From: Asterochloris sp. CNOR1
Lineage: Eukaryota; Chlorophyta; Trebouxiophyceae; Trebouxiales; Trebouxiaceae
NCBI GenBank assembly: GCA_963969365.1
Contig: OZ017747.1
Coordinates: 1,178,001-1,242,000, forward strand
Length of the DNA: 64,000 nt
Direction of reading: 5' to 3'
The position numbers and the translations under genes are program-made. The notes below the pieces were generated by a model. It searched no databases. It was given only the letters and a program-made list of their open reading frames with translations, and was not told the origin of the DNA. Shown here one piece after another: positions 1 to 64,000 of this stretch (position 1 is its first letter; each line of letters begins with the position of its first letter).

Positions 1-110
1 GCTGGCGTGCATGCCTTGCATTCAGCCTGGCGCACTCTGCTGCGGGCTTGATGGCACACCAGGACCCCCATGCAACATAACCTCAGCCCCCTTCTGTCAT
101 CTGAATGCAG

Positions 111-928
111 GTGCAACACTTTCACACTCCAACTGGTGAGTGGTGCTCTGTGTTTCATGAGGCTGCAGCCTTTGGTGTACCCAGCGTACACCCCTGAGCA
201 GGCGCAGCTCTGACTTCTGGCTGGCCCCTAGGTGATTTCAACCACTCAACCCACAACGAGTGCCAAGACATTGGTGCTGAGGATTCTCAATCAAAGGGAG
301 CCATCACACTGGACTTCAGCAATCAGTTGCACACCTCCAAACCTGAGCAGCTTGATGTGATCCTGAGGGGTGAGTGATCTCACAGGACAGCATTGTTCCC
401 ACTGAGTATCGAGCCGGTGTGAAAGGGTCTGCTGCAGCTGGCAGTTGTCCTGTTGTCGTCAGGGCAGCTGGCCTCCCCTGCACGTGTGCCTGCTCAGCAG
501 GGGGCTTAATCCCTATGCCTGTCATTGCATACAATGAGAGGCTGCCCCCTGCTGACCTGCAGGGGGCTGGCGCAACATTGAAGCCAGGCCAGTCATGCAT
601 CGCCTTGGCATACCTGTGATTGAGACCTGGAACAAGAGTGTCCCTATGTGGCAGTCACACCATCATGCACATGATGACCCCAACGCCCACGACTGCACGC
701 ACTGGTGAGTGCTTGTTTGCAGCGGTTTCAACATTGTCCATCTGTGGAGGCGCTGTGCTGAGTGTGCTTGTGCTGTGCAGGTGCCATCCCTCCCCCTACC
801 AGCTTGCTGTCTATGACATGTTGCGGGGTTTGCGCGCTGTAGAGCCACAGATTGCAGAGCACATGCTGAGGCTCAAAAGTGTTCCAGCGCCTTCCCCTGA
901 TCGTAACTCTGTAAGACCAGCCCTCTGA
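111..928 (+). CDS. PC-esterase / trichome-birefringence-like (TBL) SGNH esterase, 3' part
   Basis: Four phase-consistent exons: 111-135, 232-369, 563-704 and 781-928, ending at a TGA. The joined peptide has a TPTGDFN block near its start. Later it has DPNAHDCTHWCHPSPYQL, split by an intron inside the Trp codon. The D-C-x-H-W-C block is the C-terminal catalytic signature of the plant TBL/PC-esterase family, where Asp and His complete the triad begun by an N-terminal GDS serine. Plant members O-acetylate cell-wall polysaccharides in the Golgi; others are esterases. The GDS half lies left of the window, so activity cannot be judged. A GTAAGA at 911 could be one more donor, which would move the stop. 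The gene converges on the M50 protease gene. The family call is fairly sure; the substrate is unknown. Confidence 0.68.
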
Positions 929-1337
929 GTCTGGTCCCTGCCAGCCCTGTGACCTTGATCTCTGTTCAGCCAAAGGTTGTGAATGAGTCCAGTCTGCCCA
1001 CCTGTTCCCGTGATCAAGCGCTTTTGAAGTCCAGTCATGTATGAAACTGATGCACTGGTGTTGAGGTATGTTGCCATTGCAATCCCTTTCCCCGGCACTT
1101 CCAGGCAGCTTCTGAACTCATGGTGCTCACAGTCTCACTTTGCGTGATTGCCCCATGGTCAACCCCTTATATGCAACAAACTTCAAGTTGATTCTCAGAC
1201 AGAAAGGGGCCAACATGGTGCATCCTCAAGAGGGACAGGCTTGGCCATGGCAGCTGTTTTGCTGACTTGAGAGAATCTTGGAGATCAAACCAACTCTGGA
1301 GCATCACTGAGAGTTCACAGACAGGCCCTTCCCTGCA
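929..1337. other. Intergenic, between convergent genes
   Basis: These 409 bases lie between the stop of the TBL-like gene (+) and the stop of the M50 protease gene (-). I see no open frame with splice-consistent continuation, no RNA gene and no repeat of note. They presumably hold the two 3' untranslated regions. Confidence 0.5.
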
Positions 1338-3623
1338 TCAGACGGGTGCAGAGTAGTTGGGATTCGAGCCCAGCATCCTGGTCCTGTGGCTGCTGGAGTC
1401 CCCTGGTGATGGGGCCGGCGGGCCTCTCTGCTGCTGCTGAGCATAGTTGAACATGGGGTGTGACTGGACTGTTCCATATCTGACTGCCTGAATAAGGCTC
1501 ACAGTGCTCCACAGCATCCACACGGCCACCTGCACATTTGCTTTCATCAAGCATGCACATGTTTTGGTGCATCTGGCCATGTGCTTGGGCATCCAAGCTG
1601 CTGCCCATGGTTGATGTGCAGCCTGTCAGCAAAAAGCGGGTGGCCGGCGTGATGGTAAAAGCCACGAACAAGCAGTGCACAGCTGAGGGCACCCATGGTC
1701 TCTGTTGCACACATTGACGTTGGGCTGCTTCTGCCTCTGAGCAGCTTGATCAGGGTCAGACAGTGCTCTTGGGCTGCTTCAGCCTCTAGAGCAGCATGGC
1801 TACGGCTCACACAGTGTTTTTGGGCTGCCTCCAGCCCTGAGCAGCATAGCAGGGGCTCACCGCAGTAGTCAGGATGGATGCAGACAGCCAGCCCCACACT
1901 GCGATGCCAACTGCCCCAACCACGGCCAGCACCATGACAACCTTGGCTGCCAGGGCTACGCTCATGTGGCAGAGCAGCAGCAGGTCTGCCAGGATGCGGC
2001 CTCCATCCAGGGGGTAGGCAGGCAGCAGCAAGTTGAAGGCCATTAGGAAGAGGTTCAGCTGCAGTGGCAAGAAGCTAGTCTGGCACAGTGACAACAGCCG
2101 CATGGCAGGGAGCTGAGCTCCCGCCCAAGCTGCATGCCAATTGTGGACTTCTGCAGAGGTGGCCGGTTGTGGATGTGCAGGAGGTGAGCTCATGCCTGAC
2201 TACCTGCAGTGGTCAGTGTGCATTGCTGTTCTGACAGATTTGACAGCAGCATGACCAGGAGCAGTGCTCACGCTCAGGATTTGCCTTGAGACTTGCTGTA
2301 TGGCAGCAAGGCCAGGAGCAGTACAGGTACCCCAGGCTGCATTGGCAGGCATGCACTCTTGGGTGCACCCGTCAGCAACGCAGGGCACCAACCTGCACAG
2401 CCCCCACCACGACTGCCAGACCCAGACTGAGGTTGGGGCTGGGGATGTCAAGTGACAGTCCACTGAATGACCCAACTTCTGCAGAACAGCAGCAACTTCT
2501 ATGTTGCAAGGTGGCTCAGCCTGCATGCCTGTCAGCAGCTTGCAGAGGAAGTGTGTTGCAAGTAGAGACATTGGGCATGCAGCAGGCAAGAGAGGCTGCT
2601 ATTGGAAGCAGGATTTGTGGCACCTGGGACTGCCAAATCTTGGGGCCTGGGAATGCTTGGGTGTTCGGGCTTGGGTCAGAAAGCAGATGAAGCGGGTTTG
2701 TGGGCCTCATGCTATGGGAACACCCAATGGCTACAAGTTCACTCTGCAGCTCACGTGATTTGTAGATGGGCAGCATGATGAGCAGCCAGAGGAGGGTCTG
2801 AGGAACATGTGTTAAAGGACCTGCACCCAGCAGCAAATCTTACATGGCTTACTGCAGCATGGCAGCATGCTGCCCTCACCCCAGCGAGGGGAGCGCATCC
2901 AGACTGCCAGATGCAAGCATCAGCAGGCCAGGATACCTGCCAGTGCCACCAGGAGGTCCTTTCCAGGCGTGGTCGTGTGTCCTGCAGCATCAAGTCAGCA
3001 GCGGGGTAAAACCGGAGGCAAGCTTGGAGACTGCCACTGCCTGCCACTGTATCAGTAAAGCATAACTTGCACATCTCTCACCTACAAAGGCGAGGCCCCC
3101 CAGAGGCCACAGCAGGATGCCATGCACATCAGCGCCAATCTGGCAGCAAGTACCCGCTGTTCAGATTGATGCTAGAGACGCACATGGAGTAGAGCAGAGC
3201 TCTGCAGCAGCTCACCCATCTGCTGGCCAGGCAGTGGCCCAGCTCATGAAGAAGCACAGTCACCAGCAGGATTGGGCCATAGAGTAGACTTGCCCAAACT
3301 ATGTTCTGCCAGTAGTCAGTGCTGCTGCTGAGGACGCCAAGGAAGATGGCCACCAGGAAGAGCACTGCATGCATAGCTAGTGTGACAGCACAGCCCAAGC
3401 ACTGCAGGGCCCAGGCAGGCCCTCTTAGGCTGAGTGACAGCAAGCTGCACAGGCGTCTGGCAGGCGATTCCTCACCATGCAGCCTGATGGGGATGCCGGC
3501 TATGCTACCTAACGGCACTGTCCATCGGTGAACCAGGTTGTGGTCTGCTGCAGCAGCGGTCTGCTGAGTGGGTGGCGAAGGAACGACCCACGAGCTTGGC
3601 AGAGGATCAGCTGAGGGTGCCAT
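1338..3623 (-). CDS. M50 family (site-2-protease-like) intramembrane zinc metalloprotease
   Basis: Seven exons join in phase: 3216-3623, 3082-3139, 2937-2981, 2755-2820, 2393-2478, 1861-2112 and 1338-1529, giving about 368 residues. The zinc site HELGH is near residue 126 inside a hydrophobic segment. It is followed by LWPLGGLAFVG, by GKDLLVALAGPLTHVPQ, and by the second metal motif in NLLLPAYPLDGGR (DGGR near residue 257). The tail carries the family's typical HPMF pattern (SHPMFNYA). Such proteases cut substrates within the membrane and often release membrane-tethered regulators. No PDZ domain is visible, so it resembles the SpoIVFB/short S2P-like class rather than RseP/EGY. The open frame runs upstream to a TTG at 3695, but 3623 is the first in-frame ATG. 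A further 5' exon or a transit peptide cannot be excluded. Substrate and compartment are unknown. Confidence 0.88.
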
Positions 3624-5307
3624 GAGCCTAGCAAGATTTCTACTGATTGGAGCTGCAGCTACCCAGCTTGGCAGAGCATGGCGTGCAGCAGTCAAAGCTG
3701 TCGGTTGACCTGCACATGCGGAAAAGCCAGCATCACCATGGCGGCCTCAGAGGTAGTAAGTCAGGCTCACAAAGCGGATCACTAAGCTGGTAGCAAGCTG
3801 TCGAGGGTCTGGTGCCAACAAGCCTCTCCGGGACCTGTGGATGCCCAGGCTGCCGGCCAAAGCGCTCAGCAGGCCAATTTCAGCAGATTGTGAGCAGCTT
3901 TACTGTCAATCGTCAATCCCAGGGTCATACTAGAAAAATGACCCACTTCTTGTCTGCCCTTGTCAGCACTCTGCCATACTCTTCTGGCCCCAGTGCAGAA
4001 TGGGCATTGCAAGGTCTTCCTGAGAGCTGACAGACAGCCTCTGCTGTTGCACAGAAGGCTGTGTTGAGGCATGCCGGAAGCCAGGCTGCCAGAGCTGCTG
4101 CTGAGCCAAGAAGGCACCATGGTTGGAAGCTTTGGAGGTGCTGCCAGCAGAGTCATGCAAACGTAGGCTCGTGGCGCAGAACTGCTTGGTCTGGAGTAAG
4201 TACGCTCTGAGCACTGTTGGCAGGCTCCTACTGGAGGTCCATTTCAAGGGTGGTATATGGTTCTGGAACCGATGGCAGTCTCCCAGCTGTGAGCCGTGTC
4301 ATCTGTGTCGTCTAAGTCGTCCAGCATCAGGCACTCTGCAGACCTTAATGCACTGGGGGGAAAGGAGATGGAACCAGCCTGGCTATCCTGTATGAAGCTG
4401 GCCAGGGCCATGCCTGCTGCGGTGGACGCGCATCGCCCTGAGCGTCAGGTTTGCCTCAGGTGCAGACATGTGCAGTTCAGCCAATACAACATTGCACAGC
4501 TCAACCGCATGATGCTGTGCAGGTGGCGCTGCCTCCCTCAAAGGCCAACGACTGGAGCTGCATGCGTCTCATGGTTTGGTGCTGTGGCTTTAGCACCAGA
4601 GCGCAAGGCACATCTGATCTCCCCACCCGAGCAGCTGTCCAAGCAGCAGCTGCTAGCTGTGCCAAGAGCTGCATCGGCTGCCAGCACTCAACCTGGCCAG
4701 GATCTCAGAGACCTTGTGGTGCTATGCAGACGCATGGGTCATGCTCTCAGGTGGTCCGTCACAGCAGCCGCAAGGCAATTGCACTTTAGCCAGGTCAAGT
4801 TGTGCCCAGCAGTGTAGCTCTCGTAAGTCAGTGGGCTTTGAACTGTCAAGTTGAGTTCACTGCTTGGCACAGAAGCCTCTCTCGTTGTAGCACAGTGTCT
4901 TTTGGTGCAGTCATGTAAGCGGTGTCACACTCTGTCGACCACACCAATGAACATGACAGGGGAACCCTGGAATTCCACCGGGAAGGGCCACCCAAGTAAA
5001 CAGATGGTCACTGCAGCATGCCAAGCAGGCCAGCACTCCCACTGCACCTTTGCATTGAGGAACCCATGGCTTCGTTGAAGAGCTGTCCTGCAGCACAGTG
5101 CAGGCCGCAAAGCCTTTCCCCATGATCTTCTGGCTCAATTCCAGGATACAAATTCACCTCCCAGCACTTCTGTCGAGCTCAAAACCAGGCAACAGGGTAT
5201 TGCAGGGGCATGTGTAGGTCAACATGACATTGATGGCCCATAGGCCCAGGGAGAGTCTGGGCATCGGGGGATAAGCTCAGGCTGCACTCCAGGAACACCA
5301 GATCGTG
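3624..5307. other. Long intergenic region, no supported gene
   Basis: About 1.7 kb lies between the start of the M50 protease gene (-) and the start of the coiled-coil gene (+), so it should contain both promoters. The longest open stretch is at 4368-4817 on + (listed separately). No tRNA, transposon or tandem repeat was seen. Confidence 0.45.
4368..4817 (+). CDS. Doubtful open reading frame, 149 codons
   Basis: This is the longest ATG-initiated frame in the upstream gap. It reads MEPAWLSCMKLARAMPA at the start and contains a stretch PEQLSKQQLLAVPRAASAA. I recognise no domain. The sequence holds potential splice sites (AG|GTGGCG near 4523, AG|GTGGTC near 4750), so it might instead be one or two exons of a small gene or a 5' extension of the coiled-coil gene. 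Composition is not clearly coding. It is reported only because nothing else fills the gap. Confidence 0.15.
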   Translation: MEPAWLSCMKLARAMPAAVDAHRPERQVCLRCRHVQFSQYNIAQLNRMMLCRWRCLPQRPTTGAACVSWFGAVALAPERKAHLISPPEQLSKQQLLAVPRAASAASTQPGQDLRDLVVLCRRMGHALRWSVTAAARQLHFSQVKLCPAV

Positions 5308-8300
5308 ATGGCAGCGATAGCTGAATGCGATCCCATGCAGGGACTCCTGTCAGGTATTGCCATGGCACCTTACACCACCCACTGCACAGCAAGCTTCTTG
5401 GGGCAGCTTCCTTTGCCTGAAGTGCCGTCCCCATGTGCATCATCATGCAGATCTGAAGGCAGAGGCTGTCAAGCTGGAGCAGACCTTTCGCCGGGAGCAG
5501 CAACAGAAGCTTGCAGCATGGCAATCAGACAAGCCCAATCTCAAGCAGCTCATCAGCACGCTGACAGAGACGCGCGCTGTGCTCAGGTCAGCGCTTGAGG
5601 ATGCATTGAGGCTGGCTCAGAGTGACAGGCGGACACCCATCAGCTTGCTCGGCTGCAGCAAGCACCGTACTGCATCTGGCCGCATTTGATGACTGACAAA
5701 CAACAAGCACCATTGAGCTGCCCCCGGTGCCTCCACTTGTGATAAAGAACATTTGTGCTTTTGCATCTGGGACCCCATCCTGCATGGCCAACAGCAGGTT
5801 TCGATGGGCTCTCTCAAGCTCGGTCAGCTGCTATTGCATTGGGCTGCAGGATGGAGGTGACACGCAGACACGCACGCTGGCAGCAAGACCTCAGCTTAGC
5901 CAGACTGCTTTGCATCTGGCGCTGCATCATGCAGGGGATCAATGAGCGCCCCTGGGCTGCCTGGCCCCCGCTGGCAGCCACATTAAGCTGCTGTTGCCCT
6001 GGTTTGCGGAATGAATGTGGAGATATTGGAGGTGCAGCTCGAATTGTCAAGGACAAAGAGCCAGCCTACCACACATAAATCTCGTCTGGATGTATGCCGC
6101 AGGGGGATGCAGCAAGCAAATGTAACCAGCTGCTATAGATTTGACCTGCAGGAAGGAGGTGAAGCAGGCCGAGACACAGCTGACCAGCCTGAAGATGCCC
6201 TCTCCAGCGCCGCCTCAGGCCAGGAGCACAGGGGCACGCCAGTCGCAGGGCCAGCTGCGCTCCCTGCAGCAGCTGCGGGAAGAGAGGGATCGCCTGCAGG
6301 AGGCTCTGACCGCGCTGGACCACAAGATCCTGGCAGCCAAGCTGGACCTGAGCCACATGCACCGGGCAGACGAGAAGGACCTTTGGGAGTCGCAACTCAT
6401 CATTCTGCAGGCAAGCTCTGGTTCATGCTACAGTCTGCTGTGTTCAAGCTGCACGCCATCAATGGTGTGGCACCCTTCCGGGTCCAAGCCGTGTCAGTCT
6501 GATGTCCAAGATGGAAATAAGCACATCCAGAGGCCGGATGAGAAGGACTTGTGGGAGTTGCAGCTCACCTTGCTGAAGGCTGGTGCTGCCTGAGGGCGTC
6601 AGCCTTGTCTGCAAGCTGCATGCTATAAGCATGGGCCATTGCAGACCTAAGCCAAAGGCGTCACCCGTTTGGCCACCTACTATGCAAAGCAGGCCTGGCA
6701 CTGGCCCCACTGATAGTGCTGCCTCAGCCTACAATGCCTGCAAGTGCCGGCCCTGCCGCACTGCACTCCATTGCAGCAGGCGCGGACTGCCAATGCTTCT
6801 GGCAAAAGAGCGGCCCCATCTCCAAGGCTGCTGTTGCACTGATGAGTGGTGTCACCAGGCTGCAGGATGACAGGGCATGCGCCACCTCCTCTTTTTCCAA
6901 AGCGCTGCCACGCCGCAGGACACACCTGGCACATGCTTGAATACAGCGCCGTGTGAAGCAGTGCCGCTTGCTGGTCATACTCGAGTGCCCCTTGCTGCGT
7001 GACAGCCATGGTGTATATGCTGGGGATGTTGGGCACATTGCTTCTCACCTGCTGACACCCTCTGGTTGCCCAAGCACACACAAACGCCATCCTGCAGGTG
7101 TAGCTATTTGCTGCAGGATACTGAGGCATATATGCAGCCTTGCATGAGTAAGAAGCACTGGGTGTCACTGCGAGCCATCAAAATGGATTCGCCCTGCTGC
7201 AGGACACCCGGCGCATGCACGCTGTGGAGATTGAGCACGTGGTGAATGACATCATGACCCAGGAGCGCATGGAGCAGCACGAGAAGCAGCGTGCGCTCGC
7301 CCAGAGCTCTGGCTGGGCCAAGCTGCAGTACCTGCAGGAGCAGCTGCTGCAGTGCGAGACGCGCCTGGCGCAGCTCAAGCACCAGCTGTACTTCCCAGAC
7401 GTCAAGGGCTACAAGTGAGCGAGCCCAGGTGGCTGGTGCATATGCAGTGGCCACTGGTGCGTCCGGGTTCATCATCACCTTCACACCCTTCCCGCATCCG
7501 CCTACCACTTGGGCCTTGGTGATTCGATCTGGGTCTGTCTGGCTATGTGCCTGCCCATTGCAGTCCCTCATACCCAGATCAGGCCTAAGGATTGTGATTC
7601 AGCCCCTGCTGTGTATGCACATATAGCTGCGCAGCTTTGTCTGCCAGGCCTGCTGCTGTGCTGAGAGGCTGATTCCCCTGGTGTGCAGGTTTGCCTTTGG
7701 CGGCTCAGGCGTGTTCTTTGGCGGGAAGGACGTCTTCATCTCAGAGGTCACAGGAGGCTTCAGCGTGACAGCAGATGGGCATGGAACCAACAAGGACGGG
7801 GTGCAGACTGCCCGCCTGATTGTCCAAGTGGGCAACACCAATGTGGTAGACCCTCAGAGGTGAGCACACTGCTGCCTGCTGCAGCATTGCCCCTTATCTC
7901 ACTGACTCGATCCTGCAAGGTGGTCACCTTTGTGGACCCTCAGAGGTGTGCACTTCTGTTGTTTAGAACACTTCTAGGTGCCCACAGCCTATTGTCAGAA
8001 ACAAGCCGCCAGCTGAAGGACCAGCAGCATTCTGGCTGCAGATGCCCTGAATTTGGACGCAACCACTATTGGGCAGTGCTTTCCCCTTCTCTATAATCAG
8101 TCCACCCAAGCCCAGGCTGCTGCAGCCAGCTGAGTCTGTGCATGCGCTGAACATGGTTCAGGTTGACAGCTGCTAGTCTCATTAGCTGTCATAGTCGTTC
8201 CTGCTGCCCTATACTGAGTGCAGCTCTCTCACCAGCTGCTAAATTAACTATGCTGTTTGGGTGTGTAGGTCCCTGGTGAATGCCTCCTCAGCCAGCATGA

Positions 8301-11300
8301 GCAACAAGTCAGCGTTGAACACCTTCAAGCTGCGCCCGTCAGCCTCAGGCAGCAGTCTGAGCCAAGCTGACGGTGCTCAGGGACAGGATGCCGCCACTAA
8401 CAGCAGTGGGAATCCAGCTGCCTTAGGCGAAATGTCTGACACCCCCCGGAGCTCACGTCTATCGAGGCAGTCTGTATCAGGGGACGGGCATGTGCGTCAC
8501 TTGCCTGCTGCTACATGTGTCGGAGCCTGAAGAAACCTGTTTCGGCGCACTGGCGGTCAGCAACTTTGCAAACAGCGGGTTGCAGCTGCCTTATCAGTCT
8601 GCCTGGGGGATGATCACATTGCAGTGGTACAACTGCTGGGCAGTGTGCTGCTCAGGCTGCTTCAAGAACCTGCATGGCGCAGCCTTGGCCCTTCATGCAT
8701 GGTCTCATCCCAGGCCCAACACACTGCCGCAGCCGCCAGGGCTGCAGAGAGTTGCCAAGAGCCCGCGCTGCAGCTGCTCTGCTCATAACTTGCCCCTGCA
8801 GTCACCTGCAGACTGCCTGTGGGCATGTGTGCTCCCAGCAAAAGTCACTGCACTGCTGATGGCATACCCTACACGACCTGCAGGGAGACCTGCAGGGAGA
8901 CGCGACTGACCCCTGGGACATGGCCTCCCAGCAGGCAGCTGCCTCTCCTGCCCGCGCTTCGCAGCCACCACCTTCAGGTGCAATCTGCGGTCAGACATGA
9001 TTGGCCCCATAATGTCAGGCGAGGTCTGGCTGCCTGGCCCAAGCACAATCTGGAGTGTGGGCCAGCAGGCAGAGGGCGCCACCAGCCGGTGCCCATCATT
9101 TCGTCAGGCTGAGTTGACCCGCACAGCCAGTGGCAGAGGGAGCTATGCAGAGGATCTCACTTGAGAGTGTGAAAATGACTAGCGCCCAGCGGCAGGAGCG
9201 GTAGCGTAGCCGCTGCCCTTCTGACAGGTGCCAGGCCTGCCAACTGCGCATGTGACCTGTGCTGGCAGGCTCACCGCAAGGAATCCAAGATGTGATGCAG
9301 GGCAGTCTGGGCAGCAGCTGCCGCCCGCTGGCCGGGACGTCCGAAGCCGGGGCAAGCGCATGGCGGTGAAGTTCCTGAACAAAATGGGGACCAAGGATCG
9401 GTTCAACAACCCTGATGCAGCTGCACAGGCTGGCAGGCAGCAGCAGCGTAAGCCAGCCTACTCGCCTGAGGCATTTGAGAACCTGGGGGCCAAGGGAAAG
9501 AACTTGGCCAACAGGTAGGCGAGCAACACTGCTTGCTCGTCATTCTCTTCTTCTTTGATTTGGTTGGCGCATGGCTGGTGCATTACCACTTGATGCCCGG
9601 GCCTGGGTCTGTCTTCAATGAGTGCTGCTGCCCTGCCCTGCCCAGCCCAGCAGCACCGCTGCATCACCAGGATGAGGTGATGACCATCATGCTTTCCACA
9701 GTGTGCAGAAAGACTCGATCAGCGTGTGTCCAACTCTGAAGCTGCTGCTGCCCTGCAGGCTGCTACACACCCGCAAGCATGATTACGGCAGCAGCAGTAA
9801 GGGCAAGCTGGCGTTTGGCAGCAATGTGATGGGCGGGCGCCAGCACAAGCGGGTGCAGTCCTTCCAGGAGGTCTCAACAGACGCAGCAGATGACGATCTC
9901 AAGCAGGTTAGCCAGCTTGACCCAATCTTAAGTATCTGAGCTGCAGTTGATTGAGGCCTTACGCAGGTATGGGCGCACTGCTAAGGGAGAAGGGGCACTC
10001 AAATAAACTTTAGGGTACATGCGGGTGCAGCCTAGCACAAGACACTTGGGATCTGGGACCTCAATGAGAACTGTCAGCGCATTGAGCACAGAGTGCTGAG
10101 TGTCAGGTCACCTGATGGCTAATCTGTAACATTCTGCGTAGCTTCCTGGGCGCTGCCTTTGCAGGACAGCAGACTGCTGAAGGGTGTAGAGTATCGATGC
10201 CACACATCCACTTGCATGGCCGGCAGGGTCTGTGCACTGCCCTGCTGCAGGAGATGGCCGAAGCCTTCCAGGACGCCCAGCAGGAGGGCATCGCTGGCAG
10301 AACCACAGAGGACTCTGAATTTGAATTGAGTTCGCTGAGAGGCGCCTCACCTGAGCAGCTGCCCAGCCTACAAGGTCTGCACACAGCCTGCCACAGCACA
10401 ACACCCCCCTGCCCATGCATTCTGGCCAGACCATGCCCATGCATTCTGGCCAGACCAGCAGCAGCAGCAGCGATTTGTAAGTGGGATCTGCTCATGCAGC
10501 AACTGGCAACACTCTGTCACTGCACCTGGCAAATTCTGACAGCTTGCAGAGCCCACTCACAGGCCACTCATCGGTGAGACAGCATGCTGTACTGGGCTGC
10601 CTTGGCGCTGATGGTACCCTGCTGTTGCCGTAGACACAGGCAATCTGTGGGAGAGCAGCACCCAGCGCAGCAGTGAGGCCCCGGACAGCGCCTCTGGGAA
10701 CAGCATCACCAGCAGCCGCTCGGGGCTGTATGTGGTGGCTCGGCTGGCAGATGTGGGCCTGGTGGGGGAGCGCGGCACTGGTGTTCCCAATGCCACCATC
10801 AGTGAGGTGTCTGTGGAGCTTGACGTCTCCCTGACTCTGACGCTGGAGTTCAGCAGGTGTGCTCCTGCGAATTCCTCTGACTGTTGGCCCTAGATTGTGT
10901 GCTCCCATGATTTATCAATTTCTGACTCTGAAATGCAGCAGGTGTGCTCCTGGGGCACGGCTTGCCTTGGCAGCAGCTGCTGCAGTACAGAGCGCATGCT
11001 GCTTAGCCTTGAGCACTGCAGAGTGTGTTGGTGTGGCCTCCCAGCTGCCTGTGCACTCCACCTGTCGCCATAGCTGATCATACCTCTGCTGTGGGTCCCT
11101 GCAGTAGCCCAGTGTGGCCGGCCACCTACGCGCCACCAGTGACATTCAGTCCCTTCAGCGTGCTAGGCTGCAAGCCAGCCGTGGGGGCAACAGGCCTCAG
11201 GAAACCCTATATATAAAATGTCTGACTGGTCATGTACTCGCATAAGACTCATCTGCTTTGCTGCAACCTGATGAAGTCTCGAGCTGTGAGCCTCAGGGCA

Positions 11301-14300
11301 TCGCCTGTGTTGACTACTTCACATTCAACTTTGGTCTGATGCCATGTCTGTACCCCTGCAGTGTGCAAGGCTGGCAGGCCACCAGCAAGCCAGCTTTTGA
11401 GATCCACTCCCTCGAGCGCAGCGTGAAGGGCAACTCTGTTCCCATGCCCAAGAGCGTGATACGCCTCATCCTGAACAGCGTCCTGCCCCGCTTGCTGCAG
11501 CGAAGACTGCTCAGGCTGCTCCCCCAAGAGCTGGGCGAGTACCTGCTGCAGGCTGGCAAAGGGTTCGGACTGGGAGGTGAGCTCCACGCCTGGTACGTGC
11601 ATGGCTTGTGCCTGAGCTGGTCGGCTTCCATTCTGTGCCTGTGTACACAGGGAGCAGAAGCAACAAGCCGCTGCGGTCTCAACTGCAGCTGGCCTTTCAG
11701 ACACAAACTGCCAGGCGCAAGCCTCAGCATGTGCGCCAGCCTGGGGCAGTCACCTTCTGCATGTCCACTCAGGGACCTTTGCTTGTCAATAGCACCGTAT
11801 CTCAGAGTAATGGTGCACCCTGCAAGCATACGCTGATTGAGAAGACTAGCTCATGCCTCACACCTGCCCCCTCCAGCATTGCTTCCTGTTCTGGCCTGCA
11901 CGCAAGGATGCATTTGGGGGGCCATACCTGAAGCGGGCTGGATGCCTTCATCGAGGCCCGGTCAGAGAAGTCAACCTTCTCCGTGCAGCGTCTCCTCCAG
12001 GCATGCGTGGAGACGGTGTGCTGTACCCAACATTGCCCAGCCATCCTGTTCACCGCTGTGTGCTGTGCTGGCCTGCAGGCGAGTATGCGCTGGTCGGGCC
12101 TGCCCTGAGTGCGCTGGACGCCGACATTGCCTTCACCCAGGCCCAGCCCACGATGAAGGCCAGAGACCCCCGGGCAGCTGCACAGATGCATGCGGCTGCG
12201 CAGGAGGCGAGGAGCATGCTGGGTGGGCGCCCCTGTTATGGTAGCCTGCTGCCTGGGAGACGGGGTCTCCGCAGGTCATCAGCTTGCAGTCAGACCTGCT
12301 GTTAGGCCTGCAGAGTCGTCGATGCAACTGGGCTCTTCTGACGTGGGCACAGCCTGGCGTTGCTGCCACGTGTGGCCTGTGCTAGCAGGCGGTGCCATGC
12401 ATGCCTGCCAGACATGGCACTTCTCTCAGATGTGATAGCGCACCAGCTTGCCTTGCTGTGATTCGCTGACAGCATGGCCTTTGGCATACAGGCCTGACAG
12501 AGCCTCAAGCCCAGGTCCTGGCCGCCCTCTTCAGTGGGCCTGCCTCCCTTCTGGAGCAGCGGCGCCCATGCACCATCTGCACCCTGGGGGCCTTCTACGC
12601 TGCACACTCCAGCAATGAACGGATCTGGGAGCAGATGTGTGCCGTCTGGGACACAGCGCTGCAGGCAAGCATCTACCTCTCTCCGATGGCTGCCTGCACC
12701 AGCCGCCTCAAAGACCCTGTGCTGTCTGCTTGTCTCCACTTGTTTTGTAAAGCGATCTGCATGTGCTGGAAGCATATGTGCGCTGTCTGGGTCTGGCAGA
12801 GCTGCAGCTTGCAAGCCTTTGCAGGTGCCTTCACCAAAACTCCCGGTGACAAGTGCTTGACTGCTCGTCGGGCTTGAATTGGGTCAATGGCCAGAGAATG
12901 CTATGGGTATGTGCTCATGCTGCTCTGTTTGCACCCCTGCAAATCAGCCTGACTCTGTGCAGGTGCTCGCCAATCACATGGGCATCAGCGACCCGCCAAG
13001 CTTCCAGCAGATGATGTCGCGGGAGGTTGCACTGCTGCTCAGCAAGCCAGTCAGGGCAAGGTGTGCCTCTGGAGCAGCTGCTCCTCAGCAGCGGCACTAT
13101 GCCATGCTGCTGTTGGCTGCTCTTGCTGATATTGAACTCCCTGTTGCTGGGGTGTGATGTCTACATTTGCTGAGCAGGCCCAACCCCAAACGGTGTGCCC
13201 CCAGGCTGCCTCTTCTGGCCTGTCCCAAGAGAGCTGCTGTCTGCTCATGCCAGCCTGCCACCCTCAGCAAGATACATATTGCAGGTTTGCACTCAGCAAA
13301 CTGGACATCGCCATCAATGTTGATGGTCTGCTCACAGCTGCCCGAGACTATGCAGCTCGCAGTGCTCGTGAGCTGCACGCAAAGGAGGGTGCCTCAGACA
13401 GCATGTCTGGTCGGCGAGGGCAGGTCAGCCTGCACTTGCCATGCAGAGGTGTCAGGCCCTTTGAGGCCTTGCCAAACTTTTGCAGTACTGCGTATTAGGG
13501 ACCATGTCGTCCTGACTGACTAATGACCTGCAGCTCCACCTGGTGCCTCCTGATAGCCTGCCAGGGGCTACAGATCTGGCCCCTGGCATGCCTGACCGCG
13601 GCGCTCACTGCAGACAACCCGCCTGCGCAGATAGCTAATCACTGTGCCTGTCTCTGCTGGCTTCTGAGGCAGCCTTCCATGGCCCTGCTGCAGGACCATG
13701 CTGCCAGGACCCAGGCCTTGAGTGACCAGCTGGCGGTGCTGGAGGCTTGGTATGCCTTCTGCGCTGGCAAGCTCAGAGTCTTCAAGGTGCGCTTCGCTGC
13801 TGTGCTGGCTGCTGCAAGGCAGTGAGCGTCAGACGTATGCACTCCCCTGGCCGGCCAGCCAGCATGCACGACTGATTGAGGAGCTTTGTGTTTTGGGATG
13901 AATGATCTGGGCCTCACTGGATCCGACCACCATTGTGGTCAGGCTGACTGCCCGCTGTGTGGGTGCAGAGCAAGTTCAAGCACGCCAACTGCACCGTGGT
14001 TGGCGGCGCAGACTCCAGGAGCTTTGCACTTGGTGAGTTGGGGCAGCTGCGTCTGCATGCAGCTGCTGAACTTGCCCGCTGTCGACAGCCTCAAGGCAGC
14101 GTGGGCCAGATGCTTGTAACAGGCGGGCTGTGTCCGCTGTGGTCCGGCAGCTTGGTCATTCGTGCTGCGCGCTCTGCACGCAAAGGAGGCCTGCACCCTC
14201 CTCACAACCTGCATGCACTGCCTGAGCAGGTCGCAATGTGCTGGGAAAGCGATCCACTACCCGAGCCAGCCACAACACCACAATCTTCGTCTGCAATATG

Positions 14301-16973
14301 CAGGCACTGAAGATGTGCAGTATGAGGGCCCGCTGTGCGTGCGGCTGCCCATCCGGACGAAAACAATTGACCCTGAGGGCACCTTTTCCTTTGAGATCCC
14401 CCTGCCCGACCCCAGCAGCCAGGTCTTCATATTGGCTCTGTTGCTGCCGACACTGCTTTCTGCCTCACACCTGTCGCTGTGCAGTCAACCAGGCTCACAA
14501 AGCTCTGAGCCTGGACTGATTGCTTGACGCTGGGAGGCCTGCATCCAGCCAGCTGCCAGTAGAGTGGTGCGAGCGCAGCGTGTTCTGGATGCTCTGAGCA
14601 CTTCAGCTTGGCTGAGTCTGTGCTTCACTAAGCATATATGCCTGGCAGGCTTACATAGGCCTCAGCATGGCTGACATGCTGACCCTGGGGGGAGCTCTGC
14701 TGCATGTCAAGCAGGCTCTGCAAGCTGTACGCATGACTGCCGGTCACCTGACCGTGTGTCCTGCCCCCAGGTGGTGATGAAGCGCTTTGTTGGCGGCCTG
14801 CGGGAGGCGCTGGAGTCCCCCATGTCTCTGGTGCACAACCCTGCACTGCTGACAGGGCGGCCCAAGGCCGCAGAGGGCACGGAAGGTGCGATTGTGCTGG
14901 CAGGGGAGACTGCATGGCGCTCTGGCACTCTGGCAGGGATGGGCACTCCCAGAGCGGCATGTGCTGCTGCTCCTTATTCGATCCTGGCGCTGCATGGGCT
15001 TGTCACTGAGGCTGCTGATGCCTTGGCCCCTTCTGCATCTCACCTGCTGTTTACCTTCTTCGACTGACCTGTCGCCCTGCACGCATGTGTTCCGGCCTTG
15101 GATACTCTTGAAGTGCAGGCCAATCCCATGCTGCCCATCCATGCACACACAAGCTGCTGCTTCAGCCTGCTCCATACCAGCGCTGTTGTTCATCACCAGG
15201 CAGCACCCTCACAGTGAGTCCCTCCCAACAGGCCTGGTTGCTCTGCCTGCAGAGGGCAAGCACTGGAGCGAGCCCAATGCCCTGGTGGGCCGCCTGACTG
15301 AGGCCGCCGCCAGCGCCCGCCAGGTGTTTGATGCCGCCTCCCAGCACTACGCAGACTCCCTGGAGAGGGTGGGCAGCGGGCGCAGCGCGGGCACCTCTGA
15401 GGAGGCGCTGCCTGACTGGGGGGCCGGCCCACAGCGGGGCCAGGAGCCGCCTCCGCTGAAGCTGGGCAAGGTGGGCTGGCGGCCTACATGTTTGAGCGCT
15501 CTGGGGCTGCGCCAGCGGCCGCTGTGGGGTTGGGCAGGGCAAAAGGATCTGGGGTGTGCAATTGACTGGAGCTTTCCGCTGTCGCTGTTCTGCAAGGTGC
15601 TGCCTGCAGAAGTGATGCCCAACAATTGCCGCCCTGAAGCATCATTAACTCACAGTTGCTGGTACCTGGCTATTCAAGTCTAGTTCTGTCAACAGATGAT
15701 GCATGCTGCGCCTGCCCTGTAGACTCCCTCAGTGCAGCTAGTGCCTGGCAGTGTCCCCTCCCAGCAGCCTGCCTCAGGAGCCCAGCCTTTAGCTACTGCA
15801 GAGAACCTTGTAATATATCATCCAATGCTGCATGTTCTGCCGGTGGCTGCACGTGCTTGAGCTGGGCAAGTCTGGCTGCACAGGCCCTCTGCCCGCTCTG
15901 CCTGCTCTGCATTTCTCATAATGAGCAGGTACGCCCATGCAGGTAACTATGCCTGCCTGCCATACACCAATGTGTGGATGCTACTCAGAAGACTGAGGCT
16001 CACCTCATGCCAGGAGCCCTCTGCAGGTCATTGTCAGCGGCATGCGGGTGCGCATCCGCGTCGACGAGCAGCGGCTGACTGACATGCTCAAGGGGCTGGA
16101 TCCGGGGACGATGGGAGGCAGCTATGCCTCCACCACGGCTGCCCTTCTGGGCATGCTGGGGGACCTGGCAGCCCTCTCCTTTGCGCCCTACTTCCCAGGT
16201 GAGGTGTGCACCTCTGATTTCATGCTGGTGGGTGCCTGCCAGGAGGCTCGCACTGCCAACGGGGACAGCTGGGACATACCAGCAAAGCCGGACATTGATG
16301 CTCAAGAGAGCAGAGAACACGTTTTCTATTGTTGCTCATTGCAACGTCTGAGTCCTGCACAGGCTCTGGCGTGCAACATCTGTCTGCTGATGCCTGAATG
16401 CATTAAGTCTGCCCACCAAGCCACACAAAACCGCCAGCCGGAGCAGCATCTGCTTCATCAAAACACTTTCTGCCTGCCAGTTCAACCTGGATTCAATGCC
16501 CGGATACAACACTGCCTGCCCAGTCTGCTGCCCACCGTGCTTCAGAGAATGGGGAGCCAGGGTACTACCTGCTCAATCTGGAGTCCAGCGACTTGAGCAA
16601 CCTGAGTGCGGACCTGGGATCCCTGGGCTTCCGCAGCGGCGAAGGCATCTCTCCAGGGCGGGCTCTGCGTGTGATTCATGCGATCATCCGAGCCTGCCTG
16701 CTCACATTTGGCATGGCCCCCGCGGCTGTAGCTGAAATAGACAGGAAGATCGACGATGTGCACCGCCACATCGTGCGGGACGCCCTGGATGTCTCCTTCT
16801 GCGCTGTCAGCTCCATGTGTGTGGAGCGGCGAGAGAGTGATGAGCTGGTCATCAGTCTGGCAGGGGTGAATGATGACGCCCCTGAAATGAAGCCCATTCT
16901 GGCCACCAACGACCTCGAGTTGGTGACCTTGGCCCAAAACCTGGGCCTTGGCGAGGCCATTGACGCCTCGTGA
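5308..16973 (+). CDS. Large coiled-coil protein of unknown family, possible TULIP-like lipid-binding region
   Basis: Twenty-three exons chain in consistent phase: 5308-5353, 5451-5586, 6152-6410, 7203-7414, 7689-7859, 8269-8491, 8884-8977, 9301-9514, 9759-9906, 10251-10374, 10634-10856, 11362-11576, 12079-12222, 12492-12664, 12963-13060, 13285-13423, 13694-13786, 13969-14032, 14304-14422, 14771-14885, 15232-15470, 16027-16198, 16546-16973. They give about 1,280 residues. The first ~190 residues form heptad-rich coiled coil (KAEAVKLEQTFRREQQQ, REERDRLQEALTALDHK). A glycine-rich beta segment (FGGSGVFFGGKDVF) and Ser/Gln-rich linker follow. Next comes an alternating beta stretch (ISEVSVELDVSLTLTLEF) and an amphipathic helix pair (VLPRLLQRRLLRLLPQELG). 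The last two elements remind me of TULIP/SMP-type lipid carriers, but that is only a resemblance. The C-terminus is compact and mostly helical. A small extra exon between 13423 and 13694 is possible. Two introns use GC-AG. I do not know the function. Confidence 0.8.
6537..6580 (+). repeat. Intronic copy of the preceding exon end
   Basis: These 44 bases match 6369-6412, the end of the exon at 6152-6410 plus the first two intron bases, with 9 mismatches by eye. The exon reads DEKDLWESQLIILQ and the copy reads DEKDLWELQLTLLK. Both are followed by GC rather than GT. Confidence 0.85.
7935..7948 (+). repeat. Intronic copy of the exon/donor junction
   Basis: The 14 bases gaccctcagaggtg occur at 7849-7862, spanning the exon end (DPQR) and its donor, and again here 86 bp downstream in the intron. 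Flanking bases are also similar (tgtgg before, gcac after). Confidence 0.7.
10400..10462 (+). repeat. Short tandem direct repeat in an intron
   Basis: A unit of about 24 bases beginning cccatgcattctggccagac occurs twice in a row, just downstream of the exon ending at 10374. It has no coding role in the model. Confidence 0.8.
10922..10952 (+). repeat. Intronic copy of the exon/donor junction
   Basis: The copy shares ctgactctga with 10831-10840 and the 16-base agcaggtgtgctcctg with 10852-10867. The latter crosses the AG|GTGTGC donor that ends the exon at 10856. A six-base deletion separates the two identical blocks in the copy. Confidence 0.88.
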
Positions 16974-17208
16974 TGCCCTCGTTGACTGTGCACTGCCTGT
17001 ACAAGTTGTTGCTTGGCTGCGCCAAGCAGCTGCCTCTGGCCCATTGTCCACAGACTTGCCACAGCTGTTTGGTGATGGTGTTCAATATAAATGACCCTTG
17101 AATAAGCCTTCAGCTTTGAGCAAAGAATGACTGTAGCGCAAAGGAAAGCGATAGGACAGCATGCTAGTATACAAGCGAAGCAATGTTGAGTTCAGGGATG
17201 GAAGGTGC

Positions 17209-20325
<3,117 letters not shown>

Positions 20326-20332
<7 letters not shown>

Positions 20333-23300
20333 GATGGGCAGCTGCCACAACTCGGAGGGCAGAGGATTGTGAATCTGAATGCAGTTTTAGCTTCCTTTTC
20401 AGCAAGCTGGAGTCCAGACTCTAATGTGATCTTGGACAGGTCTGTGAGGGCCAGGCTAGAAAATTCGCTGCAGGGAGGGAGGCGGGGGACAAGGGCAGGG
20501 GAACAGGGCAAACATGGGGTTCATGCAGACAAACTGAATGCAGCAATGCTTCATGGGACTCCTGATGATTGCATTCAGAAAGCAGTACTCAATGTACAGG
20601 CCACTTCCTGCCTGGGGCCAGCAGCGCATGCTTGCTGTCCCTCCTTCCCAGTGCAATGAGCTCCCCAGGCGGTTTTGCCAGCTGCCGGCAGCACAAAGCA
20701 GCATCTATTTAGAGTTGGCAGATGCAGCGGCATGCACTGTACTCAAGAGCTGTTGTGCTACTCACGATCTCGTAGCAGTTGGCTTCATGAGCACCTCCAG
20801 ACACAGCCCAGCACACCCTAGCAGGACAGCATGAGGCCCTGCATCAGCCTTGCACATTGCTTATGGCACTCACTGTCTCTTGGACATCTGCTTCACAGGG
20901 CTGCTGCCAGCCGCAGCGCTGCCCAGCAGATTGCCACCAAGCTCCGATTTGGACTTTGAGGCAGAGCGTGCGCCATTGGTGGCAGCAGCAGGCGCATGGC
21001 CACTGCTCGATCGCCGCCGGCCATTCGTGGGTGACCGCTTCTTTTCTTTGCCTGCTGAGGGCACAAATAGCGTGCTTGCAGCAGCAGCAGAGGACTTTGC
21101 AGCCGCTGCTTGGCCAGCCTGGCCACTGCCCTGCTGGCCGTCAGGCGCTGGCACTGCTGCCTCATAAGCGGACTGGACTGGCAGGTTCATGCCGTTCTGG
21201 ATGAGCTGCCCCTCAGCTGTGTCGGCAGGCGCCGCGCATCGAGCTGTCTCGCTGTGGGCCAGGCGGCTGCCCTGCAGCCCATCCTGCCTGAGGCCTACCA
21301 TTGGGGCTCGACCCTGCGGAGCTGGCATCAGGTTCTGGCCCTGGGGCTGAGTCGCGGCATGCTGGCTGGCTGACGGGGCAGCACTGTCAAACAGGGTGGA
21401 CCTTGCCGTGCTGAGCCTGCCTTCCAGCTGCTGCAGGCGACCCAGACCTGCCTGTACTGAGGCCACCTCAGCCTGCCATGGACCTGCCTTCCCTGTTGTT
21501 GCTGGCTGCTGAGCCCTCTCCAGCCCCAGCCGCGCTGCGAGGAGCTCTGCAGCTACCTCGGCCCCCTGCCTGTCTGCTGTGGGCTGCTGGCCCCTCCCAC
21601 CGCCAGGTTGGGCTGCGGGGTGCTCTGCTGCCGCACTGGTGCCCTGCCTGGCGGCTGCTGTGGCCTGCTGGGCCCTGTGGGGAGGCGACGGGGCCATTCG
21701 GCTCCTGAGAGCTGCAGGCTCTGCAGGCAGCAGGCTCCAGCCACCCTCCAGGGAGGCAGCAGCAGCTGGCTGCTTGGACCCCTGCTCTGCTTCAGCAGGT
21801 GCAGCGTCTTTGGACTGACCCTTCCTGCCTGGGTGGGGCCGCTGAGTGCTTGCTGTCTCTCCAGGCTGCTGCGTCTGCTGCAGCAGGGCCAGGCCTGGTG
21901 CCAGGTCAGCAGCTGCTGCAGCAGTGGGGGCCGCTGAAGCTGGCGCTGGCCCCAGCTGCTCGGCAAACATGTGCTCTGCCTCTGAGTCAGACTCGCTGGC
22001 GATGCCGTTGGGACAGTCTGCAAAGTGGTGCACAAGCATTCAGCACCAGGCACACCCCAGATGCCACCATTGGTGGAAAACTTAACCAGCTCCTTGTCTG
22101 TACCAGCATGGCCACAGGCCAGGCTGAGGGACGTCCCAGGTAGCCCAATGGGGCCAGGTACAGGCCATTCCACAGATACCTGTTTGAACACAGCCATGAC
22201 ACTTGATGCTCCATCCACCTCAGATACCTAAGAGGGAGGCAGCCTGAGAGTTGTACTCTGGGTGTCCTCAAGAGTAGACCTACCAGCAGAGAGCAACCGC
22301 TCTTGGGCCAGGACTTACGCTGCAAGGGCAGCCCATCACGGCTGTCACCCAGCACAGAGCAGCATCAAACAGAACAGCAGCAGCTCTCTGAACATGTGCC
22401 GGGGCGCTCGCCTGCAGCCAGTGCCCCCAGCTGCTCACGTTCACACAGGAAGTCCAGGAAGCCGGGCTCCACGGCCAGCTCCACCTGGCTCCAATCATTC
22501 TGCTGGGGCAGCGCCCATATCGCATCTGCTGTGCCGTAAGCGCTTGGCACTAGCTGGCCGTTGGGACTGTTCTCTGGCTGTACCTGCTCCAGCTGCAGGC
22601 CCTGAGGGTCCCGATCGCCCAGCTTGCGCTTGCAGCCTGCAACCAGCCAGCCCAGAATTAAGCCCAGCTGCTGACTGGCAGCACGCTGCCTGGGTGGCCC
22701 ATCCTGCTGAATAAAAAGGAATGCAGGCAGCAAGATCAATTCACTTAACCATCTGAGAGCGACTGCCAGCATCCCATCCCAGTGTACAGAGAGGTTGCTT
22801 GCTTGATCCCACATGCAGCACGCTGCTCGGAAGGCTTGCTGTTGTCTGATGAAAGACTGGGGTCAAATAGGAGGTCGACAATGCAGTTGTGCACCAGCAA
22901 AGTTTACCTGCAGTTGGGGGGATCTCAGCTGGGTGACCTGCAGCCGGGGATTGGCAGGCTTTGGTGTCCTGAGGGATGCTGGCCTGCAGGCAGCACAGAC
23001 ATGTATGTCACGCCATGCATACCATGCAAGTATGGTCTGCAGGAAGCAGCGGGTGACTTGGCAGCAAAGTGCACACTGTTCAGACAGCCTGAGGCAGCAA
23101 GATACTCCAACGCTGAGGCACAAAGGCTGTTTGTGCACTGATTTGAGTCCGAGACAAGTCACGTGCCTCAACACCGTCATCCTGGACGTCTGCGTCTCCA
23201 GATGACTGCTTGGACGCCACATCCAGGTGGCTGACCGCCTGCAGATGCAGATCTGCAATCCAGGCTGATTCACAGTCATCTGCTGCGATGACACAAAAAC

Positions 23301-26300
23301 AAAGCTCGAATGCTTTGCTCACCACAGCCATCTTGGGCATGCAGCTCTGCATGAAACAAAGTGGTGCACTTGTGCAGCATGTCAACCTCTGGCAACTTCA
23401 AACATGACAGGCTGGCAGGGTCTCTGTCATATCACGATGTCCCTGTGAGCAGCGCACCTCTTGCCCACCCACAGCGTTCTGCACTGGCCCATCACGCACA
23501 GCAGGGCTGCTGTTCTGGGCATCATCAGCAGGCTCTGCTGCCTCCACATTGACGCGCGAGGCTGCCTCCAGCTGTGCGCCAGACAGGGCAGACGGCAGGC
23601 GCAGCTACAGCCAGGCAGAGCCCATGTCACAAGCCACACATTCAGCGCCAGCCTGGCAGTCCACAAGCCATCAGGGCACAAGCAGCACAGCCCAGCATGC
23701 TTGGCATGCGCGTGGCAGCCCATGGTCCCCACTATGCATGCGCAGTCGGCAGTGACACACTGGGGTGCTGTCTGGCTGTCATGCAGTTGGCTCACCATGC
23801 TGTCTCCCAGGTGGCTGGACCCTGGTGCTGCGCTGCAAGTCCCCGAGGCCTCCCTCTTCTGCAAGATTCACAGATCTGCTTGCAGGTAAGGCCGCATCGA
23901 AGTGTTCCAAGGAGCAAAGCGGTGTCCTTGTCTGCTTGCAGGGAAGGCATCAACGCAGTCTCCCATTGGAAAGCAGCAACGCTGAGACCTGAGACCCCTT
24001 CATAGGAGCCCAGCACACAGGGCACTGCAGCAAAAGGAGTTCCTGACGACACAGCATATCCTAGAAAACATCTGACCTGCCGCTCCTGCCGGTCCCTTCT
24101 GTGTTTCCTGATCTTCCGCTGGTGCCCCTTTGCAGCACTCCAGAAGCCGGACCCGTAGGTCAGAGATGGCTCTGCATTCAATTTGTGGGCTGAGCTTTGC
24201 AGCCCACAAAACAAGATATAGCCTGCTCATTTTGGTCCCTGTAACAGGGCTTCGCTGCTGCAGACCGCGACCGCATCGTCTGCAATGCCTCGTGCGGCAT
24301 GAACAGCATCCGTGCACCACAGTGTGCAGCCCAAGAAGAAGCCATTTGTCATGCAGGCAGCCTGCTTCACAGACAGAAGAGCAAGTGCATTGTGCTGACC
24401 TCCTGGCCTGATGCGCGCCACCAGCATGAAGGGCCAGTTGCCAACCCAGGCAGGTACAAAGACACAGCTGCACAGGCGGTCAGCATCCTGGGCAGCTCCG
24501 CTCATTGGGTCTGGTGCAGGGTCGTTGATCAGAGCCGTCTCATTGCCGTATCCATAGGCGCTGATCATCACTGAGCTGTTGCAGTCCTGCAGGCAAGGAT
24601 GCCCTTTGCAGCCAGCCTCACAGGCAGATACGGGGAGATGTGACATGCCTGCTCCTGCGCCGCCCAAGGGGCAAAGGCGTCATCGTGGAGACCATTTGCA
24701 GCTGCCCGCCACAAAGCTGCAAGCAAGAGGTGATTTGCAAGCAGAGACCGCGGGAAGACAGGTCAAACAAAGCTCTAGAGCCAGTAGCCAGCTTGGCCCA
24801 GCCCTGTGTGACTCTTCTAGGAACTCCTCTGGCAGCTTCAGCGGGGTAACGGACTCAGACTCTAGCAGCTTCACGCAAAGCAAAGCGCAAGATGCTGCAA
24901 TCAGACAGAGCTTCTAATACAATGTCACCAGACAAATGATTTCTGCTTGACAACTGTGGCAGCTGTAAAACAAGCTCCTCAGGCCACAGCCCCACCCTTA
25001 TGACCCTCTCCTTTCACCGTTTGCGCAATTTCAGGCAATAATCCACGACAAGGTAAGGATCCGATCAAGCAAAGCGAAGGCCACACCTCACCTGCATGAC
25101 CTTCTCCCTGAACTCCTCTGGCAGCTCCCCGTACTCAATGTCTGCGCCATATGAGTCAACTGCCTGTTTCCACAGCAGCCTGGCCTCCTTCTCGTCCGTG
25201 TTGCCCTGGCTAAACCAGTGGGGCACATCATGGTCAAGGTCTGTGTAAGCCTCATCCACATAATCACCGACCACCAGGAGCCCACGGTACATGCCCAGGA
25301 CGGCACCTGCACAGCAATGGGTCGACACGCCTTGCCTGGCTGTGCGCAAAGCTGAAGAATGCCTGGGCTGTTGTCTGAAGGCACCAGGTGAGTCAGCATT
25401 GTCTGGAATCATGTAGAGTGCCTGGCAGTGTGTAGTACAACTGCTAGATCTGGCCAATGCAGGCCCTGATTGGGGCCTGCACAGCACAGCAACCTGCATG
25501 GTGCAGGAAGGAGACATGCACCAGGGTGCAGAGGTGGGCCTGCAGTGGAGGTGACCATAATACTGGCACAGAGGCCCCAGTGCGTGGTCAGGATGGTGCA
25601 TGTGCAGCACAGAGGGAGCCAGCATCATCTGACCGCGCCCAAGGCTGCAGAGCTAGCAAGGCAGTGCATACGCCCAGCTATCTGTATGTGTGATACATGC
25701 AGGGCAAACACGCACATGTCACAGCCCACGCAGCTTGTACAAGTCAGTCAGCTGATAAATGAGGACTCAATGCAGCAGGTCTTGTCTCAACAGCTGCACC
25801 TGTACTCACCTGCACCCGCCCATCTGCTTCCTTCGCCACATCCTTCAGTGGGACCCAGCTCACTTTCAGGGTCTCAGTGCCAGGCCAAAGATTGCTACTG
25901 TCCACTTGTACACACCTGGCTTCTCCTTGGTTTCCAGGCTGAGAGCACAGCGCTCATTGCGCAAAGCCACGCGGTAGTCACTCTGCGGCACCTTGCCTTC
26001 TCTGAGGAGGCAGGGCGGGTCCTCAGGAAGATTGTTTATGTCAATCTGGTGACCCACGCTGTGCCTGTTGCATGGAGGAACCGATCAGTCCAGCGTTATC
26101 TGCTGCTGATGGAACAGAGTGTTCATGGAGTCCCCAAACTGGATTACAGCAATTCAGCTGCAGCCTTTCTGCAGTGTGTGCTCACTTCCTGATGTAGTCC
26201 CTAAGATTTCTAACGATGACAGCTGCGAGCTTCTTGTCTCCAGTCTCCGCTTCCAACTTAGTCCTGGTCTCCTCACTGAGCTTGATCAGAGGCTTTGCCT

Positions 26301-26583
26301 TTGACTGTAGCTCACTGTACAGCTGGGCCTCTTGTGGACCGAGGTACTGGCTCAGAATCTGCATGAAAGAGTGCATGACACCTGAGCTGGTCTGAGCTTG
26401 AAGCTCTGCAGGCAGGAGAGCCCGGAGGCTCTGCCTGGGGCTCACCAGCTTCCAGCCTGGAGGCACTGGGGGCCTGGCATTCCCCACGTAGCCTGAGTCG
26501 ACTGCCTTGTAGTCTGCTGGCAGGCCTGATGGGAATTTCAAGGCATGGGCCTTGGCCCAGCAGGGGTCTGGCTCACAATCCAT
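20326..26583 (-). CDS. SET-domain protein (putative lysine methyltransferase) with long low-complexity region
   Basis: Exons in consistent phase: 26186-26583, 25916-26064, 25092-25306, 24400-24586, 24077-24171, 23469-23604, 23175-23282, 22439-22636, 20874-22017, 20766-20817, 20605-20681 and 20326-20467, giving about 966 residues. SET elements appear in order: GAVLGMYRGLLVVGDYVDEAY, then EYGELPEEFREKVMQ. Next is ISAYGYGNETALINDPAPDP in place of the usual NHSC block, then VFVPAWVGNWPFMLVARIRPGE and LTYGSGFW. Such GNE..IND-type SET proteins occur in algae and plants; substrate specificity is unknown. The 20874-22017 exon is Ala/Gln/Pro-rich with an acidic start (SESDSEAEH) and a basic end (KEKKRSPTNGRRRSSS), so probably disordered. 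The first ATG at 26583 gives MDCEPDPCWAKAHALKF. The first five exons are firm; those between 23604 and 22017 are weaker, and an extra exon may sit near 22191-22238. The last three rest on phase and splice signals only. If they are wrong, the frame ends at 20870. Confidence 0.82.
24821..24837 (-). repeat. Intronic copy of SET-gene exon sequence
   Basis: The 17 bases gaactcctctggcagct (plus strand) are identical at 24821-24837 (intron) and 25110-25126 (exon). On the coding strand the exon reads ELPEEFREKV and the intron copy reads KLPEEFLEES. Confidence 0.8.
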
Positions 26584-27001
26584 GCCTTCCCCTCAGAGAT
26601 TGCAGCACCAGCTTTCACCCTCTGCGGAGGGGCCAATCTCTGCATGTCAGTCTTCTACAGATTGACATGAACAGTCCTGATACAGAGGCTGAGAGTCAGC
26701 ATGGGATTGCAAGCAACAAGCTCAGGCCTCGCACATCAAGCTGACAGGGCATTCGGAATGTGAAGGCTCTCAGGTCTCCTGAGCGGACCTGAGCAACCTT
26801 CGATCAGAACAAGAGACTGGAAGCACAGCATGATGAGTTTATAAACCGTGACGCTTTCTTTCTCTCGCATTACAACCTGCTGTCCCTGGCCTTGCCATTG
26901 TGGACTAAGCTGTGCTCAGAGGGCCCTGCAGCCCTGCCGCCAGGTGACAGTTCATCCCTGATCGCATCAACACACAGCTTGGGCACCCCCAGCCCTTGGG
27001 A
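26584..27001. promoter_or_regulatory. Shared upstream region of divergent SET and PRP28 genes
   Basis: These 418 bases separate the ATG of the SET gene (-) from the ATG of PRP28 (+). With no other gene between, they must hold both promoters and both 5' untranslated regions. I can name no specific element with confidence; a TTTATAAAC at 26838-26846 is A/T-rich against the background. Confidence 0.4.
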
Positions 27002-30000
27002 ATGCCTGCAGACGTGAGAGATCGAGGTGCCAGGCCCAGAAGCAGAAGCAGGGAGAAGCGCAGACTCAGCCCACCCAGGGAGCGCGAGAGGGACAGGGAC
27101 TTCAAGAGACCACGCAGGTATTTGCTGGTGACTGCTTTTCAGCCTTTTGGAGTACAATTGGGGCCGCCTGGCGCAGTCTACAGGCTGGTGCACATCACAG
27201 AAAGACACCGTCTCAACCTGCGCGTCCCCTGTGCAGATCCCGCAGCAGGAGCAGGGATCGAAGGGACAGGGACCGCGCCCAAGCAGGGCCCAAGTCCCTG
27301 GACTTTGCTGCCCGCCAGGCAGCACGTGGCGATGGTGCCATGGAGGACAGGCCGCGGGATGGGCACCCCAGGGATGGCCGCAACATGCGTGCTGATAGGG
27401 ACAGAGACTTGCGCCCCTCTGACAGCACGCGCAGCGACCGGGGCCCCGGCGACAGCTTCCGGCACCGCGATCGGGAGGACCGTGGCCAGGGCCGGCCTGG
27501 CGAGGGGGACCCTGCCGCCAGGGCCAATGGGGCCAACAGCAGGCCCATTGCAGCCGGCAATGGGGCTGGCCTGGGCGTGCCCATGGTGCAGGGGGGCGCC
27601 GAGCTGCCAGCAGCCCCCAAGAAGGACCCCCTCTCGCTGGACGAGCTGCTCAAGAAGAAGCAGGAGGAGCAGGCTGCAAGTGCCAAGGTGCGCTGGCTGG
27701 CAGCCATGCTTCTTGGCTCAATTGGGCATAGGGCTGAGCACTGCATGGGCCTGCTGTGGCTGCCAGTACTTTGACAAGGACTGGGGCATGCAGCAGTCTG
27801 CAGTGCCGGCCAGCAAATCCAGACTAAGCTCCTGCTGGCAGCAGTGTGCCTCCTGTAGCCGCCGGCACCAGCTGTTGCATGCATCAGGAGATGAGTATGC
27901 CTGTACTGCCTGTGTGAAAGCGCCCCTGGTGCCGTCAAGGGAGGCCTCGTGCCCTGCTCTGACCCCTGCGATGATCCTGTTGTGCACTGTGTGGCTGCAG
28001 CCCAAGTTCTTGACCAAAAAGGAGCGGGAGGAGCTGGCACTGAAGCGCCGGGAGGAGGAGGCTGCCCTCCAGCGCGCAAAGTGAGCCAATGGCTGCCTCA
28101 AGAATCTTCTGAACACCTGCATCAGCTCTCAAGTGCACCTGCCCTGCGCCACCACAGCCAGATGTGCAGCTCATTGAGCAGCTAGCATGGGAAGGGGGCA
28201 TCCCTTTGTGACGGCCACATTTTGCTACATCATGCCACATTGGTGGTATGTCAGGCACCAGCCTGCGTCAAAGCTTCAGGGTGCCTGCAGCCTGCGCTGC
28301 TCCACCAGAGCTATGACAGGGCTGCGTTGTCGCTAGCCTGGCCCCAAGCTCAGATGCAACTCTGCTGCACAAGGCAGCCCTGCCCAGCGCAGCGTCTGCC
28401 AGACCCCAGACACGGCTCTGGCTCTGAGGCCAGTCTGTTGCTGCTGCTGCAGGCAGGCTGAGCTGGCCAAGGGTCATGAGACCTACCTGAGCACAGCGCG
28501 GCAGGCAGGGCCTGCTGAGAACGGGAGGCGGCATGAGGACCCCCGGCAACGCTTTGACAGGGGTCCTGACCGCAGGAGGGACCGCAGGGACAGGGAGCCG
28601 CAGGATCCCCGGGAGCGGGGCGAGCGTGAACTGGTGAGCTGTTCTCGCGTGCTGGGGTGATCACCACAAAAGCTTCCGCAGAAGGGCCCCGCTGTGAGCT
28701 GCCCCCTGCAGCTTTGCCGCTGCAATGGTCCTGCACAGTGCTGCAGTCTCCAGGCAGGGAGGATCATGTCACAAGGAGACGCCTCCTGACCCTGCATTGC
28801 CATGTTCACTTTTGTGCGGCTACAATCTGGCCCAGCCGCTGCTGTGCTGGTGCTCTTCTCACATCAATGATGTCATTGTGCTCTGCCTCCTTCCTGTGCA
28901 GTGGCTGCCATGCATCTGTCATTTCTCACGCCGTGCAAGGGCACAAATGACAGTCACATCATGCACGTGCTTAAGGACACTGTTAGCCTGATTTCGGTTG
29001 CTGTCTGCTAGTGCCTACAGGAGCATGACTGATACATGTCCTCAACAGCAGGGCTGCAGCCTCAGCTGCTGTGGCTTCAGGAGAGCGACTGTGAAATACT
29101 GTGGCACACCTTGCCCAGACCTTCCTATGTTTTTGCCTGCAGGAGCGCGAGCGTCAGCTGCAAGCGGAGTTGATCAAGAAGCAGTATCTGGGCGGGGACA
29201 AGCAGAAGAAGAAAATGCTGAAACCATCTGAGAAGTTCAAGTTCAACTTTGACTGGGAGGCGCAGGACGACACCTCCCAGGATGCAAACCCCTTGTACAA
29301 GATGACCCATGAAGCCTCTTTGCTGTTTGGACGGGGCATGCGCGCTGGCATGGACCGTCGGGAGCAGATGAAGGTGACTCTGACAACTGTCAGCCCTGCA
29401 CACTCCAGTTCTGCAAGGATCGCTGGGACCAAGTGAAGCTGAGCAGCCAGCTTGAACAATTTGGGGCTGGTTACCACCAGTTCTGCTGTTCTGCATTGAC
29501 CGCCAGGAGCGGTCAAAGGTAGGTCAGCCTCGTCATTCTATTCAGGGCCATTGGTCACAATTAGGAGGGAGAGCTGTAAGCAGATAGGGTGTGAACTTGT
29601 GGCACCCTGCTTGAGGCAGAGGTACACCAGGGCTGCTGTACTGCGGCCTGCATGGACAACCAGGGGCCAGTCTGGCAGTCACCGCTGAGCTGTGCATACC
29701 TTGCCTGCAAGCTGGCAACCCACCAATGGGTCAGCTTCACTGCTCATGCCTGCCTCTGCTGGAGGCCGCAGCATCTGCTCAGCACGAGGCGAGGGCCAAG
29801 GTGCTTCCCCTTGTGCGTATGCAATGCTGCAGGGCTCTGGCCTTGTAGGTGGCAGCTCCCTGCTGAGCTTCGACTGCAGACCTTTTGATAGCAGGGCTGC
29901 CCTGTCTTGAGTGTATGCAGTGCTGCAGGGCTCGGCAAACCTCTGTAGGCGGCAGCTATTACCCCAGGTGTCCTGATGGCAGAGACGCTTCGCCATGCCT

Positions 30001-33000
30001 GCAAGCAGCGCTGCAGAGAGTCTGCTTTGCCCAAGCTGAGCTGTTAACTGCAGGCAGCAGCCTCAGCCCAGCAGGACCTGATGGCCAAGATGCGCCAGCA
30101 CACAGGCGTGGCTGAGACCCAGGAGGACCGCGACCGCGACAAGGAGCGCACCCGCATGGCGGACAAGTTTGAGGACATGGTCAAGGACCGCCACTGGAGC
30201 GAGAAGGGCCGTGATCTCATGACTGAGCGAGACTGGCGCATCTTCCGGGAGGACTTCAATATTGCCTACAGGCAAGCTGGCTGCAGGGATGTCAGGGATG
30301 AGCCCAACAGCGGCAACTGCTGCACAGTGTGGAGCAGGCAGTGAGGACCCTCCGGTCCTGCCTTGAGCGGTCGGGGGCGCTGCAGACGGCAGGTCTGCAG
30401 CAGGAGAGTTGCAAGACTGACGCCCCTGCATGTCTGCTACAGGGGCAATCATGTCACTCTGCCAATCAGAAACTGGACCGAGTCGGGGCTGCCTGACCCT
30501 CTGCTCAAGGCTGTGGAGAAGATGGGTTACAAAACCCCCTCGCCCATCCAGATGGCAGCCATCCCCCTGGGCCTGCAGCAGCGGGACGTCATTGGTATTG
30601 CGGAGACAGGTGTGCTGGGGGTTGCCGCATTGTGCTGCTCTGTTCAGAGGGCAGCCCATGCTGCTTGTAGGTCGCTGCAGTCTCAGAAGCCTGCTTCTGC
30701 ACAGGCAGCCCTGCTTCTGTGATCTGCCCCCTGTGTATACGGCTGCCAGCTCTGGCTCGATGCGCACCACGTTGATTCAGAATGCTCCACCTCAGGCAGC
30801 CCTCACCTGTATGACCTGCCAAGACCGCAGCCTCTGCAATGCATAGTCTGGTCAAGTCGTTGAGCTTGTGCATCGCACTGCTGCTCATGCAAGTCTGCTG
30901 CCGTCACGCTGCTCATGCCAGTCCAGCTTGTCAAGCCTTTGCCCATTGCAGGGTCTGGCAAGACTGCTGCCTTCACGCTGCCCATGCTGGTCTACATCAT
31001 GGGCCTGCCCAAGATGACAGAGGAGGTAGCCATGGACGGACCCTATGCTGTAGTCATGGCGCCCACGCGCGAACTGGCACAACAGATCGAGGAGGAGGCT
31101 GTGAAAATGGCTTCCTTCACTGACTTCCGGTGCGCATGCTACAGGCTGGGTGTATCCTGCTGGGGAAGATTCTGCTGGGGTTGACCCTGCATGCCTGGCG
31201 GGCTGGTGGGTATGCCCTGTGCGCTGCAGGCTGCCTGTGCCAGACTTGAAAACTCGCGAGAGGCTTGGCAATGCATGCTCCCCCTTCGTCATCTCTGTTG
31301 CTGCAAGCAGGTGGCCAGCGGCACTGCTGAATGATGTTGCCTGCTGTGTCTGTCTTTCTCCCCCGCATGCTCAGGCATTCCCACCTCCCTGGATGCCAAC
31401 TCAGGCTGAGGGGCACCTGTGCTGCTGCTGCATGATGCGTATGTTGTGGTGGGCAGTTCACTGAGGTGCAGGGCTTCATTTGTCATGGCACTCAACAGGC
31501 TGCACTGCGGAAGGATGTTGCCTCTAGAGAGCAGGCAGTCTGCATGCTTACGCCTTGGCACCTCTCTGAATGCTTACATGGTAGGCTGAGAGGCTGTTGT
31601 GTTGCCACTGCAGGATGGTGTCTGTTGTCGGTGGGCAGCCTATCGAGGAGCAGGGCTTCAAACTGCGCAAGGGCTGCGAGATTGTGATCGCCACGCCTGG
31701 CCGTCTGGGAGACTGCCTGGAGAAAGCCTATGCCGTGTTGAACCAGTGCAACTATGTGGTGCTAGACGAGGCAGATCGCATGATCGACCTGGGCTTTGAG
31801 CCCCAGGTGCGCTGCTGTCTGCAATGAGGCCCATGCTGCTGTCCTGGTCTGGCAGGTCCTGGGGTCTGAGCTCAGGTCTGCTGGTGTCTGCAGACCTCCT
31901 TCCTCATGGCCTGTGGCAATTTGACATAGCTGTCATGTTACCAGATAACCGCATGGCTTGCCCCAGGCGTCACCCGCTCTGCGGCACCTGTCACTAGCTT
32001 GCTGTTCAGCATCCTGACACCTTACTTGGGTCATTGCCACCAGGTTGCTGGCACAGCAGCCTCTTGGTTGCCACGAGAGCGCTGCACAGTGGGGACTCAC
32101 CTGCCTATGGGTGCAGGTCGGCACTTGACCTGCCCGCACATGACCTGAACCCACATGAGGTGACCCCATCCGGGACAGCTCAAAAATGTGCAGCAGCTTC
32201 ACAGCTTTTGGGTCTGGCTGCAGGTCATGCAAGTGTTGGACGCAATGCCCTCCTCAAACCTGAAGCCTGAGGATGATGAAGCCAAGCTGGAGGCAGACCG
32301 CAAGTACCGAACGACCTACATGTTTTCAGCCACCATGCCCCCCACAGTGGAGAGGCTGGCCAAGAAGTACCTGCGCCGCCCCGTGACCATCACCATCGGC
32401 TCTGCTGGCAGGGCCACCGACAATGTGACCCAGCGGGTCATGCTCATCAAGGTGGGACAGGGGGCCAGCAAGGCGCCTTACCAGCAAAGACGCCTGCAAG
32501 ATCCCTGCAAGTTGCCCTCTCTCAGCACGTCCTTGCTATTGCTGCACTTCAGCGTTCAGAGGCCCTTGCTGTACCCGCTTGCACGTACATGTAGCCATGG
32601 CTCGCCTGCGCGCAAGGCGCTGCAGTCCCATGCCTATTCAGTGGCAAGGGGGCACGTGACTGTGGATGATTTTCTGCCAGCACGACAAGAAACAGCAGCA
32701 CTGTATGGTTAGGCGCTGGCACTGTCAGCACAGCTCTGCATGACAACAGACGCAGTGTAAACTTGGGTATCCATCGCCCAGCCATCCACACATTGCAAGC
32801 ATTACGCTCAGGCTGACTCTCTGCCACGTGTGCCCTGCAGGAGAACGAGAAGCCACGCATGCTGGACAGCGAGCTGTCCCACCTCTCCGACGATCGCAAG
32901 GTCATCGTCTTTGTCAACACCAAGCGTCAGTGCGACGCCGTGCAGCGCCACCTGGAGCCCCAGGGCTACAACTGCGCCGTGCTGCACGGTGGCAAGGACC

Positions 33001-33856
33001 AGAACCAGCGCGAGGCCAGCCTGCTAGGCTTCAGGGAGGGGCGCTACAATGTCCTCATTGCCACAGATGTTGCAGGTGAGCAATAGCTCTGCAATTCATT
33101 CGCTAAGAATGGCACCAAGGAAGCAAGCACTTGTATTATGGGCAATAGCCAGGCTGCACAGAGGGCCCCAAAGTGTCTGCAAGGCAGGGAAGCACATACA
33201 GCCAGGGCATCCGGTCTGCACCTAGTGCTGCTGCATTGCTGCTGGCATCTGGGGTGCTGCTGATCAGCTTTGCACTATTCCTGTGGCCATCGGCTGCTCG
33301 GTTGAGCAGCTGTCAAATTGCTCCTGGCTGCAGGGCTTTTGCATGGCAGGCATTTGTCTCGTGCATCAAAATGGTCCGTGTCTACCTCTAAGCAAGGCAC
33401 ATCCATTGCACCAGCCTTTGCCATTCACATGGATTATGCCATGCAGGGCGTGGAATTGATGTGCCAGATGTGGCCATGGTGCTCAATTATGACATGCCCC
33501 TGGGAGTGGAGGCATACACACATCGCATTGGGCGAACTGGACGTGCCGGCAAGAAGGGCGTGGCCTCCACATTCCTCACGCTTGGAGTAAGTTTGGCCAG
33601 TGGTGCATGCCACAAAGTGCTGTGCTCAGCAAAGGCATTGCCTTGGATGCCAGTCCGCATGATCGCGAGGGGTTCCATGCTGACCTCTAACGCCTGTCTG
33701 CAGGATCAAGAGGTTTTCTATGACCTCAAGAAGTTGCTGGAGGACTGCAAAGCGCCTGTTCCGCCTGAACTTGCCCGGCATGAGGCTTCCAAGGTTAAGC
33801 CTGGCTCTTTGGAAGCTCAGGGCAGGAAACCCCAGACCATGTATGCAAAGAAGTGA
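27002..33856 (+). CDS. PRP28: Pre-mRNA splicing DEAD-box RNA helicase PRP28/DDX23
   Basis: Exons: 27002-27117, 27237-27687, 28001-28080, 28453-28633, 29143-29373, (29507-29518), 30054-30271, 30443-30609, 30952-31129, 31614-31806, 32224-32451, 32841-33075, 33447-33586 and 33704-33856. All join in phase. The N-terminus is an RS-like domain rich in [12 protein letters not shown] and DRDRD runs. It is followed by the PRP28 signatures [33 protein letters not shown] and [16 protein letters not shown]. Helicase motifs are complete: Q motif (GYKTPSPIQ), [58 protein letters not shown] and [14 protein letters not shown]28 displaces U1 from the 5' splice site during spliceosome activation in the nucleus. 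Length and order match DDX23. The ATG at 27002 is the first in frame. The intron at 30272 is GC-AG. The 12-base exon at 29507-29518 (ERSK) is tentative. Confidence 0.96.
29817..29958 (+). repeat. Imperfect tandem duplication inside a PRP28 intron
   Basis: A block around 29817-29860 (gcaatgctgcagggctc, then ggtggcagct) recurs at 29914-29958 (gcagtgctgcagggctc, then ggcggcagct). Both lie in the intron before the exon at 30054. Confidence 0.75.
30889..30924 (+). repeat. Intronic copy of the PRP28 Walker A exon
   Basis: These 36 bases match 30958-30993, which encode [12 protein letters not shown] at the start of the next exon, with six mismatches by eye. The copy lies in the intron 69 bp upstream of the true exon segment and is out of frame or stop-interrupted. 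Confidence 0.85.
31400..31483 (+). repeat. Intronic copy of a PRP28 intron/exon junction
   Basis: The copy parallels 31580-31668, which covers the acceptor and the exon start [17 protein letters not shown]. Shared blocks include ggtgggcag and gcagggcttca; the acceptor cag is cat in the copy. It lies 180 bp upstream of the true exon. Confidence 0.8.
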
Positions 33857-34022
33857 GTCTCTGACCCCTGTGAAACATTTGCAGATTTTCAACACCCTGC
33901 TGAGGTCTTCAATCAGTTTGACCAGAGTCTCCGCAGTCAAAGGTGGATTTCTTACTGATTAAGAGGCTGTGATGCGGACTGGAGCCTAGCAGTGGCATTA
34001 CCGAAGCACCTGCGCGTTCGGC

Positions 34023-37000
34023 ATGGCCCCTTCCACCAGAAAACGACAATCTGAGGGCCACAAGGGGCAACGCAGCATAAGCTCCTTCTTTGCTGCAAAG
34101 CAACCATCTCCTGCGGCTTCAGCAGGGCAGCCAGGCCCAGATCAGCCCTGCCCCAAGCGCCAGCGCACCACAGATGGTGATCAGCCGCATGTCACGCAGC
34201 AGCGCAACCTAACACCTCCAGTGCAGGCCGCTCCAAAGGCGGCGCCTATCTCAGTTACAGCAGACGCCGCACCAGCTTCTGACAGGAAAGCAAGCGAGGC
34301 AGAGCAACAGCAGGAGCCAGACCCAGCTGGGATCCCAGCCAGGCAGGACGCCAGGCATCAGCGATTCCAGAACAAGCTGGTCATTGGACGGGGCAATAGC
34401 AAAAGGGACGCAGCAGCGCCTGCTGATGTTGGCGCCGCCAAGCCCAAGTATACCCCTCTGGAGCTGCAGATTGTGGCTTTGAAGCGCAAGCACCCCAACG
34501 TGCTTCTGATTGTGGAGGTCGGGTGCGTCAGGGCGCCTATGGCTGCACACAGCCCTCTGGTCAACAAGCACCGTCTCTGTATGCACGTGCTTCTTCGTTG
34601 TACAGGGTTCCAGGTTGTTGGGTGTCTGGCACGGGGGCTTCTGTGAGTTTTGTGACCCTTGCCATGCAGGTATAAGTTTCGCTTCTTTGGCGAGGATGCA
34701 GAGATTGCAGCTCGAGAGTGCAACATTTTTGCATACCCAGGTGGGTCAGGCAGGCTGGTTGAGCTGAATGGTGGCGGTGCAGCCTCATCTGCATGGCATC
34801 TGCAGCTGGTGCCAGGAGCGTCAAGGGTTGATACAGCTCCTGGGTGACCTGCAGACCACAACTTTACAACTGCCAGCGTGCCAGTGCCGCGGCTGCATGT
34901 CTATGTAAGGCGGCTGGTGGAGGCAGGCTACAAGGTCAGCACAACCAGCTGAGAGCAGTCATGCATGCTAGGCACAGCTCCCTGTAGGCATATATGCCTT
35001 GTCACGCTAAATTCAGTAATTCAGCAGCAGCAGGCATGCTGGGGAGCTGGGCAGCTCTGCATAGAGCTGCATCACATTTGATGCTCGCCTGCAGGTGGGT
35101 GTTGTGCGCCAGATCGAAACTGCTGCAATCAAGAAGACAAGCGAGAACAGGAACACACCCTTCACGCGCGAGCTGACTGCAGTGTACACCAGAGCCACGC
35201 TTGAGGTGGGCTTGCTCTACAAAGGCAACAGCCAGCCCCTACAGGCCACCACTTTCCACTGCCGCCGCATTGGTGCTGCTGCCTGTCAGCTCTCACATTG
35301 AGCTGACTTTGCATTCCAGCATAAGGTGACGGCGCTGCAGTCTCACAAACCATCCGGGTCCATGCAAATGGACTGTATCACACAGGAGAGGTGCTGGTGC
35401 TGCAGGCTGGCGACAAGCAGGATGTTGGCGAGGGTGCCATCGCGGGGAGGGCAGATGCATGCTGGAGCAGCCAGGCCCTGAGCCACTACCTCATCTCCTG
35501 CATCGAGCAGCCGCTGGGCGGCAGGGCAGCCAGCGTCCCACAGGAGGCTGCTGATGGCGCTGGCCCCAAGGTTGATGTTGAGGTTGGGCTCGTTGCTGTG
35601 GAGACTTCCACCGGAGATGTCCTGTGGAGCCAGTTCAGGTGAGGCAGGCAGGCCTCATCAGGCAACTTAGGGCTGTGGCAGTCAACATGGGTTGGCTTGC
35701 TGGCATGTTGTGCCCTCTTTTCCTTGGCGTCGCTCCATGCTGCCCGCAGGCAGCTCTGTCTGGGCCTCATGCCTTGTGACCTGCCGCCCTCAGCACTCGC
35801 GGTCAACTGTCTGCCCACAGGGATGGCATGCTGCGGGGGGAGTTTGAGTCCCGCATCATGTTTGTCGCGCCCAGCGAGCTGCTGATCGCCCAGCCTGTGA
35901 GCAGCGCGTCCCAGAAGCTGCTGGGCAGCTATGCGCAGCAGAGCAGGGGCCTGAAGGCGGAGACTGTGCAGCGAGACAAGTATGACCAGGACGCAGCGCT
36001 CCAGGTGGTGCAGGACTTCTATGCAGGTGAGGTTACCAGCGATCTCCTGCCTGATGGCCTCATTGTGCAGGACTTGGAGGGCAGGTGATGCAGCTCATGC
36101 CAATATACCATGATATGAAGCTCAGGTGAGGCATGTGTCCCAGCACTGCCTGGCTGCTGTGGGTGGTATGTCTGACATAGGTGCTGGCAGCGTGCTGCCT
36201 GCTTGGCTGCTGGTGGTCGATTTATCATGTTTGCTGAGGCACCAACCCTGCCTGGGCAGCTTCTAGGGAAGGGTGCACGTTGTTTGCCGCTTGTACATTC
36301 GCATGTCATTACACAAGCAGCCAAATGTATGCGCAGGCACCGCTCTCCCAAGGCTCCCCTATGCTACTCAAGTGCTTTGCAATTGGCGGAGCAGCTGCCG
36401 ACTGGGATGCCTCACTCTTTGTTGCATCGATTCCTCGCTGCTCTCAGACTCAGGCGTGCTGTGCTGTGCAGGAGCAACTGAGGAGGCTGGCGCCCTGACC
36501 GCCGTGGAGCAGCTGCCCCCACTGGTACTGCAAGCCCTGGCACATGCGCTGGATTACTTGCAACCCTTGAAGATGGAGGGCGTGCTCCGTATGGGGGCCA
36601 CCTTCCGCCCATTCAACGAGGCTCATGAAATGTCCCTTTCACCCAATGCCCTGAGGTGAGGTGTCACCCTCTGCCTTGCCGGCCAGGCCTGCTGCCGTCA
36701 ACCTCACTCATGAATTGTCAGGCAGGGTGCAGTCCTTCCAGTGTGATTGCTGTAAACGTTGCCGACATTTGCTGCTGATGCTGGCCCGGGGCTGGACCTG
36801 TCACAGGATTTGACATTTTGCTCAGCTGCGGTGGCTCTGGTTGCCGTGCAGGCAGCTGGAGGTGCTGCGCAACAGCGAGGACGGCTCCGAGCGGGGCTCC
36901 CTGCTGTGGCTGCTCGACCACACCCTGACCGCCTTCGGCGGCCGCATGCTGCGCTCCTGGGTGGCCCACCCTCTCAGGTGAATCTGCACTTGTGCACCTC

Positions 37001-40000
37001 CTGCCAGCCCCACACCATTATCTCTGAAAGGACCTTTGGGCGCTGCTGCCCTGAATCTGACGCATAAATCTTCACAGGTGACAGGATCGACTCCAGCAAG
37101 CAGCTCCACACCTGCTGCTGTCTCTAGTGTTTGGGGCCTCTCAATCAGCCAACCCACTGAAGCTGCTTCGAGTAGTGTTTGCGGCTGCGGTCCCACTGCT
37201 CCCCATGCCTCCAATCCAAGACCATATGATTCAGGAGCGTGAAGAAAATTGAGGAGCGGCTGGACGCGGTGGAGGAGCTGCTGAACGTGGCAGGCGCCAT
37301 AGATGAGGATGGTACGTCCCTGCAGCCTGCACAGCTGGTTGTTGCATGCCTGCCAGCATGACCTGCAGCAGGCGCTGCGGTCTTGGTCATACAAGCCTTG
37401 CAGTCCTTCAGTTGGGCAGCAGGGCTGCAATGTATGACATGTGTCACAGAGCCTCATACTCCTCAATCTGATCACTGGATGCATGCAGCAAGGGCAGCTG
37501 GTGCCCGCATATCTGCGCTGCTGCCGCTTCACGTTTCCGACTCGCTGCATGGTGCAGGCCCTCCCAGCCCTCAGGCAGCTTGCCTCATTCACAAGCTGCC
37601 TGACATGCATCTGCCCCTGCTGACCCTGCCTGGCTGCATGGTGCAGGCCCAACCAGTCCCTTGGCAGCCCTGCCTCGTCTTCTGGCCAAGCTGCCTGACC
37701 TGGAGCGTGGCATCACGCGCATCCTGCACCGGACAGCCAACCCCGCTGAGTTTGTCACTGTCGTCACAAGCCTCAGCAAGATTGCTGCCCAGCTCGGACT
37801 GCAGGTCAGCCCTGATTCACTTTTGCTGCCTGGCAGATGAGAGCCGATATTGCAGCAGGCCAGCCCCAAGTGCATGCACCCCTAGGCAACGAGCTGTGTC
37901 ACCACCCCTTTTGTCAGCACTTTATCTGATTCACTTCCTGGGCCTGCAGATCAGCAGCTCTGATGCCAGCGCCAAGGTGGCAGCTTCCGGCACCACCTCC
38001 GCCTTGCTGCAGAGGCTGCTGCAGGCTGCTGCCTCCCCGCAGGTGGCCACAGCATCCCTGGAGATGCTTCAGGTCATTGACGACTCTGCTGCCCAGCTGA
38101 ACGACAAGATTGGGCTGTTTGCAAGCCCTGACAAATTCCAAGACGTGTTCAGGTGAGGCCCTGCAGGTGCACTGTAGGGCATGAGGTATCAGGGAAGCAG
38201 GGCTGCTACTGTCAAGGCTGCTGATGAGAGGATGCTGGGGGGCCTGTGCCCCAAGCAAGGACGCAGCCCTTGGCATGTGGTGGCAGCTGGCTGTTGCATG
38301 CTGGCCACAGGGGAGCAGGGATGGCACCTGGGGTGCAGGAGGACATGAGCAACACACAGGCAGACAGGCCAGCACGGGCAGCCTTGCTATGCAGGTGCAA
38401 AGAGGATGTCGCCAGTGCTGAGACGGACCTGCAAGACATCCTGAAGGACCTGCGGCGCCAGCTGCGCCTGCCGTCCCTGGAATACAAGACTGTGCAGAAC
38501 CAGGGGGAGTACTTGATAGAGGTGCCCACTGAGAGGACGGATGTGCCCAAGGTGTGCTGCAAGGCTGGCACTTGAACAATGTAGCCCCTTCGCAGGCCTC
38601 GTCAGTATGGCTGAGCAACATGTGAACATGCAGGGGTGGGAGAAGGTGTGCAGCACCAAGAAGTTCAACAGGTTTCACCCCCCCCAGGTCAAGGAGGCCC
38701 TGCAGGTGTGCGGCTGTACTAAGAACTTGTTGTGGCACTCCTTGGCTTTCAAGTGTGCTCCGCGCCCCCTGGGCGAGTGACAGGCTGATATGCACCCTTG
38801 TGCTGGGGTCCAGCCTCCCGTCTAGATTTCACATTCTACGGCATGCAGCCCTCATAGGCAGGTCTCTGATGTGATTGGCAAACATCAGTCAGCACCCCTT
38901 GCGCTGCAGGTGTTGGAGGTGGCCAAGGAGCACCTGACAGCTGCAGCAGACACAGCCTGGCTGGCCTTCCTGGCAGAGTTTGCCCAGCACTACATCCCCT
39001 TCAGGGCTGCAGTGCAGGCGCTGGGGGCGCTGGATGCCCTGCAGTCCCTGGCAGTGGTGGCTAACAACACTGGGTGGGCGGCCTACACCTGCCATCAAGG
39101 CTGCCTGGTGGCAGTCGGGCCGCCAAGGCCATGTGCAGCTTGCCTGGCATTGTACCGGTGGCTAGTCCCCGCACACACCCTGTTGCACACTCAAGCACCT
39201 GCTCTTGGTGGCCCATGCACACAGCCCACAGCGCGCTGGCTGACCCTGCCCTTGTCTCGCCTCACGCTGCATGCTGTGGTGGTGTAGCCAGCTCCACACA
39301 CTCTGCTGCGAGCCCATCTGCAAGGTGGTCGTGGCATAGCTTGCTCTGCTGCTGCTGCGGTTTGATGTGCACATCACGATCGACGCCAATGTCTCTGCTG
39401 CAGCTATGTGAGACCCCGCTTCATCTCTGAGGAGTCAGCCCCCTGCCTGCATATCACTGGGGGGCGCCATCCTGTACTGGACGCACTGATGGAGGGCACT
39501 GTGGTCCCCAATGACGCTGAGATGTCCCACGACGGGTCACGAGCCGTCATCATCACAGGTCCCAACATGGTGCGCACCCTTACAGATTGCCTGTGCTGCT
39601 GGGCAGTGTCTGCTTCTCCTTGCCGGGCTATGGTTTGCTGGCCCTCAGCGCCTTCATGCCATGCCATGCTTCCGTCAGCTTACCTGTCTTGCCACGAGGC
39701 ATGGCAAGCAGCACGTCTGAATGAGTCCCACCTCCTGCAGGGTGGGAAGTCGTGCTACCTACGGATGGTGGCGCTGATAGCCATCATGGCACAGGTGCAG
39801 TCTGCCATCCAGACCGTCGGGCCTGCCTCCACCTTCATGTAGCGCTGCGCTCAACTGGTGCTGCCCCTTCAGTGGTCTGTGCATGCTCACCGTCCAGCCT
39901 GCTCTCCACCTTTTGGGAGTCATGCCTTGTCTGCAGGTTGGATGCCTGGTGCCTGCCCAGTCAGCCACCCTGCACGTGCTGGACGCTGTCTTCACGCGCA

Positions 40001-41593
40001 TGGGAGCCTCAGACAACCTGGCCATGGGACGCTCCACCTTCCTGGAGGTAGGGCACGGCTGCAGTTCCTGCTCTGCAGTGCTCCGATTGCCCGGCAGACT
40101 GCAAGAGCACTTGCCCCTCCCAGTTGGGGGGGGGGGGGGGGGGGGGGGGGGTGGTGTGGGTGTGGGGTGTGCCATGCAGCGGCCTCTGCTCTGCACCTGA
40201 GGGAACTGCGGTCACCCATAGGGCATCTCCATGTCGATGCCATGGTTCTTGCCAGCCCTTGACCAACAGCTCAGCTACAACAGCAGTGGCTATGTACCTG
40301 CTTGCCCTGCTTACCAGCTAGTCGCCAGACCCCTACTAGAGCAGCTTCCAAATATGGTCGCTTGTTCTGCAGAATGTTGACCCTGCCGAGAACAACCTGA
40401 TAACTTGTAGTCTCCTGTCTGTGCCTGATCTGGCCAATGATGACTTGCTGACCCTGCAGGAGCTGACAGAGACCAGCCTCATCTTGCAGCAGGCCTCCCC
40501 CAGGAGCTTGGTGATTGTGGACGAGCTGGGTCGTGGCACCTCCACCCACGATGGCCTGGCCATCGCCGTGGCTACCCTGTCCTACCTCATCCGGCACAAT
40601 GCCTGCCTCACTCTGTTTGTGACCCACTTTCCCGAGGTGCTCCCCTTGTTGCAGGCTGCCTTCTGTCCTGCTTTGCTGTCTGCTCGCATGCCGCTGCTTT
40701 GCCCCTGTTACTCAGAGGCACATGCCCCTCTGCACCCCTGCTTGTTGTTTCACAACAGCTGCAGTGTCAGATTGTGCAAGTCATCAGACGCTGTTGGTTG
40801 CCTGAAAATGCCAACCAGGCTCCAGAGGTGCCCCTGCAGATCGTGCACTGGCTCGCTGCAGGTGGCGGCCCTGCAGGAGTCGTGCCCTGGGCAGGTGGTC
40901 ACCCGGCGCATGAGCTACATGCAGCAGGGGTCCCACCCCGCAGGGGCTGCAGAGGCCCAGCAGCCTGCTGGGCAGCCCCAAGCAATGGAGCTCTCAGCTG
41001 GCGCCGTCAGCTTCTCAGGCAGCAACGAGCGTCTGCCTTCTCAGGACACAGCCACGAGCGCTGCAGGTGATGACCAGCCTGTCTGTCTGGTGTGGCAATG
41101 CCTGCTGGTGCAGGGCCGGGGTTGCATTACCCCTGACTTCTGACACTGCTGAGTTCTTGCTCCGAATTGCAGATCTTGCCATTCCCAGGATAACATTCTT
41201 CTACAAGCTGATCCCAGGGTTAGCAGACCGCAGCTTTGGCCTGAATGTGGCCAGGCTGGCCCTGCTGCCAGAGTCGGTGGTGCAGAATGCTGCCCGGAAG
41301 GCTGCAGAGATGCAGCTGGACACATTAGCCAAGTCGAGGTGAGGTAGCTCTTGCAGTCTGGCAGTGTATATTGTTTGGCGTCCACTTCAGCATGTGATGA
41401 ACAAGCTGCTGCCTGCAGGTCCCAGGTCAGCACAGGAGCAGGCATCAATGCCAGTCCACTCAGTTTCAAGGATTGCCTGTCAGGTGCAGCTGCACTGAAT
41501 CAACAACTTCAGAGTCTGCCCACAGCGGAGCTAGCGCAGGTCCAGAAGCTCCAGAGTGATATACACAAGTTCTTGCAGGAACAGATGCTGTGA
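34023..41593 (+). CDS. MSH3: DNA mismatch repair protein MSH3
   Basis: Twenty-one exons join in phase: 34023-34522, 34670-34740, 34855-34934, 35095-35205, 35406-35638, 35821-36026, 36472-36655, 36852-36977, 37235-37311, 37668-37804, 37950-38152, 38395-38551, 38634-38705, 38910-39073, 39404-39569, 39741-39794, 39937-40047, 40460-40636, 40862-41066, 41173-41338 and 41419-41593. They give about 1,124 residues. The N-terminus has a PCNA-binding PIP box, QRSISSFF (residues 16-23). The mismatch-recognition domain follows: [40 protein letters not shown] and [14 protein letters not shown]. The ATPase has Walker A GPNMGGKS (split by an intron), [14 protein letters not shown], and Walker [13 protein letters not shown]. 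The C-terminus carries [25 protein letters not shown]3 pairs with MSH2 (MutS-beta) in the nucleus to recognise insertion/deletion loops. The domain I wording and domain order fit MSH3 rather than MSH6. The start lies 166 bp after the PRP28 stop. Confidence 0.97.
37544..37607 (+). repeat. Intronic copy of an MSH3 intron/exon junction
   Basis: The copy parallels 37633-37703, which spans the acceptor and the exon start [12 protein letters not shown]. The first 18 bases, gctgcatggtgcaggccc, are identical, and caagctgcctgac is shared at the other end. The offset is about 89 bp. Confidence 0.88.
40126..40151 (+). repeat. Poly-G tract of 26 in an MSH3 intron
   Basis: Twenty-six consecutive G residues follow cagtt, in the intron between the MSH3 exons ending at 40047 and starting at 40460. 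The tract is on the transcribed strand of the RNA and could form stacked G structures. Length may be affected by sequencing error. Confidence 0.9.
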
Positions 41594-41600
41594 TTGGCTG

Positions 41601-42388
41601 TCAGTCCTCTGTTTTGAATTCAGTTTCTGAGCGTCTGCTGAGCTCCAATGAGCTCAATTTCATGATTTTGTTTGAGAGGTTGGCCATCTGTACGACAATT
41701 TTCAGTGCGCCCTGAAACTGCGCCTGGGACTGTCGAAGGTACTGGGAGTTGGTCATGCCAAACCAATGCAGCGGTTGCTTCAGCTGCTGTGCTGCAGGTG
41801 CTTGCTGGTGTCCCTCAGAGGTTGTGTATTTTGCAGCCAGTTCAGCAATGAGACTGCTGGAGTAACCGCCTGCATCTGGACTTTTTCCCTGAGCACACCC
41901 GCTTTGCTGTGATTCAGCATGAGGCTCCTCTGCTGCAGGTGCCAGATCTGATCTGAGCTCTGATTGTGGGGACGTCAGAGTAATCTCCTGGCCTCTGTGG
42001 ACTCTGGCTGTGGCCGTCATCCTGGCAGGGTACTGCCTGGAAGAAATGCTGGCAGGGCCCAAGCTGTAGCGCGCCCTGGTCATGTTGAACAGCCCACTTT
42101 TGATGGCCTCTGACAGTTCTTGGTGCAGCTGCAGATATGCATCAGCAGCGTCCATCATGGAGCAGAAGGCCTCCTCTGGGCTGGCATTGCCTGCAGGCTG
42201 CACATCTCCTGCCTGCAGACAAACTGCTTGTTGCACAGCAAGGCTGGCAATCAAAACAAGCAAACGTCTGCATTGCTACACACCTGCATCTTGTCTGATG
42301 TCAGGCTGATGACCTGTTTGGTGTATACACAGCTGCTTGCTTGCAAGGCTTGACGTGCATCAGAAGTCAGCCTGTCCGACAGCATCAT
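41601..42388 (-). CDS. VMA22: Vma22/CCDC115-like V-ATPase assembly factor
   Basis: Two exons in phase, 42284-42388 and 41601-42197, give about 233 residues. The protein shows the family's two conserved blocks. One is a helix ending MTRARYSLGPASISSRQYPARM, as in CCDC115 (ARYAMG...LQY). The other is a C-terminal LHWFGMTNSQYLRQSQAQF block, matching the family's LNWFG..VP..LR.AQ..F, followed by a coiled-coil tail. The middle is low-complexity. Vma22 acts with Vma12/Vma21 at the ER to assemble the membrane sector of the V-ATPase. The family call rests on these motifs. The start is less certain: 42388 and 42385 are adjacent ATGs (MMLSDRLTSDARQAL), and the long exon could also be entered at other acceptors. 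The stop faces the MSH3 stop with 7 bp between. Confidence 0.82.
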
Positions 42389-42639
42389 GTAGGTTAAAGG
42401 TCTTAAGTAAACAGCTCGTCCCAGCCACAAGGACGTATGATCTCGCTTCAGCAGCACCTCGAAGTGTGGCTCACGCTCTGATCCGGGAGTAACAGGCCAG
42501 TTCTTGTTGTTAAGCTACATTCGACAAACATTGCGGAAGGCCATGCTGTGATCCAGCCCTCAGCCTTGTCCCTGCTGATGCCTGCAGGGCATGTGACACC
42601 AGCACCACTGTCCGGGCTGAGACAGCAACGCCCAGCAGC
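42389..42639. promoter_or_regulatory. Shared upstream region of divergent VMA22 and NOV genes
   Basis: These 251 bases separate the two start codons on opposite strands and should hold both promoters. I see no recognisable motif. If NOV has an upstream exon the region is smaller. Confidence 0.35.
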
Positions 42640-45600
42640 ATGCAGACTGGCGGCCTGCATGCCTATGTGACCCTGGACGGCGTGCAGGACGCTGTGCGCC
42701 GTGTTCTGACCTCCCATGGGGGGAGGGTGCCCATTGCGCAGTTCCCCGCGGCCTGGAACAATGCGCACATCCCTGTCCAGCTGTCCCATGTGGCCAGCGA
42801 GCTGCAGATGCCCAACTGGGTGCACGTGCTGGGCCTTTGCAAGCAGGTCTGCTTCCTGGAGACCATCAACGGCACCGAGCACGTTGCTGTGAAGCGCACC
42901 CCTGCCGAGGTTTCTGACGTCGCCAGTCGCGCTCGCTTGGAGCTGCACCGCCGGCGAGACCATGTCAGCTCAGCCGCGGTGCTGGACCTGTTGTGCAGGC
43001 AGCTGGGCGTCAAGCACTTTGAGGTGAGGATGCCTCAGCTTGACTGCTGGACCCTGTGCCCATGAGCTGCACACTTTGCACAGTCGTAGCTGACGCTGGC
43101 AGTCAGCCAGATGCATCTCGCCGAGATGGGTGCCTTCCGAGCTGAGCTACTGTGCACAAGTCTGCCTTGGTGGTTGCATGCAGCACAACCGCTGCTGCTG
43201 TGCATTGAGGCAGTGTGAGCACACCACCCTGCTGGTGCACACATAGGCTGTGCACTCTCCTGCAGGACTTGAATGTGGGGCGCCCTGGCAGCATCCCTGA
43301 GCTGCACCGCCTGGCCCTCCAGGAGTCACGCGTCACCATCTTCATCTCTTGCTACGTGGGCACCAGGTGGGCCACCTGCTGCAGCACCAGTCTCAAACAA
43401 CATTGTTGTTTGACTCACATGCTGATTGTGGGTGCCTGATCGGCTGCTGCCTGCAGCAGCCACCAAGACAGCATGTAGCTCGCCTGCCCCGCATTCTGCT
43501 TGTGGGCGCCTGCTGGGGTTGCTGCAGCACAGATGGCCTGCTGCATGACTTCACCAAGGTCACCACTTTACAGTTCCGCTGCCTACAGGGTGTCAAGCCG
43601 TCAGTACTGCACAGCCTGCTAGTGGGTGCCCCGCACAAACCCTACTACTGCCCAGGTGTCCAGCTGAGGACCTGCAGATTCCACTGAGCCGTCGCAGCGC
43701 ATCTTGCTGCTGATGCACTTCCCTGCTGCCCCTCAACCCGCTGCTCCATGAGTGCAGGGCAGTGGGCACTCTTTATGATCTGGAGCTCAGTCTGGTCAAG
43801 CGCGAAAGTGTGGCCACCTTTGAGGAGCTGGTCCTGGGTCCTCTCCTCAAGCACCCTTTGGTCATCCAGCACTTCAACCCTCCCCCGCACCTGCGTTACA
43901 TCCCCAAGGTGTGGCGCAGTCAAGCTGCGGCTGCCTGTGCTGCTGCGCCTGCTGCTGCCTGCTGAATATGCTGGTGCCAAGGGAAAGAGGTGTGCTGGCA
44001 GTGACAGCAGATGCAGCTTTGTCAGCTGGAGAGTCCTGCGCTGGCACCATTGACCACTCCTGCTGACGCAGCGCAGCCACAGCATCAGGGGTAGAATGTG
44101 CTTGCTTTGCATTCTTCGCATTCATGCATGGGGCCAGCGTCCGGGCATGTTTCATCGATGCGACAGCTCAGCCGCAGCCATCAGCCGACAGCGCAGCGCC
44201 ACTCGGCTCAGCGCAGCATAGGGCCGCACAGGGCCTCTGCAGCGTTTCATGCAGCAGGACAGACCAAGCATGCCCCGCCCAGTGCCCTCATCAGACGTCG
44301 TGGCTGCGTACTGCGCAGGTGCCCATCGCAGATGTGGTGCTGGCTGCACGGAGCCAGGAGAAGGCCTGGACGCAGATCGTGCCCCTGAACATCATGAATT
44401 GGCTGCTGCGGCATAAGGAGTATGAGGGCGTGGGCATGCCACACGTCAGTGACAAGCTGCTTTGGCATGCTGGATGCCGGCTGCGCTTTGCATGCTGCTT
44501 GCTTGGAGTATCTCTAGAGCGGGCTTGTGCAGAATCAAGTCCACAAGGTCCTTAAGAGCTCCTTCAGAAGGGATGCCTGCGGCAGGCTGCTCGAGCATAA
44601 ACCATTGTGCTGAGTTTCAATTACTGGGCATAGAGGCTGCTTTGGCCTGGGCATCTGCAGCGCCAACTGCAGCTTTCAACGCAGCCTCTGGCTGTGAGTA
44701 CTGGATCTGCCCAGCAGTTGCCTGTATCTTGGAGTTGGTGAAGAGCTGCCTAGAGCACTACCTTCTTGGGAGCTGTATTGTTGCTTCCCCGCGCTTTTGC
44801 GGAGCCTGCTGTACTGTGTCGCCACATGACTGCAGCTGCAGGGCCTCCCAGGGTACAGCAGATTCCTCAAGCCATATCTGCTGTGCTGACTTGCTGGCAT
44901 GTGCATGTGTACAGCTCCTTGGCCCTGCCTGGCTACTGATCAAATTGCGCAGCCCTGTTGCTGCCTCTGCCACATAGTTATGCATGATAGCTCAGCCACC
45001 AGCATATGTCTGCCTATGTACGCCTGCTGCTGCCTCCTGCAGGCTCCTGGTGTGACAACATGCCTAATGAATCCTGGCCTTGCCTGCTGCAGGACCTGTG
45101 CGTGATGATCACGGATATGCAGGCCATGCTGCAGCTGATTCAGCAGGTGCAGGAGGGCGAGAAGGCGCTGCAGAAGGAGCTCAAGGAGGAGCAGCAGCGC
45201 CTGCTGACAGACAAGCGCATGGAGGAGATGCAGAAGCTCTCCAAAGAGGTGGGACGCTTGCAGGGGAGGTTGGTGGCGTCCTCTGAGGCTGAAGGGAAAT
45301 TTGGTGATGCAGAAGCAGGAGGGCTTTCCTGCAGGGGGGCTGTGAAATGCACTGAAGACGCCCTGCATTGGTGAGGTATCAAGGTGTCGAGAAGCTCTGC
45401 CAGCAGGTGCGGCTACTACTTTGTGGTACATCTGGAGGCTCCAGGGTAATCTGGCACAGCTTGGCGCCTGCAGCGTTTGGGTGATGCAGAAGCTGAGCAA
45501 AGCCTGGCCACTGGGGATGGAGTGGAAGCGATGGGGCAGACAGGGGCTTGTGTGGTACATGCCAAAGCAGTAGTGCCTGGAGAAGATGGAGAAGCTGAGC

Positions 45601-48600
45601 AAGGAGGTGGCGTCGGACGAGACAGGCTACCACTTGAGTGCACGGACTTGTTCTGGATGCAGATGCTAGGACAGCCAAGAGCCAGCCATGCGAAGCACTG
45701 GAAAAAGCCTGAAATGGGGCCTGCATGGGTGAGGCATTGAGGGGACTTCATGGGGCTCAGCAAGGAGGTGGAGCTGGGCAATGGCTATATTTTGAACTTG
45801 TCTGCTCATATGAGTCAGTGATGCAGGCGCTGAGAAAGCCAGAAGGCTTTCCTGCCCAGTGGCATTGTAAATGCGTGGAAGGGGTCCCGCACCCCTGGGA
45901 CTCTGCAGGCGGGTCGGGTCTAGACATGTAGCCCAGAACATGAAGAGGTGGCAGCACACCTGTGAGCGATGTGGAAGCTAAGCACATCAGAGGAGATTGT
46001 TTAGTGCAGATGCTGAGCAAGCAGGGGTGTGCGCAGCGAGACTTCAAAGTCTGTATGCCTACATGGGCTTGGCGGTCTCATTGCTCGCCTCCATGCTTTT
46101 TTCTGGAAGCAGCAGCAGTGCCCTCTGCATGGCAATGCATCCTGTCTGCAGTGATATCTGGTAGACCAAGGCTGCCATGACTCGCTACAGGGTTCTGCAT
46201 CACTGCACATTGAAGCAGCCTGAGCCTTCCAGATCAGCCAGTGATTGCCAACTGGGCTGCAGTTGTGCCAGATGACCCTGTGCTGCAGAGGCCTGAAGCT
46301 GCTGAGCAGCAGGGCCTGCTGGTAGGGCCTGCTGGTCTGTGCAGAGGTGGACATGCTTTTGCATGTCTCCAGCTTGCATGTCTCCAGGGCGGTGGGCATG
46401 TCCCTGAATGCGCACATGTGTCAAAGGGTGCATCGCCCTGCTGCTTCCAGGTAGCTGGGCGCCCTGGGCTGTCTCTGGATGCCCTGCGCGAGATGAATGC
46501 TGCAGTGGGCAATGGGCCAGCGCTGGAGGCGGGGGCAGAGCGCCGCGGCTTTGTGCGCGAGTTCCCGCCCGCATTGTCGCCGGAGCAGCTGTCAATCGCC
46601 GCGGGGCCTGAGGGCCAGAGCGACAAGGGGCGGCCCCTGTGGCAACACCTGCAGGTGGGTTGCCTGGAGTGACTTGTGCCCATTTGCACTCTGCAGCATG
46701 GACTCTGTGTGGGCGCATGCGGGGCTTTGCCAGCACAACTGTCTCATCTGGGCAAGGCGCCATAGTCAGCCAGGCAGGCCGGTGCTACCTGACCCTGTGC
46801 ATTGCTGAGCTAAGCTTGATCTTCTGTGAGCACGAAAGAGTGACCCCATGACTTGCTTAGTGGAGTGATCTTCTGAGAGCACGAAACAGTCATCTGCAGC
46901 CCTGCTGTGAAAGCTTGAGCTACATCTGAACCCTGTCTGCCCCGCTGTGTGCAGGGGCAGTGCACAGACCTGTCGGAGCGCCTCCTGCAGCAGTGCCGCG
47001 CAGGCACCAGCGGCAGCAAGGTCTTCGCCCTGGCCCTGCTTGGCTCCACGCTCAGCGAGGACTCAGTGGGGCAGACCCCGGAAGCCATCGAGGCCCGGCG
47101 CCAGCTGTGGACCACAGATGTCGTAGCCGGCCTGTTGCTGCGCAGCCACGTGGAGCAGCTGTGTGCCGACAGGCCTGCTGCTCAGCGTCCCCTCCCGGGG
47201 CAGCTGCAGGCAGCGCTGACCTCGGACGCCGTTCCGGGGGTGGCTGGCATGCTGCGTCTGCAGCACAACGAGGCCTCCTTCACTGCGCTGTACGCGCACT
47301 TCCTGCTTTGGGCGCGTGAGGCTGTGGCGGGAGGTGGGCGCTTCTGCCTGCACGAGCACGAAGCAGCTAGCTGCAGCAGAAATGTACTGGCGCGGGCCTG
47401 TCAGCGCATGCAGCAGGGATCGGGACAGGTCTTACATGTACAGCTACACAGTGTGTTGAGGCGGTACTCTGCACACAGGCTGCAGGCAGCTTGTGCACCA
47501 GAACAAGCTGCAAGCCAGCTCGTCCCTCACCACACCAAGAGGCCCCTTAAGCAAAGACAGAGGGTCCATCAGTCCCATGACGAAGAGCCCTCTGACTGCT
47601 TGCAGCCGGTGGGCAGCCTGTGTCACTTGCTGACCTAGGGCGGGAGCTGGCTCGACGCTATGGCCCTGCCAATGCGCTCACGGCTGCCAGCAGGGCTACC
47701 AAGATCAATGGAGTTGTGCGGGCAGCCACCCACTTCTGGTCCAGGTGAGAGGGTGGTCACTGCATAGAGCAGGGTGCAACAGAGGCACCCGCACAGCACA
47801 GAGTGCTGCTGACGTGTCTGCGCTGGCTGCTGCTTGATCATCAGCAGCAAAACCAAGAAGGCAAAGGCAAGCCCTGGACACGTCCAAATGTTGTGGCAGC
47901 CTGCTGATGCCAACTGATGCTGTTGGGGCACCACAACCTGAGAGAGGCCCCAGCCCGTGACAAGACAGATTCTCACTCAAAAGTAGCTGTCTCGCTGAAC
48001 AGATTTACTGTGGCGGCCTGGCAAAATGCTGCACGTCGCTGATTGCCTTGACACAGGCTGGTGCTGCCCACAGGCTGGTGACATGAATGACCCTTTGACT
48101 CTCAGCTATGCCAGAACGTGTGACGAGCCACAGGCAGAACAATCCGGCTCAGCTGAAGCCTGCTCTTTTATGCTTTTGCAGCTGCTGCTGTTTTGCATGT
48201 GGCTTGACTGGCAGACAGAGGAGTCCTTCTTCTAATGTGCAGGGACGCTCTAGCCAGCTTCCTGCTGCACTCACTAGTACTGCGCTTTGCGGGGCAACCC
48301 TTCCCTGCAAGCGAGGAAATCATCAAGGCACAGGAGGCCAAGACTGTTGAGCTAGGCCCCACCACCAGCAGGTGCGCCGTCAGGCAGCATGTGCTGGTGG
48401 GCTGATGTGCTGCCCAGCCTTGCTAAGCTGCCGACAGGCCTTGCTGGACGGCTTTCCAGCATTATTGAGACGCTGTTTGACCTTTGCCCTCTGCGGTGTT
48501 GTTGGATGCGTTTGAACCCCGCCTAAGGCTGATTGGTCAGCATCAAGGCCTTGACTGCCAGCACTTTTTCCTGGAAAGAAGGCTGGTAGCTGGGTGGTAC

Positions 48601-51600
48601 CGCTCACAATGTCTCGCAATGTCTCGCCTGCATGCTGCACTGCAATGGCCTGTCTCTACACTGGCACTTCTGATGTCCCAGGCCTTTTTGCAAGGGCCCT
48701 CTGTTTTGCAAAGGCCTGCCATAGGGCATCACAGGGGCTGCTGAACCTGTGCATGATGAGTTTGCAGGTACGAGGCCGCACAGGCTAGTCCCAGCAGGAC
48801 AGGCCAGCAGCAGGGGCAGCCCATTGAGCTCAGCCCCAGTCCTGCCAAGGTGCAGAAGCTGTCGCCCACAGACATCAGCAGCCCCAGCAAGACAGGCGTG
48901 GCCAAGCCAGGGCAGCACCCCAGTCCAGGGCAGGGGAACACCCCAGCAGGCTCCAGAAAGGGCAGTCGGGCAGTCACCCCTGTGGCTGACGGACCCCATG
49001 TCCCAGCAGCAGCAGCTACACTGCGCACGCCGCCCCTGGCGGTGCCCACCACGCAGCAGGAGCCCGCAGCTATTGACCTGACTCTATCTGACGATGAGGA
49101 GGATGCACCTGCTGCCCCTGCCCAACCTGCAGTGGCAGGCCAGGTTGCGTATGCTGCCCAGCCAGCTATGGTTGCCGGCACCTCGCCTCTTGCGCCTGCT
49201 CCCTGGGCTGCACAGAGCATCCCGCCGCCCAGCCCAGCGGTGGGGTCCCCTGAATTGCTGACGCCGCAGGCACATGCAGCTGCGCTGGCGGCTGCTGCCC
49301 AGGCTGAGGAGGAGGCTGCCGATGTGCAGAGCAGGCAGAGCCAGCAGCAGCACGTGGCCTCAGCCCTGGGGGATTTCGCTGACCGCCTCATGCGGAAGCT
49401 GGTGGGGCAGCTGTCTTGCGGTCATCTCATCTGTTCAAACTTGCATGCATCTGCTGACAGGCCGCCTGTCTGGGCTTGCCTTGGCTGTGCTGTATTGAGT
49501 GGACAAATGTGGTGTCATTCTCAGTATGCTCTGCTGTGCCTGCCAAGAGGGTCTGTCCCATGTGTAAGGTTCAAAACCGCCTGCCTGCGCGCACATCTGG
49601 GGCAAACGGCCAATGTGAGGCCATCCCTGGCCCTGTCCTGCAGCGGGTGGGGTCAGGCACAGCGCCAGTCAGCGCCGCCCTCAGCGAAGCTGTGGCTGAG
49701 GTCAAGGAGCAGGCTGCTGCTCAGGACTGGGTGCAGGTGGCTGAGGTTCTGGAGAGGGTGTTTGGGGGCACAGGCAGCGAAGCTGCTAATGGACAAGACA
49801 ACGCCGGTGAGGCCTGACTTCGCTCTTCTATGCCAAGCATTAATCTACATATAATCGCTGTCAGCGCTGTGTGCATGGGCGCTTGCTTGCATAGGTGACA
49901 ATGCAGAATGGGGCGTGTCAACAGGGTGTCAGAGACAGGCTGAGATGCTTTTGAAGCATGAGCAAGACATGCCCCGGTCCGTGCTGCATGCACTACAAGC
50001 AGGTCAGCAGGATGCAGGGATCCCGTGTCACCTGCCTTGCCCTGTGCACTTGGGGACCCCTTTTCGGGAAAAGATGCGAGCTGCACCTCACAACGTTAGG
50101 CCTTCGCACACCAGTACCCCTGAACCAGCTTTGTCGTCATGCATGTTTTACCCCATACAAGTCATGCTCTCCTTTGCACAGGTTCTGGTGAGGTCCCTCT
50201 GGAGCAGTTTCACTCAGCCGTTCTGGAGCTGCAGCGTGGGCTCAGCATCAGCCACTTGGCCGCCCTGGAGCATGCCCTCTGCCGACGTTTTGGAGTGGGC
50301 TCCTTTGGGCGACTGGGACAGGGGCCTACGCTGCTGCAGGCTGTTGCCGCTAGGCCGGACCTGCAGGCAGCGCTAGGGGATGGGCCTGGCAGCTGGGCAG
50401 AGCGCGGCAAGGTGACAAGCATTGCAAGTCTGCCAGCAGCCCTCTGCTGCACCTTTTCAATGGTGTTGCGCTTGCCCACCGTCGGTTTGTGGGGCAGCAG
50501 TTGAGCACCGTGCAGACAGTGCTGAGCTTTGCTTTTAGCCACACGCCAGGAGGAATGTGTGCTTGTGGGCCTCTGTTGATTGAGCCAGGGCGGTGTGCAG
50601 ATTGATGCTGGACTACTGGGCAGCGCCAAAGACATGTTCGGTCAGCTGGGCGCAGTACAACGCCCCAGGCACCTGCTGCAGCATGATGCCAGTGCTGCCT
50701 CAGACTAGCAGCATGCATGCAGCAGTCTAGCCTGCTGTGGCTAGCAAATCGCAGCACCTTTATGCCAATTGTTGTTTCCTAAAAGGCAAACTTGACTGCT
50801 TGTGCAGGTGCTGGACTTTGTTCAGCAGGTTCTGCAGGGTGCAGGCATTGCAAGCGCCGATAGTCTGTCCCCTGCTCAAGAAGACATGCTGACCGAGGCC
50901 TTGAAGCTCCACTTCAGGTGAGCAAATGCAGCAGAAATAAAGTTGCCTGGTGTCAACAGAGCGTGTGTCCTCTGTCAAGGATTGAGCTCATTGGTGAGGT
51001 CATGGTTGGATCAGGCCGTAGGCGCCCCACGGATGTGACCTCAGCCGGAGTTCTTTTGACATGACCTTGTGGCACACATGCCTGCAGCCTGTATGCGCTG
51101 CTGGTTGTGGGGTGTTGATACCCAGGCTCACTCCAGCTGCTGTGTGCTTTACGTCTGCCGCTTCCCCATAGTGGAGGCCTTCTGGCCAGGGTCCTGTGAT
51201 GTCATCTTGGTGCACTTCTCACTGTTCAGAAGATGGTAACTGGTGCCTGCTGCAGGGTATCCACCGTGGAAGCCCTGGGCTGTGGCCCACTGCGGGTAGC
51301 AGTGGCAGACAGCCTGCAGCAGGCCATGGAAGGCACACAGGCTTTGCCTATGGCCATAGCCCTGGCAGCAGGCCGCCTGGCCGAAACAGGCGCCCTCCCT
51401 GCTCCCGGAGCAGGGGCAGCTGCTGAGCAGGTGCTCCGCCAGCTGCCCATGCTGACTGACCTGAGGAGCGCTGCGAACTGGGACCTGCTCTTTCAGGCGC
51501 ACCTTGGGACGTTAGATGCGTTTGTTCTGGCACATGGTGAGCCAGCAGGCCGCTTGACATTCTCTCGTGCACATTGCTCAGGCTGCTTGACGCAGTCCTG

Positions 51601-54600
51601 GCCTGCACTTCTTCAACAGTCTTGGACAGCTGCAGATCATGGGGAGTGGTCAGTGGAGTTTCTGCATTCCATTTTGAACATGGGCTAAGCTGCTCTGCAC
51701 CAGGCTGTACCTCACCAGAGGGCCGCACCGTGTGTGCGGCTGATGCTGTATGCCATGCGAGTGAAAGGCATGCTTATTGTGGCTGCATGGCATGACAGCA
51801 ACGGCATCACTCAGCGCCTTTCTTGATGACTGTAGGTGCCAAGCTGGGCATGATGGCTATGGCAATGCCAGACGGCAGCCTGCTCAAGCTGCCGCTGCAG
51901 TCCTCCCCTGAGGCGTTCGCAGCTGCCCTCGGCCGCTCAGATGCAGAGGCAGCTGTCGCCTGCGCATTGGCTGTGGTGGCAGATGCCAAGGGCCTGCACC
52001 ATGCTCCTCTCGCACTGCTTGCCCAGCATGCTCAGGTCAGCACCCACAACACCATGCGCCCACCACAAGAGTGCTTTCTCCCTGACAGGTCAGTCCTCCT
52101 ATGTGGTGCCTGCTTGCATGCAGGCTTGTCTGGAGGCAATGGCGCCGGCAGGCCTAGGCCCTGAGGGCACAGCAGCCAGCTCGCTGTGGAGAGCAGCTGA
52201 GCTGGTGGTGCAGGCTGTCTGCAACATCCCTGCCCCCCTGCGACCAGCGCTGGCTGGTGCCGTCCTCCTGCAGCCTTTCAAGCAGGTGAGGGGGGCTGCG
52301 CACCTGCTCGGAGGCAAGAGTCTGCGTCGAGCAGGTGATGGGGCTGCGCATCCGCTCGGAGTCAATAGTCTGCGTCGAGCAGGTTGCAAGACAGGCAGCA
52401 TGTCGCTGCCATTGTGCATGCGGCTTGCTACAGCTTCTTTGAGGAGGAAAAGGTCTTCGCGTGGCAAGAATTGCTGTGTCGGCGTCTTGCTTGGCGCGCT
52501 GCCCTGGCCTCCGTGCTGCACGCAACTCCATCACTCCTGCTGCGTCGTGCCCTGCATGCAGCCTCAGCATCCCTGCTGCTACTGCTGCAGGTGGCAGGGG
52601 GTGCAGCATTTGCTGAGAAGCTGCTGATGGACGTGTGCGGGGACGCGTGCCAACGCAGTGTGCTGCATGGCCTGGGCTTCCAGCTGGGAGTTATGAATTG
52701 GCAGCGCGACTGGGAGCAGCGCTACACATCCCCTGCCACCCCTCCCCGGGAACTAGAGGCTCAGGTGAGCTGTGCTGCACTCATGTCGTGTCATCTACAC
52801 GGCAGCACAGCTCGCCACTCAAGAGCAACCACTGGGTCTTGCCAAATTTCTGTGAGGTGGAGGCTACGTTGAGGTACAAGGGCAGGCGCCGTGCCCTACT
52901 TCATGTCCACAATCCATCCAAGAGCGTGATCCTCTCAGCGCCTGAGGCATGTAAGGTGCTAATGTAACCGCAATGCAATGTAAAAATGCATGCAATGTCG
53001 AATGTAATTGCCGCTGTCTGCTGCACTGCAGGCAGCTGCCAGAGATGCTACTGCAGCTGCAGCCGCCATTGCTGGGCCAACAGACATGGACACAGATGAA
53101 GCTGCAGCGGCGTCCAGAGCCACAGGCACTGTGGAATTCTTGCTGCACCGCCTGCTGGCGCCTGGCGGCCAGCAGCAGCAGCAGCAGCAGCAGGGTCTGC
53201 TGCCCACTGCCAACGCCACTGCCAGGACCAGCAACATCGCATCACCTGAGCGGCATCAGCACCCCCGCAGCAGCACAGCAGCGGGGCCAGGCTTGGCTGT
53301 TGCTGGGCCAGCGCAATTGGCAGACACACGCAGCTGCTACCAGATTGTGGAGGCCATACGCCGCAAGGAGTTCGGCATTGGGCTGGAGCTGGATGAGGAG
53401 AACAGCGACCTGCGGCAACGGCAGAATGACCGTATGGGCCGCGCCCTGCAGCGCCTCTCACAGGTATGACAGTTCCAAGACTGTGGCCGCATCCTGTTCG
53501 CATGCGCGTCCTGCAGCACCTTCCCCTCTGCATGGTCCTCTTGCATCAGGCTGGTGTTCACAAAGCGATGTGCCTTTGGATGTTGCGCCTCTCACTGTTG
53601 CAGTTCAAGCTTGGCAGATGATGTGACCTTGCAAAGAGCCTCCACAGCTCCTGAGGGTCCTCAGGACTGTGCTCCGTCTGCCAGGCCGCAACTTTTGCTG
53701 CCTGCACTCTGTGCGCAGCCTGAGTGCACTTCATGCCAGGCTGCAGCTCAGCGCTTGACCCGGCAATGCCCAAAGTTCAGCTGTCCTGACCTACTCTCAG
53801 GAGCTCATGCGGAAGGTGACACCACAGCTCTGTGGCTGCAGGAGCTGTACAGCAAGGATACGCACTTTGTCCTGGAGCTGGTGCAAAATGCTGACGACAA
53901 TGCCTACGCACCTGGGCAGCTGCCTGCACTGGAGTTTGTCCTGGAGGAGGGGCGCATCACTGTGCTCAACAATGAGGTGTGCCTGCCTGCGCTGCTGGCA
54001 GAGTTCTTGCAAGCACTTGCCAAGCTGTGTGGTTCAGGTGACTGCCAGCTCTGATGGCGCACCTCTGCACGCGCCCAGCCTGATGCAGTGCAAATGCCTT
54101 GCCCCATGTGCTGTCTGCCTGCTGTTGAGGTCATCCATCAAGCAGGAGCCTGCATGCCTGGAAGGATGCCAAGCCGTCTGCAGCTTCCATGCTGCATCCA
54201 AAGTGATGGCAGCAGGGCAGCTGCACTGGGCCCTGCCAGTCTGCATGCACTTGGGGCCAGAGTTTCTGCAAAGGCAAACTCTGGTGCATGAGGCGCAGTG
54301 CCTGTCAGGTTTGCATCTGCATGCTGTCATCTGCACCACTTGTGTGCATACAGGCTGTGCTCTCTCGACAGGCTGCACCTCCCAGCAAGAGTTGCTCTGC
54401 CCTATGGAGGGGGGCACACAGGGGAAGAGCTATGGAGTCCACATCTGCATGCCAGCCCTTGGTTCCTTGACAACCTGGTACTCACAGCAAGAGGCGCTCT
54501 GCCTCATGAGATTAGCTTCAGGTGCCACCCTTGAGAAGACATATTGCACGGAGTCTGCACAAGCTGCCTGTGGCTGCTGTGCCCTTTGGAGGTGGGCATC

Positions 54601-57600
54601 TAAGACAACGACATTCACACCCTGGTGGAGCGGGTCCAGGACCTACCTTTGAAAGGCAACTTCTGCAGTGACAAGCCAAGCAAGGCTGCTCTGCTCTTTG
54701 CAGGTGGGCTTCCAGGAGAAAAACATCCGCGCCCTGTGCGATGTGGGGCGCACTACCAAGGAGCAGGCGCTGGGATACATTGGCCAGAAGGGCATTGGGT
54801 TCAAGTCTGTCTTCAAGATCACAGACGCCCCCCAGATCCACTCGGGCGGCTTCCATGTCGCATTTGACCTGGGCAGCAACAGCTCGCTGGGCTACATCCT
54901 GCCTACCTGGCTAGAGGGGGCGCCTGCGGTGCAGAGCAAGCTGCAGCTGGGGCCAGCCTCCACACAGATCATTCTGCCCTTCAAGCCCGAGGTGAGAGGC
55001 TACAGCTGGGCGACAATCAACCTCAGTTGTGCTGTTCTCCAGGTGTGAGCTACAGTTTCACTTTGTGGCAAAATCTATGATGTGGTCTGAAAGCAGACTC
55101 GGTGCCGCAAGGCACAGCCTGTCAGTCATGCTCATTCTGACAGACGTACAATGTGATAGGACATGCGGTGCTGTGTCTGATACAGGGCAATGCTTGTCAC
55201 AGCTCTTCTACCTGGCTGGGTATCCCGTGTTGTGCCCACCATATCATCCTCTGGCTCTGCAGGCCAGCGGCCAGCGTGCTGCCACGCTGCGGCGGCGCTT
55301 TGACGATGTGCAGCCTACATTGCTCATGTTCCTGCAGAAGCTGCAGTGCATTGTCATCACAGACTCTGTGACTGGCACCTCCTCTGTCATGCTCAGGTGG
55401 GTTGGTGCCCACTGTCCGCCCTGCCAGTGCCCTCGCTTCAGTCTGAGCAGCGCTGCAGCCCGTGACCCTCGCGAAATGCGCCTGCGTTGCTCTTTACATA
55501 CTCAAGTGCATGACGGTGCCGGCACAGGATGCTTTTGCAAGCACCCAAAGCCCACACAGGATAAGCTGCTTGCGATCACTTGACCCCTGAAGGTGCTGGG
55601 TGCCATGCCTGCCTGCCTGCCTGGGTAGCCTCCGTATGAGGGTTGAGAGTATACAGCACACACCCCTTCCCCACACCCCCCACATCCCCTGCAGGCGAGA
55701 TGTGGGCAAGAATTGCATGGAGCTGCGTTCTGGATCCCATGCAGAGCACTGCACCACCTGGCTCAAGGTCAGTGGCAGCTTCCAGCCCACAGTCAAGCGC
55801 CTAGGAGCTGCTCTGGAGCAGACAACCGTGTCCCTGGCTTTCAGTCTGGACGGGCAGGCTCCCACGCAGCAGCAGGTCTTCGCCTTCCTGCCCCTGCGCA
55901 GCTATGGCCTCAAATTCATTGTGCAGGTGAGTGGAGGTACCTGGCCCTGGTGGGCTGCAAAGTACACTGTGCTCTGCAGGTGCATCAAACTTGCACGCCA
56001 TTGTGGCGTGCCGAGCTTTGCCTAATGTTGCCTAATGCAAGCACAAACTTGCCATGTCCAGTCTGGAGCGCGGTATTGACCACATGTCCTTTTGCAGTGC
56101 CCAGCCTTCTCTGAAATGCCCTGGCCTAGTTTGCTTGAGCCAAGAATGGAGCTGGTGTTGTAGGCCGCCACCAAGCTTGCCTGATGCGCTGGACAGAGCC
56201 ACATGGGCAGGCAGCATGGGCAGAATATGTCTGGGCAATTTGTTTGACAACAACTGACAGGCTGCCCCTGGCTGCCCTGCCTCACCTCAGTGAATGCTGG
56301 AATGCAGGCTGACTTTACAGTCCCCTCGTCGCGCGAGTCTCTGGACAATGACAGCGCTTGGAACGAGATGCTGCGGGGGCAGGTCCCCGATCTATTTCTG
56401 CAAGCGCTGCAGAGCTTCAGGCAGCTGCCCCACCAGGAGGCTGACAAACCCATGACCTGGGTCAACAGGTGGCTGGAGTGCATTCCACTGCCGGGCGAGG
56501 TAAGGTCTTTCTTGTCGCATTGCTGGCCAACATCGCCCCAAATCAGTCTCTGCTAACAGCTTTGCTACAACCAGGGAAAGAACTTGCCGGCAAACATGCC
56601 TCAGGCCACAAATGAGTGCTTGCTGGCATGTGCCTGCACCCTGAAATTCTGCTGGTCAGCATCAGCTCTCCACCCCACCCACAACTGCTGCGTGCAGGCC
56701 CAGAGCTTCTTTGCAGCCCTCCCTCAGGCTATCGCGGCGCGCCTGCGAGCTGCCGCCTGCATCCCCACCCAGGATGGGGAGTGGGTGGTGCCTGGGCAGG
56801 CCATGGTGTGCCAGAGCCCGGCAGTGGCCACACTCCTGTCTGACACCCGCCTGGCAGGCATGCTGGATCTGCGCTACGCTCACAGCGGCCTGGCAGCGCT
56901 GCAGGACAGCCGCCCCTTGCGGGCTCTGCTGGGGGTGCCAGAAGTCGCGCATGAGCACCTGCTGGAAGTTGCACAGCGCCTGCAGGCTCAGGTGGGGTCC
57001 TGCTGACTTGTTGCTGAGGGTGTGAGATTGTGCACAACCAACTGCTTAAAAGCCACACAGCGGCTGTAGGCACAGGTGGGCAGTCGGCGCAGATAGTTTG
57101 TGGCCTTTTTTTGCAGTGATGGCCTCAAATGACAGCAGTAATCCTGTTTTCTGCATCTGTATGGGGCAAGCTGACCCAAATGGGATGACGTTTGCACATG
57201 AAGCCCTGAATGCTGCTGTGCAGGGCTGGTCAACCCATCTGGTGGTGCTGTGCAGGGCAAGCTGACCGAGATGGGCAATGTGTGGCTGGCCCAGCTGGTG
57301 CTGTGCGTGCACGAGAGCCTGCATCGCGGCAGTGGCGGCCCAGCAGGAGGCCCCGCCCCCCCCTCCGCAGCCTCAGTCCTCGCAGCCCTGCGGGCCATGC
57401 CCTTGCTGCCGCTGGCCGATGGGGGCTATGCAGCAGTGGAGGACGGCGCTGCCGCGGCCCAGCCTTTAGGGAAGGAGGCAGCCAGCAGCCAGCAGCCCCA
57501 GCGGCAGCTGCCAGTGTACTTCCCATTGGCAGCAGAGGCTGTCCCTGGGACAAGGTTGTGGGAAGCAGAGCGCGCTGTCAGCGAGGTACAGCGGGCCCAG

Positions 57601-60600
57601 CTGCTGAAGTGCCGCTTGCCCCTGCGCTTCCTGGATGATCGCTTCATCAGCGCCGTGGGGAGAGAACGTCGTGTTGAGTTGGTCGCTGCTCTGGAGGTGG
57701 GCATGCTGCTTGCATGCATGACAGCTGCAGTCACAATATGAACCTTCCTGAATGTATCGAACAGTGCTTTGAGGAGGTCAGGCACCTCAAACTGGTCACC
57801 GCTCTGGAGGCGTACGTAGAACAGGATGGCACATCTTGCCACCGGCAAGCACTTCATGGGCATTGGGATGGCATGCATTGCGCCAGAAGAACTCTGCTGT
57901 CTAGGAGTGCTCACACTGAAGGAAGACAGGCTTCTGCCGTAGCCCGCCGTGCTGTGCCGCAGTCTAGATTCGTGCACTAGGTGCCTCCTGGTCCCAACGT
58001 GGCTGGCTGCCTGCGTCAGCTGGCAGGCCGAGGGTCCCGTATGGAGTGCCACTAGTTGGTGCACTGAGCACATGCCAGCACCAGAACAGCCTTGCTGTGC
58101 ATGCATGCATGGCAGCAGCCCGCACTGCACCTCTTGCAACTGTACCCCAGTTGACATCTGCCTGCGTCTTAACACAGCGGCCAAGGTTTGCTCCATATCC
58201 GTGCCCCCTGCAGGCCATCGGCATCCAGCACCTGCAGCTGCTACTCTCTTTATCTCCAAGCGGAAACCACACCTGTGTGCTTTGCAGGCTACATCCATCA
58301 TCTTGTAGCTGACTGCCACTGCTGCGCAGTACCCATTGCTGACCCGAGCGCATTTCCACTCATGCCCATGCAGGCCATCGGTGTCCAGCACCTGTCCCTG
58401 ACAAATGTCATCCTGGATGAGCTGCTCCCTGCCATGGCAGCCCCCAGCACACAGAGCCACCCTGCTGAGACCGCTGTGGCCCATCTGGCGCTCGTTGTGG
58501 GCTCAGGCATGAACCTGGCCAAGGAGGCTGGGCACCCTCAGGTTTTGGAGATTCTGCGCCAGCATGGGCGCATCAAGACACAGCAGAAGGGCACCACCGT
58601 CCGGCTGGCGGCAGGCACCCCTGTGCACCTGCCACCCTCCCTGGGCAGTAAGGTAACAGCTGAGACCTGCAGTGGGTGATGATGTTCTGCATGTGTACGA
58701 GGGTACCTGGTGCACCTGTTGCCCTGCCTGAGCACCAAGGTGGGGGCGTCTGAACACTGCAGCATGGTGCGACTTCCTGTGGGGTGGATGCTGTTGACAG
58801 GAAACACTGTCGAGCAACTGGTGATCCCCCCCCCCCCCCCCCCCCCCCCGGTGCCCATGCTGCTCTTCCTGGGCAGCAGGGTGGGAGCTGGAGACTGCAG
58901 CATGCTGTGATTCCATCTTGCTGACAAAAGTTCATGAACAGGGCTCATCGTCTGTCCACCTCAGATCATTGCACTCTCCCATGTAGGCGGGCCTGAAGGA
59001 CCACATCCCAGACCACAAGTGGCTGTTTGTGGATGGCAGCGCCTACCTGGAAAGCAAGGTGGCTGGTGCAGCGACCTGGCGGGCCTTCTTCCTGCAGCTG
59101 GGCCTGACAGATTTCCTGTACGTCCGTCCTGTGGCCCGTGTGCTGCATAGCGGCGGCCACAGCCAGTCTATCTGGGCCAAGGAGAATCTGGGTCCCTGCA
59201 ATGCGGAGCGCGAGTGGGTTGTGCAGGTGAGGGCAGCACTGCAGCTTGTCCCTTTTCAATCAATCGGGGCTTGAGAATGTGCAGCATGGTCCTACACAAG
59301 CATGGAGTCCACACCTGCTCTGGAGCACACAACACAGCCGCCATTGAAAGCCTCTGCACAATTGACAACAAGACTGCTGCACCCGGTACTGTCCTCCTGA
59401 AGCCAGCCAACTCTCCTGCAGGATTGGTCTGCAGATGAGTTCGTGGCGGTGGTGGGGACCATCAAGGGGCTCAGGGCTGAGGCAGCTGTGTCTGCCTCTG
59501 CCTGGCTGCTGGAGGGACTGGGGACCTACTGGCCGCAGTACCAGGACAAGCTGACAGCCACCGTGGGGGACACCAGGCCCCAGCAAGGTGAGCCTGCCAG
59601 GGAGCAAGACAGCAGGCGTCAGGCACCCACTTGAGCTGCAATTGGCCTGAGGTACCTGTAGATGATGATGCATTGTGGTATGGCAAATCAGTTCCTGAGT
59701 GTGCAGGCCCGTGTGGGATGTGCAGGCAGTTGTGCATCATCCCAGCAACTGGCAGGCTGTGCCAGTCCTCACCTACGCCTCTGCCATCTGTGTCTGCTGC
59801 GGATGCGCGCTCTTGCTGACTGGAAGTGGGCCTGCAGAGCATTCTGAGCTCTGCTGCGTGGCCATGGTCTGCACAGTGCTAATGCAAACTGTATCAGAGA
59901 TGTTCAACAGCTGTGTGCACGTGGCCTGCAGTGTACTCACACTTTCAACCTGTTGCCTTGCTGCACTGACCTGCTCTTTGACCTGCATGCAGAGGAGCCA
60001 GAGGCTGCAGGTGGCCCACAGACCCTGCCCAGCAGCATTCAGTACTCAGACCCTGGTGCCTGGCCTGCAGTGCTTTTGGCCCCTGCTTTTTGCTGCAGGC
60101 GCTGCTGCAGTACACCTGTGCTCAGAGGACTCCCCTGCACTGACTGCCGTGATCCAGCTGCAGGGGCTGACCTAGTCATTGACCTGGAGGCGGAGGAGGC
60201 AGAGGCTGCAGGTGGCCAATTGCGCCTGCCCAGCAGCTTCCAGCATGCCCTGCGCTCTGAGGCCTGGGCCCCCTCCTCAGACAGCAGCCTGCAGCAGCCA
60301 GGCCGGCTCTTCCTGCGCACGGAGGAGCTCAAGGCGCTGCTGGGCGTCTATGTGCCCTATCTGGCCAGCAAGGTGGGTCTTTGCCTGCCCAACAGAGTCA
60401 CTGAGCCCATCGTGAGTTGTGCGCTCTGCCATGCCAGCAGGGTGGATGCCAGCCCTGGGTTGTACTTGCCTCTGTTGATTGCCTGCATAAGCCATGTGTT
60501 GATTGGACAAAGGGCAAGGCCCTTCTGGCCAGCAGGGTGGGTGGCAGCCTTCTCTGCTTGCCCCATCACGCGACTGCGCGGTACCAGAAGAGTGCCTGCA

Positions 60601-63600
60601 TGCTTGGTTGAGCACAGCTCTGGTTACCAGGTCTCGGAGCCCTGCAGTACATTTACGATGGTGGGCCTCCCCACAGCTGCTTCATTCCTCCCTTTGACAG
60701 AAAGCAGCTGGCTGTGTGTGTGTGCCAAGTGCCTGGAAAGGCTACTGCTTCTAGCGGGCAGTCATGCCAAATCTGCCCTCTGGTGGGCTGTCATGCTGAG
60801 CTGTCCTTTTTTTTTTGTGCAGTGGTGCTGAGCGCTGCCTCCTGCTTGCGGCCCTGCTGGGTGCTGCTGCCTACCCCAGCTGACATGTAATGTGTTGTGT
60901 TCCCTGTTTGGTTACGGACCGTGCTTGCAGGTGCAAGCTTCAGCTTCCGGGCTGCTGGACAGCCTGGGGGTGCGCAACAAGTTGACTGTGGACCACGCTC
61001 TGGAGGTGCTGGAGGAGTGGTCAGGGCGGCTGACCTTCCAGGCCAGCGTGGTGCAGGTGACTCTCTCCTCGTGTTGTGTTTGGTCATCATTGTAGTTCTA
61101 CACTTGACATGGACAACATTCGAGAAGGCACAGAGCGCAGCACCTGCAGTACGGTGTGGATTTCCTCTGCGTTAATTTCACTAAGTCTCATGGTTTTCGG
61201 CGTTTGCTTTCCCGGTATAGCATCGCTGAGCCCTTGCACCCCTCCTGCACATCTTGCTTCTTGTGCAGATGAGCTCCGCTGGCTTGGTGCAGCCATTGCA
61301 GCTTGTCATTCTGCCCTGGTGGCCCGGTGCATCATGCATGGGACACTAGTCCTGTACCGTTTGTGCCCGAGCACATGAGCTGTATACCGTTGAGCCTGTG
61401 CAGCAAGTCGCTCTGAACTGGGAGTTTTGCCTCCTCAACCCTGTGTGCCTGTGCAGACAACCAGTCTGTGTGACGGGTCCTGTGCTTCAAGCATGGTGCC
61501 TTTCTTAGTTTATGTGCCACTGCAGATGAGCAGCCTGTATGAGTGGCTGGCAAAAGCCAGCAAGCCAGGGCAACCCTCCCCGGAGGCAGCCCAGCAGGCA
61601 GCAGCCGCACAGCGCCGCGTCTGCGAGGCCTTCTCGCGGAAGCCCCTGCTGTGGCTGCCGCGCAAGCCCTTGCAGCCGGGAGACAGGCTCAAGGACTCCT
61701 GGCGCGCCACCTTGCAGCCAGGCGCCTTCTATGTCTGCCAGCGACAAGTGAGTGGGTTCAGGTGCCACTACAAAGGGGCTTGCTGAAGCAAGCTTCCTTG
61801 ACAAGCACCCATATTGTGCAGATCTGTGCTTGGTTCAATTGGTGAGACAAGGCAGCACCTCTCTGACTAATGGATCTTTCCAGGACTCTTGAGACAAGAC
61901 AAGCATGTCCAAAACACATCTGGTGCATGGCACTGGGGCAGGAGCGCAGCAGAGGCCGGCTGCATGCACCAAGGCCAAAGGCAGACACGCATGCTTGCAG
62001 TGGCCAGGCGCTGATTATGTCATGTGTCTGCATGATGCAGGTCCGCCTGAGGGACCCGGCAGGTTTCATTGAGCAGCTGCCAGAGCGGGACTTCCAGCTG
62101 CGCATCCTGAGCGCCTACTACACCAGCCCGGCCCTGCTGCACTTCTTCAGCGAGCAGCTGGTCTGGCCTCAAGCGCTGCAGGAATCCGCTCTGGTGCCTG
62201 ATCCCTCAGCAGCTGCAGGGGCAGCCTTGGGTGGCCAGCCCGTTGAGAGGCAGCTTGTCATGCCAGAACGCTCCCCTGAGCGGGATGGAGCAGCAGCAGG
62301 GAAGCCTTCCAGTGCGGGCATGGAGGGCAGTCAGCCGCAGCCTGCCTCAGCGCCAGCCAGCCACCAGACGTCTGGTGAATGTGTGCAGTTGATGGGCAAG
62401 GAAGGCAACCCTGAGGTGGTTCAGCAACAGCCGGGGGCTGTGGTAGCTTCTGCCACAGCAGCTGAACTGGGCCACTCTGACATGGAGCTTGACTCCAACG
62501 CTGGGACCCCGCAGCAGGGCCTGTGCTGGGCTCGGGTGTCCCTGGCAGGCCAATCCGACATGGAGCTTGACTCAAACGCTGGGACCCCGCAGCAGGGCCT
62601 GCGCGTCGCTCAGGTGTCCCTCGCGGCTGCCGCCGCCGCAGCACCAGGGGCAGAGGGGCCTGCACCTGCTGCTGCTGGCAGGCCCACCCCCGTGGGCAGC
62701 AGGCCTGGCAGCAACCCCTCCCTGCCAGGCACGGGCGTGCACCTGGTCATGCAAGGCCCCGCAATGGTGGCTTCCACTCCCTCCGATGCGGAGTACTGCC
62801 AGGCGCTGTCCCTGCTGATCTCGGCTGCAGCACGGGGGGACCAAGCCGCGGGGAGGGAGGTCATGCAGAGGGTTCTGGCGGTGTTCAACATGTGGGGGGC
62901 CAGGCTGGCCAGCCACCCCACGACCAGCGCCCCCGACGCTGGGCCCCTGCGCAGTCTCATGAAGATGGTTCAGGTGGGCACCAACACCACACAGACTGCC
63001 CTGTGACTTCTGCATGTGCCAGACCTCCCACCAACAGCGGCCCTGGTGCCAGCCTGCTATCCAGTCTCATGAACTAGCTTCTGTCAAGATTGCCCTGTGC
63101 ATGCCAGCCACCCCACCATCACAACGCTGATGCAGGTGGGCAAAGGCATCAGCATCTGAACTGCATCACTGGACTGGTAAGGAAGCCTGTTTGTTGTGCA
63201 CATGGTGGGTGGACCCAGGCACCTCCTCAGCACAAAGCCTCCTACATAACTTGTGAACGTCTGCGTGAGCGCTGCAGATGCTCATGCACAAACCTCACAT
63301 CACAGCTTTTGCCTGGGTTGGCAAGGACTGCCAGTTGTGCCCAGGGGCTGTCACACACACTGACTGCAAAGCTGCGATAGTAGAACCCTGGTTACTGCCA
63401 GACTTCTCTGCTCAGCACTCCCTGTGACAGACAGAATCCACAGAACAGGCAGGATAGGGCCCAGAAAGACATGCATGGCCTTGCAGTGTGCCCCTGCAAT
63501 GGCGCACAGAAGATGCTGACCATCATTGTGCCTGACCCTGCAGGTGTTCCCGACATCTCAGGGCCAGTGGGTGGCGCTGGCTGACGGGCTCCTGTTGAAC

Positions 63601-64000
63601 GATGAGCCTGAACTTGCGGAGCTGTTCAAGCGCCAACTGGGAGTGCACATGCTGAAGATACCAGGCATGGGGTGAGCCAGCTGACGCACCTGCACTCTTG
63701 TGATGCAGTGTACATGCATCCATGGCCTTGCAGCAGATTGCATGCTTTACCCAATGATCAAGCCAGCTGCTGACAACTCCAGTGCACTCCTGTGTTGCCC
63801 TGCTTTGTCTTGTTGTGTATAATCCTTGTGATGTGCTGTCTGCAAAATTGCAATGCAGGCTGGCCCTTGCTGTTTGCTGTTGGCCTTCTCGCAGAACCTG
63901 CTTGCCTTTGTGCGGGCTGGATTGGCCAGCTGCACATTTTCCGCTGCAAAATTGACAACATGCTAGACACTGAGCTGAGGTTTCCCTGCAGTATGGATGT
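42640..64000 (+). CDS. NOV: NO VEIN (NOV)-like protein with HSP90/histidine-kinase-type ATPase domain, 3' truncated by window
   Basis: Exons in phase: 42640-43023, 43266-43366, 43758-43908, 44319-44444, 45093-45248, 46451-46654, 46955-47333, 47639-47744, 48243-48371, 48768-49401, 49644-49806, 50182-50411, 50808-50917, 51256-51536, 51836-52035, 52124-52285, 52591-52764, 53032-53463, 53842-53976, 54704-54991, 55263-55396, 55695-55926, 56308-56499, 56698-56991, 57256-57696, 58374-58652, 58987-59226, 59422-59587, 60164-60372, 60931-61056, 61526-61747, 62041-62973, 63544-63671 and 63992 onward. That is over 2,700 residues so far. The N-terminal block TLYDLELSLVKRE...FEELVLGPLLKHPLV matches plant NOV. 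The ATPase N-box is HFVLELVQNADDN and the G1 box is GYIGQKGIGFKSVFKITDAP. Arabidopsis NOV is a nuclear factor needed for vascular patterning. The C-terminal DUF3883-type end should lie to the right. Also visible are a SUMO-interaction-like IDLTLSDDEED (about 49072) and a Q8 run. The stretch 45249-46450 may hide another exon. Confidence 0.92.
45225..46025 (+). repeat. Array of degenerate copies of a coiled-coil exon motif in a NOV intron
   Basis: The exon end MEEMQKLSKEV (about 45222-45248) is echoed at 45481 (VMQKLSKAW), 45582 (KMEKLSKEVASDE), 45752 (LSKEVELGNG) and 46004 (VQMLSKQG). The shared core is a variant of agctgagcaaggaggtg. The 45582 copy could be a genuine exon. Confidence 0.75.
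52286..52385 (+). repeat. 48-bp tandem repeat carrying a donor-like junction, NOV intron
   Basis: Units starting gggctgcgca at 52293 and 52341 are about 90% alike, each ending tctgcgtcgagcaggt. The unit's agcag|gtga mimics the real exon/donor at 52281-52289 (AAGCAG|GTGAGG), so the array appears to have grown from that junction. Confidence 0.85.
53170..53193 (+). repeat. CAG repeat encoding eight glutamines in NOV
   Basis: Eight consecutive CAG triplets inside the exon 53032-53463, in a low-complexity linker upstream of the ATPase domain. Confidence 0.9.
57792..57812 (+). repeat. Intronic copy of a NOV exon end
   Basis: ctggtcaccgctctggaggcg parallels ttggtcgctgctctggaggtg at 57679-57699, the exon end LVAALE plus donor, 113 bp upstream, with four mismatches. 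Confidence 0.7.
58209..58240 (+). repeat. Intronic copy of a NOV acceptor and exon start
   Basis: tgcaggccatcgg..tccagcacctg at 58209-58235 matches the true acceptor and exon start at 58370-58396 with two mismatches (AIGIQHLQ against AIGVQHLS). Confidence 0.85.
58707..58910 (+). repeat. Two intronic copies of a NOV exon/donor region
   Basis: The exon end VHLPPSLGSK|gtaaca (58622-58658) is echoed at 58707-58768 (VHLLPCLSTK|gtggg) and at 58850-58910 (VPMLLFLGSR|gtggg). The two copies also share actgcagcatg downstream. A poly-C tract separates them. Confidence 0.82.
58826..58849 (+). repeat. Poly-C tract of 24 in a NOV intron
   Basis: Twenty-four consecutive C residues, between two exon-echo copies. 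It is the second long G:C homopolymer of the window. Confidence 0.9.
59965..60065 (+). repeat. In-frame copy of a NOV exon lying just upstream of it
   Basis: The copy translates as LLFDLHAEEPEAAGG...LPSS, parallel to LVIDLEAEEAEAAGG...LPSS of the exon at 60164-60372. The block gaggctgcaggtggcc is identical at 60001-60016 and 60202-60217. The frame stays open from the copy into the exon. Confidence 0.88.
60525..60543 (+). repeat. Intronic copy of a NOV exon/donor junction
   Basis: ctggccagcagggtgggt mirrors ctggccagcaaggtgggt at 60361-60378 with one mismatch. That site is the LASK exon end and its GTGGGT donor. Confidence 0.82.
62473..62628 (+). repeat. 78-bp tandem repeat inside a NOV exon (26 residues twice)
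   Basis: The unit SDMELDSNAGTPQQGL plus ten further residues occurs twice back to back (gacatggagcttgactc at 62479 and 62557). It is nearly identical at DNA level and in frame, inside the low-complexity part of the 62041-62973 exon. Confidence 0.92.
63018..63142 (+). repeat. Two intronic copies of a NOV exon end
   Basis: The exon end at 62906-62980 (gccagccaccccac ... ccagtctcatgaag-like ... caggtgggca) is echoed at 63018-63074 (cagtctcatgaac) and at 63103-63142 (gccagccaccccac, then gcaggtgggca). Both lie in the following intron. Confidence 0.8.

Follow-up and report, generated by a model that had tools for sequence, protein, structure and literature searches.

Intron gain by tandem genomic duplication (Rogers 1989, as cited in the review PMC3443670) is the closest described process, with cases reported from a potato RdRp gene (PMC4974935) and from Drosophila (PMC2891723). 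The introns analysed here share with that model the local direct duplication of an exon edge together with AG|GT-type sites; they differ in that existing introns appear to be lengthened and the register in which donor equals acceptor is absent. An 83 bp tandem duplication within an existing intron, described in the potato paper (PMC4974935), is a closer parallel. The local duplications by repair described in human (PMC2671141, which also cites the 'doublets' of Thomas et al.) are likewise short, closely linked and ongoing, and involve introns, exons and splice sites. However, Table 2 of that paper gives 4 of 824 donors as partial exon/intron, whereas in the present DNA, about one third of it predicted exon, exon or junction sequence is joined with intron in 76 of 164 close pairs, and no clear inverted excess is seen. 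Frequent within-gene duplication is also known from the internal gene duplications of Gao and Lynch (2009; cited in PMC4974935 and PMC3443670). Pervasive exon-edge copies in algal introns are not described in the titles and abstracts among the matches listed.

The window is a stretch of 64,000 nucleotides from Asterochloris sp. CNOR1 (contig OZ017747.1). The genome comprises 56.4 Mb at 56–60% GC and its genes are rich in introns; for Asterochloris glomerata, 56 Mb, 56–62% GC and 9 introns per gene are given in PMC6652019. Using self-trained ab initio gene models, 68 genes with 502 introns were predicted across 264 kb of DNA sampled from three contigs, the window contig (W) and two others, C1 (A) and C3 (B). 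Predicted exon makes up about one third of this DNA, and the splice signals of the models are strong and alike (CAG|GTGAGC, CTGCAG|G). Errors in the models include merged genes, uncertain gene boundaries and decayed copies that have probably been called as exons; in our judgement the importin-5 gene holds such a copy, seemingly called an exon by our own predictor.

Exon-edge copies in adjoining introns

We use 'ghost' for a decayed copy of an exon edge within its own intron, with a score of at least 18 in introns of at least 110 bp as the main cut-off. The test set held 418 such introns, 106 of them among the 125 introns of the window, and thus 836 comparisons of a donor- or acceptor-side edge with its own intron. 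A score of at least 18 was reached in 81 of these, where introns of other genes predict 2.3 (donor side 40/418, 0.9 expected; acceptor side 41/418, 1.4 expected), confirming that the similarity of adjacent exons and introns in this genome is real and above chance. This comparison of adjacent with other-gene pairs was the check proposed in the initial annotation of the window. Introns of the same gene at rank distance 2–5 gave 16 matches in 3852 comparisons (6/1926 and 10/1926). In inverted orientation 2 donor and 1 acceptor sides of 418 each matched, where 0.9 and 1.4 are expected; when the threshold was lowered to 14, inverted matches exceeded their expectation somewhat, with 31 on each side (17.1 and 23.3 expected). 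Direct copies were found likewise on all three contigs (donor and acceptor sides: 10 and 15 of 153 introns on A, 21 and 15 of 159 on B, and 9 and 11 of 106 on W).

Ghosts are carried by 71 of the 418 introns (about one in six, 17%), or by 67 if at least 10 exon bases are required, the copy holding fewer than 10 in 4 of the 71. Their frequency climbs with intron-length quartile (5/104, 6/105, 19/104 and 41/105), a trend that partly reflects more room for detection. Identity ranges from 0.63 to 1.0 with a median of 0.78 (81 alignments), and this wide spread fits a continuing process.

Within the window we find, at a score of at least 17, 22 copies in 19 introns of seven predicted gene models on both strands (Table 1), extending the at least fifteen introns in five genes, on both strands, for which copies of the adjoining exon had been noted. 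That the copies reach or cross the splice site agrees with 20 of the 22 spanning the junction, the exceptions being those with sources at 31318–31340 (intron only) and 62908–62963. Exact runs of 14–18 bases had been described, and the longest found are of 17, 17 and 18; distances from the original, put at 70–290 bp, are about 49–302 bp with one of about 418 bp. At a score of at least 18, 18 of the 106 window introns bear a ghost, 17 if at least 10 exon bases are required (18 at a score of at least 17). The pair 59966–60042/60167–60243 is of the exon/junction class and gives a repeated peptide in model 58788–63675. DDX23 sequences of known structure match the copy that our models call exon, and a paralogue search confined to region 17200–20400 returned two short matches besides the region itself.

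Table 1. Ghosts and related copies in the window (matches are identical over aligned bases)
Copy	Kind	Source	Strand	Match	Intron, gene and remarks
5825..5879	ghost, acceptor + exon	6127–6182	+	44/54, score 27.3	intron 5587–6151; gene model 4947–16973
6506..6580	ghost, exon end + donor	6337–6412	+	57/75, score 36	intron 6411–7202
7909..7953	ghost, exon end + donor	7818–7867	+	36/45, 14-base exact run	intron 7860–8268
10921..10952	ghost, exon end + donor	10836–10867	+	28/32, 17-base exact run across AG|GT	intron 10857–11361
11097..11160	ghost, acceptor + exon	11354–11418	+	45/64, score 23	intron 10857–11361 (second ghost)
11886..11959	ghost, acceptor + exon	12063–12144	+	57/73, score 29.4	intron 11577–12078
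12766..12816	ghost, exon end + donor	12625–12670	+	39/46, score 23.9	intron 12665–12962
18289..18363	ghost, acceptor + exon	18164–18238	-	47/75, score 19	intron 18205–18448; papain-family cysteine protease gene (Pfam Peptidase_C1)
18862..18911	copy, 292 bp away	19154–19203	-	43/50	cysteine protease region; in predicted exon, class exon/junction; exon or ghost
24803..24837	ghost, exon end + donor	25091–25126	-	30/34, 17-base exact run	intron 24587–25091
29759..29804	ghost, acceptor + exon	30048–30093	+	35/46	intron 29374–30053; DDX23/PRP28 gene
30851..30911	ghost, acceptor + exon	30921–30980	+	44/58	predicted exon carries DDX23 Walker A motif GSGKT
30885–30923	further copy segment		+	30/35 at offset 69	beside ghost 30851–30911
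31403..31478	ghost, intron tail + acceptor + exon	31583–31660	+	60/76, score 38	intron 31311–31613; DDX23
31499..31521	copy of intron segment near donor	31318–31340	+	20/23, score 17	intron 31311–31613; no exon bases
37541..37604	ghost, acceptor + exon	37630–37699	+	54/64, 18-base exact run	intron 37312–37646; MutS-family gene (Pfam MutS III/V)
46005..46042	weak ghost, exon end + donor	45587–45623	+	31/36, gapped score 17	intron 45607–46288
52327..52361	copy, exon end + donor	52278–52313	+	31/35	intron 52286–52590; 8 exon bases only; 48-bp tandem repeat, array 52281–52384
54572..54624	ghost, acceptor + exon	54684–54736	+	41/53, score 29	intron 53977–54703
54391–54426 and 54351–54406/54453–54508	segments related to ghost 54572–54624		+		
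57032..57080	ghost, exon end + donor	56949–56996	+	36/48	intron 56992–57255
57157..57184	ghost, acceptor + exon	57248–57275	+	23/28	intron 56992–57255 (second ghost)
58205..58234	ghost, acceptor + exon	58365–58394	+	27/30	intron 57697–58373
60519..60542	ghost, exon end + donor	60354–60378	+	23/24, one gap	intron 60373–60930
63018..63073	exon-derived copy, not spanning junction	62908–62963	+	39/56	intron 62974–63543
60167..60243	predicted retained exon duplication	59966–60042	+	score 49, offset 201	both copies at least partly predicted coding

Local duplication across splice sites

Surveying the 264 kb for close direct pairs (score at least 18, offsets 25–499) gave 164, against 2.5 expected from far offsets. 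Intron-intron pairs (51, with 48.8 expected by area) and intergenic pairs (8, with 8.7 expected) lie near area expectation, arguing that introns hold no special attraction over intergenic DNA; exon-exon pairs number 9 (15.7 expected), and there is 1 intron-intergenic pair, fewer than the 5.8 expected. Exon or junction sequence is paired with intron in 76 cases against 61.6 expected by area, segments spanning a junction being more than three-fold above expectation (56 against 16.7) and exon-only segments below it (20 against 44.9). This pattern resembles a general process of local duplication on which selection has acted as a filter. We propose that junction-spanning segments are in excess because decay is slower where the junction is conserved, and a preference for junctions is possible. 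Junction-junction pairs are also in excess at a score of at least 18 (6 against 1.4). Each of the seven found at 15 or above is a pair of neighbouring exons apparently both in use, a ghost mistaken for an exon, or a tandem repeat covering a single junction, and in none is the donor of an intron in register with its own acceptor.

The most probable account is that introns are lengthened, and decoy junctions left behind, when short segments across existing splice sites are duplicated locally, often in tandem. Recurrent short-range direct duplication, with offsets of about 30–400 bp and at least partly head to tail, would copy a unit spanning an exon–intron junction. The outer junction would still be spliced and the protein unchanged, and a longer intron would result, with a copy of the exon edge and splice site inside. 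Duplicates confined to exons would mostly be purged by selection, and the intronic copy would decay through substitutions and small indels. The exon-side part of a ghost would remain visible longest, because only one of the two copies is free to change. We infer the order of these events, the neutrality of the ghosts and which copy is spliced; the molecular step may be slippage, template switching or unequal exchange.

A tandem arrangement, as the initial annotation had it, stands for part of the copies. Copying is head to tail and nearly complete in 22 of the 164 close pairs, and 41 of 114 spaced pairs, where 5.7 are expected, have a spacer that shares homology with the flanks. Several young pairs, for example 10836–10867/10921–10952, have a spacer of no detectable homology, which suggests later reshaping by deletion or, for some copies, an origin at a distance. 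Copying of nearby sequence during repair, by synthesis-dependent strand annealing or template switching, would leave copies that are spaced and not head to tail, and no spacer homology is seen (p≤0.05) in 11 of the 17 spaced pairs whose identity is at least 0.85 (one is a three-copy array, where the test is invalid); such local duplications, exons and splice sites included, are known in human (PMC2671141). However, unmatched spacers also arise via deletion after tandem duplication, and the head-to-tail pairs, the homologous spacers and the lack of an inverted excess at 18 or above (slight at 14–16) make repair unlikely as the main source.

Pooled over the ghosts, mismatches in the exon part fall nearly evenly on the three codon positions (0.224, 0.202 and 0.270) and 12 of 76 indels have a length that is a multiple of three; being mostly out of frame, these indels together with the even mismatches argue that ghosts are not kept as coding. 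An ungapped aligned junction is present in 27 donor and 34 acceptor ghosts of the 264 kb, GT being intact in 20/27 (0.74) and AG in 23/34 (0.68), and the intact sites score close to all real sites (medians 3.05 and 4.48 against 3.18 and 4.83). These values, and the still high similarity of the protease-gene segment 18862–18911, are what functional ghosts might show, whether as alternative or mutually exclusive exons or as decoy splice sites kept for regulation. Yet the intact fractions are little above the 0.61 implied by a per-base identity of 0.78, and with the decay as described we hold a function to be highly improbable. The real splice sites of ghost-bearing introns are stronger than real sites at large (medians 4.64 and 5.57 against 3.18 and 4.83); this difference is not read as a sign of selection, since gene prediction favours whichever of two copies has the stronger site.

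Intron growth and intron birth

The introns had also been read as a record of how they arose or grew. Growth is borne out by local junction duplications at many stages of decay. Origin is not: over 458 introns of at least 80 bp, registered identity of donor and acceptor flanks is 0.2523 against 0.2567 in permuted introns (z −1.9). No register signal was found in introns shorter than 110 bp (n=84, z 0.27) or in all 502 (z −0.61), and a registered segment scoring at least 10 occurred in 1 of the 458 introns, with 0.6 expected. Planted copies of ghost-like age nearly always attain that score and were found singly in 2/2, 12/12, 26/28 and 76/76 cases; the pooled z was clear only with 28 planted (7.6) and unclear with 12 (1.3).

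Birth, in which an AGGT-containing exon segment is duplicated in tandem so that one AGGT copy serves as the donor and the other as the acceptor, is documented for other eukaryotes (PMC3443670, PMC4974935, PMC2891723). Junction-spanning copies are common here, and one 89 bp intron on contig B (C3) shows registered similarity. This candidate was not accepted, being a single case among 458 and lying in a gene that, we presume, resembles a PPR protein, where repeats could mimic the signal. Ghosts sit inside introns and flank identity stays at the permuted level, and we hold birth to be highly improbable. Introns in this sample probably grow by duplication, with no detectable rate of birth by the same route.

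Introners and similar intron-borne mobile elements, of which introners were found mainly in lineages that evolve fast, green algae among them (PMC9860276), look very improbable from comparisons of exon edges with introns of other genes, where 0.0 matches are expected at a score of at least 25, and from 16-mers in the window, of which 3 direct and 7 inverted are shared at distances above 10 kb. Chance, common splice consensus or biased composition is of negligible probability: the strong uniform splice signals do yield short junction-centred matches, but swapped introns, same-gene introns at least two ranks off and the inverted orientation (at 18 or above) all lie near background, as anticipated in the claim that random similarity is insufficient.

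Two easily merged ideas are separated here: duplication across splice sites probably often lengthens introns, and in this sample it rarely or never makes new ones at the same age. Some sixty aligned junction ghosts in a short-intron genome constitute a natural test set for a spliceosome that ignores decoys, and ghosts are a warning for gene prediction. More speculatively, and with considerable doubt, the rate of short-range duplication may be unusually high, long introns may be largely successive decayed copies of exon edges, and a standing load of decoy splice sites close to authentic ones may have shaped the strong TGCAG|G acceptor signal. If this is true, the introns would be a readable and dateable record of intron growth.

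Exon-edge copies in the adjoining introns

We analysed the window (64 kb, contig C2 positions 1178001-1242000) together with two further 100 kb stretches, A (from contig C1) and B (from contig C3), out of a genome of 56.4 Mb in 21 contigs. An exon-intron model trained ab initio on the combined 264 kb, using no external annotation, predicted 68 genes with 570 exons (median 134 bp) and 502 introns (median 251 bp), with sharp splice signals (donor CAG/GTGAGC, acceptor CTGCAG/G). The acceptor TGCAG/G is very strong throughout the 264 kb (T 0.91, G 0.93 and C 0.96 at −5, −4 and −3).

In the window, 22 decayed copies of exon edges (ghosts) in 19 introns score at least 17, on both strands. The junction is spanned by 20 of the 22, and the three longest stretches of perfect identity measure 17, 17 and 18 bases, bearing out the initial annotation, which had claimed copies in at least fifteen introns on both strands with matched runs of 14–18 bases. 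Its proposed comparison of adjacent with non-adjacent exon-intron pairs also came out in favour of the copies. Each exon edge was aligned to its own intron for all introns of at least 110 bp (418 of the 502). Scores of at least 18 were reached on the donor side in 40 introns and on the acceptor side in 41, compared to 0.9 and 1.4 expected from other genes' introns; the inverted orientation gave 2 and 1. At a threshold of 14 the inverted control was somewhat raised (31 and 31 against 17.1 and 23.3 expected), with direct counts of 73 and 88 far above it.

The 81 alignments are distributed over 71 introns; 75, in 67 introns, contain at least 10 exon bases. By extent, 66 include the junction, 13 match exon sequence only and 2 match intron sequence only. 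Gene composition or shared splice consensus can be rejected as the cause, since same-gene introns two to five ranks away gave only 16 matches in 3852. With the splice signals trimmed from the intron body, 26 and 17 of 470 still scored at least 18 (1.5 and 0.6 expected). Among introns one rank away, only the exon's other intron shows an excess (donor query at −1, 7/357; acceptor query at +1, 13/357; opposite directions, 1/357 and 3/357), as expected if some units hold a whole exon.

Duplication by DNA class and probable intron growth

A gene-blind scan of the 264 kb for close direct pairs (offsets 25–499, score at least 18) found 164, where far offsets predict 2.5. Compared to expectation by area, there were 51 intron-intron pairs (48.8), 76 exon-or-junction/intron pairs (61.6) and 8 intergenic-intergenic pairs (8.7; a small count), with too few exon-exon pairs (9 against 15.7) and intron-intergenic pairs (1 against 5.8). 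Because the classes roughly track area and exon-exon pairs are in deficit, duplication appears to be characteristic of the DNA itself rather than of introns, with exons shielded by selection.

Junction-spanning segments were in excess (56 against 16.7 expected) and exon-only/intron pairs in deficit (20 against 44.9). We attribute both departures to decay, the alternative being a genuine preference for junctions: a functional exon edge and splice site would stay fixed while only the ghost drifts, and in the intron part of the unit both copies would drift. Ghost identity across the 81 alignments (0.63 to 1.0, median 0.78) suggests that duplication is old and still going on. Of the 164 pairs, 22 are almost fully head-to-tail, with a copy length of 0.8 times the offset or more. 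Among the 114 pairs with offsets up to 300 and spacers of 25 bp or more, 41 have a spacer homologous to the sequences flanking the pair (5.7 expected); in some young pairs no spacer homology is detectable, which could reflect subsequent deletions or copies made at a distance.

By quartile of increasing intron length, ghosts occur in 5/104, 6/105, 19/104 and 41/105 introns, a trend that fits growth by duplication, although longer introns also give more room. Detected ungapped copies cover about 5.4% of intron, 4.5% of exon and 3.2% of intergenic bases and touch 96 of the 502 introns, so most intron length is not explained by detectable copies. Where junctions align without a gap, GT is kept in 20 of 27 ghost donors and AG in 23 of 34 ghost acceptors. 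Intact ghost sites score near average real ones (donor 3.05 against 3.18, acceptor 4.48 against 4.83), and many introns are therefore predicted from sequence to hold plausible competing sites.

Intron birth

When an intron is born by duplication of an AGGT-containing segment, its donor and acceptor ends, each with its exon, should be in-register copies of one another. Donor/acceptor identity in that register, outside the consensus, was 0.2523 in 458 introns against 0.2567 permuted (z −1.9), and there was no pooled excess over all 502 introns (z −0.61) or over 84 short ones (z 0.27). Planted decayed copies gave a registered segment of at least 10 in 2/2, 12/12, 26/28 and 76/76 introns. The pooled z was 7.6 with 28 planted but merely 1.3 with 12, making the intron-by-intron count the sharper test. 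Among the 458 real introns one reached 10 (0.6 expected); the same intron reached 14 (0.0 expected). Thus, in the age range that shows growth in 71 of 418 introns, birth is seen in roughly one at most. Of the earlier proposal that these introns record how they arose or grew, growth is supported and origin is not.

Coding status and gene models

At first, second and third codon positions ghosts mismatch at rates of 0.224, 0.202 and 0.270, and of the 76 pooled indels 12 are multiples of three; as a group, ghosts are not hidden exons. The slightly higher third-position rate is consistent with synonymous change in the real exon.

Individual features in the window and in stretch B (L025 and L027 lie in B)
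Feature	Position	Observation
Predicted DDX23 Walker A exon	start 30952	aligned to DDX23 of known structure; copy 69 bp upstream has K-S for K-T plus more changes (own translation)
Duplication, offset 201 bp	59966-60042 / 60167-60243	both copies at least partly predicted coding; repeated peptide in model; candidate retained exon duplication
In-frame coding tandem repeat	62470-62624	78-bp, 88% alike; peptide unit with SDMELDSNAGTPQQGL repeated
Similar segments, papain-family protease gene	18862-18911 / 19154-19203	minus strand; donor-like sequence after both; could be ghost or mutually exclusive exon pair
G run	40126-40151	26 G, unbroken
Lone registered intron of 458, predicted, 89 bp	L027 about 8634 (B 88634, C3 about 888634)	possible intron birth or repeat-protein effect
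Importin-5 gene	L025 about 925-1202 (B 60925-61202, C3)	intronic exon copy apparently called exon

Family and structure searches covered four of the 68 predicted proteins and supported all four: DDX23/PRP28, erroneously fused to the beginning of a MutS gene (presumably MSH3); the MutS III/V part, next after this fusion; importin-5, from B; and a papain-family protease. DDX23 query residues 111-143 and at least the first 53 residues of the submitted importin-5 piece lie outside the structure matches, and seem to be at least partly ghost or intron sequence.

New introns from tandem duplication are documented (PMC4974935, PMC2891723, PMC3443670), as are repair-mediated local duplications in human, exons and splice sites included (PMC2671141). 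We group the ghosts described here with both, as a dense instance gauged within this one alga-like genome. In importin-5 such a copy apparently misled the gene finder, which calls for caution in annotation.
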